A DNA stretch of 64,000 nucleotides from Gracilibacillus lacisalsi DSM 19029 (lineage in GTDB: Bacteria > Bacillota > Bacilli > Bacillales > Amphibacillaceae). The stretch is taken from NCBI RefSeq assembly GCF_000377765.1, contig NZ_KB898662.1, forward strand, positions 434,001 through 498,000, written 5' to 3'. The notes below the pieces were generated by a model. The model searched no databases, was not told the DNA's origin, and saw only the letters and a program-made list of their open reading frames with translations. Of this stretch, positions 1-64,000 are shown in pieces (position 1 is the stretch's first letter; each line of letters begins with the position of its first letter). Both the position numbers and the translations under genes were made by a program.

Positions 1-56
1 TGGTTACTTTTTATTGTACCGTTGATTGGCTTAAAAACATTTATCATTTTACTCAT
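1..56 (-). CDS. Possible 5' end of a divergent small gene (partial)
   Basis: Reading leftward, an ATG at 56 is preceded by an AGAGGAG ribosome site about 10 nt upstream, and the frame stays open to the window edge (MSKMINVFKPINGTIKSN). It would be divergent to the XRE/TPR regulator, a common place for a regulated target or peptide gene. The alternative is that positions 1-99 on the plus strand are the end of a gene: that frame reads as a hydrophobic stretch ending in a TAA at 97-99. T-rich antisense of a coding region often looks hydrophobic, so I lean to the minus-strand reading, but 56 bases cannot decide it. Confidence 0.35.
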   Translation of the reverse strand, partial: MSKMINVFKPINGTIKSN

Positions 57-130
57 TTTATTAATACTCCTCTTTTCTATTGAGATTATTTGTAAATAAA
101 TAGAATATTTTAGTAAATATATGTGGATTT

Positions 131-143
131 TAGAATGATTCTA
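131..143. promoter_or_regulatory. Inverted repeat upstream of the XRE/TPR regulator
   Basis: TAGAAT-G-ATTCTA is a 6-bp-arm dyad about 45 nt before the regulator's start codon and just upstream of an AT-rich, -10-like stretch. It could be an autoregulatory operator. This is position-based inference only. Confidence 0.35.
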
Positions 144-185
144 TAGTATTATATATATTGTACTAAATTTTATGAGGAAAGTGAT

Positions 186-1451
186 GTGAAATCAGTGTAT
201 GAAATAGGAAAAGTAATTCGTAAATATCGTAAAGAACACAATTGGACTCAAGGAAAATTAGCCAAAAAAGTGGACACGAGTGTTACAACCATCAGTAGAG
301 TTGAATCGGGTCAATCTTACCCCTCTGAAGAATTAATGTCGAGGATCGCAAAAGTCCTGCAAATAGGAGAACTTTCCCATCCAGAATACCATCCGCTCAA
401 TACTCAATTAACCTCCTGGCAACAAAGCATCAACCAAAGAAATTATGCGACCGCCAAAAAATACTACAAAGAGCTCAAAAAATTTCCGATAACCTATTTT
501 TATAATCAACGTGTCATATATACATGGTGCAATTTCCAATATGCACTTAATCTTTTCCACACAGATGCAGCTGAGAAATTCTTAGAAGATGCTAAGAAAT
601 TTGCTGATACCCTTACTCCTGCTCATAACTATCCTTTTCACAAATCAATCGGCTTATATTATTTGTTACTCGACCATATAAATGATGCATTCACTTATTT
701 AAATATAGCGACCAAGCAGAATCCTGTTATGTTTGAAAAAGATGGTGAATTACACCTATACTATGCTCTTGCCTATGATAAAATCGGACAAACCTTATGT
801 TCTGTTTCCTATGCCTCCACTGCACTATCGATATTTCAATCAACGCTAAATCAACCCAACATTTTATTATCTCGCATCATCAAGATTAAAAGTTCCCTTC
901 GCAGCCAACAACTACCCATAAAGAATATCATTCAAGAATTACATACCATTCTTGATAACTACACAAGCATATATAGAAATTACATCTATTATTTATTAGG
1001 GACTGCTTACTTAGCAGACAACGATTTTGAAAGCGCACTAAAATATTGCAGAAAAGCAATCTACAATGAAAAAATAATTCCATTAAAAGTCATCTATAAC
1101 TTTTTTAACGCTCTTATATACGCATTGCTTGAAGATGAAGAGATGGCATTAGATGTGATTGATGGTGGAAACTCGCTTAACAAAAGTAAAAAGTATGACT
1201 ATTATTTCTACTTATTAAAAGGCATTATTCAAGGGACACACGGCTCTGAAAATTACCGAAACAAAATCACAAATGAAATCATCCCTTATTTCCAGTTGAC
1301 AGGAAATTCGCTTGATGTGAAATATTGTCATGCCATTTTAGGAGATATTTATTACCAGAAAAACGTCTACAAAAAAGCAGCTGATAATTATTATATTTAT
1401 CCTAAAAATTCTTACATTTCAGAATTGCTAGCCAAGTACCCGCAAAAGTAA
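186..1451 (+). CDS. XRE-family HTH regulator with TPR-like C-terminal domain (RRNPP-type)
   Basis: The protein has 421 aa. Residues 7-60 form a helix-turn-helix of the XRE type (VIRKYRKEHNWTQGKLAKKV, then TTISRVESGQ). The rest is alpha-helical with TPR-like motifs. This architecture and length match peptide-pheromone receptors of the Rgg/PlcR/NprR kind, where a small imported peptide switches DNA binding. The start is GTG at 186 with GAGG about 8 nt upstream. No small peptide gene follows it: the next gene, 60 bp downstream, is a DUF1540 protein. The cognate peptide, if any, is not visible here. Family assignment is good; the peptide-sensing role is inferred. Confidence 0.75.
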   Translation: MKSVYEIGKVIRKYRKEHNWTQGKLAKKVDTSVTTISRVESGQSYPSEELMSRIAKVLQIGELSHPEYHPLNTQLTSWQQSINQRNYATAKKYYKELKKFPITYFYNQRVIYTWCNFQYALNLFHTDAAEKFLEDAKKFADTLTPAHNYPFHKSIGLYYLLLDHINDAFTYLNIATKQNPVMFEKDGELHLYYALAYDKIGQTLCSVSYASTALSIFQSTLNQPNILLSRIIKIKSSLRSQQLPIKNIIQELHTILDNYTSIYRNYIYYLLGTAYLADNDFESALKYCRKAIYNEKIIPLKVIYNFFNALIYALLEDEEMALDVIDGGNSLNKSKKYDYYFYLLKGIIQGTHGSENYRNKITNEIIPYFQLTGNSLDVKYCHAILGDIYYQKNVYKKAADNYYIYPKNSYISELLAKYPQK

Positions 1452-1511
1452 ATTTTCCCACACATTATTTTGGATTCTTGAATCAGAATATCCATATAGG
1501 AGGTGTGTCAG

Positions 1512-1667
1512 ATGGCGAAAGATGTTAAATGTGAGGTAAATAACTGTAAGTTCTGGGCTGAGGGCAATAGATGTCATGCAGCTACCATCTATGTTGTCAG
1601 TCATACCGGGAAAAGTGCTGCCAATGAAAAAGAAACAGATTGCCAAACATTCGAACCGACCGTCTAA
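1512..1667 (+). CDS. DUF1540 small cysteine-rich protein
   Basis: The 51-aa protein has four cysteines in the DUF1540 pattern: CEVNNCKFWAEGNRCHA near the N-terminus and TDCQTF near the C-terminus. Such proteins are widespread in spore-forming Firmicutes and probably bind a metal, but their role is unknown. A perfect AGGAGGTG ribosome site precedes the ATG at 1512. It lies 60 bp after the XRE/TPR gene and may be cotranscribed with it. A strong hairpin terminator follows at 1683-1713. Confidence 0.85.
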   Translation: MAKDVKCEVNNCKFWAEGNRCHAATIYVVSHTGKSAANEKETDCQTFEPTV

Positions 1668-1682
1668 CAGCCTTCTTTAATG

Positions 1683-1713
1683 ACCTCAGCTAACTATGGG
1701 GGTTAGCTGAGGT
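1683..1713. terminator. Bidirectional hairpin between DUF1540 gene and yvrJ-like gene
   Basis: ACCTCAGCTAAC pairs with GTTAGCTGAGGT around a 7-nt loop, a 12-bp perfect stem. It sits between two convergent genes and probably ends both transcripts, although the T-tracts on either side are weak. Confidence 0.7.
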
Positions 1714-1723
1714 TAATCATTTA

Positions 1724-1861
1724 CTACCTCATTTTTTCAGGCAAAGCAACAATGGACTCAATTAATGTATTGAGCTTCGTTTCGATACGGTGCAACAAAT
1801 AAAAAGTCACCGCAACTGGAAAACCGAGATCGGTAACTAACGATATCCATGTTTGCTCCAT
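1724..1861 (-). CDS. YvrJ family small membrane protein
   Basis: The 45-aa protein starts MEQTWISLVTDLGFPVAV and continues TFYLLHRIETKLNTL, which matches the YvrJ family: one hydrophobic N-terminal helix followed by a short amphipathic tail. A strong AAGGAGAGGAG ribosome site lies before the ATG. The function is unknown. It stands downstream of a DUF2922 and a DUF1659 gene on the same strand; these three families commonly occur together in Bacillaceae. Confidence 0.8.
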   Translation of the reverse strand: MEQTWISLVTDLGFPVAVTFYLLHRIETKLNTLIESIVALPEKMR

Positions 1862-1951
1862 GTGATGAACTCCTCTCCTTAAAGTAGTTGTATTTTGTTC
1901 GGATAATTTCAGAATGCTTTCTCCTTGAAACGTGCTTACATCACCTAAATG

Positions 1952-1980
1952 AAAAGGAGAGCTGATCTGCTCTCCTTTTT
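1952..1980. terminator. Hairpin terminator downstream of the DUF1659-DUF2922 pair
   Basis: AAAAGGAGAGC pairs with GCTCTCCTTTT around a 6-nt loop, with T-rich tails on both strands. On the minus strand it follows the DUF2922 gene. Confidence 0.7.
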
Positions 1981-1984
1981 TATT

Positions 1985-2112
1985 GTCTTGAAAGCTATAA
2001 ATTTTTGGGATGATAAGTCATCATCGGTTCACAAGCTCACCGTGATTCCTTTATCTCAGTTGATTCTGAAGTCCCTACGTTTTTAAGCGGGCGCTCTACG
2101 CTTTTGTTTTTA
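1985..2112. repeat. Dispersed intergenic repeat (GATAAGTC / CGCTTTTC type), copy 1
   Basis: This stretch shares blocks with 57108-57256: GATAAGTCATCATC, then GTGATTCCTTTATCTC, then a GGGCGCTCTACGCTTTT-like end. It holds no gene. It belongs to a family of short intergenic repeats found in many Bacillaceae genomes. Confidence 0.6.
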
Positions 2113-2114
2113 CC

Positions 2115-2327
2115 TTAGATTTCGATTTCGCTAACATTTCGTTCGACAATGCGGGCGCTTTTCTTTGCGACTAAGTCACCGCCAGAAGAAAAGAAGGCAT
2201 TTTCATTAAGGATGGCATCCATTGCTGCATTAACTTGCACCGGATCGACAGGCTCCACTGGATTATCCAATGAGAAAGTAACTGTTTTCCCTTCTTCATT
2301 TTCAAATTTCAATTCGATCTTCTTCAT
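2115..2327 (-). CDS. DUF2922 family protein
   Basis: The 70-aa protein starts MKKIELKFENEEGKTVTFSL and ends in a basic and acidic tail, matching the DUF2922 family. It is small, soluble and has no signal or membrane segment. It lies 34 bp downstream of a DUF1659 gene with its own GGAGGTG ribosome site, so the two form an operon. The role is unknown; the pair is conserved in spore-forming Bacillaceae. Confidence 0.8.
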   Translation of the reverse strand: MKKIELKFENEEGKTVTFSLDNPVEPVDPVQVNAAMDAILNENAFFSSGGDLVAKKSARIVERNVSEIEI

Positions 2328-2361
2328 TACTTACACCTCCCTAGTTCTTATGATTTTTGAA

Positions 2362-2586
2362 TTAATCCTCTGTGATTAATTCTGTGTCATTACGTTTCAC
2401 CGAATATAAGTCCATTTGTTGTAATGGGACAAGCTCTTGCGTGATCGCTAACAGCTGGTCTGCTGTCGCATCTAACTTCACGTTGTTAAAAGACTTGTTC
2501 TTATAAATCGGATCTCCAGAGACTGGGTCTGTGCCTTCTTCGAATGTCAATTGTAATCTGGAATCAATTCTTTCTGCAGAAGCCAT
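2362..2586 (-). CDS. DUF1659 family protein
   Basis: The 74-aa protein (MASAERIDSRLQLTFEEG...) matches DUF1659. I chose the ATG at 2586 because GGGAGGTGG lies correctly upstream of it; a GTG nine bases earlier overlaps that ribosome site. Function is unknown. It is the first gene of the DUF1659-DUF2922 pair. Confidence 0.8.
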   Translation of the reverse strand: MASAERIDSRLQLTFEEGTDPVSGDPIYKNKSFNNVKLDATADQLLAITQELVPLQQMDLYSVKRNDTELITED

Positions 2587-2713
2587 ATGTGCCACCTCCC
2601 TTCATCTTTATAATCAAATTTGAAGGTAAAAAGGTGTCATAGTTTCTGTTATAATCGGTATTCCTTCTTATTGATGATCAGGGAACTATTTCGGGTGACA
2701 AGAAGACAAAAAT

Positions 2714-2750
2714 AAAAAGCCAGTACTTCTCATAAAGTACTGACTTTTTT
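2714..2750 (-). terminator. Terminator of tagO
   Basis: Near-perfect hairpin (AAAAAGCCAGTACTT / AAGTACTGACTTTTT) overlapping the tagO stop codon, with a T-run on the minus strand. Confidence 0.8.
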
Positions 2751-3822
2751 ACACTTTTTGATTCCTACCAGTTAATTTCCTGATACTGCTTAAAATCGGT
2801 TGTTGGCCATTTTTTACGATTCCGGAGAGCTCAGCTATTAGCTGAATTCCGAGTATAATAAATCCTAAAATAATCAATGACGTTAACATGGTTGCACTGT
2901 TAAAGATAATCGCCATAATACCGAAGAAGCCGCTAAATGCATAAATAATTAACACAGAAGTTTGATGGCTGTAGCCCATATCAACTAGCTGGTAATGGAT
3001 ATGCTTACGGTCAGCTGTCCCTATATTCTGCTTATTGATCACCCGGCGCACAATGGCGAAGAGCGTATCAAAAATCGGTACAGCTATTATAATAATCGGT
3101 ATGATAAAACTAAAAAAGGCGACATTCTTAAAGAGACCGAGCATGGATATGACGGAAATCGCATATCCTAAAAACAAAGCACCGGTGTCACCCATAAAAA
3201 TCTTGGCCGGATAAAAGTTATGGTATAGAAAACCAAGGCAACTTCCAACTAAAACCATTCCTAAATAAACAACAATCATACGGTAATCTGTGATCGCAAT
3301 AATTAAAATACTGGTTAAACCTATCGCTGATACGCCGGCTGCAAGTCCATCCAGACCATCGATAAGGTTAATGGCATTAGAGACACCGACAACCCATATA
3401 ATGGTAAGAATTAAGCCTAACCCTTCTAAATGAACCGTACCTACAAAAGGCATCGTTAATTTATCTATTACTAATCCAGAAGAAACAACAACAAGCGCTG
3501 CGGCAAGTTGCCCGATTAATTTTTGATATGCTTTTAATCCGACTATATCATCAATAATTCCTGTTATAACAATTATAATACCACCAATGATGATTTCTAA
3601 CATGTGTGGATGCTGCGGTTGTAAGTAGACTAAGCCTGCAGCGACTCCTAGCACAATAGAAAGACCACCTAATCGTGCTTTAACACCGTCATGTTTTTTT
3701 CTTTCACCTGGTAGATCTACAGCATTTACTTTAATTGCTAATTTTTTGATAAGTGGAGTTGATGCAAATGCTACGGTAGCTGAAATAAGAAATGCTACGA
3801 TTAACTCCGTTACGTTAAACAT
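2749..3822 (-). CDS. tagO: Undecaprenyl-phosphate N-acetylglucosaminyl-1-phosphate transferase (TagO/WecA type)
   Basis: This 357-aa polytopic membrane protein of the MraY/WecA family transfers GlcNAc-1-phosphate from UDP-GlcNAc to undecaprenyl phosphate. That is the first membrane step of teichoic acid and several other wall polymers. Visible family motifs are LGGLSI near residue 50, the acidic pair in NAINLIDGLDGLAAG near 150, MGDTGALFLGY near 210 and DRKHIHYQLVDMG near 270. About ten hydrophobic segments fit the family. It lies beside ugd and an LCP gene, which argues that this locus starts and finishes a wall glycopolymer. Confidence 0.92.
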   Translation of the reverse strand: MFNVTELIVAFLISATVAFASTPLIKKLAIKVNAVDLPGERKKHDGVKARLGGLSIVLGVAAGLVYLQPQHPHMLEIIIGGIIIVITGIIDDIVGLKAYQKLIGQLAAALVVVSSGLVIDKLTMPFVGTVHLEGLGLILTIIWVVGVSNAINLIDGLDGLAAGVSAIGLTSILIIAITDYRMIVVYLGMVLVGSCLGFLYHNFYPAKIFMGDTGALFLGYAISVISMLGLFKNVAFFSFIIPIIIIAVPIFDTLFAIVRRVINKQNIGTADRKHIHYQLVDMGYSHQTSVLIIYAFSGFFGIMAIIFNSATMLTSLIILGFIILGIQLIAELSGIVKNGQQPILSSIRKLTGRNQKV

Positions 3823-3983
3823 ATATACACCTACTTAATTTATATAGAAATCCTATTTATGCATTTTAACATAGTTTCTTATATCATAGAACAAACCCTT
3901 GCACCATTATAGCACGATTTTACTCCATGTATACTATAAATATACGATTTTGATGATTAATTCCAGACCGTTTTTATTTAGAA

Positions 3984-5150
3984 TTAATCTCTACTATATA
4001 GATCACGTGTATACACTTTATCTTTCACAGCTTTTAATTCATCTGTTAAACGGTTCGCAACAATCACATCTGCAACTTCAGTAAAAGTATCAAAATCGTT
4101 GATTACTTTAGAGTTAAAGAATGTTTCTTCATGAAGGTTTGGTTCATATACAACAACTTCTACACCCTCTGCTTTCAAACGTTTCATAACACCTTGAATA
4201 GCAGATTGTCTGAAGTTATCGGAATTTGTTTTCATTGTTAAGCGATAAATACCAACTACTTTTGGATTCTTCGCTAAAATACTGGATGCGATATGGTCCT
4301 TACGAGTACGATTCGCATCTACAATCGCTGCCATAATATTATTTGGTACGTCTTGATAATTTGCCAACAATTGTTTTGTATCTTTAGGCAGACAATAGCC
4401 ACCATAACCGAAAGAAGGATTGTTATAATGTTTGCCGATTCTTGGATCTAAGCCTACTCCTTCGATAATTTGTTTCGTATTGAGACCACGTACTTCTGCA
4501 TAGGTATCTAACTCATTAAAGAAAGCAACACGCATCGCTAAATAAGTGTTCGCAAATAATTTAATCGCTTCCGCTTCTGTCGAGTTAGTAAAAAGAATAT
4601 CGATATCTTCTTTGATTGCACCATCTGCCAACAAATCTGCAAAGATACGCGCACGTTCTGATTGTTCTCCTACAACAATACGAGAGGGATATAAATTATC
4701 ATACAACGCTTTTCCTTCTCTTAAAAACTCTGGTGAAAAGATGATGTTCTCTGTTTGAAACTTTTCACGTAATTCTAACGTATATCCAACAGGTATCGTT
4801 GATTTTATTACCATCGTTGCATCTGGGTTAATAGATAACACCGTATCAATTACTTTTTCTACAGTTGATGTATCAAAATAATTTTTATCCGGGTCATAGT
4901 TCGTAGGGGTTGAAATAATCACATAGCTTGCATTCTGGTAAGCTTGCTTTGGATCTGTTGTAGCTGTTAGATTTAATTCTTTGTTTGCCAGAAAATCTTC
5001 AATCTCTGGATCAATAATTGGAGATTTTTTGTTATTAATAAGTTGTACTTTTTCTTCTACTATATCTAAAGCATATACTTCATTATGCTGTGCTAATAAG
5101 ATTGCATTGGATAACCCAACATAGCCTGTTCCTGCTACAGCTATTTTCAT
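3984..5150 (-). CDS. ugd: UDP-glucose 6-dehydrogenase
   Basis: The 388-aa enzyme oxidises UDP-glucose to UDP-glucuronate with NAD. The N-terminal Rossmann motif is GTGYVGLS (residues 7-14). The catalytic cysteine is in [12 protein letters not shown] near residue 250. The length equals that of the short E. coli/streptococcal-type Ugd rather than the longer TuaD type. I chose the ATG at 5150 because AAGAAGGGACG precedes it; the longer frame has no ribosome site. It is divergent from the LCP gene and next to tagO. UDP-glucuronate would feed an acidic wall polymer made by the nearby glycosyltransferases. Confidence 0.93.
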
Positions 5151-5244
5151 ACGATTTCGTCCCTTCTTTAAACTAATGTAATCATATATCATCTTACCAC
5201 ATTTTATATATATAACATAGGATCTAGTTGTCTCATTAATCTAA

Positions 5245-5260
5245 TGTAACTTTTGTTACA
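5245..5260. promoter_or_regulatory. Inverted repeat in the ugd/LCP divergent promoter region
   Basis: TGTAAC-TTTT-GTTACA is a perfect 6-bp-arm dyad between the divergent ugd and LCP genes. It could be an operator or a small hairpin; no regulator is assigned. Confidence 0.35.
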
Positions 5261-5377
5261 AAATGACGTCTAATATATTAAATTGTAAAATTTTTTCTGA
5301 AATCCAATTTACGTCCACCTCATTTCATAGTAAAATGTTTATTAGTGTGGGCTATTCTAGAAATCGGGGGAAATACG

Positions 5378-6442
5378 ATGTCAAAAAAAGATGTGAATTC
5401 GAGAATTCAAATAAAAGAAAAGAAAAAGAAGAGTAAACGTAGGAAAATTCTATTCTTTATTTTCGTACCTTTAATTATAATCATTGGGGCCGCCTCTGCT
5501 TATGCAATTGATTTAATTAATGAAGCAGAAAAAGCCGTATCAAATTCTTATGAAAGTGATGGACGTGAAGATAATAAGTCGGAACTGCGCGCTAAAGAGG
5601 TAGATCCAACAGAAGATCATGTTTCCGTACTATTTATCGGTGTAGATGATAGTGAACACAGAGGGGAAAAGAATGAACCCGTTCGTTCTGACGCATTAAT
5701 CTTAGCTACACTTAACAAGAATGATAATAGTGTAAAAATGCTAAGTATCCCTCGCGATTCTTATGTTTATGTCCCAGAAGTCGGTTATGAAGATAAAATT
5801 ACGCATGCCCATGCATTTGGTGGTGTTCATGCAACGATTGAAACAGTGGAAACTTTCTTAGATGTCCCTGTCGACTACTATGTAAAGTTGAACTTTAATG
5901 CATTCGTTGATGTCATTGATGCAATCGGTGGGGTTGAAATGGAAGTTCCATTTGAATTTACCGAATCCGATTCTAATGATAAACGTGACTCTATTCATCT
6001 TCTTCCTGGAGAACAGAATTTAAATGGTGAAGAAGCATTAGCGTTGGCGAGAACACGAAAAATTGATAATGATATAGAGCGCGGTAAAAGACAACAAGAA
6101 ATCATGAAAGCTGTAATTAATAAAGCAACATCTGTTAATTCCGTATTTAAACTAGATGATGCGATTCAAGCTGTCGGTAGTAACATGACGACAAACTTAA
6201 CTTTTGATGAAATGAAAGCTTTCTTATCTTATGGTACATCTGGCAACATTGATATGGAAACATTGAATCTTGAGGGCAGTGACTTATGGTTAAATAACAC
6301 TTATTATTATGGCCTTGATGAACAGAACCTTGCGGAGACAAAGCAGATTCTCCAAACTCATTTGGATCTCGCCGAAGAGAATCAGGAAACAGATGTGACA
6401 CAGGCAGAAACAGAGCAAACACCTGAGTCTGCTGTACAATAA
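5378..6442 (+). CDS. LCP (LytR-CpsA-Psr) family wall-polymer transferase
   Basis: The 354-aa protein has a very basic cytoplasmic N-terminus, one membrane helix (about residues 20-42) and an extracellular LCP domain. Family residues are visible in VLFIGVDDSEHRG, RSDALILATLN and SIPRDSYVYVP. LCP enzymes move lipid-linked wall polymers onto peptidoglycan. The start at 5378 follows a GGGGGAAA ribosome site. The C-terminal tail is acidic and Gln/Thr-rich. Adjacent to ugd and tagO, it probably attaches the polymer that they help to make. It is a TagTUV-type enzyme; I cannot say which paralog. Confidence 0.88.
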   Translation: MSKKDVNSRIQIKEKKKKSKRRKILFFIFVPLIIIIGAASAYAIDLINEAEKAVSNSYESDGREDNKSELRAKEVDPTEDHVSVLFIGVDDSEHRGEKNEPVRSDALILATLNKNDNSVKMLSIPRDSYVYVPEVGYEDKITHAHAFGGVHATIETVETFLDVPVDYYVKLNFNAFVDVIDAIGGVEMEVPFEFTESDSNDKRDSIHLLPGEQNLNGEEALALARTRKIDNDIERGKRQQEIMKAVINKATSVNSVFKLDDAIQAVGSNMTTNLTFDEMKAFLSYGTSGNIDMETLNLEGSDLWLNNTYYYGLDEQNLAETKQILQTHLDLAEENQETDVTQAETEQTPESAVQ

Positions 6443-6445
6443 GGG

Positions 6446-6477
6446 AAACCGAACTTCTTTAAGAAGTTCGGTTTTTT
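6446..6477 (+). terminator. Terminator of the LCP gene
   Basis: AAACCGAACTTCTT pairs with AAGAAGTTCGGTTT and is followed by a T-run. Strong rho-independent terminator. Confidence 0.9.
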
Positions 6478-6540
6478 AGTTGTTTTATCTTTCGTTTTTG
6501 TGAAATTTAGTAGTCATTTTGAAATATATCAATCACTTAA

Positions 6541-6685
6541 CCGCCACTCCGGCTGCCCACTTCCCTTTCCGTGGGGTTTGTCCTTCAGCTAACTTTTTCG
6601 AGCCAAGGCCACTCGAAAAAGTGGATCTTCAGGTCAAACAATTTCCACAGGAGTGAAAGTGGGCGGCCTTCGCTTTATACATGTA
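6541..6685. repeat. Bacillaceae-type intergenic repeat (CTCCTGTGG / CCACGGAAAG...GCCGGAGTGG)
   Basis: Read on the minus strand, the element runs from GGCCGCCCACTTTCACTCCTG through an imperfect central palindrome to CACGGAAAGGGAAGTGGGC and GCCGGAGTGG. This layout matches a repeat family seen in intergenic regions of many Bacillaceae. It contains no credible gene. It fills part of the 587-bp gene-free stretch between the LCP gene and the glucosaminidase gene. Confidence 0.6.
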
Positions 6686-6808
6686 CTACAACATTTGTCA
6701 GATTAGGCAATTTGAGTTGTTATCTTTGTAAAGTGCAAGATATGGAACAGAAAATTACTAATAGGTTTTATAAAACCCAATAATCTTTTTCTATTATTCG
6801 TTGTTGAA

Positions 6809-6892
6809 AAGAATAGCGAAACGGTCAGCCGTAGCAGTTGACTTGCACTAGCTAGCTTTCAAAATGGCAACTCCATATGTATAGCTATTCTT
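6809..6892. repeat. Element bounded by 9-bp inverted repeats
   Basis: AAGAATAGC at 6809-6817 and GCTATTCTT at 6884-6892 are perfect inverted copies around 66 bp of unique sequence with no ORF. It may be a small non-autonomous element or remnant. Nothing else was recognised between 6690 and 6990. Confidence 0.35.
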
Positions 6893-6994
6893 GCTTCATA
6901 AAATATAAGTGATAAATCACCTTTTCCTATCATACTTGCTTATAAAAGTTGTGATATCAATGGTTATATACTTTCCTTACAAGTAACAAAAAAA

Positions 6995-7028
6995 TAGGAA
7001 AAATCGACTCTGAGTCGACTTTTCCTAT
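6995..7028 (-). terminator. Terminator of the glucosaminidase gene
   Basis: ATAGGAAAA(A)TCGACTC pairs with GAGTCGACTTTTCCTAT. On the minus strand a run of seven T follows. Confidence 0.85.
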
Positions 7029-7064
7029 CTTTATAATGTCTTAATAATTTGTACTTTGATAAGA

Positions 7065-10000
7065 CTATTTATATACTGGGACGTCAAAAACCATCAATGG
7101 ATTATTTAATTTACTATACATTGACTTCATATTAGTGATTTGTTTTGCAGCCCATGCCATATCTGTTGCGTATTGTGGGTAACCTGGATTAGCAGGATTC
7201 CATCGCATTTTATAAATAGTATTTTGTTGATACTGATTATGGATGTAATCCTCACCAATGAATTTAGCTCCACCTACAATCGCCTTCTCAACTGTAAACC
7301 ACTCTTCCTTATACGCTTTAATTGCCCCTAAGCGCTTAGCATCAGAGTCGGCTGCACCGATTCCAAACATGTTATAAACTGTTTCTACATCAGTCAAACT
7401 GCTTTCATTACTAGATGTTACTAAAACAGGGTTGCCGTTTTTATTTTTACCGACTTTAATACCTTCTGCTAAGTCAGATGTGCCGTGTCCAGTTTCTAAT
7501 AATGCATGAGAGATTAAATAAATCTCATTCACATTATATGTTTGAGCTGCCTTAACAAACGCATCTCCTTCCCCATTTAAAACACCTTTACCTTGTAATA
7601 CTTTGTCAATTTCGGAACCTGGTAAGTTAACACTTTCAGATAGTACAAGGTGTTGGAAATCATCCTGTTTTCCAGGATCTAAATACTCTAGTACCTCTCT
7701 AGACTTGGCATTTCGCCAACCCTTGCCACGAAACTCTGTCCATGTTGAACCACGGCTTACAACTGAAACTTCAGTTCCTTTACTAATTTCATAAAAGATG
7801 TGACTGTTAGTGCTTTTACTTTCATATACATTTGATGTTGAACTTACTTTGGCAATTGTGCCATCTTTAGTTGCTAAAGAACTGTGAACATATAAGGTTT
7901 CACCCTTATATTTAATTTTGTACCAAATGCTATTTCCACCAACAGAGGTACCATTTACGTCTTTGATATATTCAAATGTTGTGCCATTGCCTACTTTATC
8001 AGCAATATTACTTTCACTTGAAGTATCGGGTTCCGTTCGCAGATGGACACCTGAACCTGTAATAGAACCGCCAGTATAGAATGTTAAATTTGACGTTTTA
8101 ATGTATGCTGGACTATTGGCATAGCGGTCCGTTTGTGGAGGTGTACCAAGACTCATTTGTTTCTTTAATTGTTCATTTAAAGTTACGTCATAATGAGTTT
8201 CACGAGAAATTCGTCGTCCTTCGATTTGCTCCAAAACAGCTATCGTTACTTCATCCAAAATACCAGTAACAGGTAACCCAAAGTCTGCTTGGAATTGTTT
8301 GACACTTTCTTCCGTCTTAGGACCAAAGTAGTCTGTTCCGCCAAACTTACCGTAACCTAATTCCTCTAAAATCTCTTTATACTTAGGTACTTTAGAATGA
8401 TATCCACCATTTTGGAAAGGGCTGTTCAGAATTTCTTCGATCTTGTCCCATGTAACAGAATCAGCAATTCCATTAACAGCTAAGCCATAGTGTTCTTGAA
8501 AATCCTTTACTGCTGCTTCTGTTTTACTTCCAAACAGTGTCGTCCCAGTCTCATTATCCCAAAATCCTAAAGTATGCAACTTTTCCTTTAATTTAACGGT
8601 GTCTTCATGACGCTCACCATTCTGAAACGGACTGTTTAGTACTTCATCTATTTTAGACAAAGTAGCATCATTGGCAACACCATTAGCTGATAAACCATAG
8701 TATTTTTGAAACTCTTTTAATGTCTTTTCAGTTTGAGGACCATAATAATCGGTCAGTTTAAAAGAGCCAAAACCTATTGTCTCTAAGTCTTCTTTTAAAG
8801 TTACTGCATCGTCTCGATACATTGGATTTTTTAATGGTCCTGTTGCTTCAGATTCTAATTTATTCCATGTAATCGAGTCAGCAATTCCTGATTCAGGCAA
8901 CTTGAAAGCTGATTGGAATTCCTTTACAGCCGCCTCTGTTTGGCTGCCATAATAAGTTGTTCCATCTTTATCCTCCCAGAAACCTAAGGTATACAACATG
9001 TCCTTAAGTTTTTCTGTATCTTCGTGACGCTCGCCATTTTGGAAAGGGCTGTCTAATAATTCGTTGATTTTATTCAACGTTTGCTCATTAGCAATTCCAT
9101 TAACAGTTAGTCCATAGTGGGATTGGAAATTACGCACAGTTTTTTCCGTTTGAGGTCCAAAATAATCAGTTAAGGCAAAAGAACCAAAACCTAATCTTTC
9201 AAGGCCTTCTTTTAAGGTAATGGCATCCTCACGATACATCGGATTTTTTAATGGACCTGTTGCTTCTTCTTCAAGCTTAGTCCATGTTTTAGAATCGGCT
9301 ACACCAGAAACACGAAGACCAAATGCTTGTTGGAATTCTTTAACTGCTTGTTCGGTTTGTGATGCATATAGCGTTGTTCCACTTTCTGATTCCCAAAAAC
9401 CTAGTGTATGTAAGTACTCTTTTAACTGAACTGTTTCTGAGTCCCGTTCACCATTTTGGAATGGTGTCGAAGCTTCACTGTTCAGTTTATTTATTGTACT
9501 TTCACCTGCTATCCCGTCAACACTAAGTCCATAGTACTTTTGAAAGTCCTTCACCGCTTGTTCTGTCTGAGGTCCAAAATAATCAGTCAATGAAAACGAA
9601 CCAAAGCCTAGCAGTTCAAGTTTCTCTTTTAACGGAACAACATCCTGACGATACATTGGATTTTGTAAAGGAGCTGTTGCTAAGCTGTTTAGCTTATCCC
9701 ATGTTTTCTCCTCTGCAATCCCTGACACCTTTAGTCCTTGATCAGCTTGGAATTCACGAACAGCTGCTTCGGTTTTTGAAGCGTATAATGTTGTAGGGTT
9801 AGATGAATCCCAGTAACCTAGAACTGTTAAGTATTCTTTTAACTTGATTGTATCTTGATGACGTTCGCCACTTCTAAATGGGGAATTGGCAATCTCATCT
9901 AGTTTCGCTAAAGTATTTTCACCAGCAACACCATCTGAAGATAAACCATAGTAACTTTGAAAGTCTTTAAGCACACTTTCTGTCTTTGGACCAAAGTAGT

Positions 10001-10682
10001 TTGTTTTAGCAAATGATCCAAATCCAGCTGTTTCGAGCTTTTCTTTTAAATCAATGGCATCTTCACGATACATTGGATTACGTAATGGCTCACTTGCAAG
10101 TTCTTTAATCAATGACCATGTAATCTCATCAACGATACCTGAAACGGGTAATTGTTGATCTTGTTGGAAAGATTCAACCGCTGCCTCCGTTTGGCTACCG
10201 TATAATGTCGTTGGATTTGGTGAATCCCAGTAACCTAAAACTGTTAAACGTTCCTTAAGTACAACAGCATTTTCATGTCTTTCTCCATTTTGTAATGAAG
10301 ATGTTAAGATTTCCTCCATTTTAGCTGCGGTGTTATCATCTAATTCTCCACTAACTTCTAAACCAAAGTGACTTTGAAATGACTTCACAGCTTCTTCGGT
10401 CTTTTCATTATAGACTTCATTTAGCTCATCAAACTCCGCAAAGCCTAAATTCATCAAGTTTTCTTTTAATTCGACAACAGACGGGTCTTCATCGCCAAGA
10501 TTAAGAACTTGATCTTCTTCTTCTGTCACTTCCAAAGCTTGTACCTCAGTATCAGTATTTGGGGATACTGGTTCTTCATCCCCATCATTACCTTCTGCAT
10601 AAATAACTTGTGTACTAAAGTGTAAAGCGGAAATAGTTAAGGTAGAGACAATTAAGAATCTAATAGATTTCCAAATATTCAC
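7065..10682 (-). CDS. Secreted wall hydrolase: 11 peptidoglycan-binding repeats, SH3b region, LytD-like glucosaminidase
   Basis: The 1205-aa protein starts at a GTG with an ideal AAGGAGGTGA site and has a signal peptide ending near residue 29. Residues 60-830 hold 11 PG_binding_1 repeats of about 70 aa. After the first, they alternate between an A type (NPMYREDA, then LGFGSF, TDYFGPQTE) and a B type (NGERHEDT, then LGFWD, GTTLYGSQTEAAV). Residues 880-1000 look like SH3b wall-binding modules. The C-terminus carries a glucosaminidase domain related to LytD (LLETGHGTSDLA, VYNMFGIGAADSDA, TIYKMRWNP, YATDMAWA), which would cut N-acetylglucosaminyl bonds of peptidoglycan. It is first in a set of three repeat-rich wall proteins. 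Each of the three has its own terminator. Confidence 0.9.
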   Translation of the reverse strand: MNIWKSIRFLIVSTLTISALHFSTQVIYAEGNDGDEEPVSPNTDTEVQALEVTEEEDQVLNLGDEDPSVVELKENLMNLGFAEFDELNEVYNEKTEEAVKSFQSHFGLEVSGELDDNTAAKMEEILTSSLQNGERHENAVVLKERLTVLGYWDSPNPTTLYGSQTEAAVESFQQDQQLPVSGIVDEITWSLIKELASEPLRNPMYREDAIDLKEKLETAGFGSFAKTNYFGPKTESVLKDFQSYYGLSSDGVAGENTLAKLDEIANSPFRSGERHQDTIKLKEYLTVLGYWDSSNPTTLYASKTEAAVREFQADQGLKVSGIAEEKTWDKLNSLATAPLQNPMYRQDVVPLKEKLELLGFGSFSLTDYFGPQTEQAVKDFQKYYGLSVDGIAGESTINKLNSEASTPFQNGERDSETVQLKEYLHTLGFWESESGTTLYASQTEQAVKEFQQAFGLRVSGVADSKTWTKLEEEATGPLKNPMYREDAITLKEGLERLGFGSFALTDYFGPQTEKTVRNFQSHYGLTVNGIANEQTLNKINELLDSPFQNGERHEDTEKLKDMLYTLGFWEDKDGTTYYGSQTEAAVKEFQSAFKLPESGIADSITWNKLESEATGPLKNPMYRDDAVTLKEDLETIGFGSFKLTDYYGPQTEKTLKEFQKYYGLSANGVANDATLSKIDEVLNSPFQNGERHEDTVKLKEKLHTLGFWDNETGTTLFGSKTEAAVKDFQEHYGLAVNGIADSVTWDKIEEILNSPFQNGGYHSKVPKYKEILEELGYGKFGGTDYFGPKTEESVKQFQADFGLPVTGILDEVTIAVLEQIEGRRISRETHYDVTLNEQLKKQMSLGTPPQTDRYANSPAYIKTSNLTFYTGGSITGSGVHLRTEPDTSSESNIADKVGNGTTFEYIKDVNGTSVGGNSIWYKIKYKGETLYVHSSLATKDGTIAKVSSTSNVYESKSTNSHIFYEISKGTEVSVVSRGSTWTEFRGKGWRNAKSREVLEYLDPGKQDDFQHLVLSESVNLPGSEIDKVLQGKGVLNGEGDAFVKAAQTYNVNEIYLISHALLETGHGTSDLAEGIKVGKNKNGNPVLVTSSNESSLTDVETVYNMFGIGAADSDAKRLGAIKAYKEEWFTVEKAIVGGAKFIGEDYIHNQYQQNTIYKMRWNPANPGYPQYATDMAWAAKQITNMKSMYSKLNNPLMVFDVPVYK

Positions 10683-10825
10683 TCTAGTTTCACCTCCTTG
10701 TATAATATTAAACTACTATTCTATTATCTTAAAAATAAGTCAAAGTTTCAATAGCTTTGTCTAAAATTGTATATAATTCCATTTATTTTTGTAGGTATTT
10801 TATCCTATTATCGTAACTAAAAAGT

Positions 10826-10856
10826 AACAAACCGGGCATCAAAAGCCCGGTTTGTT
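10826..10856 (-). terminator. Terminator of the CAP-domain gene
   Basis: AACAAACCGGGC pairs perfectly with GCCCGGTTTGTT just beyond the stop codon of the minus-strand gene that starts at 14423. Confidence 0.85.
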
Positions 10857-10859
10857 ATT

Positions 10860-13800
10860 TTAGTTTCCTATAAACGATTGAGTCCAAAAGTCACTTTCAT
10901 AGCCAACTCCTATATGGGTATAACTAGAATTTAAGATATTTCTCCTATGTCCCTCTGAATCCATCCAAGCGTTCACAACAGCTGATGGTGAAGTATAACC
11001 TAGAGCAATGTTCTCACCTGCCGCCATGTAAGATACATCAAAATGAGCAAACATGTCCGCTACAGATCCATAAGTTGGACTTTCATGAGCAAAATAATCA
11101 TTATTCATCATATCTAGCGATTTCTGGCGTGCAACAAATGAAAGATGTTTATCTACTTTTAATGGTTCTAACTCTTCTTTCTCACGTTCCACATTTACTA
11201 AATGAACCACTTCTTCTTCAAAATCATTTAATTGATGGTCAAGCAAAGAATCGATCATCTCTAGTGTTGGAACATCAGCTATCCCATTAATAGCCAGTCC
11301 ATAATCCGTTTGAAATTGCACAATTGCATCTTCTGTTTCTGGACCGAAATAATCTGTTGGTGTAGAATTACTTGGCCAATAGCCTAATTTTTTGATATTT
11401 TTCTTTAAAGTGATAACATCTTGGCTATTTTCTCCATACTGAAGAGACGAATCCAATACTTCATTGATCTTAGCAAGGGTTGCTTCATCAGCCATTCCCG
11501 TAATAGGAACACCATAATATTCTTGTAGATATTTCACATTTTTCTCGGTAACAGGACCAAAATAGTCATTTTTTACATAAGTACCGAAGCCTAAACGCTC
11601 AAGGTCTTCTTTTAAACTAATAGCATCTTCACGGTACATCCCGTTTTGAAGTGGCTGTCCAGCCAATTCACTTAATCTCTCTCTTGTCCATTCATCTGCA
11701 ATACCTGATTGTGGCAATCCCTGATCTTGTTGAAACTTTTTTACCGCCTTTTCTGTTTGGCTGCCATAATAAGTAGTTCCTGATGGAGAATCCCAATAAC
11801 CTAATGTATAAAGATTTTCTTTTAACGTTACTGTTTCTTCATGACGTTTTCCGCTTTGAAATGGACTGCTTAATAATTCTTCTATCTTCTCTAAAGTTGT
11901 TTGATCTGCTTGACCACTTTCCTCTAATCCATAATAAGCTTGAAAGTCCTTTACTGTTCGCTCCGTTTGCGGACCGAAATAATCCGTCTTCGCAAAAGAA
12001 CCAAATCCTAAACGTTCTAGGTTTTCTTTTAACGTTACTGCATCTCTTCGATACATACCGTTTTGAAGTGGTTGCTGGACTAACTCCATTATCTTCTCTC
12101 TTGTGATATCATCTGCAATACCTGATTGTGGTAAGTCATAGTCCTGTTGAAATTCTTTAACAGCGTTTTCTGTTTGGCTACCATACAAAGTTGTTCCTGA
12201 TGGAGAATCCCAGTAACCTAATCTATAAAGATTTTCTTTTAACGTTACAGCGTCTTCATGACGTTGTCCGTTTTGAAGTGGACTGCTTAATAATTCTTCT
12301 ATCTTCTCTAAAGTTGTTTGATCTGCTTGACCATTTTCCTCTAATCCATAATAGGATTGAAAGTTCTTTACTGTTCGCTCCGTTTGTGGACCGAAATAAT
12401 CCGTCTTCGCAAAAGAACCAAATCCTAAACGTTCCAGGTTTTCTTTTAACTTAATAGCATCCTGGCTATACATGCCATTTTGAAGTGGTTGCTCCGCTAG
12501 TTCACTTAATTTCTCTTGCGTGACATCATCTGCAATACCTGATTGTGGCAAGTCATGGTCTTGTTGAAACTCTTTTACTGCCTTTTCTGTCTGGCTGCCA
12601 AAATAAGTAGTCCCTGATGGAGAATCCCAATAACCTAATCTATAAAGATTTTCTTTTAATGTTACTGCATCTTGGCTATACATCCCATTTTGAAGTGGCT
12701 GCCCAGCCAATTCACTTAACTTCTCTCGTGTTAATTCATCTGCAATACCTGATTGTGGTAATCCTTGGTCTTGTTGAAACTTTTTTACTGCCTTTTCTGT
12801 TTGATTGCCAAAAAAAGTAGTTCCTGATGGGGAATCCCAATAACCTAATGTATAAAGATTTTCTTTTAACGTTACTGCATCTTCATGACGTTGTCCGTTT
12901 TGAAGTGGATTGCTTAATAGTTCTTCTATCTTTTCTAAAGTTGCTTGATCTGCTTGACCACTTTCCTCTAATCCATAATAAGATTGAAAGTTCTTTATTG
13001 TTCGTTCCGTTTGTGGACCAAAATAATCCGTCTTCGCAAAAGAACCGAATCCTAAGCGTTCAAGGTCTTCTTTTAACGTAACTGCATCTTCTCGATACAT
13101 GCCGTTTTGAAGTGGTTGCTCCGCTAATTCACTTAACTTCTCTCGCGTGACTTCGTCTGCAATTCCTGATTGTGGTAAATCATGATCTTTTTGAAATTTC
13201 TGTACAGCTTTTTCGGTTTTACTAGCATACAATGTAGTACCTGATGGAGAATCCCAATAACCTAATGTATACAGGTTTTCTTTTAATGTTATTGTCTCTT
13301 GATGACGTTTTCCGTTTTGAAATGGACTATTTAATAATGCTTCTATTTTCTCTAAAGTTGCTTGATCTGCTTGACCACTTTCCTCTAATCCAAAATGAGA
13401 CTGGAATTCCTTCACTGTTTGTTCGGTTTTTGGTCCGAAATAATCCGTTTTAGCAAATGAACCAAAACCTAGCAATTCAAGATTAACTTTTAAAGGAATT
13501 GCATCTTCTCGATACATTCCATTTCTTAAAGGGGCTAATGCTAAATCATAAAGAGTAATCAGTGTTACATCATCTGCAATTCCAGATACGGCTAACCCTT
13601 GATCCATTTGGAATTTTTCTACGGCTGCGGCTGTTTTGGGCCCGTATAATGTTGTTCCGCTCACATCGTCCCAATAACCAAGAATATACAGTAATTCTTT
13701 GATAACTACCGTCTCTTGATTACGCTCACCGGGTTGAAATGGCGTAGATATTAACTCATCAATAAAAGCAAGCAGCTCTTCGTCAACTGTTCCAGTCTCG

Positions 13801-14423
13801 TCAAGGTCATAATAAGACTGTAAGTATTCAACCGCCGCTACAGTTTCTTCATCATAATTGATTGTAAAATCATCAAATTGGGCAAATCCTAAAAAGTTAA
13901 GATTTTTTTTTAATGAACTTACTAGCTCATCTTCATCACCTAATTGTAAAAGGAATGGTTCATCTTCTTCTTGTTCATTGGAATCATCGGATTCACCCTC
14001 TGAGCCATTGTCATCTCCTTCTTCTGGATTTGAATCGCCTTCTTCAACTTCCGTGTCCTCTGATCCTTCATTTGTATCTTCGTCTTCCTGCACAGGATCT
14101 TCTGAACCGTCGTTTGTATCTTCGTCCTCAGCCACTGTGTCTTCTGAACTATCGTTTGTATTTTCGTCCTCAACTACAGTGTCTCCTGATCCATCATTTG
14201 TATCTTCATCCTCAACTACAGTGTCTTCTGATCCATCATTTGTATCTTCATCCTCAACCACAGTGTCTTCTGATCCATCATTTGTATCTTCAGCTTCAAC
14301 TACTGTGTCTTCTGATCCATCATTTGTATCAACCGTGTTATCAGTCTCTTCGGCTAATACTATTTGGCTTGATCCTCCAAATACTAATCCTATTATTAGG
14401 ATCCAACCCATGATTTTCTTCAT
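10860..14423 (-). CDS. Secreted wall protein: acidic repeat, 13 peptidoglycan-binding repeats, C-terminal CAP domain
   Basis: The 1187-aa protein starts at ATG 14423, preceded by GAGAGGGG. After a signal peptide (to about residue 25) come about eight copies of an acidic 14-residue repeat (EDEDTNDGSEDTVV), roughly residues 30-140. Thirteen PG_binding_1 repeats follow, again alternating A (LGFGSFAKTDYFGPQTE) and B (LGYWDSPSGTTLYGSQTE) types. The last 120 residues form a CAP/SCP domain like that of YkwD: NVEREKEELEPL, YFAHESPTYGS, AGENIALGYTSP, HRRNILNSSYTHIGVGY. CAP domains in bacteria have no settled enzymatic role. One repeat (about residues 530-600) is a hybrid of the A and B types. Confidence 0.88.
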   Translation of the reverse strand: MKKIMGWILIIGLVFGGSSQIVLAEETDNTVDTNDGSEDTVVEAEDTNDGSEDTVVEDEDTNDGSEDTVVEDEDTNDGSGDTVVEDENTNDSSEDTVAEDEDTNDGSEDPVQEDEDTNEGSEDTEVEEGDSNPEEGDDNGSEGESDDSNEQEEDEPFLLQLGDEDELVSSLKKNLNFLGFAQFDDFTINYDEETVAAVEYLQSYYDLDETGTVDEELLAFIDELISTPFQPGERNQETVVIKELLYILGYWDDVSGTTLYGPKTAAAVEKFQMDQGLAVSGIADDVTLITLYDLALAPLRNGMYREDAIPLKVNLELLGFGSFAKTDYFGPKTEQTVKEFQSHFGLEESGQADQATLEKIEALLNSPFQNGKRHQETITLKENLYTLGYWDSPSGTTLYASKTEKAVQKFQKDHDLPQSGIADEVTREKLSELAEQPLQNGMYREDAVTLKEDLERLGFGSFAKTDYFGPQTERTIKNFQSYYGLEESGQADQATLEKIEELLSNPLQNGQRHEDAVTLKENLYTLGYWDSPSGTTFFGNQTEKAVKKFQQDQGLPQSGIADELTREKLSELAGQPLQNGMYSQDAVTLKENLYRLGYWDSPSGTTYFGSQTEKAVKEFQQDHDLPQSGIADDVTQEKLSELAEQPLQNGMYSQDAIKLKENLERLGFGSFAKTDYFGPQTERTVKNFQSYYGLEENGQADQTTLEKIEELLSSPLQNGQRHEDAVTLKENLYRLGYWDSPSGTTLYGSQTENAVKEFQQDYDLPQSGIADDITREKIMELVQQPLQNGMYRRDAVTLKENLERLGFGSFAKTDYFGPQTERTVKDFQAYYGLEESGQADQTTLEKIEELLSSPFQSGKRHEETVTLKENLYTLGYWDSPSGTTYYGSQTEKAVKKFQQDQGLPQSGIADEWTRERLSELAGQPLQNGMYREDAISLKEDLERLGFGTYVKNDYFGPVTEKNVKYLQEYYGVPITGMADEATLAKINEVLDSSLQYGENSQDVITLKKNIKKLGYWPSNSTPTDYFGPETEDAIVQFQTDYGLAINGIADVPTLEMIDSLLDHQLNDFEEEVVHLVNVEREKEELEPLKVDKHLSFVARQKSLDMMNNDYFAHESPTYGSVADMFAHFDVSYMAAGENIALGYTSPSAVVNAWMDSEGHRRNILNSSYTHIGVGYESDFWTQSFIGN
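14040..14330. repeat. Tandem 42-bp repeat encoding the acidic 14-aa unit
   Basis: The coding strand repeats a unit translated as EDTNDGSEDTVVED about eight times with few changes, inside the CAP-domain protein. It gives a long, highly negative spacer after the signal peptide. Copy number probably varies between strains. Confidence 0.8.
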
Positions 14424-14609
14424 CAAATCAAATTCCCCTCTCATTAATATGAAATTTTCCTACTTTATTATAATTTCGGACAAAAAACAACATTTTGTAG
14501 AAAAAATGTATTGTTATTTTAAAAAAATGAATAAACATCAATTCTGTGAACAACTAACATCTAAAAAAATCGGGTTATGTAAAATTATTGTAATAGATAG
14601 CCTTAGTAA

Positions 14610-14642
14610 AAAAAGAGAGAGAGGATAATCCCCTCTCTCTTT
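14610..14642 (-). terminator. Terminator of the amidase gene
   Basis: AAAGAGAGAGAGG pairs with CCCTCTCTCTTT, directly beyond the amidase stop codon; minus-strand T-rich tail. Confidence 0.8.
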
Positions 14643-14645
14643 CCA

Positions 14646-17600
14646 TTATTTACTCCTAAGATAAAATGACTCAGCAATTGCTTTAGCAGTCACTTCTCCT
14701 AATCTTTTAACGTAAGATTCATTACTTAATAATTCATTATCGTTTTTATTGTCGATAAATAAGTATTCTAGTAACAGCGCGGGCATATTAGTATTTCGTA
14801 ACACATTAAAGTTTGCTTGTTTCATACCACGATCATAAGCCCCTATTTCGTCAATTATGAAGGTATGAATTTCCTTCTGCAGACGTTCAGTCTCCTTTGA
14901 AACATTACCATTATAAATATAGCTTTCGAATCCATTAGCTGATCCATTAAAGGCATTTGTATGGAAACTTACAAAATAATCAGCGTTCCAATCGTTAGCT
15001 ATTTGGGATCTTGTTTCAAGTCCAACAAAGACATCGGTAGAACGAGATAGTTTTACATCTACACCTTCATAATTTTTCTGCAAATATTCTTGAGCACTCT
15101 TCGCAATTTTTAAAACAACATCTTTTTCTTTCAACCCATAGCCATTTCCACCTGGGTCATTCCCTCCATGGCCTGGATCAATAAATATCTTTACAGCATG
15201 ATTACTGTATGTATGTTCCAACACTTCGATCGTCACTTCGTCAAGAATCCCCGAAACAGGCAAGTTCATATCTTGTTGGAAATCCTTCACACGTGCTTCT
15301 GTTTTAGGGCCAAATAGTTGAGTTGTTGAAATACCTTGACTATACCCTAAGAAAATTAATTGTTCTTTAAATGTGCTAATATCGCTATTGCTATTACCAT
15401 TTTGATACGGGCTTTTTAATATACTTTCTATTTTGGCTAATGTAGGTTCATCAGCGATACCATTAACAGCTAAACCATAATGTTCTTGGAACGCTCGAAC
15501 CGCCTTTTCTGTTTCTCCTGCAAATAAATCCGTTAGTTTAGTTCGGTTCCAAAAACCTAAATGACGTAAATCTTCCTTAAGTGTAACCACGTCAGGATGG
15601 TTGTTACGATCTTGTAACGGACTCGATAATACGTCGTTTATTTTTCTTAATGTTTGGTTATCCGCAATTCCTGTTGCATTTAAGCCATAATATCTTTGCA
15701 ATTTCTTGACTTCTCGTTCTGTTTGCGGACCAAAATAATCGGTTTTTTTAAATGACCCGAACCCTAGACGTTCTAGGTCTTCTTTTAACGTTACTGCATC
15801 TTTTCGATACATGCCGTTTTGAAGTGGTTGTTGAGCTAACTCACTTATCTTCTCCAGTGTTGCATCATCAGCTATACCTGACTGTGGTAATCCCTGATCT
15901 TTTTGAAACTCTTTTACAGCTTTTTCTGTTTTACTAGCATACAATGTAGTGCCTGATGGAGAATCCCAATAACCTAATGTATAAAGGTTTTCTTTTAACG
16001 TTACTGTCTCTTTATGACGTTGTCCATTTTGAAATGGGCTGCTTAATAATTCTTCCATCTTATTTAAAGTGGATTGATCTGCTCGTCCATTCACGTTCAA
16101 ACCGTAATAAGATTGGAAATTCTTCACTGTTTTCTCGGTTTGTGGTCCGAAATAATCTGTTTTCGCAAATGAACCGAACCCTAGGCGTTCTAGGTCTTCT
16201 TTTAATGTTACTGCATCTTTTCGATACATGCCGTTTTGAAGTGGCTTTTCTGCCAGTTCATTTATCTTCTCACGTGTAGCAGCATCTGCTATACCTGACT
16301 GCGATAATCCATGATCTTTTTGAAATTCTTTTACGGCTTTTTCAGTTTTACTACCATAAAGTGTGGTTCCTGAGGTAGAATCCCAATAGCCTAATATATA
16401 AAGATTTGCTTTTAACGTTACTGTCTCTTCATGACGCTGTCCATTTTGAAATGGACTGCTTAATAATTCTTCCATCTTCTCTAAAGTTGCTTGATCTGCT
16501 TGACCACTTTCCTCTAACCCATAATAGGATTGAAAGTTCTTTACTGTTTGCTCCGTTTGTGGACCGAAATAATCTGTTTTCGCAAATGAACCAAAGCCTA
16601 AGCGTTCTAAGCCTTCTTTTAACGTTACTGCATCTTTTCGATACATGCCGTTTTGAAGTGGTTGCTTGGCCAATTCACTTATCTTCTCACGCGTCGCTGC
16701 ATCTGCAATTCCTGATTGTGGTAAATCATGATCTTTTTGAAATTTCTGTACAGCTTTTTCGGTTTTACTAGCATACAATGTAGTACCTGATGGAGAATCC
16801 CAATAACCTAATGTATACAGGTTTTCTTTTAACGTTACAGTCTCTTCATGACGCTTGCCGTTTTGAAATGGACTACTTAATAATTCTTCCATCTTCTCTA
16901 AAGTTGCTTGACCTGCCTGACCACTTTCCTCTAACCCATAATAGGATTGAAAGTTCTTTACTGTTTGCTCCGTTTGTGGACCGAAATAATCCGTCTTCGC
17001 AAATGAACCAAAACCTAAGTGTTCTAGATCTTCTTTTAATGTTACTGCATCTTTTCGATACATGCCGTTTCGAAGTGGTTGCTGAGCTAATTCACTTAAC
17101 TTCGCTCGTGTAACATCATCTGCTATACCTGATTGTGGTAATGCTTGATCTTGTTGAAATTCTTTTACGGCTTTTTCGGTTTTACTAGCATACAATGTAG
17201 TGCCTGATGGGGAATCCCAATAGCCTAAAATGTAAAGATTTTCTTTTAACCTTACTGTCTCTTCATGACGTTGTCCATTTTGAAATGGACTACTTAATAA
17301 CTCTTCTATCTTCTCTAAAGTTGTTTGATCTCCCTGACCATTTTCCTCTAATCCATGATAGGATTGAAAATCTTTTACTGCCTGCTCTGTTTGAGAATCA
17401 TAGTCTTCAGTCATTTCAAATGAGCCAAAGCCTAACCGTTCAAGGTTTTGTTTTAGGTCAACTACACCAGGGTGACTGGTTCCTTTTTTTAATACATCAC
17501 TGTTCTCTAATGTTTGATTAGCCAATGCCTTATCATGATCAGTTATTTCTTCAGGTACATTTTTCTCTAATTCTTGCCCATCTTTTGATTGGGCCTGAAC

Positions 17601-17672
17601 AGGAGAAAAAGACAGCATTAACACAACAAGTGTAATAAGGAAAACAAAACTACTATTTTTTATCACTTTCAT
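14646..17672 (-). CDS. Secreted N-acetylmuramoyl-L-alanine amidase with 11 peptidoglycan-binding repeats
   Basis: The 1008-aa protein starts at ATG 17672 behind AGGAGGTGG. A signal peptide ends near residue 28. Eleven PG_binding_1 repeats (about residues 65-815) alternate A and B types and are very close in sequence to those of the CAP-domain protein. The C-terminus is an Amidase_3 domain: IFIDPGHGGNDPGG with the first zinc histidine, the zinc glutamate in NGYGLKEKDVV, SFHTNAFNG with the second histidine, and ALLLEYLFIDN with the catalytic glutamate. It would cut the MurNAc-L-Ala bond. It lies just downstream of the CapA/ATP-grasp cluster on the same strand, with a 64-bp gap. Confidence 0.92.
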   Translation of the reverse strand: MKVIKNSSFVFLITLVVLMLSFSPVQAQSKDGQELEKNVPEEITDHDKALANQTLENSDVLKKGTSHPGVVDLKQNLERLGFGSFEMTEDYDSQTEQAVKDFQSYHGLEENGQGDQTTLEKIEELLSSPFQNGQRHEETVRLKENLYILGYWDSPSGTTLYASKTEKAVKEFQQDQALPQSGIADDVTRAKLSELAQQPLRNGMYRKDAVTLKEDLEHLGFGSFAKTDYFGPQTEQTVKNFQSYYGLEESGQAGQATLEKMEELLSSPFQNGKRHEETVTLKENLYTLGYWDSPSGTTLYASKTEKAVQKFQKDHDLPQSGIADAATREKISELAKQPLQNGMYRKDAVTLKEGLERLGFGSFAKTDYFGPQTEQTVKNFQSYYGLEESGQADQATLEKMEELLSSPFQNGQRHEETVTLKANLYILGYWDSTSGTTLYGSKTEKAVKEFQKDHGLSQSGIADAATREKINELAEKPLQNGMYRKDAVTLKEDLERLGFGSFAKTDYFGPQTEKTVKNFQSYYGLNVNGRADQSTLNKMEELLSSPFQNGQRHKETVTLKENLYTLGYWDSPSGTTLYASKTEKAVKEFQKDQGLPQSGIADDATLEKISELAQQPLQNGMYRKDAVTLKEDLERLGFGSFKKTDYFGPQTEREVKKLQRYYGLNATGIADNQTLRKINDVLSSPLQDRNNHPDVVTLKEDLRHLGFWNRTKLTDLFAGETEKAVRAFQEHYGLAVNGIADEPTLAKIESILKSPYQNGNSNSDISTFKEQLIFLGYSQGISTTQLFGPKTEARVKDFQQDMNLPVSGILDEVTIEVLEHTYSNHAVKIFIDPGHGGNDPGGNGYGLKEKDVVLKIAKSAQEYLQKNYEGVDVKLSRSTDVFVGLETRSQIANDWNADYFVSFHTNAFNGSANGFESYIYNGNVSKETERLQKEIHTFIIDEIGAYDRGMKQANFNVLRNTNMPALLLEYLFIDNKNDNELLSNESYVKRLGEVTAKAIAESFYLRSK

Positions 17673-17736
17673 TCCACCTCCTACTTTATAATTCTAGTAA
17701 TTTTTACTCATATTATATATCGGAATTAATTTGCAA

Positions 17737-18795
17737 TTATGAAATATCCATATCAGGGATATTTTTCTTTAGATGTTTAATAACATTCTGATAAACTTCT
17801 TCTGACTTAAATACGCCCATATCTGTGATGATATGCTCTCTTTCTTTAACAATGTCTCTCAGTAAGTGCATTTTAAAGTCTTTTTGATCAGTACTATCGA
17901 CAAATGTTAATGTCATTTTTGGTCGATCGATTTTCAACATTGTACTCTCAGGATCGTTTTTTTCAATATCAATCGACATAAATGCACCAATTTGACGATA
18001 TAAACCAAACTGTCCTGTATAGAAGTTCCCCAACGAATAGGCAGCAAATGTTTCTTTTCCACGTGAGTTTAAAATATATGCTGGTGGTTGCAATACATGT
18101 GGGTGGTGACCAATAATTACATCAGCACCAGCATCAGAAAAATCGATACTTACTTCTTGTTGTTCGGATGTGGGATCTAAATGATACTCCCTTCCGAAGT
18201 GTAATGAGACAATAATTACATCGGCAATCCCTTTATTACGAATATCTTTAATCAAGTCTTTCGTTGCTTTTAGACGCATTGGGTGATAGGTATTAGCTAA
18301 ATGCGGCTTTTTATTCACGATTTTTTGTTGCTCTACCCCTACCCCGCGTGTATACGAAAGGAAACATACCTTCAAACCGTTAATGTCAAATAATCTTAAG
18401 TTTTCTTGATCTTCACGACTCTCATGGGCGCCAACATAAGGTAATCCCATTGCCTTAAGATTCTCAATTGATTTTAGTAGACCTTCTTCACCTCTGTCTA
18501 ACACATGGTTATTAGCTATATTTACAATATTTGTTCCATAATCCTTTAAAATATAACCTAACTCTACTGGACTATTGAATTTAGGAAATGAACTTAAACC
18601 AATTTCTTTTCCAGCAATGATCGACTCTAAATTGACAATATTGAAATCAGTTTCTTGAAAAAGTGGCTTTGCAACAGCCAATTTTTCATTAAAATCATAG
18701 CCGAATTTTTTTTTCGCTGTACGATAAACTCTCGTATGCAGTAAGACATCTCCTGTTGCTCCTAAAGTAAATTTACCTGTTCTACCTGTCTTCAT
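17737..18795 (-). CDS. CapA/PgsA-type metallophosphatase-like protein without membrane anchor
   Basis: The 352-aa protein belongs to the CapA (PGA_cap) family of the calcineurin-like fold. Motifs seen are ATGDVLLH, NLESIIAG, NIANNHVLDRGEEGL, SLHFGREYH and IIGHHPHVLQP. In polyglutamate capsule systems CapA/PgsA is membrane-anchored and needed for polymerisation or export. This copy begins MKTGRTGKFTLGATGDV, with no signal or membrane helix, so it is probably cytoplasmic. It overlaps the preceding gene by 14 bp and has its own GAGG site, so it is the last gene of the ATP-grasp operon. Its exact reaction is unknown. Confidence 0.85.
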   Translation of the reverse strand: MKTGRTGKFTLGATGDVLLHTRVYRTAKKKFGYDFNEKLAVAKPLFQETDFNIVNLESIIAGKEIGLSSFPKFNSPVELGYILKDYGTNIVNIANNHVLDRGEEGLLKSIENLKAMGLPYVGAHESREDQENLRLFDINGLKVCFLSYTRGVGVEQQKIVNKKPHLANTYHPMRLKATKDLIKDIRNKGIADVIIVSLHFGREYHLDPTSEQQEVSIDFSDAGADVIIGHHPHVLQPPAYILNSRGKETFAAYSLGNFYTGQFGLYRQIGAFMSIDIEKNDPESTMLKIDRPKMTLTFVDSTDQKDFKMHLLRDIVKEREHIITDMGVFKSEEVYQNVIKHLKKNIPDMDIS

Positions 18796-19783
18796 TTTTT
18801 ACCTCATTTCGATCTTGAGTTTTTATTTCAAAACCCGTTTTAATAATTGGAATATCATTATCCATAAAGTTAAAAGAGCGTATAGGGCAATTTTTGGTAA
18901 CTAATTTTTGTAATTTATAAATATTGTTTTTCTGACCACGTACTACTAAATGGGCATTATATTTTGTTTGATAGTTCAGGTAACCATCTAACCCATAAAA
19001 CAAGACCCGTTGTTGAATCCAACGTTTAAATTGGTTTAGATCTACATCGCCATAGATATCAAAAAGAGCATGGTGATCATGTTCTTCTTTCATAGGAGTA
19101 ATCCTAATTTCTGTCGCATAACCATTGTTAAAGATGGAAGTGGCTCGGCGATAGTCAAAGAAAGCAATGGATTCTTTAGGTTCAAAATTAGAGAAATGTT
19201 GTTTTAATTGATCTAATAGAAGTGTGCGAGATCCTTTTTCAGCGTTCACATAAAAGTATTTGAAGTGATTTAAAGAGTAATTATAATCTAAAAAGATTTG
19301 CTTTTGATCACGATCTACTTTAAATAGTAATTCAATAGGCTGATCTGGTTTAAGATTTGAAGCAAAAGTTGTAATCATCTCTTTTATTGCTTCTATTAAC
19401 TGATTGTCTCCTTGGTATAGTTGATAATCTAGTTGATCAGCTGAATCCGTTTCAGCCTTTAACATCTCCATAACTTCTTTATTATAAACAAGACAAGCAA
19501 ACTCGAATGTTGCACCCAATTCACTTATTTGGATCTGGTAATCAGAGAGAAGACCCGTTGGTTGAAACTGATCGGAGGTGATCTCTATCTGTATAGCTTG
19601 ATTCATATCCACCTGCCAAGATTCACCCTCCTCATTTGCCAAACAATAATGTTCTGGTGAATAATAACTCAAGGTGAGACCAGCACGCCAGCCCTCTAAT
19701 GCTAATAAATAAGGGAAAACCTCATTAGAATCAAGTTGAGTATCTAAGAAATGATGTAATTTTTGTTTCGAGATTTCTTGCAT
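18782..19783 (-). CDS. Paralog of the ATP-grasp proteins lacking the ATP-grasp core
   Basis: The 333-aa protein shares both ends with its ATP-grasp neighbours. The N-terminal module has YLLALEGWRAGLTLSYY (about residues 24-40). The C-terminal acylphosphatase-like module runs from YGDVDLNQFKRW through LDGYLNYQ to IIKTGFEIKTQ. The central section carries none of the ATP-grasp motifs seen in the neighbours (no glycine loop, no NVS-GG, no RDVP). It is therefore likely a non-catalytic partner, scaffold or substrate-binding subunit. Its start overlaps the preceding stop by one base, so translation is coupled. It has no name in any family I recognise with certainty. Confidence 0.65.
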   Translation of the reverse strand: MQEISKQKLHHFLDTQLDSNEVFPYLLALEGWRAGLTLSYYSPEHYCLANEEGESWQVDMNQAIQIEITSDQFQPTGLLSDYQIQISELGATFEFACLVYNKEVMEMLKAETDSADQLDYQLYQGDNQLIEAIKEMITTFASNLKPDQPIELLFKVDRDQKQIFLDYNYSLNHFKYFYVNAEKGSRTLLLDQLKQHFSNFEPKESIAFFDYRRATSIFNNGYATEIRITPMKEEHDHHALFDIYGDVDLNQFKRWIQQRVLFYGLDGYLNYQTKYNAHLVVRGQKNNIYKLQKLVTKNCPIRSFNFMDNDIPIIKTGFEIKTQDRNEVKNEDR

Positions 19784-21357
19784 TATTTTGTCACCTTCCT
19801 AACTACTCCTTTGATTTTGCGAATAACCTTTTGGGATACGGTTATATTTGATTCGGGTGTTGCTTGAGTACCCTTTGTTTTAGCATTTGATTTTTGACTA
19901 GTTTTCTTTGCAGGCATCTTTTTAAGGTGCTGTTTCCTAATATCAAATCCTATTTTTATTGTTTTATCCCAATCTTGAATCATTATCGATTGTTCATCTT
20001 TGTCGCTACTGTTCATAACATTCGATTTTAAGTAAGTAATCATGTTCTCCACGGCTTCTTCTTTACCAGCTACAACAACTAATAGGACTTTCTGCTTCAA
20101 ATTCTTAACATAGCCATGCAAATGATAAATAAGTGCCTGTTCCTTGATCATTTTATAATACGGATCTTTACAATAATCCCCTTTAATAATTATTTTCTTT
20201 TTAGTTAAAGGATAATTAGGCGCATCAGGAATTTTAACTTCATCGGCCACACCACTTGATAAAATATCCATAAAATATTTGTAATCAAAGTATAATTTTT
20301 CATTAACTGGTTCCTTCGTATCAGGAAAGTAATAATCAATGATAGCTTTAGGTACATCTCTTGCTTGTCCTTTTACCGGATACAGATGACTACCAATACC
20401 AGCTCTTGTATTAATCTCAATTACTGCTGCTGAATCCTGTTGCTGATCAACCATAATATCTACTCCTCCATGTGCAAGTCCAGGAATAGCTTTTACAGCT
20501 TTTACAGCAACTTCTTTAACGTACGATGAAAGATGATCAGTTACGTCAATAGGTTCACCACCTGATGAAACATTGCTATTTTTTCGTAACGCTAATATTT
20601 CATTTTCTGGTAAAACCGTACTCAATTTATAATTTGCCTGCTCAATATACTTTCTTGTTTCCATGTCAAACTTGATCGGACGCCCTTTTAAATTAGGATT
20701 ATGATTGCGTTCCTTATTCTTCTGCTTTATTAATTCACGAATGGAGTGCTTTCCATCCCCTTCAATATAGGCAGGTACACGATTAATAGCACCGATGACC
20801 TGTTCACCTACAACATAAACACGGTACTCTTCCCCAGAAAAGAACTTTTCCACAATAATCTCTGAAAAGTCCAAATCATTTCTAACATATTTAATTGCAT
20901 CTAGTAGTTGTGATTCATTATTTATATTTGGAATAACACCTTGACCTAAATTACTATTGGACGGTTTAACAACTAATGGATAACCGATTGTCTCTACAAA
21001 CGTAAAGATATCATCAATTGATGTATCAGGACCAAAGTACTTACCTATAGGAGTAGGAACATTATTATTAATCAAATGTTCTTTAGTTAAATTCTTATCA
21101 TTACAAATCTTCATCGCTTCTTTCGTTGTGTCAGGTCCTTTCGAAACTGCGAAAGAATAGGATTGATCTTGATAAAGAAATTTGTAGTTTACCTCTACTC
21201 GATTGACATATTTAATATTAAAAAATGTAAGGGATAAGCCACGTCTCCATCCTTCAAGTGCAATAGTATATAAACTCAATTTATCTGCAGGTACAGCCTG
21301 TGGCACACAATTTTTCAGATGCTCTAACCTAGTTTGATCAGTACTCAAAGCATTCAC
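19783..21357 (-). CDS. ATP-grasp ligase, cyanophycin-synthetase-like (paralog 1)
   Basis: The 524-aa protein has four parts. An N-terminal module contains ALEGWRRGLSLTFF. A CphA/D-Ala-ligase-like ATP-grasp core (about residues 95-345) shows YPLVVKPSNSNLGQGV, EEYRVYVVG, NVSSGGEPIDVTD, GGVDIMVD and GQARDVPKAIIDYYFP. Next comes an acylphosphatase-like domain, about 390-470. Last is a basic, Lys-rich tail. Such enzymes join a carboxylate to an amine through an acyl-phosphate. Neighbours suggest it elongates an amino-acid polymer or side chain. The GTG at 21357 sits very close to AGAAGG, so a TTG three codons later is also possible. It lies 301 bp beyond the upstream terminator and probably has its own promoter. 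Confidence 0.82.
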   Translation of the reverse strand: MNALSTDQTRLEHLKNCVPQAVPADKLSLYTIALEGWRRGLSLTFFNIKYVNRVEVNYKFLYQDQSYSFAVSKGPDTTKEAMKICNDKNLTKEHLINNNVPTPIGKYFGPDTSIDDIFTFVETIGYPLVVKPSNSNLGQGVIPNINNESQLLDAIKYVRNDLDFSEIIVEKFFSGEEYRVYVVGEQVIGAINRVPAYIEGDGKHSIRELIKQKNKERNHNPNLKGRPIKFDMETRKYIEQANYKLSTVLPENEILALRKNSNVSSGGEPIDVTDHLSSYVKEVAVKAVKAIPGLAHGGVDIMVDQQQDSAAVIEINTRAGIGSHLYPVKGQARDVPKAIIDYYFPDTKEPVNEKLYFDYKYFMDILSSGVADEVKIPDAPNYPLTKKKIIIKGDYCKDPYYKMIKEQALIYHLHGYVKNLKQKVLLVVVAGKEEAVENMITYLKSNVMNSSDKDEQSIMIQDWDKTIKIGFDIRKQHLKKMPAKKTSQKSNAKTKGTQATPESNITVSQKVIRKIKGVVRKVTK

Positions 21358-21414
21358 TTCCTTCTAATATAAACTTAATCACTTTTAATGAATAAGCAGA
21401 AATTTTCACGAACC

Positions 21415-21654
21415 ATTTTATCACAACCATTTCAGCTATAATAGGCAAATTTACTTATTAATATATAAAACAGTTGCTTATTACATTTTATCTAATGACA
21501 AAGCTTTTTACGAGTCTTTTCTAGCAATTGCGACAAATAAACCGCTCAAAAACTATGAAGATCATAGTCATCTATTTAGTAATACTTACTCACCTAGACC
21601 TGACGATCCTTTTAAATATGTTTACATAAAACATCAAAAAATCAAGCAATCATA
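21415..21654 (+). pseudogene. Possible gene remnant in the ATP-grasp intergenic gap
   Basis: In the 301-bp gap, one plus-strand frame stays open for about 80 codons without any ATG, GTG or TTG start and ends in TAA at 21652-21654 (it includes ILSNDKAFYESFLAIATNK and YSPRPDDPFKYVYIKHQ). Composition looks protein-like, but I do not recognise it, and its end overlaps a terminator hairpin. It may be a decayed gene fragment or chance. Confidence 0.2.
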
Positions 21655-21672
21655 ATGATTACTTGATTTTTT
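21636..21672 (-). terminator. Terminator inside the ATP-grasp cluster
   Basis: AAAAAATCAAG pairs with CTTGATTTTTT, overlapping the stop codon of the upstream ATP-grasp gene (21659). It splits the cluster into an upstream unit (to 21659) and a downstream unit (21357-17737). Confidence 0.75.
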
Positions 21673-23311
21673 GTGACTTAAAACCTTGACCGATAGCTCG
21701 CAACGGAGCTGTCATTCTCCAGGAGCGACTTAATTTCATCTTAATGTTTTCTTTCTCTAATCTCCGTTTATCTTTTCGCATTTTATGAAGCTCTTTCTCA
21801 TAACGCTTAATCACGGTGTTAATGTTTCTCCGTCCTATATTCTCCATTTCCTCACTGATTTCAAAGCCTATTTTTACAGGTTGATCAAATGTTTCTTCCG
21901 TTACTTTCTTTACCTCAGCTATGCCTTCAACATCTGTTATCACTTGTTTAAAATGATTGACGACTGCTTTATCTGTACCAGCTACTATAACTTCAATTTC
22001 ATTCTCTGTTAAAGTTGTAATATAACCACTTAAGTTTAAATCTAAAGCTGAATATTTAATATAGCGATGGTAACGAATTCGATTCACTTTTCCAGATATA
22101 ACATAGCGTTTCTGATAGATATCACCAACTAAAGCTGGTGCAACCTCTACTTCTTCACCTGAACGGTTTTGTAATGGTTCTAATACTGTATTAAAATCAA
22201 AATAAACCTTTTCTCGATCTGTCTTAATATCTTTAGTTTCAGGGAAATAATAATCAACGATAGCGGAAGGGATATCTCTAGCTCTACCTCTCATAGGAAA
22301 GAGAATTCCACCAATTTGTGCGGTTGGATTTAACTCAATCACAACAGCAGCTTGATTGACAGGTTTATTTAAGTCAACGATAATATCGACCCCACCATGG
22401 TAAAGTCCTGGGATTGCTTTAACTGCATTAATAGCAATTTGCTTAAACTCCTCTGGTATCTCATCGGTAACATCAACAGGATCTCCTCCTGCTGACACAT
22501 TTGTTTTTTCTTTTAGGAGGATCTTTTCGCCCTTTTTCGGAATACTGGTCAAATCATAACCACTATGATCAATAAATTCTAAAGTTTCTTGGTCAATTTC
22601 AATTAAGCAACTAAATAGACGTGCATTTTTTCGACGCTGCTCGTTTTTATATTCGATTAATTCTTCAATTGTATGTTCTCCATCACCAATAATGTTGGCA
22701 GGTAAACGATTATAAGCTGCAACGACTTGATCTTCTACTACATAGACTCGGTATTCTTCCCCAGGTACATATTGCTCTAATATCAGTTCTTCATACTCAA
22801 GCGTATTTCGTACATAATCAATCGCTTTTTCTAATTCTTTTGCCGTTTTAATATTGGTAATTACTCCGTTACCAAGACTTCCATTAGTCGGCTTCAAGAC
22901 TAATGGATAACCAATTTCTTCAGCATAAGCAATCATATCTGCCTTCGTTGTACCTTCTAAAAATTCATCACCTTTGGGTACTGGGACACCTTCTCGCTCT
23001 AAATAAGTTTTTGTTTCATTCTTATCGGAGCCGATCTCCACAGCTTCATCCGACACCTTGTCACCACGAGTTCGGAAAAAATAATGGGTTTTCGTATCGG
23101 AACTTAATGAAAATAATCTCCCTGGTGGATTTACTCCAAAGGTAATCATATCGTCAAATTTACCCGAATCAATTGTATACCATTTTAACGTTAACCCTCT
23201 GCGCCAACCTTCTAAAGCTACTGCATAAGCGCAAAGCTTTGTTTTCCTTGCACCTCTTACAATCTCATTGGTGAGGTGCGGAAGTGAAATTACTTGTTGA
23301 TTGTTCCACAT
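21659..23311 (-). CDS. ATP-grasp ligase, cyanophycin-synthetase-like, with C-terminal coiled coil (paralog 2)
   Basis: The 550-aa protein has the same plan as paralogs 1 and 3. The N-terminal module reads VALEGWRRGLTLKWY, followed by HYFFRTRGDKVSDEAV. The ATP-grasp core (about residues 100-350) has YPLVLKPTNGSLGNGV, NVSAGGDPVDVTD, GGVDIIVDLN and RGRARDIPSAIVDYYFPE. An acylphosphatase-like domain spans about 385-485. The C-terminus adds a basic coiled coil (RYEKELHKMRKDKRRLEKEN) and the motif SRSWRMTAPLR. That coiled coil plus SxSWRxTAPLR tail is familiar from polysaccharide glycosyltransferases, where it may hold complexes together. Start ATG 23311 has a GGAGG site. The gap to paralog 3 is 29 bp. 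Confidence 0.85.
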   Translation of the reverse strand: MWNNQQVISLPHLTNEIVRGARKTKLCAYAVALEGWRRGLTLKWYTIDSGKFDDMITFGVNPPGRLFSLSSDTKTHYFFRTRGDKVSDEAVEIGSDKNETKTYLEREGVPVPKGDEFLEGTTKADMIAYAEEIGYPLVLKPTNGSLGNGVITNIKTAKELEKAIDYVRNTLEYEELILEQYVPGEEYRVYVVEDQVVAAYNRLPANIIGDGEHTIEELIEYKNEQRRKNARLFSCLIEIDQETLEFIDHSGYDLTSIPKKGEKILLKEKTNVSAGGDPVDVTDEIPEEFKQIAINAVKAIPGLYHGGVDIIVDLNKPVNQAAVVIELNPTAQIGGILFPMRGRARDIPSAIVDYYFPETKDIKTDREKVYFDFNTVLEPLQNRSGEEVEVAPALVGDIYQKRYVISGKVNRIRYHRYIKYSALDLNLSGYITTLTENEIEVIVAGTDKAVVNHFKQVITDVEGIAEVKKVTEETFDQPVKIGFEISEEMENIGRRNINTVIKRYEKELHKMRKDKRRLEKENIKMKLSRSWRMTAPLRAIGQGFKSQKIK

Positions 23312-23340
23312 ATACTTTCCTCCAGCTATTTCGAAATGAT

Positions 23341-24987
23341 TTATGACTCTTTGTCCTTATTAAAAAGCCGGTACGTTCCTTTTACTACATCAGATACACG
23401 ACGAAACGGATAAGTAACTATCCATGATTTACTCTTTTGGAAACTATTATATTGTTGTTCTAATTGTTTTAGTTCTTTCTTCATCATGTTCATTTCTTCA
23501 TTTAATTCTTTCAGGTGTTCTAACTGTGTCTTATAATCTGCCTTAATTTCAAATCCGATCTTAACAGGCTCATCCCAGATTACTTCTTTGATATCTTCTA
23601 CTGTAGACCTTTCCGGGTCTTCCTTTATCGATTCTTTAAACTCTTCTAGCATCTCTTCACTATCACTAATAACAACTATTTCAATTCGTCCGTCATGTAA
23701 TTTGCTAATAAAACCACTAATTCTTCTTTCAAATGCTTGCTTTCTTAAACCTCTGTGATAATCAATACTTAAAACATCACCCGAGACAATGAATTTTCTT
23801 CCATAAACTATTCCCTTTGGTGGTTTCGACACTTTTGTAACAGTGGCCACTTTTGAGATTAGTGGTTCTAACATATCCCCTAAATCAAAATAAAGGCTCG
23901 TTTGTCTTTCCACACCCTTTGTCTCAGGGAAATAGTAGTCCATAATAGCAGCTGGGACATCTCGGGCTTGTCCTCTCATTGGGAACAAAAGCGAGCCTAT
24001 TTGTGCAGTAGGATTTATTTCTAACACGTATGGCGTAATCTTTTCACCATCTATTTGCACAATAATATCTACCGCCCCATGAGGCAGTTCAGGAACAACT
24101 TTCAATGCGTTTACTGCAGCTTGTTTTACTTTTTCATCTAGCTCATCTAATACGTCAACTGGGTCTCCACCAAGTGAAATATTCGACTTATTAGTGAGGA
24201 AAACCTGCTCTCCTTTTGGAGGTATTTCATCAAATTGATAACCTTGACTTAAGACATAATCGATAAGCTCTTGATTAATTTTTATCGGACAACTAATTAA
24301 ACGGGGATTATCCTTGCGCATCTCATTCTTCTGATCAATTAACTGCTTGATTGTATCCTCACCGTTACCAACAACATTCGCTGGGATCCTTTTAATAGCT
24401 CCAACAACTCTGTTATCTACTATATATAGTCTGTAATCTTCACCTTCAATAAACTGTTCTACAAGAATATCGTCTTCTAAGTCCTCCTTCACATTATTCA
24501 CCGCATTTTGGAGTTCCATTGAATCTTTAATATTCGTGTAGACTTTATTCCCAAAACTTCCGTTCACCGGTTTTACCACAACAGGATAACCAATACTATC
24601 GACATATTCATTGATTTCCTCAATGGTACTATCCTTGGAAAATGTCTTACTTAAAGGTGTAACGATGTTGTTTTTTACTAGATGTTCTTTCGTTGCCTCT
24701 TTATCTGCTCCAATTGTTACTGCATCGTTACTAACCTTGTCTCCTCTACTTTTAAAGAAATAATGGGTTTTATCCCCTAAGCTCAGAGAAAATAATTTAC
24801 CTGGCTTTTCTGTTGCCCAGGTTTTCATATCTTTAAATTTTTCTGAATCTTTTACATGCCATCTTAATTCTAAACCTCTTCTCCAACCTTCAAGCGCAAT
24901 GACATATGCATCTAATTCCGACCCTCTTGCATCGGTAACAATTTCACTTGATAGATGTGGAAGCCAACTTGTATTTTGATCTTGCAT
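23341..24987 (-). CDS. ATP-grasp ligase, cyanophycin-synthetase-like, with C-terminal coiled coil (paralog 3)
   Basis: The 548-aa protein has N-terminal ALEGWRRGLELRWH and HYFFKSRGDKVSNDAV. Its ATP-grasp core shows YPVVVKPVNGSFGNKV, NISLGGDPVDVLDE, GAVDIIVQ, EINPTAQIGSLL and RGQARDVPAAIMDYYFPE. An acylphosphatase-like domain follows (about 385-480). The tail is a coiled coil ending SKSWIVTYPFRR. It is closest to paralog 2 and was probably made by tandem duplication. A strong AGGAGG site precedes ATG 24987, 11 bp after the TupA-like gene. It probably adds an amino acid to a growing peptide or glycan carboxylate; the substrate is unknown. Confidence 0.85.
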   Translation of the reverse strand: MQDQNTSWLPHLSSEIVTDARGSELDAYVIALEGWRRGLELRWHVKDSEKFKDMKTWATEKPGKLFSLSLGDKTHYFFKSRGDKVSNDAVTIGADKEATKEHLVKNNIVTPLSKTFSKDSTIEEINEYVDSIGYPVVVKPVNGSFGNKVYTNIKDSMELQNAVNNVKEDLEDDILVEQFIEGEDYRLYIVDNRVVGAIKRIPANVVGNGEDTIKQLIDQKNEMRKDNPRLISCPIKINQELIDYVLSQGYQFDEIPPKGEQVFLTNKSNISLGGDPVDVLDELDEKVKQAAVNALKVVPELPHGAVDIIVQIDGEKITPYVLEINPTAQIGSLLFPMRGQARDVPAAIMDYYFPETKGVERQTSLYFDLGDMLEPLISKVATVTKVSKPPKGIVYGRKFIVSGDVLSIDYHRGLRKQAFERRISGFISKLHDGRIEIVVISDSEEMLEEFKESIKEDPERSTVEDIKEVIWDEPVKIGFEIKADYKTQLEHLKELNEEMNMMKKELKQLEQQYNSFQKSKSWIVTYPFRRVSDVVKGTYRLFNKDKES

Positions 24988-24998
24988 AAAGATGCCTC

Positions 24999-26381
24999 CT
25001 ACCTTTTCTCGTCCTGTATGGACTTTAGCATTTCATCATAATATTGAAATGTTTTTCTGTCCATTAAATCCTGGAATAGACGTGTTTCCGCTTCTTCAAA
25101 GTACTCGCCTAACCAACTATCTGTAACTTGATCAAATTCATCAAAATTCCCCGGTTTTGGTGTGAATTCACCAAACACCAATTCATTCTCTGTTTTTAAG
25201 AAATCTATTCTAATAAAAGGTGCCGGAATTTCCTTACTTATCATTTCTGCAAGTTCGATTTCCTGTTGTGATACACCCGCACCCTTGTACAGCTCATTTT
25301 CATATCTTCCAGTCGATATTCTTTTCCCATCTCTTGTCCACCAGCAATATCTTAAAGCAGGATATCTTTCTATTTCTAGAACCAATGCTACTTTACCATA
25401 GAAGCAATAAAATTTGATATCTTTTGCAGATCGCTCTTGCTCATTACCTATTAACTCTTCTACCGACCATTGGTTTTCTTTTACCCAATTGCTTTCTAGG
25501 TCTTGTTTCATATGACTTCTTAGTGAGTCGATACCATGAATCACTTGCTTACGCCGTACATCTTGAATATGTTCTGAATGGAACACAAGATATACACCGC
25601 GTGATCCTGCACCATCAACTGGTTTGATAACACTATTTTCCTTTAGTGGTACCGTATCAATAGAATATTTCTCTTGCTCATACCATGGCCTTCTTATTTT
25701 TAATAAATCGATGAATTTATATGCTAGTCGTTTATCATCTAACAAAATCTCTGGCATTTTTTTATTTAGGCGCCATTTTTTTGATTGAGAAACAAGACTT
25801 GCCTGAAATGATGACTTCACCTTAGCAGAAGGATAATCTGCCAAGTTTCTCAGCATAAATTCAGGCGTTTCTTCTAATGATAAATTCGCTAATATTTTAT
25901 GATACAAATAATCTGTTATCTCAGTATTTTCATTATGCTTATATCGATGTGCAACGGCTCTTAATCCGTGGTTTAAATCCTGATTTACTTTCTGTTTCTT
26001 TGCAATGATCATATCAAGCAACGCATCGATTTCAGCAACTTGTGCACCTTGCTTTATTATACTCTCGATTTTCGTTCTTTCAAGCTCTTTTGCCGACAAA
26101 ATCTCTAAAAATTTTTCTTTTGTCGTATTTTTTTCTTTTTCTAATGCAAGCTCTACTTTTAAAGATTCGATTTGTTCGATTAATCCTTGGGTGTCTGGTT
26201 GTTTTTCATTAGCAGGCAACTTATTTGCCGCCTTCCACTTCTTACTGTCCTTCAATTTTTTCGTTTCCTTGACAGTTTGCTGATTTTTCTTCTCGATATA
26301 TGCTAACTCTGCTTCCTTCTGGATGAGCTGTTGCACTTTATGTTGGTCATTATTCTCTTTACGATCAGTGATGGTGATCAC
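24999..26381 (-). CDS. TupA-like ATP-grasp protein with N-terminal coiled coil
   Basis: The 460-aa protein has a charged coiled-coil N-terminus (about residues 1-110, including LKDSKKWKAANKL) and a C-terminal ATP-grasp domain. Motifs are VIKPVDGAGSRGVYLVF, VEELIGNEQ, IRIDFLKTENELVFGEF and TPKPGNFDEF...DSWLGEY. The last part fits the TupA family, named for a Bacillus halodurans protein needed for teichuronopeptide, a polyglutamate-polyglucuronate wall polymer. It starts at GTG 26381 inside the end of the upstream glycosyltransferase gene (17-bp overlap). The family call rests on remembered motif resemblance. Confidence 0.72.
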   Translation of the reverse strand: MITITDRKENNDQHKVQQLIQKEAELAYIEKKNQQTVKETKKLKDSKKWKAANKLPANEKQPDTQGLIEQIESLKVELALEKEKNTTKEKFLEILSAKELERTKIESIIKQGAQVAEIDALLDMIIAKKQKVNQDLNHGLRAVAHRYKHNENTEITDYLYHKILANLSLEETPEFMLRNLADYPSAKVKSSFQASLVSQSKKWRLNKKMPEILLDDKRLAYKFIDLLKIRRPWYEQEKYSIDTVPLKENSVIKPVDGAGSRGVYLVFHSEHIQDVRRKQVIHGIDSLRSHMKQDLESNWVKENQWSVEELIGNEQERSAKDIKFYCFYGKVALVLEIERYPALRYCWWTRDGKRISTGRYENELYKGAGVSQQEIELAEMISKEIPAPFIRIDFLKTENELVFGEFTPKPGNFDEFDQVTDSWLGEYFEEAETRLFQDLMDRKTFQYYDEMLKSIQDEKR

Positions 26382-29004
26382 CTACTTCCGCTATAGTTGG
26401 TAATAAATGAGGCTCCAAACGATCAGCATGTAAAGAATAACCAAATTGCTCTTCAACGAATTGTAATGCTGTTGCTACTTGTTTCTCGTATAGTTTCGGA
26501 TCTTGCATTAATTGTCTCACTTTTTCTTGCACTTGATTTGGCTTAGCATAAATGGCTGCATCTTGAAATAAGCTCTGATAGCTTGGAGAAATGACGACCG
26601 GCACACCGACTGCCATCGCTTCAAAAATTACTCGACCAAATGCCTCGATCCAACCTGGATGTGTATAGTAAACAAAAACATCGATATTTTTCAAAAATTC
26701 CTTTGGTTCGACCTCACCGAATTCATGTACTACCCAATTTGGTGGGAGTTCTCCAAGTAGTTTCTTCGGTACTTGTGCTCCACCTAAGACATGGATTTCA
26801 AATTCATCTGATTCCGGATAAATGGTCAACAATTCTTCTTTATCATTTGGCCATTTTACATATTGTGCTCGAGAATGACGACCTATTTTAATCGGTCGAT
26901 CTGATGCTGGTCGCTCAGCTCGTTTCCATTCTGCTACATTAATGATATTCACCCAATCTTCTGGCGCTAATGTAATCGCCTCTAACTCTTTCTGATGGTG
27001 TTCTTCAAGGGCTTCGCGAACAGAAGGACCAATCGGATACCAAATGGCTTTTTTGCCAAAGTATTGTTGCAATCGATTGGCACAAGTTCTGATCTTATAT
27101 AAAGGTTTTTCCTTTTTGGTATAATCCCTTTTTGGCGGTTGATTGACAATCACTTTGATACTTTTCGCTTCAACATCAGGTACATATTTCTGCCATTCCT
27201 GTAAAACAGGAGGATGACGAACAATGAGTACATTACAGCTAACTTTTTCCCCATAACTAATCATTTGAACCTGCTTACCATCAATCTGCTCGCGAACCTT
27301 TGGATTTATCATCTTTGCCGAATGTAAATCATGCCTGTACAGTTGGATTAAGCCTGTTTTTAAACCTAGTTCTTTCTGTGCTTTTATTTCTTCGATATTG
27401 GACATGTTGGTACCACCGAGTAGTCTGAATTCCGAGACAATGATCACATCAAAATGACGTCTGCCATGAGCTGATTTTTCTTCTCGGACTGGCCACATCG
27501 GTTCTGGTACTGCAAAAGGTCTTTCCGTCATCGGGAATGGGTAATATACATCTTCATGTGTTTGATGATAGGTTGTATAAGCATCCAAGTATTCTTTTCT
27601 CACGCCCATAAAGTATCCATGATAACCAAAAACACGGTTAGCAGTTAATGAACCACTTGATTGACGTTGAAAAGCACATGGCCCAGTTGGTAAATCGACT
27701 ACAGCATCTTTCCCAAACACTTTGATGAGTCTTTTTTTGAACTCACCATCTGCACCAAATCGGACACTATCCCAATAGCCAATCTTCTCAAGGACTTCTT
27801 CTCTTCTAAACATTAATGAAGACATATTCGCAAATAAATATTCCCCTGGCTTACCACGTCTATGGAAATGTAAATCTTCTGTTACCCTTGCTTGTTGTGA
27901 CGTATTCGCCATCACAGCCGGATTTTCTAACAGATGTTCGACTTGAATCTGAATCTTCGCAGGATGTGACCAATCGTCTGCATCATTAATCGTGACAAAT
28001 GCTCCACTTGCTTGTTGCAGTGCTTTATTTCTTGCGATATATGCACCAGCATTCACATTGTTCTGCAACAACTTTATTCGGTGATCCTTATGGGCATACT
28101 GTTCCACTACTTCAGTCGTATTATCCGTACTGCAATCATCGACAACCAATATTTCAAGGTTTGTCCATGTTTGATTGGTCATAGCATCTAACGCTGTTTG
28201 AACCGTTTCAGCTGCATTGTAAACGGGGATAATTACGGTTACGACAGGCCCCTGTTCTTGTCGGTCTAATCGGTCCGTTACTTCGATTGCATCATACAAT
28301 GTCCTACCCTCATTCTGTGTCACAGGTGTAAGCTGATGAAGGGCAAATGCTTTATTGATCCACTCTATTTTCTCGTCATTCGTTGTTTCGGCTGAAGCCA
28401 TAGCTAAGCAAAGGTCTGCGTGATGTTGTTGTTTCATTTGTGCTAAAAGAAGCTGCTTTGCTTGATCATGCTCAGCCAAATGTACGAACAATTCTGCTTC
28501 TAAAATAGCTACTTTCCTTGACCAATCCGGTGATAGTGTATGCTGCTTTAACACGCTTAGATAGGAAAGAGCTTGAGTTGCTGCAGAAGTAGTATATTGA
28601 TTTGCATACCATACAACAAGTTCTAGTGCTGCATTTTTCCTATCATATCGATTGTTTGTTTTCTCCACTATTTGCTTCCATTCCGTAATGACTGTGTCGT
28701 AAAAACCATATTCATATAAAGAGCGTTTTAATTTTTTGATTTTCTGTTTCGATTTTTTCTGCATTTGTTTTTTATCAAAGACTTGTTTGATCGTCTTTTT
28801 TCTCGTTGCAATTGCTTTAGCGTTTTTCGCCCAAGTAAAACCGGATCTAATCACTTTATTCTTATCAATACGGTTAAAGGTCGTTAACGTCTTATCGTAT
28901 GTTAGCTTATTTTCAATATATCGTTGTTTTTCCTGTGCTAACTTCGCTTCTACTTCTTGTAGTTTTTGTTCGACATCGATTTGATTATGATCGTTTTGGG
29001 TCAT
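26365..29004 (-). CDS. Two-domain glycosyltransferase (GT2 + GT-B), paralog B
   Basis: The 879-aa protein has a helical, partly coiled-coil N-terminus (to about 245). A GT2 domain (about 250-480) shows VTVIIPVYNAAETV, ILVVDDCSTDNT and the DxD-type INDADDWSHP. A GT-B-like domain follows (about 530-860), ending HPGWIEAFGRVIFEAMAVG. It can thus carry out two sugar transfers in one chain. I chose ATG 29004, which overlaps the preceding gene by 20 bp and follows a GGAG site. It is a close paralog of the upstream gene. No membrane segment is visible. The sugars are unknown; UDP-glucuronate from Ugd is one plausible donor. Confidence 0.82.
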   Translation of the reverse strand: MTQNDHNQIDVEQKLQEVEAKLAQEKQRYIENKLTYDKTLTTFNRIDKNKVIRSGFTWAKNAKAIATRKKTIKQVFDKKQMQKKSKQKIKKLKRSLYEYGFYDTVITEWKQIVEKTNNRYDRKNAALELVVWYANQYTTSAATQALSYLSVLKQHTLSPDWSRKVAILEAELFVHLAEHDQAKQLLLAQMKQQHHADLCLAMASAETTNDEKIEWINKAFALHQLTPVTQNEGRTLYDAIEVTDRLDRQEQGPVVTVIIPVYNAAETVQTALDAMTNQTWTNLEILVVDDCSTDNTTEVVEQYAHKDHRIKLLQNNVNAGAYIARNKALQQASGAFVTINDADDWSHPAKIQIQVEHLLENPAVMANTSQQARVTEDLHFHRRGKPGEYLFANMSSLMFRREEVLEKIGYWDSVRFGADGEFKKRLIKVFGKDAVVDLPTGPCAFQRQSSGSLTANRVFGYHGYFMGVRKEYLDAYTTYHQTHEDVYYPFPMTERPFAVPEPMWPVREEKSAHGRRHFDVIIVSEFRLLGGTNMSNIEEIKAQKELGLKTGLIQLYRHDLHSAKMINPKVREQIDGKQVQMISYGEKVSCNVLIVRHPPVLQEWQKYVPDVEAKSIKVIVNQPPKRDYTKKEKPLYKIRTCANRLQQYFGKKAIWYPIGPSVREALEEHHQKELEAITLAPEDWVNIINVAEWKRAERPASDRPIKIGRHSRAQYVKWPNDKEELLTIYPESDEFEIHVLGGAQVPKKLLGELPPNWVVHEFGEVEPKEFLKNIDVFVYYTHPGWIEAFGRVIFEAMAVGVPVVISPSYQSLFQDAAIYAKPNQVQEKVRQLMQDPKLYEKQVATALQFVEEQFGYSLHADRLEPHLLPTIAEVGDHHH

Positions 29005-31528
29005 GAAGATCTGGCTCCAATCTTGCAAAATGCATCTGATAACCAAATTGCTCTTCGACAAATTGCTGAGCTTTTGCGACTTGCCTATTGTATAATTCGT
29101 CGTCTTGCATTAATTGTTTTACTTTATTTTGCACTTGTGCTGGTTCCGCATAAATCGCTGCATCTTGAAATAGATTCTGGTAACTTGGTGGGATAATAAC
29201 TGGTACACCAGCTGCCATCGCTTCAAAGATTACCCTACCGAATGCTTCAACCCAGCCTGGATGTGTATAATAAACAAATACATCTAATTCTTTGAGGAAT
29301 GTTTGTGGTTCCACTTCCCCAAATTCATAAACCTTCCAATTAGCAGGAATTTGTCCAAGTACTTTCTTTGGTACTTGCGCTCCTCCTAACACATGTATTT
29401 CGAATTCATTAGATTCCGGATATATCGTTAATAGATCCTCTTTTGTATGTGGCCACTTCACATATTGTGCGCGTGAATGACGACCAATTTTAATAGGTCC
29501 TTGTTTAGCCGGTCGTTCTTGTCTTTTCCATTCCGCTACATTAATAATATTTAACCAGTCAGAAGAAGCAAGATTAATAGATGCTAAATCTTCTTTATGA
29601 TGTGTTTCTAATGCCTCTCTAACAGACGGACCGATCGGATACCATGTTCCTTTATCACCGAAATACTCTTTCAACCTATTGACAGTAGTAGGAATATCGT
29701 ATAACGCTTGTTCATCTATCGTATAATCTCGCTTCGGTGGTTGATTGACAATCACCTTGATTGATTTTGCCTCTACATCTGGTAAGTGCTTTTGCCAATC
29801 CTGTAAAACTGGTGGATGGCGAACAATTAATACATCACAGCTAACTTTTTCACCATACACTAACATTTGCACTTGTTTACCATCGATTTGTTCACGTACT
29901 TTTGGGTTAAGTGTTGTGACAGAGTTTAAATCATATCTGTACATCTGGACAAGACCAGTTGTTAAGCCTAATTCTTTTTGGGCCTTAATTTCCTCGATAT
30001 TAGATGCATTAGTACCACCAAGCAATCTAAATTCTGATGCTATTATCACATCGAAATGTCTTCTTTTATTTTTCACACGTTCCGGTAGCATCGGCTCTGG
30101 AACTGGAAAAGGTCTTTGTTCCATAGGATATGGATAATATACATCTTCCGCATGCTCATGGTGATATAATTGTGATTCTAGGTAATCCTTCCTTGCTCCC
30201 ATAAAATAGCCCGGGAATCCGAAGGCAGAGCTTGCGGTTAAAGATGTTTCTGTTTGTCTTTGGAAAGATAATGGCGCTGTTTTTAATTCTACAACACTTT
30301 TCTCACCGAACACATTCTTTACTCGACGAACAAATTCAGAGTCCCCGCCAAATCGTACGCTATCCCAGTAACCAATTGCTTTCATCACCGGTTCTCTCCG
30401 GAACATAAAGGATGACATATTAGAAAAAACATACTGTCCAAATTTCCCTCTGCGATAGAATGTCATATCTGTCGTTGCTCGTACTTGTTGCGAGAAATTA
30501 GCGATGGTAGACGTATGTTTGATTAAATGATTCACTTGTGTCGCAATCTTCTCTGGGTGTGACCAGTCGTCTGCATCATTGACGGTTACAAACTCCCCAG
30601 TAGCAAGTTGTAAAGCAGCGTTCCGTGACACATAGGCACCCGAATTCTGCGTGTTTTGCATAAGTTTAATACGGTTATCCTTCTTCAAATAGTTCTCAAC
30701 CACTTCTAAGGTATGATCTGTACTACAGTCATCGACCACCATGATCTCAAGGTTTTGCCAAGACTGTGTTGTTAAAGCACGCAACGTTGTTAAGATCGTA
30801 TCTTCCGCATTGTAGGTTGGTACAATGATCGTTACTTTCGGCTGATTGGTCTGATTGGTCCAGTTATCGTTAGCCAGTGTTGTGATCGAATCATATGTTG
30901 TAGCTGCTCTGTTTTCATTAAAGTTGATCGGTGTATTTTGATAACTTGCATAGATGGAATTGATCCATTTCAACTTCTCTTCATGGTCATCCGCTACGTT
31001 GGCTAATGCTAGATAAAGATCTTCATGTTGTTCCTGCTTCAGAGCTTTTAACAAAATATTTTTCGCCTGCTCTTTTTTCTCTAATGTTACTAATGCTTCT
31101 GCAGCCATGATCGCATACTTACGATTTAAAACACGATCCTTCTCACCATTGGAAAGCTCACGAATAATCATAAGGCTTTGTTTTGCATGTTCTTTATCAT
31201 ACTTATTGGCATGCCAAAGACTTAGCTCACGGCCAGATAATTTTTGTAAAAAACGGTCTTCGGTATGTTGATAAAGGTTAGATAGATCTTCTAACCCTTT
31301 GTCAGTAAAACCCATACTGTATAATTTATTTCTGATTCGATCCACTTTTTGTAATTGGGATCTTTTCTTGCCAGGTTTAATGACCTTTTTTAACAATGCT
31401 TTTTGTTTATCTGTTAGCAGACTGCTTAAAAACTCTTTTTGTTTAGTATTCATTTTTTTATAAAGAATCCAGTCTACTGTCGCAAAAACTTTATTTTTTA
31501 CTTTTCTTATCATTTCTAACACACCCAT
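28985..31528 (-). CDS. Two-domain glycosyltransferase (GT2 + GT-B), paralog A
   Basis: The 847-aa protein has an alpha-helical N-terminus with TPR-like character (about 60-200). The GT2 domain (about 230-455) shows VTIIVPTYNAEDTI, MVVDDCSTDHT and VNDADDWSHPEKI. The GT-B domain (about 500-840) shows FDVIIASEFRLLGGTN, IGRHSRAQYVKWP and HPGWVEAFGRVIFEAMAAG. It is about 60 percent alike to paralog B by eye, so the pair is a duplication. It lies 7 bp after the ABC ATPase gene. The ATG at 31528 has a weak ribosome site; an internal ATG (MIRKVKNK) is possible. Confidence 0.82.
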   Translation of the reverse strand: MGVLEMIRKVKNKVFATVDWILYKKMNTKQKEFLSSLLTDKQKALLKKVIKPGKKRSQLQKVDRIRNKLYSMGFTDKGLEDLSNLYQHTEDRFLQKLSGRELSLWHANKYDKEHAKQSLMIIRELSNGEKDRVLNRKYAIMAAEALVTLEKKEQAKNILLKALKQEQHEDLYLALANVADDHEEKLKWINSIYASYQNTPINFNENRAATTYDSITTLANDNWTNQTNQPKVTIIVPTYNAEDTILTTLRALTTQSWQNLEIMVVDDCSTDHTLEVVENYLKKDNRIKLMQNTQNSGAYVSRNAALQLATGEFVTVNDADDWSHPEKIATQVNHLIKHTSTIANFSQQVRATTDMTFYRRGKFGQYVFSNMSSFMFRREPVMKAIGYWDSVRFGGDSEFVRRVKNVFGEKSVVELKTAPLSFQRQTETSLTASSAFGFPGYFMGARKDYLESQLYHHEHAEDVYYPYPMEQRPFPVPEPMLPERVKNKRRHFDVIIASEFRLLGGTNASNIEEIKAQKELGLTTGLVQMYRYDLNSVTTLNPKVREQIDGKQVQMLVYGEKVSCDVLIVRHPPVLQDWQKHLPDVEAKSIKVIVNQPPKRDYTIDEQALYDIPTTVNRLKEYFGDKGTWYPIGPSVREALETHHKEDLASINLASSDWLNIINVAEWKRQERPAKQGPIKIGRHSRAQYVKWPHTKEDLLTIYPESNEFEIHVLGGAQVPKKVLGQIPANWKVYEFGEVEPQTFLKELDVFVYYTHPGWVEAFGRVIFEAMAAGVPVIIPPSYQNLFQDAAIYAEPAQVQNKVKQLMQDDELYNRQVAKAQQFVEEQFGYQMHFARLEPDLHDPKRS

Positions 31529-31535
31529 ACTTAGG

Positions 31536-33116
31536 TTATTGTTTCACTACTTGTTTCTTCTTTTTCTTTGCTTTCGCTTTAGCCTTCGGTTTACTTCGGT
31601 TTGTTGCTTCACGATATGCGGCTACGACTTCTTCTGAAGCGCCATCTTGTCTCACTTGACCTTTTTCAATCCAGATGGCTCTCGTACAAACCGTCTCAAC
31701 AAATTTCATACTGTGTGACACGATAATAACTGCCTTTGCTTGTTCCATCATTTCTTGTATCTTCTCACTTGCTTTCTGTTTAAATGCGACATCACCTGTT
31801 GATAAAGCCTCATCAATAATAAAGATGTCTGGCTTTAGGATCGCGGCGATACTAAACCCTAACCTTGCTCTCATTCCACTGGAGTATTGTTTAATTGGCT
31901 TATAAATTTTATTTCCTAATTCCGAAAATTCAATGATGTCATCTACATGTTTGTCAACTACAGCTTTTGATAAACCTAATAGCATTCCATTTAAGTAAAT
32001 ATTATCTATGCCTGGTAACTGTTGATTAAATCCAGTACCATAGCTTAACAATGCAGTTGTTTCACCATTAACGACCACTTCACCTTCGTCAGGCTTCAAT
32101 ATCTTAGTTAACACTTTACACAACGTACTCTTCCCTGCACCGTTATGGCCGATAATACCGACTACTTCCCCTTCCGAAATAGTGAAATTTAATTTATTTA
32201 AAGCAATATGTTCATTTTTGCGTTTCTCATTAAATTTAATCGTTAAATCTTTCACAGATACGACTTCTTCGTTCTTAATGACTGATTCCGTTTTGGTTAG
32301 TTCAAGACGTTTTCGCGGTTTTCTTTGCACTTTTGGAATCGTTGCTTCATATTGCTTCAATATGTCCTCTGGCTCACCAATTGCCCGAATTTCACCTTGC
32401 TCAAGCCAGATTAATCTGTCACAATTTTTCTTCGCATAGCGGTGACTGTGGGTTACGATGATTACCATTTTTGCTTGACCTAACAGCTCACGGATTTTCG
32501 TAGCTGCTTTTTGTCCGAATGCTCGGTCCCCTGTATTCAAGGCTTCATCCAAGATTAAAATTTCTGGCTCCAAGTGTGCTGCTACACTGAAACCGAGTCT
32601 TGCTTTCATCCCGCTTGAATAGTTTTTCATTGGTCTATCAATGAACTCCCCAAGCTCAGAAAACGCATGGATTTCATCGAAAAACTCGTCTATTTTTGCT
32701 TTACTGATACCTAACATCATACCGTTTAAGTAAACATTTTCCCGTCCTGTTAATTCTTTATTAAACCCCATGCCTAAAGAGAAAAGAGCAGACACTTTGC
32801 CATTCACCTGTAAATTTCCTTCATCTGGATGTAGTATACCTGTTAAAGCTTTACATAATGTTGTTTTTCCCGAACCATTTGACCCAACAATTCCAAGCAC
32901 TTCACCTTTATACCCTGTGAAATTAATATGGCGAAGCGGCCAAATTATCTTTGGAGCTTTTTTCTTCTTGTTTTTGTCCTTATTCGAGAGATACTTTATG
33001 GCTATTGATTTATAGTCATCTCTTGCATGAGAACTAAAGGCAACCCCTAAATCATCTGCTTGAATGACGACTTCTTTTTGATTTTGTAAGGCGTTCTCTT
33101 CATTTGTTGTAACCAT
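31536..33116 (-). CDS. ABC exporter ATPase with two nucleotide-binding domains (TagH-like)
   Basis: The 526-aa protein contains two complete ABC domains of the polysaccharide/teichoic acid exporter class. Domain 1 has GSNGSGKTT, SSGMKARLGFS and ILILDEAL; domain 2 has GHNGAGKST, SSGMRARLGFS and IFIIDEAL. A short linker and a Lys-rich C-terminus (KPKAKAKAKKKKK) are the only extras. B. subtilis TagH has one ABC domain and works as a dimer, so this fused tandem could be a built-in dimer. I chose ATG 33116 because GAGGG lies 9 nt before it. With the downstream-translated TagG-like permease it would export a lipid-linked polymer. Confidence 0.88.
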   Translation of the reverse strand: MVTTNEENALQNQKEVVIQADDLGVAFSSHARDDYKSIAIKYLSNKDKNKKKKAPKIIWPLRHINFTGYKGEVLGIVGSNGSGKTTLCKALTGILHPDEGNLQVNGKVSALFSLGMGFNKELTGRENVYLNGMMLGISKAKIDEFFDEIHAFSELGEFIDRPMKNYSSGMKARLGFSVAAHLEPEILILDEALNTGDRAFGQKAATKIRELLGQAKMVIIVTHSHRYAKKNCDRLIWLEQGEIRAIGEPEDILKQYEATIPKVQRKPRKRLELTKTESVIKNEEVVSVKDLTIKFNEKRKNEHIALNKLNFTISEGEVVGIIGHNGAGKSTLCKVLTKILKPDEGEVVVNGETTALLSYGTGFNQQLPGIDNIYLNGMLLGLSKAVVDKHVDDIIEFSELGNKIYKPIKQYSSGMRARLGFSIAAILKPDIFIIDEALSTGDVAFKQKASEKIQEMMEQAKAVIIVSHSMKFVETVCTRAIWIEKGQVRQDGASEEVVAAYREATNRSKPKAKAKAKKKKKQVVKQ

Positions 33117-33136
33117 GGTAAACAACCCTCTTTTTT

Positions 33137-33931
33137 TTATAATACTTTAATGATCTTATGTTCGTTTTTGTAATAGTGATATAACATAAATAATATCGCG
33201 ATGATCGAAACTACTGTTATCACGAACAAGCCTAGGAATTGCGGTGTCTGTTGCTCCATTAAGATGGCACGGTAAGCATTTAATAATATTGCAACAGGGT
33301 TCAAATCCAAAATAAAAAGTAACTGTTCAGGTATTCTTTCACTGTCCGCTATTCTACTTCCTTCCCATATAATTGGTGAAGAATAAAAGAATATGCGCAG
33401 CACGTGTGATAAGACATTATCAATATCCCGTACAAATACCGTAATATATGATATGAATAAACTGATTGCACCTAAGAATATCAGCGTAATCAAAATAATC
33501 ACAGGTAATAAAATAATTTGCCAGCCTGGTACATAGCCAAATACAGCTAAGAAGATAGCGATAACCACTAACCCAAAACAGAAGTTAAACAATTGGGTAA
33601 CCGATAATGATAGTGGAAATATCGCTTTTGGTAAATACACTTGATTAATAATCGATGAATATTTAGTAATAGATTTCGCGGAAGAATTAACGGTAGTATT
33701 GATCCAACGCCACACCACTAAACCAATTACTAAATATACGGGATATCCTGGTCCGCCACGTCCTAACAGAATCACAACAAGGAAATAATAGACAACCACA
33801 TTTAATAATGGATCTAATAACCACCAAAAATACCCTAAATAACTATTTCGGTTTTCTGCTTTCAAACTTGATTTCACAAGATATATAAGTAAATCTTTTC
33901 TTTTTAATATTTCCGATATATAATTCAACAT
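33137..33931 (-). CDS. ABC-2 type polysaccharide/teichoic acid export permease (TagG-like)
   Basis: The 264-aa protein has about six hydrophobic segments and the ABC2_membrane pattern of wall-polymer exporters: SSLKAENRNSYLGYFWWLLDP near the N-terminus and FFYSSPIIWEGSRI, LDLNPVAILLNAYRAIL further on. It moves lipid-linked polymer across the membrane with the ATPase encoded 20 bp downstream. The ribosome site is weak (AAGAG). Confidence 0.9.
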   Translation of the reverse strand: MLNYISEILKRKDLLIYLVKSSLKAENRNSYLGYFWWLLDPLLNVVVYYFLVVILLGRGGPGYPVYLVIGLVVWRWINTTVNSSAKSITKYSSIINQVYLPKAIFPLSLSVTQLFNFCFGLVVIAIFLAVFGYVPGWQIILLPVIILITLIFLGAISLFISYITVFVRDIDNVLSHVLRIFFYSSPIIWEGSRIADSERIPEQLLFILDLNPVAILLNAYRAILMEQQTPQFLGLFVITVVSIIAILFMLYHYYKNEHKIIKVL

Positions 33932-33954
33932 TTGCTCTTAGACACCACCAATTT

Positions 33955-34746
33955 TTACCTCATATAATTTAAATATGCCTTCACCTTTAAAAATACGTAA
34001 TGAGCGAAATACCACAAGCTCTTTAAAAAGCTCAGTTCTTCGACTTGCCTGTAAACGATCCAATTTTGTTTCGCCATTCTGACTTTGTTACTTGATATCG
34101 AATTACTTCTTACTCGATATGCTGCCAGTACTTCTTGTAAACCATAAGCTTTGTAACCACGCCTAGTGAGGTTAAGCCATAATGCATAATCTTGCCGGGA
34201 ACGGATGTTAGCCATCCGAATGTCAGGAATCTTTTTTCGATCCAATATAACGGTTAAGCATCCGATCACACAGCTTTTCAACAGCTGCTGATATGTTGCA
34301 GCTTCTGGCATCTCGACATCTTTTTCTATTCTGTGTCCTTCATCATTGACTTGGACTCGTTTATATCCTGTATAGGTAAAAGCATAATCATGCTCCCTCA
34401 TAAACGTTAATTGTCTTTCTAATTTTTCCGGCAACCATCTATCATCACTATCCAAAAAAGCGATATATCTGCCATATGCGTTTTCGATTGCTGTATTTCT
34501 AGCGACCGCTGCCCCTTGGTTTTTTTCAAGGGCAATCAGTCGAATTCTATCGTCTTCTTTCTGATATTCTTCAATAATCGAGATTGTCTGATCGGTTGAA
34601 CCGTCATCCACAATTACCATTTCCCAATGCGGATAGGTTTGCTGTCGGACCGACTCTATCGTCTCTCGTATATACGTTTCTGAATTATAGGTTGGCGTAA
34701 TTACAGAAACAAGATTGTAATCTTTTATTTCATTCATATTTTCCAT
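33955..34746 (-). CDS. Family 2 glycosyltransferase
   Basis: The 263-aa protein is a GT-A fold family 2 enzyme: VSVITPTYNSETYI, MVIVDDGSTDQT, NQGAAVARNTAIENA and AFLDSDDRWLPEKLERQL with the DxD-type metal site. It has no membrane segment. It overlaps the stop region of the upstream glycosyltransferase; ATG 34746 or the ATG three codons on (behind AGGATGG) may be used. It probably adds one sugar to the lipid-linked glycan before export. Confidence 0.87.
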   Translation of the reverse strand: MENMNEIKDYNLVSVITPTYNSETYIRETIESVRQQTYPHWEMVIVDDGSTDQTISIIEEYQKEDDRIRLIALEKNQGAAVARNTAIENAYGRYIAFLDSDDRWLPEKLERQLTFMREHDYAFTYTGYKRVQVNDEGHRIEKDVEMPEAATYQQLLKSCVIGCLTVILDRKKIPDIRMANIRSRQDYALWLNLTRRGYKAYGLQEVLAAYRVRSNSISSNKVRMAKQNWIVYRQVEELSFLKSLWYFAHYVFLKVKAYLNYMR

Positions 34747-34747
34747 C

Positions 34748-35878
34748 CTATTTATTTAATAATTGCTCATACCATGCCAAGAGCTTCTTCTCCTGAGATT
34801 CCCAGCTTAACTCCTGTAAGACCGCTTTTCTACCATTATACCCCATCGTCTCCGCTTCTAGTGGATGATTGTTTAAGTATTCTACAGCAGCGATCCATTC
34901 TTGCTTATTTTCCGGATCAACGGTAATACCACATTGATGCTGGTCGATAAATTCCTGCCATCTTGAAAAATTCGAGCAGATGATCGGCAATCCTGCACTC
35001 ATATATTCAAAAAACTTCGTTAGTTCCTTCTTCAAATAATGATCGGTTGCGGGAAAAATCGCTAAACCAGCAATCCAATTTTCGTTTAAATAATAACTAT
35101 CAATCTCTTCTCGCTCAACAAAACGGTCAATCCCGTCAAAGTGGAGGTAGTCTTGCTTGTCACCTGCATGTTCTTTCATTTTTTCTGCTAAGTTACTCGG
35201 GCATTTCCCAACTAAATAAACATGCTTGTCCATGATCTTTGGTATTTCAGCATGGTAAAATGCGCCTCTTTCCACCGATACATTTCCGGTGTATAACAAT
35301 TTGTCGCTCACCTTGCTTCGATCAATTTCCTGATTGATTAATTTCTCATTCAAGATCGGATAATTGAGGATGCATGTCCCACGTTGATAACGATCATAGT
35401 AATATTTTTCTGCTAGACAAAGCTCCATTTTCTTTACTAGTAACCGTTCCATACCATTGTACAATTTACCAATTATTCGTTTGATCGGCTGAGGAAAATA
35501 CTCTTTCTGCATAATACTTGTATAATAATCCTCATGTACATCATAGATGATTGTGTTATCTTTCTTTTTTAACAGCCAACCGACAAAGATTAATTCCGGA
35601 TCATGAAAATGATAAATATCCGCCTTCATCCTTTTTGCTTGTTTATAGGCTTGGATTGGCCCAAAGAGCATTCGTTTCCAGCGATTGGCATACTTCTTAA
35701 GTGGAATGATGTCTACTTTATTTTGCTCATCCTGACTATCACTTTGTTCATCGATTGGAGCCATTAACGACACATCATATCCACTCTTTTGCAGTGATAC
35801 ACATTCTTTATGGTAAATTCTCGTATCATATGGGTGATGAACAGTCGTGATATGGACAATTTTACTTGATTGAGACAA
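34748..35878 (-). CDS. Family 4-type glycosyltransferase
   Basis: The 376-aa GT-B enzyme starts with IVHITTVHHPYDTRIYHKEC, typical of GT4 enzymes of capsule clusters. It has YHFHDPELI, YDVHEDYYTSI and a C-terminal FFEYMSAGLPIICSN motif that corresponds to the E-x7-E nucleotide-sugar loop. It is soluble and likely membrane-associated. The following GT2 gene starts at its stop codon, so the two are translationally coupled. Confidence 0.85.
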   Translation of the reverse strand: MSQSSKIVHITTVHHPYDTRIYHKECVSLQKSGYDVSLMAPIDEQSDSQDEQNKVDIIPLKKYANRWKRMLFGPIQAYKQAKRMKADIYHFHDPELIFVGWLLKKKDNTIIYDVHEDYYTSIMQKEYFPQPIKRIIGKLYNGMERLLVKKMELCLAEKYYYDRYQRGTCILNYPILNEKLINQEIDRSKVSDKLLYTGNVSVERGAFYHAEIPKIMDKHVYLVGKCPSNLAEKMKEHAGDKQDYLHFDGIDRFVEREEIDSYYLNENWIAGLAIFPATDHYLKKELTKFFEYMSAGLPIICSNFSRWQEFIDQHQCGITVDPENKQEWIAAVEYLNNHPLEAETMGYNGRKAVLQELSWESQEKKLLAWYEQLLNK

Positions 35879-35973
35879 ATAGATAAACCTCCACTTCTAT
35901 AAAGGCAAACTTAAGTTTTGCCTTCGTTTAACTGATACTTTTGAACAAATAATTCGATGTGAACAACCATTAA

Positions 35974-37083
35974 TTATAGCACATCTAGAAAGATTTGTTC
36001 ATATTGTCTTACGATCTTGTTAGAGTTAAAGAATGTCGCACGTTCATAGCCTTTCGCTGTGATTGTTTGCAATTCTTCTGGAGTTGCTTGTAAAACAGCG
36101 AGCATATTCTCTGCAAGCTGCTCTTGATCACCGACAGGACTTAACAACCCATATTTGCCGTTGTCCAATACCTCTGATGGACCAGAGCGACAGTTGGTTG
36201 ATACAACAGCTGTTTTGGTCGCTAATGCTTCGGCAATTACATGACTAAATCCCTCATGCTTAGATGACAGTACAAATAAGTCGGCATGACGGAAATAAAC
36301 ATACGGATTTTGTTGAAACCCAAGAAAATGTACACGATCTTCTATGTTTAATTCGTTTGATAACTGTTTTAATTCATCATATAAATACCCTTCTCCAAGC
36401 ATCACCAACTGACTAGCGCATTGTTCATTTACCTTTGCAAAAGCGCGTAGCATCGTGTGATGATCTTTTTGAGGGACTAATCGTCCAGCGGTAATGATCA
36501 TCTTGTCATCTGTATCAAATAATGACTGATGATCGAAGTCTTCTTCTTGATTAGCCAGATCTGTAATATTGGCGACATCGACCGGGTTATAGATTACTTC
36601 AATCGATTTTCTCGGTACTTTATACCGTTCGACTAGATTGTCTTTTACCCCTTCTGAAAGGGAGATAATTTGATTCGCTAACCGATAAACAAGGCCAAAT
36701 CCTAATAACTGAAGATTTTCTTTCCATGTACCACCTAGATTATCCGCTTCCCTAATCACATTTTTAGCTTTTGTCAAAGAGGCTAATTTTGCCAATATCG
36801 CAATCGTGTTTACTCTTGGAATCGTACTAAATACAATGTCTACTTGTTGTTCTCGAATTATTTTTGCTAATTTAAAAATCGATCTGCTCAAACGTTTCGT
36901 ATCCAATTTAATAAAGGTTACATCATCTTTTAGTGCATGCTCATAAGACCCATCATAGTTTAGCGTGACTAAGATGGGGGAAAATTTATTTCTATCTAAG
37001 TTATTGATAATGTTTAATAAAGTTCTGGCAGCTCCACCGGCGCCCATTTGATAGATAAAGAACACGATGTTTACTTTTTTCAT
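35974..37083 (-). CDS. Family 4 glycosyltransferase, first gene of the cluster
   Basis: The 369-aa GT-B enzyme begins NIVFFIYQMGAGGAARTLL and carries IITAGRLVPQKDHHTML, HFLGFQQNPYVYFRHADLFV and SSKHEGFSHVIAEALATKTAVV, the standard GT4 C-terminal signature. A 423-bp gene-free stretch lies upstream, so it is probably the first gene of the leftward cluster. A 95-bp gap separates it from the next glycosyltransferase. The donor is unknown. Confidence 0.87.
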   Translation of the reverse strand: MKKVNIVFFIYQMGAGGAARTLLNIINNLDRNKFSPILVTLNYDGSYEHALKDDVTFIKLDTKRLSRSIFKLAKIIREQQVDIVFSTIPRVNTIAILAKLASLTKAKNVIREADNLGGTWKENLQLLGFGLVYRLANQIISLSEGVKDNLVERYKVPRKSIEVIYNPVDVANITDLANQEEDFDHQSLFDTDDKMIITAGRLVPQKDHHTMLRAFAKVNEQCASQLVMLGEGYLYDELKQLSNELNIEDRVHFLGFQQNPYVYFRHADLFVLSSKHEGFSHVIAEALATKTAVVSTNCRSGPSEVLDNGKYGLLSPVGDQEQLAENMLAVLQATPEELQTITAKGYERATFFNSNKIVRQYEQIFLDVL

Positions 37084-37325
37084 CTGTTTTCTTTCCTCCT
37101 GCTTACGATCAGGCTGCTTATATCTGTTCGTTAAAAATGTCTGTTTATGACTGTGCGAACCGAAAACTGCAAAATTTTACATTTTCATCACATATCTTTC
37201 TATTTTATACGATATTTAATAGAAACGAAAGAGTTATTAGCGAAATGTAACGCAATTGAAAAAGAGTAAAAGGCAGTACTATTTATTCGTAACTTAGTGG
37301 GTAGTTTTCTTCAAAGAGTTAATAA

Positions 37326-37435
37326 TATCCTATTTCAGAGAACTTTCCCTAGGAAAAGAGCTATATCCACAGAACAGCTCCTCTTATCCCAGGAAGAGCA
37401 CCCCTTGTTCCCTGGAAAGGGAAATATCCATGGTA
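37326..37435. repeat. Degenerate array of TTCC/GGAA modules
   Basis: In the 423-bp gap at 37084-37506, short palindrome-like modules (TTCCCTAGGAAA, ATCCACAGAA, ATCCCAGGAAGAG, TTCCCTGGAAAG, ATCCATGG) recur about every 20-22 bp. The order and intervening words resemble the array at 43547-43940, for instance AGAACAG followed by GGAAGAG. No gene is visible here. Confidence 0.5.
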
Positions 37436-37455
37436 GATCATATTTTAAAAAGAAA

Positions 37456-37501
37456 AATCTGAACACCATTCCCGTTCTATCCGGAAATGATTGTTCAGAT
37501 T
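37456..37501 (-). terminator. Terminator of the RND efflux operon
   Basis: AATCTGAACA pairs with TGTTCAGATT across a long loop; on the minus strand TTTTTCTTTTT follows. Confidence 0.65.
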
Positions 37502-37506
37502 ATTCG

Positions 37507-40500
37507 TTACGCTTCTTTCTTTTTCTTCCCTTTTCTCGTAAACCATCCTTTAATACGCTCTGATAGGTTATCAAAGTACGTATAAACGACTGGAATTAAG
37601 ACTAGTGTAAAGACGCTGGATGTCAATAAACCGAAAATGACAGTTATGGCCATTGGCTGTTGCATTTCCGCACCTTCACCATATCCTAACGCTAATGGAA
37701 CCATTGCTAGGATTGTCGTTAAGGTTGTCATTAAAATAGGACGCAACCTTGTTTTTCCGGCTTCGACAATGGCTTCGTGTCGATCCATTCCTCGATTCCT
37801 TAGAATATTAATATAATCGACTAGCACGATCGCATTGTTAACTACTATACCGGCGAGCATAATTACCCCGATAAAGGCGGTGATGGATAACGGTTGACCG
37901 GTAATGAACAGTCCACCAAACACCCCTATTGCTGTTGCAGGCATGGAGAACATAATGATTAATGGGTGCAGGAAGTTTTCAAATTGAATTGCCATAACGG
38001 CGTATACTAAGAAAATCGATAATACTAAAGCCAGACCTAAGTCAACAAAGGCTTCTGTCATATCTTCCGCCTGACCGCCGATCGAATAATCATAATCTTC
38101 TGGGAAGTGCATAGAATTTAATGCACTTTTAACATTTTGAGATACAGTACCTAAATCACTGTCGACAATACCAGATGAAATATTAACTTGTCGTTCCTGG
38201 TTCTGACGTGAAATGGTCGCGGCACTTTGTACTTGTTCGAAATCCGCAATCGTTGATAAAGGAATCGTCGTTCCTTCTTGATTTTGAACCAATAAATTTT
38301 CTAAATCATTAATCGTTGAACGTTGCTCTTCCGGATACATTAATTTGACATTCATTTCTTCTCCGGCTTCACGATACTGCATGATCGTCTGGCCAATAAA
38401 ACCGACCTGTACTTGGCTCATTACTTCTTGATAGCTTAAACCATATTGCGCTGCAAGCTCACGATCAACTTGAATCGCAATTTCTGGTTGTGTATCAGAT
38501 AGAGATGATGTTGGATTGTAGACACCTTCCACATCTTCTAGTACCATCAGCACCTGATCTGACAGTTCCTGTAACACTTCCGTTTCTGGTCCTGAAATTT
38601 GGATTTGGATCGGATCGCCTAATCCGGCACCAGAACTTGCTTCGCTAACAGTAATTTCCGCTCCAGCAATATCTTGTAACTGTTCATCTAATTGTTGTAC
38701 AACGGATATTGTTGTTTGATCTCGTTCATCTGCAGGTACTAATTGTATTTGATAGGAAGCATCAGAACCACCAGTCATCAACGCTTCTTCCGAATTACCA
38801 CTACCGACCGTTACATAACTGACATCAATGACATCATCGTAATCTGCCAATATGCCATTCACTTGTTCGGTGATCGCAAGACGTTTCTCCTCATTTGTAC
38901 CTGTTGGTGTTTCTACTGTGATACCTAACTGGCCTTGATCACCTTCTGGAATAAAGGCAGTACCAATAAACGGCAGTAAAGAAACACTTCCAATGATGGC
39001 GACAATCGTAATCAAAATCGTTGTTTTTCTTAATTTCAAGGCTTTTTCGATCACTCGTTGGTAGCCATTCACTACTTTTTGTAAGAATCGATCGAACCAG
39101 TAACGACGACCATTATCCTCCATAGCTTTCGTTAAAAGTTTAGATGATAACATCGGGATGAGCGTAACCGCAACCGCTAGTGATGCAATTAATGCAAACG
39201 AAACCGTTAATGCTAATGGTGTAAATAATTCCGATGCCATCCCTTCAACGAAAACGATCGGTAAAAATACTACTAACGTTGTCGTTGTTGATGCAATTAC
39301 GGCTGGTGCAAGCTCTGAAGCACCTTTTATCGCTGCATCTTTGATACCATATCCTTTTTGCCTGTAAGAGACAATATTTTCGAGAATAACGATGGAACTG
39401 TCGACCATCATCCCGATACCGAGTGCAAGACCACCCATCGTTAATACATTCAATGTTTCACCGGTGAAATATAACAGTACAAACGTGGAAACAATCGCAA
39501 TTGGGATCGACACCCCGATAACGAGAGTTGCTCTAACACTTTTCAGGAATAGTAGCAATACTAATAACGCGAAAATCCCACCAAAAATCATATTTTGAAT
39601 AACAGAATTGATCGATTGTTTAATAAAGTCTGACGTATCAACGACTACATCGAGACTTACACCTTCTGGCATCTCTTGATTCAAATCATCAATTGCAGCT
39701 AATACATTGTCTGATACTTCCACTGTGTTACCGTCTGATTGTTTGAGAATGCTTAACACAACGGCTGTCTCATTATTGACAAGGGTTGTACCATTTTTTT
39801 GTGTTGTATCATTGACATCTGCCACATCTTCGACTGTTATTTGTGCACCTTGTGGTGTCCGAATAATCGAATTGGCAATATCATCTACTGAATTAAATGT
39901 ACCATCTACACGTAACTGTAAATCCTGCTCACCACGTTGAATCGATCCTGCTGAACCAGATTGATTAGCACCTTGCAACGCCTGCTGAATCGCTTGGGTT
40001 GATACACCATATTGCATCATCGCCGCCCGGTCTAATTCTAATTCTATAACTCTTTCTTCTCCACCTTCGATACTGACAGAAGCAACACCGCTTTGTCGTT
40101 CAAAATATGGTTGAATGGTGTCCTCTGCTACTGTTTGTAATGTGTTCGTATCACTGCCTGTTAAGCCAACCCACATAATTGGCATTTGATTTGGGTTAAA
40201 GCGCAGAACACTTGGATCATTAGCACCATCTGGCAGTGCCGCTTTTACTTGATCTACACTTTCCCGGACCTCCAGTAAGGCATTATCGAGATCCGTGCCA
40301 TTTTCAAACATAATAATTACTAAGGAAGAGCCTGTTTGTGATTGTGATTGAATCGTGTTGACCCCTTCAATCGAGCTAAGGCCACCTTCAATCGGTTCTG
40401 ATACTAGTTTTTCAACCTCTTGAGGTGCGGCATCTGGATAGTTGGTCGCAACCACTGCAATTGGTAAATCAATTTCTGGAAACAGGTCTATCGCTAAATT

Positions 40501-40590
40501 CCGAACTGATATTACACCCATTGCAATAATAGCGAGGACAATCATGATGACCCCGACTGGCCGTTTAACCGATGTATTGACTAGTTTCAT
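37507..40590 (-). CDS. RND-family multidrug efflux permease (HAE1/SwrC-like)
   Basis: The 1027-aa protein has the 12-helix, two-porter-domain plan of RND exporters. The N-terminus reads NTSVKRPVGVIMIVLAIIAM. Helix 4 has GLALGIGMMVDSSIVILEN with the proton-relay aspartate. The second half repeats the fold (FIGVIMLAGIVVNNAIVLVDY). In Bacillus the relative SwrC exports surfactin and toxic compounds. It starts 2 bp after the adaptor gene behind GAGGAGG, so both are one operon with the TetR gene. Confidence 0.92.
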   Translation of the reverse strand: MKLVNTSVKRPVGVIMIVLAIIAMGVISVRNLAIDLFPEIDLPIAVVATNYPDAAPQEVEKLVSEPIEGGLSSIEGVNTIQSQSQTGSSLVIIMFENGTDLDNALLEVRESVDQVKAALPDGANDPSVLRFNPNQMPIMWVGLTGSDTNTLQTVAEDTIQPYFERQSGVASVSIEGGEERVIELELDRAAMMQYGVSTQAIQQALQGANQSGSAGSIQRGEQDLQLRVDGTFNSVDDIANSIIRTPQGAQITVEDVADVNDTTQKNGTTLVNNETAVVLSILKQSDGNTVEVSDNVLAAIDDLNQEMPEGVSLDVVVDTSDFIKQSINSVIQNMIFGGIFALLVLLLFLKSVRATLVIGVSIPIAIVSTFVLLYFTGETLNVLTMGGLALGIGMMVDSSIVILENIVSYRQKGYGIKDAAIKGASELAPAVIASTTTTLVVFLPIVFVEGMASELFTPLALTVSFALIASLAVAVTLIPMLSSKLLTKAMEDNGRRYWFDRFLQKVVNGYQRVIEKALKLRKTTILITIVAIIGSVSLLPFIGTAFIPEGDQGQLGITVETPTGTNEEKRLAITEQVNGILADYDDVIDVSYVTVGSGNSEEALMTGGSDASYQIQLVPADERDQTTISVVQQLDEQLQDIAGAEITVSEASSGAGLGDPIQIQISGPETEVLQELSDQVLMVLEDVEGVYNPTSSLSDTQPEIAIQVDRELAAQYGLSYQEVMSQVQVGFIGQTIMQYREAGEEMNVKLMYPEEQRSTINDLENLLVQNQEGTTIPLSTIADFEQVQSAATISRQNQERQVNISSGIVDSDLGTVSQNVKSALNSMHFPEDYDYSIGGQAEDMTEAFVDLGLALVLSIFLVYAVMAIQFENFLHPLIIMFSMPATAIGVFGGLFITGQPLSITAFIGVIMLAGIVVNNAIVLVDYINILRNRGMDRHEAIVEAGKTRLRPILMTTLTTILAMVPLALGYGEGAEMQQPMAITVIFGLLTSSVFTLVLIPVVYTYFDNLSERIKGWFTRKGKKKKEA

Positions 40591-40592
40591 GA

Positions 40593-41453
40593 TTAATCCT
40601 CCTCTACTACACTAATTTTACTGCCATCTACAAGGGTTAATTGTCCACTTGTAATGATTTGGTCTCCTTCATTAAGCTCTGCTTGAATAGCTGTTAATTC
40701 GGACTGTGTTGCCTGAACATCTATTTCTACTTTTTTAGCTGTATCATCTTCTACAACATATACATACGTATCATCATTCTCTTCAACTAATGCTGCTGTT
40801 GGAATTAGTAATGAATTTTCAATGACGGTATCTTCTAACACGACAGTAGCAATGACACCTGCTTTGTAATGGGTTGTTTCATTATCGAATGACAAGTCAA
40901 TTGGGAATAGTCCCGCTTCATTGGCAGCGTCTGCTACATATTCAATCTCTGCTTCAAGTGTTTCTTCTTCTGCACTTTGTAATAACAGGGTTACTTCCTT
41001 CCCTTTCTCAAATAAATCTAGTTGTACGTCAGGTACTTGTAATTGAACAGTTAACTGTTCCAAATCAATGATCGTTGCTAATGGATCTTGATTGGAAACC
41101 ATCGAGCCTTCTTTTGCTTCCAACTGAGAGATAACCCCATCTGCCGGAGCTTCTACGGTGATGTTCCCTTGTGGACTAGAGATGATTGCAATGTCATCAT
41201 CTTCTTCCACCTTGTCTCCATTTTCTACTTCTAGTTCGTCGATTTCACCCGCTACAGAAGGAATAACAGGGGTTGTTTGATTTGGCATCGTACGTCCATA
41301 GAAATTACGTTCCATGACTAGGTCACCTTTCGTTACTTCTCCTGTTTCGACTGGTGTTACGCGCTCTACTTGCTCTTCTTCCTCATCGCTGTTTTCCGAA
41401 CACGCAACTAATGTGATGATAACAATCATCAGTAAAAATAATAAACGCTTCAT
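40593..41453 (-). CDS. RND efflux periplasmic-adaptor (MFP) lipoprotein
   Basis: The 286-aa protein has a lipoprotein signal (lipobox LVAC near residue 18), then lipoyl/barrel-sandwich halves (IISSPQGNITVEAPADGVIS, then LEAKEGSMVSNQDPLATI) and a C-terminal beta domain (LIPTAALVEENDDTYVYVV). It links to the RND permease encoded next. ATG 41453 was chosen because GAGAGGGG precedes it at proper spacing; an upstream TTG overlaps that site. Confidence 0.88.
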   Translation of the reverse strand: MKRLLFLLMIVIITLVACSENSDEEEEQVERVTPVETGEVTKGDLVMERNFYGRTMPNQTTPVIPSVAGEIDELEVENGDKVEEDDDIAIISSPQGNITVEAPADGVISQLEAKEGSMVSNQDPLATIIDLEQLTVQLQVPDVQLDLFEKGKEVTLLLQSAEEETLEAEIEYVADAANEAGLFPIDLSFDNETTHYKAGVIATVVLEDTVIENSLLIPTAALVEENDDTYVYVVEDDTAKKVEIDVQATQSELTAIQAELNEGDQIITSGQLTLVDGSKISVVEED

Positions 41454-41474
41454 CTTCTTGTCCCCTCTCAATAT

Positions 41475-42317
41475 TTATAAATATGTTTTTAACGATTGAA
41501 CAATTGGTTTAATCGTTGCATAAGATTCTAAATGCTCAATCATACTTTGAAAGATAATTTGTTTAGGTTCTTGCTTTTGCCATTCTTCTTCTAGTACATG
41601 TAATGCTTCTGCTATTTGCTGTCTTTCACCTCTTTCTAGGTCTGTGATTTGACTTTTTATTTGCTCGATGACAGCTTGAAATGACTGGTCACTCTTTTGC
41701 TTGAATCGTTTCAAATCCTGATATTGAAATACAGGAGGCGCAGAATTCGTTAAAATGCCTTGCACCAGAATATCGATATTTTTGGTGATATAACCCGCTA
41801 ATTGGTCCGGATCGAAGGAAAGGTCATGAATCGCAATCCATTTAAAATAACCACTCATCACCCCATCGGTTAGGATGATGGCATCTACTATGTATGGCTT
41901 TATTTCTTCACCATAAATATTAATTAAGCGATCTTCCATCCAATCATAGCTCTGCTTATGTAGATTTAAAATCAATTCATCCTTCTTATCGCCAAGGTGG
42001 ACATTTTCTCGAAAATGCATCATCAGGTATTCCTTGTGTTCTTTAAACAATTGAAGAAATGCGCTAACCTGCTTTGTGAATTGGTCAAAAGGTTTACCTG
42101 TTTCCTGGTGCATATTACTCAATTTTTGAAGAACTCTCTCTGTATAATATTTGTAAATTTCGACAAACAAATCATCCTTCGAATCAAAATGTAAGTAAAA
42201 TGCTCCTTTGGAAACATCACTTTGATCAGCAATTTCTTGAATGGAAGTAGAGTGGAAGCCCTTTTCCGAGAAGAGTTTCAAACTCACTTCAATCATGCGC
42301 TTCTTTTTACTGTCCAT
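41475..42317 (-). CDS. TetR-family repressor of the efflux operon
   Basis: The 280-aa protein has an N-terminal TetR helix-turn-helix (SIQEIADQSDVSKGAFYLHF, about residues 25-45) and a helical ligand-binding domain. It is first in the operon with the MFP and RND genes, as is common for drug-sensing repressors. The ATG at 42317 is my choice; a GTG at 42335 is also possible. Its likely operator lies at 42390-42403. Confidence 0.85.
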   Translation of the reverse strand: MDSKKKRMIEVSLKLFSEKGFHSTSIQEIADQSDVSKGAFYLHFDSKDDLFVEIYKYYTERVLQKLSNMHQETGKPFDQFTKQVSAFLQLFKEHKEYLMMHFRENVHLGDKKDELILNLHKQSYDWMEDRLINIYGEEIKPYIVDAIILTDGVMSGYFKWIAIHDLSFDPDQLAGYITKNIDILVQGILTNSAPPVFQYQDLKRFKQKSDQSFQAVIEQIKSQITDLERGERQQIAEALHVLEEEWQKQEPKQIIFQSMIEHLESYATIKPIVQSLKTYL

Positions 42318-42389
42318 GTCTTTGCAGCGCCTCACTTTCTCTAGTACGATTTCCCCTTTATAAATGTTTCATTTTTTTATTTTTGTGAA

Positions 42390-42403
42390 TGACTGGTCAG
42401 TCA
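42390..42403. promoter_or_regulatory. Putative TetR operator
   Basis: TGACTGGTCAGTCA is a near-perfect palindrome of the kind bound by TetR-family repressors. It lies just downstream of the -10 of the efflux operon promoter. Confidence 0.65.
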
Positions 42404-42410
42404 GTAGTAT

Positions 42411-42439
42411 ACTATACCAGTTATCAAGTTGAATATCAA
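42411..42439 (-). promoter_or_regulatory. SigA-type promoter of the tetR-MFP-RND operon
   Basis: On the minus strand: TTGATA at 42439-42434, a 17-nt spacer, TATAGT at 42416-42411. The TetR-type palindrome covers the expected start site. Confidence 0.65.
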
Positions 42440-42474
42440 TGGATAAAGGTTCTGATAATTAATGGCAAAACAAT

Positions 42475-42502
42475 AAACCCTGCTTCGCTTGAAACAGGGT
42501 TT
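42475..42502 (-). terminator. Hairpin downstream of the acidic lipoprotein gene
   Basis: AAACCCTG pairs with CAGGGTTT; moderate stem, T-rich tail on the minus strand. Confidence 0.5.
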
Positions 42503-42543
42503 TAGCTTATTACTTTAAGTTGACTGCTTTTGATGGTGATCAA

Positions 42544-42867
42544 TTATTCCTGTGGATTATCTTCATCATCAATTGGACCTTCACCATTCTCAACAGCATC
42601 TTCCATGTTCTCTTCGGCTTCGTCTAAGTTCTCTTCCACATTTTCACCTATGTCTTCTCCGGTTCCACCATCAGCGCCACCGTTTGTACCACCATTGCCA
42701 CCTTGTTCGCCACCATCTGGAGCTTCATCAGTTGGAGCTTGTTCTTCTTGTTGTGGCTGCTCTTCTTCAAGCGGTTGTTCTTCTTCATTTTCATTTGTCG
42801 CACAACCAGCTAATAGAGCCAGTGATAATAACAAAGCTGAAAGATACTTAACGTATTTTAATTCCAT
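42544..42867 (-). CDS. Small acidic lipoprotein
   Basis: The 107-aa protein has a lipoprotein signal (ALLAGCATNENEEE; lipobox cysteine near residue 22). A low-complexity mature part follows: Glu/Gln-rich, then Gly/Asn-rich, then Glu/Asn-rich. AAAGGAGGATATC precedes the ATG. I recognise no family; it may be a surface-exposed, disordered lipoprotein. The antisense frame is also open because of base composition, but it has no ribosome site. Confidence 0.65.
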   Translation of the reverse strand: MELKYVKYLSALLLSLALLAGCATNENEEEQPLEEEQPQQEEQAPTDEAPDGGEQGGNGGTNGGADGGTGEDIGENVEENLDEAEENMEDAVENGEGPIDDEDNPQE

Positions 42868-43010
42868 GTGATATCCTCCTTTAAGTCGTCTTCAATGGTA
42901 GGTTAACCAAATAATCTACAAAATATGCCATAAATTTTATTTATATTTTTGTAGGGATTTTTCGTTTTTGGATGGGAGGAGTTGATGCAAATAGAGGGTG
43001 CTAAGGACAA

Positions 43011-43040
43011 AAAAGAGAAGCTTTGCAAAGCCTCTCTTTT
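43011..43040 (-). terminator. Terminator of fabZ
   Basis: AAAAGAGA(A)GCTTTG / CAAAGC(C)TCTCTTTT hairpin just beyond the fabZ stop codon. Confidence 0.85.
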
Positions 43041-43042
43041 AC

Positions 43043-43459
43043 TTATTTCACTGCAAATGTAATTTCCGCTTCACAAGCAAGTTCACCGTCTACTGTTGCA
43101 ACGGCTTTACCTTTTCCGATCGGTCCTTTTATACGGATAATTTCGACTTCAAGACGGATTTGATCTCCTGGTTTCACTTGACGTTTGAAACGACACTTGT
43201 CAATTCCTGCAAGAAAACCGATTTTACCTTTGTTTTCTTCTTTGCTCAAAATCGCAACCGCCCCAACTTGTGCTAATGCTTCAACAATTAATACACCAGG
43301 CATAACAGGATAGTCCGGAAAGTGCCCCTGAAAAAATGGTTCATTAATCGTTACATTCTTTTTGCCGACAATCCGTTTATCATCTTGTTCAGTGATCGCA
43401 TCCACTAACAAAAATGGATAACGGTGTGGGATCGTATCTTTAATTTGTTCAATATCCAT
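43043..43459 (-). CDS. fabZ: 3-hydroxyacyl-[acyl-carrier-protein] dehydratase FabZ
   Basis: The 138-aa hot-dog-fold enzyme removes water from 3-hydroxyacyl-ACP in fatty acid elongation. The catalytic histidine is in [16 protein letters not shown] and the catalytic glutamate in IVEALAQVG. The length is standard. AAAGGAG precedes ATG 43459. Its place after flhP follows the B. subtilis order. Confidence 0.95.
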
Positions 43460-43546
43460 ATATGTATGACTCCTTTCTTTTCTCCACTAAAGTATATCAA
43501 AAAGAGCAGAAAAAATCATAGCTTGACTAGTGGCTTTCATTGAAGC

Positions 43547-43940
43547 TTCCGGGGATATCTTTATATTTCCTCGGAACAGAGCGCCTTTTCCACGGAAGAG
43601 AAGGGTTTTTCCTCGGAGCAAAGTTGCTCTTCCGGGGATAATGGTTCCGCTTCCGGGGATATTTACTTCTCTTCCCGGGATATCTCCATATTTCCACGGA
43701 ACAGAGCGCCTTTTCCTCGGAAGGGAACGGTTTTTCCTCGGAGCAGCGTTGCTCTTCCGGGGATAATGGTTCCGCTTCCGGGGATATTTACTTCTCTTCC
43801 CGGGATATCTCTATATTTCCACGGAACAGAGCGCCTTTTCCTCGGAAGAGAAGGGTTTTTCCTCGGAGCAAAGTTGCTCTTCCGGGGATAATGGTTCCGC
43901 TTCCGGGGATATTTACTTCTCCTCCGGGGATATCTTCATT
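43547..43940. repeat. Tandem 125-bp repeat (3 copies plus a partial), built of 21-bp modules
   Basis: The word GATATCT recurs at 43554, 43679, 43804 and 43929, an exact 125-bp period. Inside each unit a TTCC core, followed by CGGA or GGGGATA, recurs at 43547, 43567, 43588, 43609, 43630, 43651 and 43672. That is steps of 20 or 21 bp, about two helical turns. The array fills the gap between fabZ and the epuA-like gene. Short ORFs across it are products of the repeat and are not real genes. Confidence 0.9.
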
Positions 43941-43965
43941 TTTTGATGCTTCTAAAGGAAATAAA

Positions 43966-43988
43966 AAACACGTGAAAATCACGTGTTT
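43966..43988 (-). terminator. Terminator of the epuA-like gene / flhOP operon
   Basis: AAACACGTGA pairs with TCACGTGTTT; on the minus strand TTTTTTAT follows. Confidence 0.8.
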
Positions 43989-44000
43989 CAGTAAAAGTTA

Positions 44001-44294
44001 TTATTCTTTAACGAAATCGATAATATGTTGCCAGGTTTCCCATTTTAATACATCTAACGGGCTGCCATCTCCAAGTATGCTAAAACCTACAATAAGACCG
44101 ATCATTAAAGCAAATAAACTTAGCACGATAATAATCAACACCTTCGCCCAAATTGGTATGAGGCGACGGACGTATTTTTTCTCTTGTTGTTTTTTCTTAT
44201 CAGCTCTTTTTTCCTTTTTCGTCTGTGTCTGAGCTTTTTTTTGTTCATCTGCTTTAGTTGTATTTTTATTTGTTGCTTTTGTTTCCTGTGACAT
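44001..44294 (-). CDS. EpuA-family small membrane protein (annotated elsewhere as RNA polymerase beta-associated)
   Basis: The 97-aa protein has a Lys/Gln/Thr-rich cytoplasmic N-terminus (about 45 residues), one hydrophobic helix (VLIIIVLSLFALMIGLIVGF) and a short tail ending WETWQHIIDFVKE. This matches the EpuA-like family often labelled DNA-directed RNA polymerase subunit beta. The role is not established. It follows flhP by about 30 bp with AAGGAG before its ATG. Confidence 0.7.
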   Translation of the reverse strand: MSQETKATNKNTTKADEQKKAQTQTKKEKRADKKKQQEKKYVRRLIPIWAKVLIIIVLSLFALMIGLIVGFSILGDGSPLDVLKWETWQHIIDFVKE

Positions 44295-44322
44295 ACGGGA
44301 TGACTCCTTATTAAAAACTACA

Positions 44323-45153
44323 CTATCTCAACTGATTAATGAGGCCTCTCATTTGGTCATGCATTGAGATGGTTCGTGCATTAAATTGATATGCTCGTTG
44401 CGTTTCGATCATATCTGTTGTTTGTTTTGCTAGGTCTACATTGGAAGCTTCCAATGAGCCACTTTCCATTCTTACATCAGCTAATCCAACTCCGTTGATA
44501 ATTTCCTCAAACGGATAATTTTCAAGCGACTGTTCAGATAGACGGAATAAACTGTCCCCTGCAGCTTCTAACAATCGCGGACGAACTGCTTCGACAATCT
44601 CCAATTGGCCTTCAACAGCTTGCACACCATTACGTGTTACATTGATCGTACCGTTTTCCTCAATTTTCAGATCGTCCATATTATTAGCTAAGACAATCGG
44701 TTCTCCACTAGCTCCAAGAACCGGATTTCCATCAGAAGTAACGAGCATCACTTGATCATCTTCCAATGGTGTTAAATAAAAGTTACCAGCTCGTGTGTAA
44801 CGAACTTCTTCTTCACCATTTTCATTAACAGCTACCTGAAAGAGATGGTTATCTTCCAACAAAGCAACATCAAGGTTACGATCTGTTACTTGTAGGGATC
44901 CTTGGTCAAAATTAAAATTGGTATGACCTAGTTTTGCACCATTCCCAACACGTAATCCATCTGGTGTTAATCGTCCTTGTGGATTAGTGGGATCAGTCTC
45001 GGTGTTGATTTGCTGAGACAATAAAGAAGAAAAGTTGGCATCACGATTCTTATAGCCTGCTGTATTAACATTCGCAATATTATTCCCGATATTATCTAAT
45101 CGTTTTTGTAATTGCCCCATCGCTACAGCAGCTTGGAAGGTCATTCTTGTCAT
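44323..45153 (-). CDS. flhP: Flagellar hook-basal body protein FlhP
   Basis: The 276-aa protein belongs to the FlgG/FlgF family of rod/hook proteins. The N-terminus has AAVAMGQLQKRLDNIGNNIANVNTAGY with the family's NNIANxNTxGY pattern. The C-terminus has the matching coiled-coil region (EASNVDLAKQTTDMIETQRA). It is encoded 18 bp after flhO, as in B. subtilis. It probably forms part of the distal rod. Confidence 0.92.
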   Translation of the reverse strand: MTRMTFQAAVAMGQLQKRLDNIGNNIANVNTAGYKNRDANFSSLLSQQINTETDPTNPQGRLTPDGLRVGNGAKLGHTNFNFDQGSLQVTDRNLDVALLEDNHLFQVAVNENGEEEVRYTRAGNFYLTPLEDDQVMLVTSDGNPVLGASGEPIVLANNMDDLKIEENGTINVTRNGVQAVEGQLEIVEAVRPRLLEAAGDSLFRLSEQSLENYPFEEIINGVGLADVRMESGSLEASNVDLAKQTTDMIETQRAYQFNARTISMHDQMRGLINQLR

Positions 45154-45171
45154 TTACTTCTACCCCTTTTG

Positions 45172-45996
45172 TTATCCAAGTCTTGCAATTTCATTGACTG
45201 CCTTGTCTAAACTACGATCGTATTGTTGAACTACTTTTTGGTTTGCTTCAAAACTGCGGTATGCTTGCATCATATCTGTCATCGTTTGTGCGGCATCCAC
45301 GTTTGAATTTTCTAAATGGTTCTGTTGGACATTGAATTGTAAGCCGTCCACACCTCTGGCATCTACTAATGCCGCACCATCTTCTGCAAGTTCAAATAAA
45401 TCTTCTCCGTTTTTCACTAAATCATTAGGATTGGCACTATAAGCGATCCCAAGTGGCGCTTCGCCATCGTCTAGTTGGACCATACCTTCCGGTGTTACGG
45501 TAAATGCTAAATTGTCCGTATTGATTGGATTCCCTTCATCGTCTAAAACATAATAGCCATTAGACGTTGTTAAATTCCCTTCACCATCAACGGTGAAATT
45601 ACCGTTTCTCGTATAACGGATATCTCCTTCACCATTTTGCACCGTGTAAAAGATAGATCCTTCTTCATCTGGTGTTTCACCTTGTACTAGTGCCATATCA
45701 GTAGAAACACCGGTTTCCTGAAGGCTTCCTTGTACGAAATCAGGTATCGTTTCATGTACATATACACCGGTGTTAATAGCCCCGATTTCAGTCATGGTCG
45801 GTACACTAGTACCCTGCGAATTGGGAATATCACGGTTTTCCATACGTTGGATTAATAACTCAGGAAATGCTCTTAATGGTGTTTGATCTTGTTTGTATCC
45901 AGGAGTTTGTGCGTTGGTCATATTATTGGATAGCACTTCCTGTCTTCGTTGCTGTGCCATCATTCCATTTGTAGCTGTGTAAAAACCTCTAAGCAT
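45172..45996 (-). CDS. flhO: Flagellar hook-basal body protein FlhO
   Basis: The 274-aa FlgG-family protein starts MLRGFYTATNGMMAQQRRQE and has LSNNMTNAQTPGYKQ and the C-terminal NSNVDAAQTMTDMMQAYR segment. GGAGAGGAG precedes the ATG. It follows mbl in the conserved mbl-flhO-flhP order and probably builds the rod together with FlhP. Confidence 0.92.
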   Translation of the reverse strand: MLRGFYTATNGMMAQQRRQEVLSNNMTNAQTPGYKQDQTPLRAFPELLIQRMENRDIPNSQGTSVPTMTEIGAINTGVYVHETIPDFVQGSLQETGVSTDMALVQGETPDEEGSIFYTVQNGEGDIRYTRNGNFTVDGEGNLTTSNGYYVLDDEGNPINTDNLAFTVTPEGMVQLDDGEAPLGIAYSANPNDLVKNGEDLFELAEDGAALVDARGVDGLQFNVQQNHLENSNVDAAQTMTDMMQAYRSFEANQKVVQQYDRSLDKAVNEIARLG

Positions 45997-46023
45997 GAGT
46001 CGAACTCCTCTCCTAATGACGCA

Positions 46024-46146
46024 AAAAGCTTGTTTATGTCTAGTTCCAGCAACTAGCGACTAGTGGACTTTTCTCAGCTCTGTACAATAAGTCCACTGCA
46101 GTTTCTTCGTCACTATCGCCTAGTCCAGGCGCATACGCTTTTCTTA
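46024..46146. repeat. Dispersed intergenic repeat, copy between mbl and flhO
   Basis: The stretch has TGTCTAGTTCCAGCAACTAG, GTACAATAAGTCC, TTCTTCGTCAC and ACGCTTTTCTTATG. These are the same blocks, in the same order, as in 57108-57256. It separates mbl from flhO and holds no gene. Confidence 0.65.
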
Positions 46147-46150
46147 TGTA

Positions 46151-47149
46151 TTAAACAATCGAACGTTCTAGTTTATCAATATTGTCTAACATAATGCCTG
46201 TACCTTTTGCCACACAATTCATTGGTTCTTCCGCTAATAGCACAGGTACCTTTAATTCTTCTGCCAGTAATTGATCTAAGCCATTTAGTAATGCACCACC
46301 ACCGGTTAGAATAACACCTCTGTCAATAATATCTGCTGATAATTCTGGTGGTGTTTTTTCTAAAACGGTTTTTGCAGATTGTACAATTAATGAAATCGAT
46401 TCTCTCAACGCTTCTTCTACTTCTTCGGAACGGATCGTAATCGTTCTTGGTAACCCTGTTACCATATCACGACCGCGAATATCGATTTCTTCTTTGCGAG
46501 CACCTGGAAATACAGTTGCGACATTCACTTTAATATCTTCTGCTGTTCTTTCACCTATTAATAATTTATATTTACGTTTTACATATTGAAGAATTTCACC
46601 ATCGAATTTGTCCCCAGCCATTTTGATCGATTGAGCCGTTACGATATCTCCCATCGATAGTACAGCGATATCTGTTGTTCCACCACCAATATCTACGACC
46701 ATGTTCCCGCTTGGTTGGAAAATATCCATACCTGCACCGATTGCTGCTACTTTTGGTTCTTCTTCTAAATAAACTTTTTTACCGCCGGATTTTTCCGCCG
46801 CTTCTTTGATTGCTTTTTGTTCTACCTTTGTAATGTTAGTTGGGCAGCAAATGAGCATTCTCGGCTTTGATAGAAATCCTTTGACATTAATTTTGTTAAT
46901 AAAATATTTTAGCATGGATTCTGTCACATCAAAATCTGCGATGACTCCATCTTTAAGCGGACGAATCGCTTCGATATTGCCTGGTGTACGGCCAACCATA
47001 CGGCGTGCTTCTTCCCCAACCTCTAATACTTTACCGGTATTGCGATCCATCGCAACAACGGACGGTTCATCCAGTACAATACCTTTTCCCTTCACATGAA
47101 TAAGTACATTCGCAGTTCCTAAATCTATTCCAATATCTCTTGAAAACAT
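46151..47149 (-). CDS. mbl: MreB-like actin homolog Mbl
   Basis: The 332-aa actin-fold ATPase directs lateral wall synthesis. Nucleotide-binding motifs are IDLGTANVLIHVKGKG, VVDIGGGTTDIAVLS and LTGGGALLNGLD. The position next to spoIIID and flhO identifies it as Mbl rather than MreB. AGGGAGG precedes ATG 47149. The 291 bp upstream hold an imperfect hairpin (TTCCATAAAAA / TTTTTATGGAA at 47307-47345) and no other gene. Confidence 0.93.
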   Translation of the reverse strand: MFSRDIGIDLGTANVLIHVKGKGIVLDEPSVVAMDRNTGKVLEVGEEARRMVGRTPGNIEAIRPLKDGVIADFDVTESMLKYFINKINVKGFLSKPRMLICCPTNITKVEQKAIKEAAEKSGGKKVYLEEEPKVAAIGAGMDIFQPSGNMVVDIGGGTTDIAVLSMGDIVTAQSIKMAGDKFDGEILQYVKRKYKLLIGERTAEDIKVNVATVFPGARKEEIDIRGRDMVTGLPRTITIRSEEVEEALRESISLIVQSAKTVLEKTPPELSADIIDRGVILTGGGALLNGLDQLLAEELKVPVLLAEEPMNCVAKGTGIMLDNIDKLERSIV

Positions 47150-47440
47150 GAACGATTATCCTCCCTATTTCATTACCTTACTTGAGATTTATGTCGATCA
47201 ATTAATGATGTTTATGTAAGCTGCTAGTAGATGTCTTTTCTCTATTATGGTACATAATACCTCTAATTATATATAATATCATAAAATGCTCGATATCGTT
47301 AGATATTTCCATAAAAAATGTCGTTATTTTTATATTTTTATGGAATTTTTGCGAAAAATAGTTGATAGCAAGGAGTATCTGTTATTAGTATGGTGTTAAT
47401 CTGAAGGTATATGTATGAATTAGAGAGGATATCATTTGGG

Positions 47441-47731
47441 TTATTTAGTTAATAGTTCTTCTGTTTCTGGTGGTACTTTTTTACCATTAAGCTGATATTT
47501 CATTTTGGTTGCTTCTCCACCTCGCAGGTGTCGAATTGCTTTATGGTGGCTTAGTATGTTTTTGACTTCGTTTGCCAGTTCGGGATGTATTTCGGGTAAT
47601 CGTTCTGTCAGGTCTTTGTGTACTGTACTTTTGGAAACTCCAAATTCCTTGGCGATAACTCGAACCGTCTTCTTCGTTTCGACAATGTACCTTCCAATCC
47701 TTAATGTTCTCTCTTTGATGTAGTCATGCAC
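47441..47731 (-). CDS. spoIIID: Sporulation transcription regulator SpoIIID
   Basis: The 96-aa DNA-binding protein controls the mother-cell programme after sigma-E. The sequence HDYIKERTLRIGRYIV and the helix-turn-helix TVRVIAKEFGVSKSTVHKDL are typical. I chose the GTG at 47731 because GGGGAGG lies 8 nt upstream; the longer frame lacks a ribosome site. The length then agrees with the family (about 93 aa). Confidence 0.95.
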   Translation of the reverse strand: MHDYIKERTLRIGRYIVETKKTVRVIAKEFGVSKSTVHKDLTERLPEIHPELANEVKNILSHHKAIRHLRGGEATKMKYQLNGKKVPPETEELLTK

Positions 47732-47933
47732 ATCACTCGCCTCCCCAAAGTTGTCAGTCCAAGGTGTGAACAGAGACAAGTCCTACTTATAAAATTATCC
47801 ACAATACCGACGAATAGCATCCTCACCTTAGACAAATAAAAGATAATTTGTACCATCATATTAAACAGCACATCCCATTATGACAGTAAATTTTGCGTCA
47901 ACATACGGGCGAGAGAGGATTGGAGTTTGAAAG

Positions 47934-47967
47934 AAAAAGAGTGATGGCTCTCGCCACCACTCTTTTT
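47934..47967 (-). terminator. Terminator shared by the AimR-like gene and the 17-aa ORF
   Basis: AAAAAGAGTG(A)TGGC pairs with GCCA(C)CACTCTTTTT around a TCTC loop. It overlaps the stop codon of the 17-codon ORF, so receptor and ORF would share one transcript. Confidence 0.88.
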
Positions 47968-48019
47968 AACCGATATCACCGTAATCTGGATCACACTTTT
48001 TTACGAACTTTATAGACAT
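47966..48019 (-). CDS. Candidate signalling peptide gene (17 codons) behind the AimR-like receptor
   Basis: ATG at 48019 to TAA at 47966 encodes MSIKFVKKCDPDYGDIG. The ORF lies 23 bp after the receptor's stop codon, has GGGGAG 8 nt before its ATG, and ends exactly in the shared terminator. This is where the AimP pheromone gene lies in phage arbitrium systems. Unlike AimP it has no hydrophobic export signal, so it could be exported by another route, act inside the cell, or not be a pheromone. A processed C-terminal fragment such as DPDYGDIG is a guess. Confidence 0.45.
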   Translation of the reverse strand: MSIKFVKKCDPDYGDIG

Positions 48020-48042
48020 TTCTCCCACTCCCCATATTTTCT

Positions 48043-49080
48043 TTATATTCCTAAACCTTCTGAAGCCTTAAGTGGCAACCTTGCGAAAAAGTGATCACTC
48101 CTTTTCTCCATAAAGTATTGATAAGAATATATGAAAAAATGTTGCTTCTTTGTTGCTAAGCCTAAGTAATATTGTGTAAACGGAGTTATCATGTCTAGCT
48201 GTTCTAACATACTAATTGCTAATTCACTGTTCCCTCTCGCGATCTCCAAGTGAGCCCTTTCGATAGGATCCTTGGTGGAAACTCCTTCCACTCTACCAAA
48301 ATGGGCACAAATAAATGGATACGTATGGGAATCGATATATTCTAATGTATCTTGATCATCTAAGCAATTAGCAATGTACTTTGCTTCTTCGATATGATAA
48401 ACACTAGATTCAAAATCTTCATATATATAACTGAGTGCTAAGTCTAGGTGGAGGCGTGCTTTTAGTTTGATATGATGAGGCATTTGTAACGCTTCATAGG
48501 CGTTCTTTCTTGCTAAGATTAGTTCATTTCTTTTCCAATAGTAGTGAAATAATAAGTTCTTCATTCTAATTTGGAAGAATGTTATAAATAGTGGATTATC
48601 TAGATGACGTAGATATTTCTGAATTTTATTTAGGTAGTAACCGATTCGTTCATAGTTATATACTTTCTTATCTATTTCAATATACAAAAAGTATTTTAGA
48701 CATCTTAATTCAGGGTGTTGAACGGAAACCGATTTCGACTGAGTTCTTATTTCATGAACAGGTTTTCCATTTTTTAAATCTAGCATGAATTGATAAAGTA
48801 TCGCTAGTGCTTGATTTAATGGATTCATACTTTCCTTGTTCACTTCTATAAAATATTGTAATTCGTGATAGCATTGGTTAATATCAAAATACTCTAGAGC
48901 TAACCGTTTATCTAAGTCAGAGTTGCTTTGATAGAGGAATTCCTTTGCTAATTCCAATTGTGCTGCTTCGTCACTATCTAGGCTGATCATGGTTAAAAAT
49001 TGAGGAAATTGCAGTTGCTTCTCTGATTCAAAATAGTCGCGCATTGTCCCGATCCTGTTTTTTGTATTTGTTTGTACCAT
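48043..49080 (-). CDS. AimR-like TPR peptide-receptor protein lacking a recognisable HTH
   Basis: The 345-aa, all-helical protein resembles the C-terminal, peptide-binding part of AimR (the arbitrium receptor of SPbeta-like phages) and related RRNPP proteins. The final third is most alike: ERAHLEIARGNSELAISMLEQL, then QYYLGLATKKQHFFIYSYQYF and FFARLPLKASEGLG. The N-terminus (MVQTNTKNRIGTMRDYFES) starts roughly where AimR's DNA-binding domain should end, so the usual HTH is missing or not recognisable. AAAGGAGATAG precedes the ATG. It is inserted between spoIIQ and spoIIID, genes otherwise in the B. subtilis order. No phage genes are nearby. The assignment rests on remembered similarity. Confidence 0.68.
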   Translation of the reverse strand: MVQTNTKNRIGTMRDYFESEKQLQFPQFLTMISLDSDEAAQLELAKEFLYQSNSDLDKRLALEYFDINQCYHELQYFIEVNKESMNPLNQALAILYQFMLDLKNGKPVHEIRTQSKSVSVQHPELRCLKYFLYIEIDKKVYNYERIGYYLNKIQKYLRHLDNPLFITFFQIRMKNLLFHYYWKRNELILARKNAYEALQMPHHIKLKARLHLDLALSYIYEDFESSVYHIEEAKYIANCLDDQDTLEYIDSHTYPFICAHFGRVEGVSTKDPIERAHLEIARGNSELAISMLEQLDMITPFTQYYLGLATKKQHFFIYSYQYFMEKRSDHFFARLPLKASEGLGI

Positions 49081-49158
49081 AATCTATCTCCTTTCACAGT
49101 TACTTATTATTTCATAATCGAGAAATTATGCAATAGGTTTTTTGATAGAATCGTTCGT

Positions 49159-49187
49159 CAAATAGTTATCGATATCGACACTATTTG
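49159..49187. promoter_or_regulatory. Dyad operator candidate upstream of the AimR-like gene
   Basis: CAAATAGT at 49159-49166 and ACTATTTG at 49180-49187 are perfect inverted 8-mers. The space between holds the palindrome TCGATATCGA. A smaller dyad (CATAAT-N6-ATTATG, 49113-49130) lies closer to the gene. Both fall in the only gap between spoIIQ and the receptor gene. Confidence 0.5.
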
Positions 49188-49241
49188 ATTATTTTTCATA
49201 GCTTGTAAGTAGAATATGTAAGAATAGCGTTGAAAAATGAA

Positions 49242-49276
49242 AAATCTCCCTACCTTTTTCACAGGTAAGGAGATTT
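49242..49276 (-). terminator. Terminator of spoIIQ
   Basis: AAATCTCC(C)TACCT pairs with AGGTA(A)GGAGATTT; minus-strand tail is TTTTCATTTTT. Confidence 0.8.
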
Positions 49277-49279
49277 CGC

Positions 49280-50170
49280 TTACGCATGTTCCATTGCGCT
49301 TGATGATTCTGTGTCATTTTCAGCATCTGTATTGTCTTCTGATTCTGTTGTGTTTTCATCTTCAGCTGAACTGTCATCTTCTGTCGGTGTTTCATTTTCC
49401 TCTGAGCTTTCTTCTTGCTTCTCTTCATCTTCTGTAGCTGGTTCCTTGTCTTCTTCTTCACCCTTGTCAGGTCCGACAATTTTATTAATTGGTTGATTAA
49501 TAAAATGCTCTGGGTTGACTGGTGTTCCATCTTTTCTCACTTCAAAGTGAACGTGGACACCATTGTCTTGACCGAGTGTGTTCTGTCCAGCTGTTCCAAT
49601 GGTTTCTCCTTGCTTGACTTCTTTACCCTCTTCAGCGAAAACTTCATCTAAACTAGCATAGTATGTGGAAACCCCATGCTCGTGCTCCATCTTCACCACA
49701 TTACCTAATAATGGATCTTGCTTCACTTCTGTTACCGTACCAGACAATGATGCTGTCACATCAAATGCCTCATGGTCAGCAGTGGAGATAGCAATCCCAT
49801 CACTTTGATAGAATTTGTTTTGGTGTGAAATGAGCGCCTGTTCTTGTTCTTCTGCATCTGCTCCATAATCATAAAATTTGGTCACGATTTCCACTTGCAA
49901 GTCTTCTGAAACTGGCATCTCTAGTACTTCCTGTTGTTGCATGACAGTAGTTGCGTCTTCTTCATCTTGTGCATCTTGATCGTCTCTTAGATCATCTAGT
50001 TGATTTTCCATGTCCTCTGCTAGGTCTGGACCTTGATTAGCAGCATTTTGGTACCATAGAACCCCTGTTAAAAGTAGAGCAGCTACCGCTAGATATACAG
50101 CAGGAAAAAACCATCTTTTCTTGAAGATACGTTTCCAACTATTTTTTGAAACGTTCTTGTTTTCCTCCAT
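49280..50170 (-). CDS. spoIIQ: Stage II sporulation protein SpoIIQ (M23-type)
   Basis: The 296-aa forespore protein has one membrane helix (about residues 20-40) and an extracellular LytM/M23 domain (about 105-225: VEIVTKFYDYGAD, GNVVKMEHEHGVSTYYASL, NGVHVHFEVRKDG). The HxH pair is kept but the first zinc-site histidine appears replaced (FYQSDGIAIS), as expected for SpoIIQ, which pairs with SpoIIIAH rather than cutting wall. The C-terminus (about 230-296) is a long Glu/Ser/Thr-rich acidic tail. Confidence 0.92.
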   Translation of the reverse strand: MEENKNVSKNSWKRIFKKRWFFPAVYLAVAALLLTGVLWYQNAANQGPDLAEDMENQLDDLRDDQDAQDEEDATTVMQQQEVLEMPVSEDLQVEIVTKFYDYGADAEEQEQALISHQNKFYQSDGIAISTADHEAFDVTASLSGTVTEVKQDPLLGNVVKMEHEHGVSTYYASLDEVFAEEGKEVKQGETIGTAGQNTLGQDNGVHVHFEVRKDGTPVNPEHFINQPINKIVGPDKGEEEDKEPATEDEEKQEESSEENETPTEDDSSAEDENTTESEDNTDAENDTESSSAMEHA

Positions 50171-50228
50171 TATGCATCACCTCAGCAACCATTGTGATCA
50201 TAAAGAGGAAATTTTATACATGTTTTTT

Positions 50229-51287
50229 TTATTTTTTTGCTAAAAGGGTTGGAGTTGCTTGTTCTAACGTGCTTACTTGTACCCCCTGATAGTAATGTTC
50301 GATGATTTCTTCATAGGATTTCCCTTCTTGTGCCATCCCATTTGCGCCATATTGGCTCATCCCTACGCCATGACCATTACCTTTCGTTGTAAAGACATAA
50401 TGATCATCTTTTCTAGTAATTGTGAAATCACTAGATGGCAGCTGAAGATAGTCACGGATATCGCGTCCTGAGAAGGTCTTTCCACCAATTGTTGCTGTAT
50501 CTACTCTTTTACTTTCTGTTCTTGTCAACTGAAAATCTTCTACCGAATCGGAAAGATTGATGTTTAATTTATCTTCCAATTCAGCTACCGTAAATATTTT
50601 CTGGTCAATAAATTTAGGGGATATTTCTTCATCCCAAGGACTTTCAACTGATCGTAAATACGGCAGTTGATCTGTCCAATAATCTTCGGAGTTTTCTGTA
50701 TAGCCATTACTGGTCGAAAAGAACGATGCGGTAATTGGTTCATTACTATACGTAATAATCTGCCCTTGGGTAGCTGCGACAGCTTCGGTAATTTTGTCGA
50801 TTTTCCAATGGTAGTCACTACCCCATACTTGTCTTAGTTCATCTGTATTTTTATAAACTTGATGTTCAATGGTGTCATTCACATCAGCGCCACCAGTAAG
50901 TTCCTTCCTATTTTCCTGCATCAGAAAGCGAACAATAAAGGTTCTTGCTGCTAATGCCTGTGCTTTTAATGCTTCGATTTCAAAATCTGCAGGCATTTCG
51001 GAGGCAACCACATGCGTCACATACTCTTCTAAAGGGACTTGTTCCACTTCATTTGATTCCGTTCGTAATACATGGACATCAAAAGGAGATTCTAATGAAA
51101 TGTCTTTTTCCTCTGCTGAATTGCTGACTGTCTCTGTTTCTACAGATGCTTGAGTTGAATCATCCCCTGTGAAAGGTATAACAATAAGTGTTGGGATGAT
51201 AAACATGAATGTGAGTAATGTGGAAATGATGATGATAGTTGGTAATTTCCAGTTAGTTGATGTTTGTTTGTTTTGCCACCTGGCCAT
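50229..51287 (-). CDS. spoIID: Stage II sporulation protein D (peptidoglycan lytic transglycosylase)
   Basis: The 352-aa protein has a membrane helix at about 17-40 and a SpoIID domain. VTHVVASEMPADFEIEALKA carries the catalytic glutamate region, and GKTFSGRDIRDYLQLPSS and GNGHGVGMSQYGANGMA follow. It strips peptidoglycan for engulfment together with SpoIIP and SpoIIM. GAGGAGG precedes the ATG. Position between murA and spoIIQ is as in B. subtilis. Confidence 0.94.
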   Translation of the reverse strand: MARWQNKQTSTNWKLPTIIIISTLLTFMFIIPTLIVIPFTGDDSTQASVETETVSNSAEEKDISLESPFDVHVLRTESNEVEQVPLEEYVTHVVASEMPADFEIEALKAQALAARTFIVRFLMQENRKELTGGADVNDTIEHQVYKNTDELRQVWGSDYHWKIDKITEAVAATQGQIITYSNEPITASFFSTSNGYTENSEDYWTDQLPYLRSVESPWDEEISPKFIDQKIFTVAELEDKLNINLSDSVEDFQLTRTESKRVDTATIGGKTFSGRDIRDYLQLPSSDFTITRKDDHYVFTTKGNGHGVGMSQYGANGMAQEGKSYEEIIEHYYQGVQVSTLEQATPTLLAKK

Positions 51288-51439
51288 GGCTAACCTCCTC
51301 TGTGTTTCTTATGTTTCTACTCTATCTTATTCACAAGATTAGGAGAATAGAACAATGAAAAACTTAAGAAGTGAAGTATAGAAAATAGGCTTGGACAATT
51401 ATTGTCATGCTAACAGTTTGTAGATTGCTAATGTATAAT

Positions 51440-51479
51440 AAAAAGAGGACTAGCTTCTATTAAAAGCTGTCCTCTTTTT
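51440..51479 (-). terminator. Terminator of murA
   Basis: AAAAAGAGGAC(T)AGCTT pairs with AAGCT(G)TCCTCTTTTT directly beyond the murA stop codon. Confidence 0.85.
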
Positions 51480-51480
51480 A

Positions 51481-52785
51481 TTATTGTACTTCTACTTGGT
51501 GTACTTCAGTTATAATAGTAGTTTCTCCTTGATTGACTCTTTCAATGTCAGCTCCCAAGTTAGCAAATTTCTCTGTAATATCCACATATCCTCTGTCGAT
51601 ATGGTGTAGAGAAGTTACACGAGTATACCCTTCTGCTACCAATCCTGCTAAAATTAAGGCTGCTCCAGCGCGTAAATCAGTCGCAGCGACTTCTGCCCCT
51701 TGAAGACTAACAGGCCCCTCTACGATGACGCTACGCCCTTCAATTTTTAATTTAGCATTCATTCTACGGAATTCCTCAACATGCATAAAACGGTTTTCAA
51801 AAACAGTTTCTGTAATCACACCAGTACCTGATGCCTGTAACATCAATGCCATCATTTGTGATTGCATATCTGTCGGAAATCCTGGATGTGGTAATGTTTT
51901 GATATCCGTAGCTTTTAGTCTCTTTGGTCCGATAACACGGATACCACTTTTCTCTTCAATGATTTTAACACCCATCTCTTCCATTTTGGATACAAGGGCA
52001 CGAATATGCTCAATTTCAGCGTTTTCTATTAAAACATTACCACCTGTAATAGCTGCTGCTACCATAAATGTTCCTGCTTCGATACGGTCTGGAATAATCG
52101 TATGCTCTACTCCACGAAGCTTGTCGACACCTACAATTTTAATTGTCTCTGTGCCTGCACCTATAACATTAGCACCCATTTTGTTTAAATAATTGGCTAA
52201 ATCTACTATTTCCGGTTCTTTTGCAGCATTTTCAATGGTTGTTTTCCCTTTTGCTAGTGCTGCTGCCATCATAATGTTTTCTGTTGCACCAACACTAGGC
52301 ATATCTAAATAAATTTTAGCCCCTTTTAATCTATCTTTTGTAGAGACTTCGACAAAGCCATTGCCAACATGGACATCGGCCCCCATAGCTTCAAATCCTT
52401 TTAAATGCAGATCAATTGGTCGTGATCCAATTGCACAGCCACCTGGTAATGCAACCTTCGCATGACCATATCGTGCTAAAAGAGGTCCTAAAACTAGGAC
52501 AGATGCACGCATTTTTCTTACATATTCAAAAGGCGCCTCCGTTAATAATGGTTTAGTTGCATCCACTGTTACGGTATTCCCTTGATAGTCAACTTCTGCA
52601 TTCATATGCGTTAAAACTTGGTTTATTGTGTGTACATCTGCCAATGCAGGTACTTCGTGTATAATGCTTTTTCCTTCACTTGCGATTATGCTTGCGGCAA
52701 TGACAGGCAGTACGGCATTCTTTGCTCCTTCAACTTTTACAGTACCATTTAACTGCCTACCACCACGTACGATGATATTTTCCAA
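51481..52785 (-). CDS. murA: UDP-N-acetylglucosamine 1-carboxyvinyltransferase
   Basis: The 434-aa enzyme moves enolpyruvate from PEP to UDP-GlcNAc, the first committed step of peptidoglycan synthesis. The catalytic cysteine sits in [15 protein letters not shown] near residue 117; [15 protein letters not shown] near the start is also typical. The start is TTG 52785 with GAGGAGAATG upstream. The synteny fits the MurAA copy of B. subtilis. Confidence 0.95.
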
Positions 52786-52820
52786 GGCTCATTCTCCTCT
52801 GTAGACCATATTCATTATTA

Positions 52821-53540
52821 TTAGTATTCATGTATTAGGATAGGTGTTCCTATAGTGATAGTTGTCCGATCTCCTATCCGCTCTCTTACTGCGATTTGCA
52901 AATTAATTTCTTCATCATTTAGCTGCAATTTATTATTCCATTTTGGTGTATAGCCAGTCCACGTATAAAAATCTGGCTCTTTTATTTCGTCGGTTATTGT
53001 CATATTCAGTCGCGTTTTTACAAAATTTATAAAACAAACAATATCTATAATACCATCTTTCCAGGCTTCAACACAAGAAAAATATTGTGCATTTTTTGTA
53101 AATAAGCCATTAGTAATTGTTTTTATTTTCTCTTTATAAACTTTTAGTACTTCCGGTGCTGTTTCAGTTGCTGTAATCGTATAGATGACCTGATATTGTT
53201 CCTCCTGTTCATTTGTGCGCACTAGTAAAATTGATTCGGTAATTCCATTGTTTTCTTGTCGGTCTGAACTAAATTTAAGCCGATTTTTATCTTGATCTTT
53301 TTCTTGTATATCAAGTTGATACCCGTTAATTTCAGAAATAAAACTTTCTATGTCCGCTATTTCCATTTCTTCTTTTATAGTAGTTTGCAAGTTTGATAGT
53401 TGAAGATCCTGCTCTTCCACTAATTCTATCAATTCGTCTATTTCCTTTTGATTTTCTATATTTGTTTTTGTCTCAGTAAGTAATTGATCAACAGAAAACA
53501 TCATGCCAACAGTCGCTAATAATATAAAAAAATACTTCAT
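52821..53540 (-). CDS. ywmB: YwmB family protein
   Basis: The 239-aa protein has an N-terminal signal or anchor segment (MKYFFILLATVGMMFSV) and then a YwmB-type TATA-box-binding-like fold domain. The function is unknown; it is conserved next to murA in Bacillaceae. ATG 53540 was chosen since AAGGAG lies 8 nt before it; a GTG nine bases earlier overlaps that site. Confidence 0.8.
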   Translation of the reverse strand: MKYFFILLATVGMMFSVDQLLTETKTNIENQKEIDELIELVEEQDLQLSNLQTTIKEEMEIADIESFISEINGYQLDIQEKDQDKNRLKFSSDRQENNGITESILLVRTNEQEEQYQVIYTITATETAPEVLKVYKEKIKTITNGLFTKNAQYFSCVEAWKDGIIDIVCFINFVKTRLNMTITDEIKEPDFYTWTGYTPKWNNKLQLNDEEINLQIAVRERIGDRTTITIGTPILIHEY

Positions 53541-53614
53541 TTCCCGCACTCCTTTTTTTATTAAAAGTATTGGCAGGAAATAAAGTATTCATACTCTTTT
53601 TTATTATTTTAAGC

Positions 53615-53848
53615 TTAAAAAAGGTAGATTAATTGTTGGGACCACTGTAAGAAGTCTAAGAAAAAGTTACTAACGGTTGAACCAATTGCTATCGTGATGA
53701 AGATAACCAATATCCTCGCTTCAAACACTTTATTCTTTCTAAATAATTCGTCGAAATTCAGAGCTTGAAGGACTTGCCATGTAATCACGATAAAAATGAG
53801 ATGAGATAACATCCCGATCAAGCCTTCTTGCGCCAAACTTTGCATCAT
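53615..53848 (-). CDS. ywzB: DUF1146 (YwzB) small membrane protein
   Basis: The 77-aa protein has two hydrophobic segments (SHLIFIVITWQVLQAL and ILVIFITIAIGSTVSNFF) joined by a charged loop (NFDELFRKNKVFEAR), matching DUF1146. It lies between ywmB and the atp operon as in B. subtilis. The function is unknown. Confidence 0.85.
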   Translation of the reverse strand: MMQSLAQEGLIGMLSHLIFIVITWQVLQALNFDELFRKNKVFEARILVIFITIAIGSTVSNFFLDFLQWSQQLIYLF

Positions 53849-53926
53849 AATATATCCCTCGTTTACTTGTTTTTCTCTATTTTAACATATATATTAACGA
53901 TTCGCCTTAATTGGATATCCTTCGAT

Positions 53927-53940
53927 ATTTCCCGGGAAAT
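53927..53940. repeat. Single TTTCCCGGGAAA palindrome
   Basis: ATTTCCCGGGAAAT is a perfect 14-bp palindrome. It lies in the gene-free 450 bp between ywzB and atpC and recalls the TTCC cores of the 43.5-kb array, but stands alone. Confidence 0.4.
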
Positions 53941-54154
53941 TTAGCTAAAATACTTTTTATTTAGGTATTAGGCTGGGTCTGCATTCCATTTTATACCATT
54001 TCCAGGATTGTATTGGGGCTAAAGGGTGGCTATAAAAATATGAGTACTTTATTTAGTAGATGTGAAAGTGTCGATCTGAGAAATGTGGTGAACTTTCGAC
54101 AAGAGAATTGTTCTCCTCTTTTTCGTAAGAATGGGATGTGTGCACTACTTTTAG

Positions 54155-54250
54155 ATTTATTTGCAACTTGGGGGATTTATTTGCAACTTGGGGGATTTAT
54201 TTGCAACTTGGGGGATTTATTTGCAACTTGGGGGATTTATTTGCAACTTG
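54155..54250. repeat. 20-bp tandem repeat, five copies
   Basis: The unit TTGCAACTTGGGGGATTTAT recurs with an exact 20-bp period; TTGCAACTTG falls at 54161, 54181, 54201, 54221 and 54241. It directly abuts the atp operon terminator. Frames through it give a repetitive peptide without a ribosome site and are not genes. Confidence 0.9.
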
Positions 54251-54294
54251 AAAAGAGGCTGCGCTCAACCATTCGGTTGAGGCAGCCCCTTTTC
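54251..54294 (-). terminator. Terminator of the atp operon
   Basis: AAAAG(A)GGCTGC(GC)CTCAACC pairs with GGTTGAGGCAGCCCCTTTT. Long GC-rich stem just beyond atpC. Confidence 0.88.
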
Positions 54295-54298
54295 CTTG

Positions 54299-54709
<411 letters not shown>

Positions 54710-54737
54710 TTAGGCTGGAATAAAAGCTAAAGGCGAA

Positions 54738-57053
<2,316 letters not shown>

Positions 57054-57107
57054 TCACCGCCCTTTCCTAAAAGGTTGACGCTATTACTTATGAAAGAAAA
57101 CTTTCGC

Positions 57108-57256
57108 TTTTCTGTCTAGCTTAGAGTGTCCAGAAACTAGTGACTTTCTTTCAGCTTCGTACGATAAGTCATCATCCGTTCCTTCGTCACGGTGATTCCT
57201 TTATCTCCTACACTTCAGTTCAAGTCATACGTTTCTAAACGGACACTTCGCTTTTC
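57108..57256. repeat. Dispersed intergenic repeat between atpG and atpA
   Basis: Contains CTGTCTAGCTTAGAGTGTCC, CGTACGATAAGTCATCATCC, TTCCTTCGTCACGGTGATTC and CACTTCGCTTTTCCTC. It is the longest copy of the family seen at 1985, 46024 and 59915, and lies inside the atp transcription unit. Confidence 0.7.
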
Positions 57257-57261
57257 CTCTA

Positions 57262-58776
<1,515 letters not shown>

Positions 58777-58791
58777 TCACCCCTATCGTCC

Positions 58792-59879
<1,088 letters not shown>

Positions 59880-59914
59880 TTAGTCATCTATTTCGTTCTA
59901 ACATTACATTCTTT

Positions 59915-59965
59915 TTCATAGCTAATGTCGCCTTATTTCATTGGGCGCTCTTCGCTTTTCTTGTT
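59915..59965. repeat. Partial dispersed repeat between atpE and atpF
   Basis: CTAATGTCGCCTTATTTCATTGGGCGCTCTTCGCTTTTCTTG shares its end (GGGCGCTC-TTCGCTTTTC) with the repeat copies at 1985 and 57108. It lies in the 167-bp gap between atpF and atpE. Confidence 0.5.
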
Positions 59966-60025
59966 ACAAAGGAATGGCGAAGGTTGTCTTAGACGAACTT
60001 CGCCATTCTATCAGATTAAGTATAA

Positions 60026-60247
<222 letters not shown>

Positions 60248-60280
60248 TTAAAATGTATAGATAATTAAGATTGTTTTATT

Positions 60281-61395
<1,115 letters not shown>

Positions 61396-61397
61396 GG

Positions 61398-61619
61398 TTA
61401 TTCGTCTCCCGTTTTATCTCGTACGTAATGAATGGTTCCATAAAAACCGGCTCCCAGACCCAAAAAAAGTCCGATCACTAAAAAAAGTGGTGATGTGGAT
61501 AAATACTTGTCTATACTTCTGCCGATAAACAAGCCAACTAATGGTGCGCCAACGAGTTGTGATAAAATAGCACTATATACCGCCAGACCATGGTAAGGGC
61601 TTCTTTTTGGTGGTGACAT
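61398..61619 (-). CDS. atpZ: AtpZ/AtpI-family small membrane protein
   Basis: The 73-aa protein has two hydrophobic segments with a glycine-rich hairpin (QLVGAPLVGLFIGRSIDKYL and FLVIGLFLGLGAGFYGTIHY). It is the first gene of the atp operon, as in Bacillus species where AtpZ acts with AtpI. ATG 61619 is chosen for the AGGAGTGAAAG site before it. Confidence 0.85.
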   Translation of the reverse strand: MSPPKRSPYHGLAVYSAILSQLVGAPLVGLFIGRSIDKYLSTSPLFLVIGLFLGLGAGFYGTIHYVRDKTGDE

Positions 61620-61747
61620 TCTTTCACTCCTATGATACAAACGTATTACTTATGTATAAAGGAAGAAAATCTCACATATACATATGTTATTTTCTTCTGC
61701 AGTGATTTTCGTCACACCTCTGTAACCCTTATCATCCACACTAAATT

Positions 61748-61776
61748 AGCATACAATAGGGACCCCCTATTGTCAA
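61748..61776 (-). promoter_or_regulatory. SigA-type promoter of the atp operon, with a dyad in the spacer
   Basis: On the minus strand: TTGACA at 61776-61771, 17-nt spacer, TATGCT at 61753-61748, about 130 bp before atpZ. The spacer is covered by a perfect dyad, ACAATAGGG-N3-CCCTATTGT (61753-61773), which could be a repressor site. The rest of the 356-bp gap holds nothing else that I recognise. Confidence 0.65.
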
Positions 61777-61931
61777 TCGATTTAACAGACAAAAACCAAA
61801 AATAAACGGACAAGTTTCCACACCTTTCGGCAGATCCCTTTCACTGCTAGTCACCAAGTACAATAAGTCCTTTTTTGAAAATATTGTGAAAATTCCTTCG
61901 AGTTTCGAAATAACTGATTTTATGCGGATTA

Positions 61932-61955
61932 AAGGGACTTTTATCCAGTCCCCTT
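61932..61955 (-). terminator. Weak hairpin downstream of the subtilase gene
   Basis: AAGGGACT pairs with AGTCCC(C)TT just beyond the protease stop; T-tract is poor. Confidence 0.35.
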
Positions 61956-61975
61956 GACCGCTTACATAAGAAAAA

Positions 61976-64000
61976 TTATCCTGCTCCCCCTTCCCAAATT
62001 GTCTGATATTGGTAGGTTTGATTTTCGTTGGTTTCGATCGTTATATTTGCGATATATTGGGTTTGCAGTTGTTCTTGTTGTTCCACTTCTCCTTCAATCA
62101 CACCGGGTTTTAAATCTGTACGTTCAACTAGGGTAGTAACATATGCGAATGTTTTTGCATCATACAGATCGATCGTCAACTTTTCCGCCTCTTCCACCAA
62201 ATACAATTGATAATGATAACTATCTTCCAGCGGTGTTATCGTTAACTCCAAGCCCATTGCTTTAGGTATATCGTGTGCTTCTGTCAGGAACATATACGGA
62301 ATGGGGGTTTCATTTACATATAGGTAACCTTGTTTAATACCTTCCGCCATTTGTCCTGGTCTAATCGTCGCTTTTACTTCTACAGTTCTCTTTTCTCCTG
62401 GCTTTAAAGTAAAGCTTTTCGGCAACCGAAAACGAATGTCGGTATCTTGCTCTGGTAATTCAAACGCATATTGCTTTTCATAATCTGAGATATTTTCCAC
62501 GGTTAGCGTACTTACTTTTTGTTCACTGTTGTCCGTTATTTTGCCAAATTGCAGCAGGGATTGATCGACTAACGTATCTGTTTCCAGGGCTGCTTTTGGA
62601 TCAATTTTGCCTGCCCCTTGTTCTGTAGGTTGGAAGTTTTGGAACGGATCGGCTGTCGTAAGTATCGCTGCTTTCAGTTGTGCTGGTGTCCAATCTGGAT
62701 GGGCTTCTTTCAGCAATGCCATTACCCCTGCCACATGTGGTGCCGCCATACTTGTTCCACTTAATGCCTGATACCCTCCTGGCACTGTACTTAGAATACC
62801 GGCACCTGGAGCAACGATTTCTGGCTTTATCGCCCAATTAACAGTAACAGGGCCTCGTGAGCTAAAATCGGTAACAGTATCCTGTATCTCCTGATATTCT
62901 ATGCTTAAATAGCCTGAATTGTCTTTTAGCCATTTGCCGTCTTCCTGACTAATTGCTGCGACTGGTATCGAAATATTCGGATCTACTGCACCTTCAAAGA
63001 CCCCTTCTTCTTCATTATTGGCTATCAGCAAGGCTGCTGCTCCTTTTTCCTCTGCTTCTATAGCTAATTGGGCAAAAGGGATTTCCCCTCGATCCATGAT
63101 CAAAATCGTATCATGTGTAATCTTTTCCTCTTGATTCGTTACTTCGAGGTCACGTGGAAAATCCCAATTAGGGGAGCCTTGCATTGGTATTATTTCAATT
63201 TTTTTGTCATGAAATCGATCGTACAAAAAAGGGCGCTTTAACTTAGGCGTTGATGCCCCGACGGAAATAACCTGATTCGCTGTTGCAGGTGAGCCGACCG
63301 TCCATAAATCAGGACCTGTATTACCATTAGCAATGACGACTGTGACCCCTTGCTCTGCAGCACGGTTTACCGCTACACTTGTCGGCCAATCGGGACCATT
63401 AATTGAATTACCTAAAGATAGGTTGATTATGTCCATTCCATCTTTGACTGCCCTTTCGATTGCCGCCATCACCTGTACCGATGTCCCAGTTCCACCTGGT
63501 CCAAGTGCTCGGTAGCCATATAGCTCCGCATCTGGTGCAACACCTTTCATCTGTCCATTCGCACCAATTATTCCAGAGACATGGGTACCATGCAGTGTGG
63601 GCATACCTTGCTCAGGGGTTGTTTCCATTGGGTCATCATCAAAATCAACCAGATCATAGCCACCTCGATAATTGGCCTGCAAGTCGGGATGTGTATAGTC
63701 TATTCCGGTATCTACAATTCCTATCTTGACACCTTTCCCAGTATAGGGGAGTGGCTCAGGTATTAAAAAAGGGACACTCTCATTGATGTTAGTCTCTGTT
63801 ATTTGTGTTTGATATTCTTGAACCGAATAGGTTTGCTGAAAGTTTGTGCGCCTTTTAATTCTTTCGAGGTTACGCTGGTCCGTTTTGATTGCAACGCCAT
63901 TGAAGATCGTATCGTAGACAGCAAGGATTTCTACATGGGGATGATATGTTTCTATTTGTTCAGCAAACTCATGTGGATTACCTTCCACTTCGATAATAAA
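61976..64000 (-). CDS. Subtilisin-family serine protease, Vpr-like (5' end outside the window)
   Basis: About 674 residues are visible; the frame is open to the window edge, so the signal peptide and part of the propeptide are missing. The visible start (FIIEVEGNPHEFAEQIETYHP) matches the end of an inhibitor I9 propeptide. The S8 catalytic triad is in IGIVDTGIDYTHPDL (Asp), LHGTHVSGIIGANG (His) and LSGTSMAAPHVAGVMAL (Ser), with the oxyanion Asn in VIANGNTGPD. A PA domain is inserted before the serine (IPFAQLAIEAEEKGAAALLI). A beta-rich C-terminal region follows. It is secreted and probably degrades extracellular proteins. Confidence 0.9.
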   Translation of the reverse strand, partial: FIIEVEGNPHEFAEQIETYHPHVEILAVYDTIFNGVAIKTDQRNLERIKRRTNFQQTYSVQEYQTQITETNINESVPFLIPEPLPYTGKGVKIGIVDTGIDYTHPDLQANYRGGYDLVDFDDDPMETTPEQGMPTLHGTHVSGIIGANGQMKGVAPDAELYGYRALGPGGTGTSVQVMAAIERAVKDGMDIINLSLGNSINGPDWPTSVAVNRAAEQGVTVVIANGNTGPDLWTVGSPATANQVISVGASTPKLKRPFLYDRFHDKKIEIIPMQGSPNWDFPRDLEVTNQEEKITHDTILIMDRGEIPFAQLAIEAEEKGAAALLIANNEEEGVFEGAVDPNISIPVAAISQEDGKWLKDNSGYLSIEYQEIQDTVTDFSSRGPVTVNWAIKPEIVAPGAGILSTVPGGYQALSGTSMAAPHVAGVMALLKEAHPDWTPAQLKAAILTTADPFQNFQPTEQGAGKIDPKAALETDTLVDQSLLQFGKITDNSEQKVSTLTVENISDYEKQYAFELPEQDTDIRFRLPKSFTLKPGEKRTVEVKATIRPGQMAEGIKQGYLYVNETPIPYMFLTEAHDIPKAMGLELTITPLEDSYHYQLYLVEEAEKLTIDLYDAKTFAYVTTLVERTDLKPGVIEGEVEQQEQLQTQYIANITIETNENQTYQYQTIWEGGAG

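Follow-up and report, generated by a model that had tools for sequence, protein, structure and literature searches.

Gene content of the cluster

What does a bacterium make with a gene cluster that combines relatives of cyanophycin synthetase with glycosyltransferases and a TagGH-type exporter? The window considered here, a stretch of 64,000 nucleotides from Gracilibacillus lacisalsi DSM 19029, holds a cluster of 13 ORFs, all on the minus strand, that runs from position 37083 to 17737 (ORF list and Pfam). A preliminary description had named domains on this one strand, and Pfam bears out the assignment for 13 of 13 genes: a CapA-like protein, three CphA-like ATP-grasp ligases (LigA, LigB and LigC), a core-less ligase paralog, a TupA-like ATP-grasp protein, two fused GT2/GT-B enzymes (GTf1 and GTf2), the exporter subunits TagG and TagH, and three more glycosyltransferases, one of the GT2 and two of the GT4 type (Table 1). 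Among the cluster proteins, strong hydrophobic segments and a clear membrane-spanning profile are found only in TagG, and the CapA of the window therefore looks cytosolic. The two fused ATPase domains of TagH had been overlooked in the preliminary description; two Walker A motifs are present in 56 of the 67 distinct ORFs labelled TagH.

Table 1. Features of the window, in order of position, with the basis of each assignment
Feature	Positions	Strand	Basis
WecA/TagO-type polyprenyl-phosphate sugar-phosphate transferase	2749..3822	-	PF00953; TIGR02380 140.1 bits (cut-off 326)
UDP-glucose 6-dehydrogenase; proposed UDP-glucuronate source	3984..5192	-	NF011631 654.2 bits (cut-off 757); TIGR03026 350.6 bits (cut-off 189.8)
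LCP glycopolymer-peptidoglycan transferase (TagU/LytR type)	5345..6442	+	PF03816; TIGR00350 138.8 bits (cut-off 62.3); TagU model NF006897 241.9 bits (cut-off 441)
Glucosaminidase with PG_binding_1 repeats and SH3_3	7065..10682	-	PF01832 + PF01471
CAP-domain protein with PG_binding_1 repeats	10860..14444	-	PF00188 + PF01471
N-acetylmuramoyl-L-alanine amidase carrying PG_binding_1 repeats; proposed to act as a wall hydrolase directed to the polymer	14646..17672	-	PF01520 + PF01471
CapA-like PGA_cap protein, no membrane segment	17737..18795	-	PF09587 222.9 bits
Core-less ligase paralog; ATP-grasp core absent, N-terminal block and a weak acylphosphatase-like block present	18782..19783	-	PF00708 17.7 bits, under cut-off 22.5
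LigC, variable-tail ligase	19783..21357	-	Pfam, TIGR02068, clade
Terminator-like hairpin, 18 pairs (4 G-C), at LigB 3' end before 301-bp gap	21635..21673	-	Consensus match only
LigB, architecture of LigA; last gene of conserved core	21659..23311	-	Pfam, TIGR02068, clade, AlphaFold model
LigA: N-domain, CphA-like ATP-grasp, acylphosphatase domain, C-terminal S-x-S-W motif	23341..24987	-	Pfam, TIGR02068; position-fixed clade
TupA-like ATP-grasp ligase, N-terminal part helical; proposed to amidate uronates	24999..26381	-	PF14305 225.9 bits (cut-off 25); conserved residues; model
GTf2, two-domain GT2 + GT-B glycosyltransferase	26365..29061	-	PF00535 + PF00534
GTf1, two-domain GT2 + GT-B glycosyltransferase	28985..31528	-	PF00535 + PF00534
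TagH-like exporter ATPase, two fused ABC domains	31536..33125	-	PF00005 in two stretches; NCBIfam NF010066 401.6 bits (cut-off 320)
TagG-like ABC-2 exporter membrane subunit	33137..33931	-	PF01061
GT2s, TuaG-like glycosyltransferase	33955..34746	-	PF00535; TuaG model NF047683 365.5 bits (cut-off 400)
GT4b, glycosyltransferase (GT4 type)	34748..35878	-	PF13439/PF00534; position conserved
GT4a, GT-B fold glycosyltransferase (GT4 type)	35974..37083	-	PF00534/PF13439; orthologs at same place in relatives

Conservation of the gene order

The same gene set, sought in other genomes, is conserved: 62 deduplicated stretches having TupA and a ligase form our comparison set. TupA adjoins a ligase in 61 of them, the exception (L124) carrying an ATPgrasp_ST gene in between, and of the 58 stretches with a TagH, 54 keep TagH-GT(-GT)-TupA-ligase in colinear order. 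Each TupA cluster encodes two to six full-length ligases. The ligases that come first after TupA fall into one clade of 60 without exception (59/59), and 48 of 60 second ligases into one clade of 49, while a further 131 ligases belong to the tail or are unplaced; by this grouping, LigA and LigB are largely position-fixed orthologs. Within the family of the host (159 genomes including its own, which are related and not an independent sample), 33 genomes have matches to both TupA and ligase, 3 to TupA only, 3 to ligase only and 120 to neither. Such coincidence argues against a chance assembly of the gene set; its distribution is patchy, and ligase matches in 3 of 17 genomes of the same genus indicate that the whole genus does not need the system. 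The named host genera are mostly halophiles or alkaliphiles. Relatives of the ligases also occur in TupA-less clusters together with CDP-glycerol transferase-like genes (L107, L109 and L114). None of 10 matching records in a phage collection, and none of 131 in a plasmid collection, has one place covering 80% of LigB.

Functionally related genes carry on beyond the cluster, at 2749-17672, and proteins with PG_binding_1-type repeats, of which the window has three, are found in 42 of 62 TupA clusters. The UDP-glucose dehydrogenase, WecA/TagO-type transferase and LCP transferase at 2749-6442 were absent from the preliminary description. In several relatives, GalU and TuaD-like genes lie upstream of GT4a: GalU is present in at least 13 and a TuaD-like UDP-glucose dehydrogenase in at least 11 of the 62 stretches, many of which end early.

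TupA and the ligases

The TIGR02068 model (cyanophycin synthetase) matches LigA, LigB and LigC over about 275-295 residues, the ATP-grasp part, with 195.4, 232.4 and 221.3 bits; scores so far under the cut-off of 850 make the three proteins relatives of cyanophycin synthetases and not members. Pfam finds no counterpart of the Mur-ligase half of CphA; an acylphosphatase domain (PF00708) stands at the C-terminus instead, a domain ending each ligase that had also escaped the preliminary description. The AlphaFold model of LigB (pLDDT 90) finds its best Foldseek matches in CphA1/CphA2 and also matches GshF, LysX/ArgX and RimK, and the predicted model of TupA matches Ddl, LysX/ArgX and RimK ligases. 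The ATP-grasp residues K97, K140, D309, E326 and N328 are each kept in 248-250 of 250 ligases. Active acylphosphatases possess a catalytic Arg and a catalytic Asn. None of the window ligases has this pair complete, the corresponding residues being H,K in LigA, H,T in LigB and Y,N in LigC; elsewhere, Arg and Asn are both retained by 36 of the 131 ligases that belong to the tail or are unplaced, by 3 of 60 at the LigB position and by 0 of 59 at the LigA position. Judged by these residues, acylphosphatase activity of LigA and LigB is unlikely. The core-less paralog, at 23% identity to LigB, retains the N-terminal ALEGWR block and the C-terminal block and lacks the ATP-grasp core, as had been noted; no other ORF of 200-440 aa scored above 32 bits against it among the comparison-genome stretches searched.

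With a single loose pattern, S-x-S/T-W/F/Y, the C-terminal motif is recognised in 133/273 ligases, 24/63 TupA, 18/60 GTf2 and 3/52 GTf1 proteins, and elsewhere in 4/67 TagH, 5/118 unlabelled ORFs, 0/55 TagG and 0/45 GT2s. A few of the matches are clearly due to chance. In the window, the pattern is not present in TupA, LigC, GTf1 or GTf2.

TupA is also encountered apart from the ligases. Proteins of about 294 aa with PF14305 occur in other polysaccharide operons whose fetched stretch shows no such ligase (G1332, G1342 and G1344), and a peptide can therefore not be deduced from TupA by itself. Three clusters have the exporter, the fused glycosyltransferases and TupA but no ligase (G007, G035 and G1329, the last within a stretch of 20 kb); in G007 and G035, both from the family of the host, TupA is fused to a glycosyltransferase. 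These clusters are what would be expected if the uronates received from TupA a single amino acid or amine in amide linkage, with the ligases providing small alternative amide substituents and no chain, and the glucuronate of Campylobacter is reportedly amidated with a small substituent (PMC11800379). We nevertheless regard single-residue decoration as unlikely: the number of full-length ligases in each TupA cluster, two of them position-fixed orthologs, fits serial elongation better, and the ligase relatives CphA, GshF and RimK are peptide-forming.

The variable tail

Behind LigA and LigB the gene content differs among relatives and includes more ligases, CapA, YheCD ATP-grasp proteins and an amino-acid racemase (8 of the 62 stretches), and rarely a MurF-like ligase plus Ddl. 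The MurF-like ligase is present in 2 of 62 stretches; in both it is a MurF paralog that lacks the N-terminal substrate domain and adjoins a second Ddl. Oceanobacillus profundus and Allobacillus halotolerans have a tail of this type. Short proteins next to the MurF paralog, considered as candidates for core-less ligases, were rejected as Ddl-like. CapA or a CapA-TupA fusion, the latter known from some relatives, is found in at least 29 of 62 stretches, many of these ending early.

In the window, a 301-bp gap, previously unremarked, follows LigB, and a terminator-like hairpin lies before it, at the 3' end of LigB. Such sites number 17 in the region against 11.6 in shuffles, and the hairpin is therefore weak evidence; Rfam gave no match at gathering thresholds. 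Gap and hairpin separate LigB from a tail that includes CapA, as would suit a locus making two polymers—an ordinary teichuronic-type glycan from the core and an independent poly-amino-acid from the tail. This division is quite improbable, since TupA, LigA and LigB are core genes, conserved directly behind the glycosyltransferases, CapA-TupA and GT-TupA fusions connect both halves, and no PgsB/PgsC-like protein is matched by Pfam among the 13 cluster proteins. A cyanophycin-like storage material or soluble peptide (osmolyte or siderophore) with glycan genes as chance neighbours, which the kinship of the ligases with cyanophycin synthetases in sequence and fold and an Amphibacillus cluster with a cyanophycinase-like S51 protein (100.3 bits, under the cut-off of 126.6) would favour, is very hard to reconcile with the colinearity with exporter and glycosyltransferases, the missing Mur-ligase half and a C-terminal motif that part of the ligases share with part of the TupA and GTf2 proteins.

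Proposed pathway

The preliminary description had proposed a glycan that bears, or is extended by, amino acids in amide linkage and is exported by TagGH, and this is the reading best supported by the comparative evidence: the TupA-ligase linkage is strict behind glycosyltransferases and exporter, CapA-TupA and GT-TupA fusions exist, GalU and UDP-glucose dehydrogenase adjoin the cluster, some variable tails contain an Asp/Glu-type racemase, a MurF-like ligase and Ddl, and a Campylobacter TupA-like domain is reported to amidate glucuronate (PMC11800379). We consider it probable, on these genomic grounds, that the product is a uronate glycan of the teichuronopeptide kind, carrying amino acids and attached to the wall. 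What is observed is which genes are present and in what conserved order, their domain architecture, the fusions, the intactness of the ATP-grasp residues and the difference of the tails between species; each reaction step, and the direction and order in which residues are added, we infer from this. The WecA/TagO-type enzyme would start the chain on a lipid carrier, UDP-glucose dehydrogenase would supply UDP-glucuronate, and the GT2, GT4 and fused GT2/GT-B enzymes would build the chain. TupA would then activate the uronate carboxylate with ATP and amidate it with an amino acid, after which LigA, LigB and the tail ligases, in this order, would each activate the new terminal carboxylate, as an acyl phosphate, and couple one more residue to it. 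With such serial activation, the peptide may grow outward from the sugar; against this direction, ATP-grasp ligases are said generally to phosphorylate the donor substrate (PMC3815933, a 2013 review). The C-terminal helix and S-x-S-W motif may hold LigA and LigB at the membrane-bound glycan machinery. The double-ATPase TagGH would export the product, and the LCP transferase would link it to peptidoglycan. The added amino acids are most likely acidic residues; a polyglutamate part of the product is a guess.

More tentatively, serial ATP-grasp ligases might constitute a third line of peptide-on-glycan synthesis beside the Mur and pseudomurein pathways, equipping a uronate glycan of the wall with a defined peptide that differs between species, from a common TupA-LigA-LigB start and a swappable tail. 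Through the racemase some tails might introduce D-amino acids, and through the MurF paralog and second Ddl of two clusters a D-Ala-D-Ala terminus, and with such an end the polymer could possibly be cross-linked into peptidoglycan by transpeptidases.

Relation to known systems

Several described systems share parts with the cluster. CphA1/CphA2, the best structural match, align with the ligases over an ATP-grasp core of about 280 residues, whereas the ligases here lack the Mur-ligase domain, end in an acylphosphatase domain and helix, and are present as several paralogs in each cluster, where they are linked with a glycan exporter. PgsBCA/CapBCA likewise include a CapA/PgsA-family protein; unlike these systems, the 13 genes hold no PgsB or PgsC match, and CapA is without a membrane segment and TupA-fused in some relatives. 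With the tuaA-H teichuronic acid operon and TagGH export the locus shares a TuaG-like GT2, UDP-glucose dehydrogenase, an LCP transferase and a TagG/TagH-type exporter, from which it differs in the fused double ATPase, the added ATP-grasp ligases and the variable tail. The C. jejuni capsule enzyme Cj1438 (GT2 plus TupA-like), whose TupA-like domain is reported to act on the glucuronate carboxylate and form an amide (PMC11800379), has the domain order of the GT-TupA fusions of relatives; its reported substituents are small amides, and neither CphA-like ligases nor TagGH are described with it in the text consulted.

Closest is teichuronopeptide synthesis (tupA, B. halodurans C-125), which shares a TupA-family ATP-grasp protein and UDP-glucuronate supply; the reported product, poly-gamma-L-glutamate plus polyglucuronate, fits the gene content of the cluster (PMC8153356). 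In contrast, the literature consulted names only tupA, and here a whole cluster is delimited, with a double-ATPase TagGH exporter, CapA and more than one ligase. According to the 2013 review, B. halodurans has the short-chain L-polyglutamate wall polymer teichuronopeptide and neither a pgs nor a cap operon, from which another synthesis system is to be expected, such as L-PGA synthetases that possess an ATP-grasp domain (PMC3815933). The TupA-LigA-LigB cluster is a widely distributed candidate for this missing polyglutamate machinery. If so, it would explain how alkaliphiles make acidic wall polymers, which are said to help them hold pH (PMC8153356), and would reveal a peptide ligase family of unusual ATP-grasp and acylphosphatase architecture and a peptide-on-glycan pathway in many genera of Bacillota.

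The product OB2920 of O. iheyensis is reported as similar to that of tupA, and one sentence of the same source mentions, without naming the genes, that enzymes of teichuronopeptide synthesis are encoded in this species (PMC8153356), which counts against full novelty. No description of such a cluster was found in the open-access literature searched. The genome G070, which we take to be O. iheyensis HTE831, contains the cluster with GalU and UDP-glucose dehydrogenase upstream, and its sole TupA match at E up to 1e-20 sits in this cluster.

Fixed first part and swappable second part of the cluster

All domains named in the preliminary description of a possible wall-polymer cluster are present in the 13 minus-strand ORFs between 37083 and 17737. 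The window and the stretches from other genomes (L-numbers) were labelled by best phmmer hit, and stretches sharing an identical protein were merged; the resulting counts depend on these labels and on how long the stretches are. A full-length ligase is found in 71 merged stretches, 62 of which also contain TupA. In 61 of the 62, TupA and a ligase are immediate neighbours with the same orientation, the exception being L124. By label strings, the order TagH-GT(-GT)-TupA-ligase is colinear in 54 of 58 TagH-containing stretches; the other four are L068, where TupA is split over two frames, L076, L077 and L124. In a tree of 250 distinct ligases, one clade of 60 holds every one of the 59 ligases found immediately behind TupA, and a clade of 49 takes in 48 of the 60 second ligases.

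The number of full-length ligases varies from two to six per cluster. Nine Oceanobacillus stretches have GTf-GTf-TupA-LigA-LigB in common (GTf, two-domain glycosyltransferase), while their tails differ. The start of L090, which ends at a contig end, resembles L087 and L092. Because stretches end, the counts of accessory genes among the 62 stretches with TupA and ligase are lower bounds: at least 42 contain PG_binding-repeat proteins, at least 31 a YheCD-type ATP-grasp protein, at least 29 CapA or a CapA-TupA fusion, at least 13 GalU, at least 11 a TuaD-like protein, at least 8 an amino-acid racemase and at least 2 a MurF-like ligase. The cluster pattern is a fixed first part followed by a swappable second part. 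In the window, LigB and the tail of LigC, core-less paralog and CapA are 301 bp apart, and a terminator-like hairpin is present at this gap (17 such hairpins were found in the region versus 11.6 expected). A membrane segment was sought in the window CapA and none was found. The TagH homolog carries two ABC ATPase domains in one protein, and two Walker A motifs are present in 56 of 67 distinct TagH-labelled ORFs; of the remainder, some are cut by stretch ends and some are single-domain paralogs.

Location of features in the window and in stretches from relatives (L-numbers)
Feature	Position	Strand	Remark
Exporter ATPase, two fused TagH-type ATPase domains	31536-33125	-	Kept in most relatives
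WecA/TagO-type transferase, UDP-glucose 6-dehydrogenase, LCP transferase	2749-6442		Farther along from the cluster
Three large wall-active PG_binding_1-repeat proteins (glucosaminidase, CAP, amidase)	7065-17672		Adjoin the cluster
Glycosyltransferase (Rhamno_transf)-TupA fusions	L188:9058-11424, L189:8681-11071		Clusters without ligases
MurF paralog without N-terminal substrate domain, then second D-Ala-D-Ala ligase	L075:14333-16663, L101:14691-16745		In the ligase tail
Cyanophycinase-like S51 protein	L039:9798-11093		Amphibacillus cluster
AcrB-family RND pump, HlyD-like adaptor, TetR regulator	37507-42335		Adjoin the cluster
AimR-like regulator	48046-49080

The ATP-grasp ligases

The cluster ligases score 195-232 bits against the cyanophycin synthetase model, whose cut-off is 850; they are related to its ATP-grasp half, yet stand outside that family. 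The structure model of LigB (mean pLDDT 90) is matched best by CphA1, CphA2 and GshF, followed by LysX/ArgX and RimK. Five residues aligned to what we take to be the catalytic ATP-grasp positions are each kept in 248-250 of 250 ligases. The C-terminal part of the cluster ligases is an acylphosphatase domain (PF00708). Since its Arg is replaced by His in 100 of 119 proteins at the LigA or LigB position (both catalytic residues are retained in 36 of 131 tail or unplaced ligases), the domain in LigA and LigB is probably a binding module. Window LigA and LigB end C-terminally in an S-x-S-W motif; with a loose pattern, motifs of this type occur in 133 of 273 ligases, 24 of 63 TupA proteins and 18 of 60 GTf2 proteins, and are absent from TupA, LigC and the GTfs of the window. 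We read the motif as a possible docking device.

L107, L109 and L114 hold clusters in which ligase relatives accompany TagGH and CDP-glycerol glycerophosphotransferase-like genes and TupA is absent, which suggests that amino acids may be ligated to a teichoic-acid-type polymer too. The S51 protein of the Amphibacillus cluster scores 100.3 bits, short of the 126.6 cut-off, and is possibly a polymer-turnover enzyme.

TupA and amino-acid genes

No sequence relative of TupA was found in the PDB at E 0.01. In its structure model the C-terminal half is an ATP-grasp ligase, and helices modelled at low confidence make up the N-terminal half. Several features tie the sugar side of the cluster to the amino-acid side. 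A CapA-TupA fusion is recognized by Pfam in L096, with similar proteins found by phmmer in L100, L112 and L122. An amino-acid racemase follows the glycosyltransferase-TupA fusion of L188; that of L086 scores 211 bits with TIGR00035, and the cysteate racemase model is likewise above its cut-off. A third MurF paralog (L119) is without a D-Ala-D-Ala ligase neighbour. Upstream of GT4a, the first cluster gene, several relatives carry GalU and TuaD-like genes. TupA-family proteins unaccompanied by such ligases are seen in other settings (genomes G1332, G1342 and G1344), and genome G1329 has a cluster with exporter, glycosyltransferases and TupA, with no ligase within its 20-kb stretch. In Campylobacter, the amide on glucuronate is reportedly formed by the TupA-like domain of Cj1438, according to a passage of PMC11800379.

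Distribution across genomes

Among 159 genomes of the family, own genome included, ligase matches (E up to 1e-40) and TupA matches (E up to 1e-20) are each found in 36, and together in 33. The three TupA-only genomes comprise two with a glycosyltransferase-TupA fusion and no ligase (G007, G035) and one in which LigA is interrupted by a contig end (G111). In the three ligase-only genomes, the ligase lies within a teichoic-acid-type cluster (G148) or the query matches the ATP-grasp part only (G002, G082). Ligase matches occur in 3 of 17 genomes of the genus, and the system is therefore patchy. At E up to 1e-100, own genome counted, the order-wide sample gives 20 of 397 genomes; in the class-wide sample 2 of 398 match, and these two belong to the genus. 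A looser limit gives 88 of 398 genomes in a phylum-wide sample, with full-length matches in the own genome and one relative (G214); the others cover the ATP-grasp part, mostly in ORFs of about 860-960 aa, a likeness to CphA by length. TupA matches of the cluster type, counts that include CapA-TupA-like frames, are present in four other families (21 of 35, 1 of 18, 3 of 7 and 5 of 41 genomes).

Hosts were named for the best 80 of 127 confirmed stretches, representing 65 distinct loci. They include Gracilibacillus, Evansella, Alkalihalobacterium, Amphibacillus, Virgibacillus, Pontibacillus, Salinicoccus, Lentibacillus, Oceanobacillus, Thalassobacillus, Halalkalibacter, Alkalibacillus, Natribacillus, Shouchella, Salipaludibacillus, Alteribacter, Cerasibacillus and Lederbergia, most of which are salt- or alkali-loving. 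The closest named relative among these best 80 of 127 is Gracilibacillus orientalis (LigB 84%).

Relation to teichuronopeptide

Genome G070, which we take to be O. iheyensis HTE831, has a single TupA match, at 3.017 Mb, within a complete cluster with UDP-glucose 6-dehydrogenase and GalU upstream. Passages of a review (PMC8153356) describe teichuronopeptide as poly-gamma-L-glutamate plus polyglucuronate, report that OB2920 of O. iheyensis resembles the product of tupA, and state that this species has genes of teichuronopeptide-synthesizing enzymes, which these passages leave unnamed. In the part of a 2013 review dealing with B. halodurans, this species is said to be without pgs and cap, and an unidentified ATP-grasp L-PGA synthetase is suggested (PMC3815933). 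The cluster ligases match this description.

Proposed pathway

TupA would first couple an amino acid to the carboxylate of the uronate. ATP-grasp ligases of the CphA, GshB and RimK types convert a carboxylate to an acyl phosphate, which is then joined to an amine. The free carboxylate of the added residue would then be the obvious substrate for LigA, with LigB and after it the tail ligases continuing in turn; one chemistry would serve every step, and the chain would lengthen away from the sugar. A common stem would come from the conserved first ligases, and a species-specific end from the tails. ATP-grasp ligases generally phosphorylate the donor substrate, as a passage of the 2013 review has it (PMC3815933), and the outward direction of growth is therefore only tentative. 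Export by TagGH and attachment by LCP are predicted from the gene content.

Neighbouring genes

Each of the three wall-active proteins has about 11-13 PG_binding_1 stretches, and these repeats may bind the polymer of the cluster instead of peptidoglycan. The AcrB-family pump with its adaptor and regulator stands beside the cluster in a Gram-positive host, and an AcrB homolog has the equivalent position in genome G033. The AimR-like regulator matches PF22871 with 196.8 bits.
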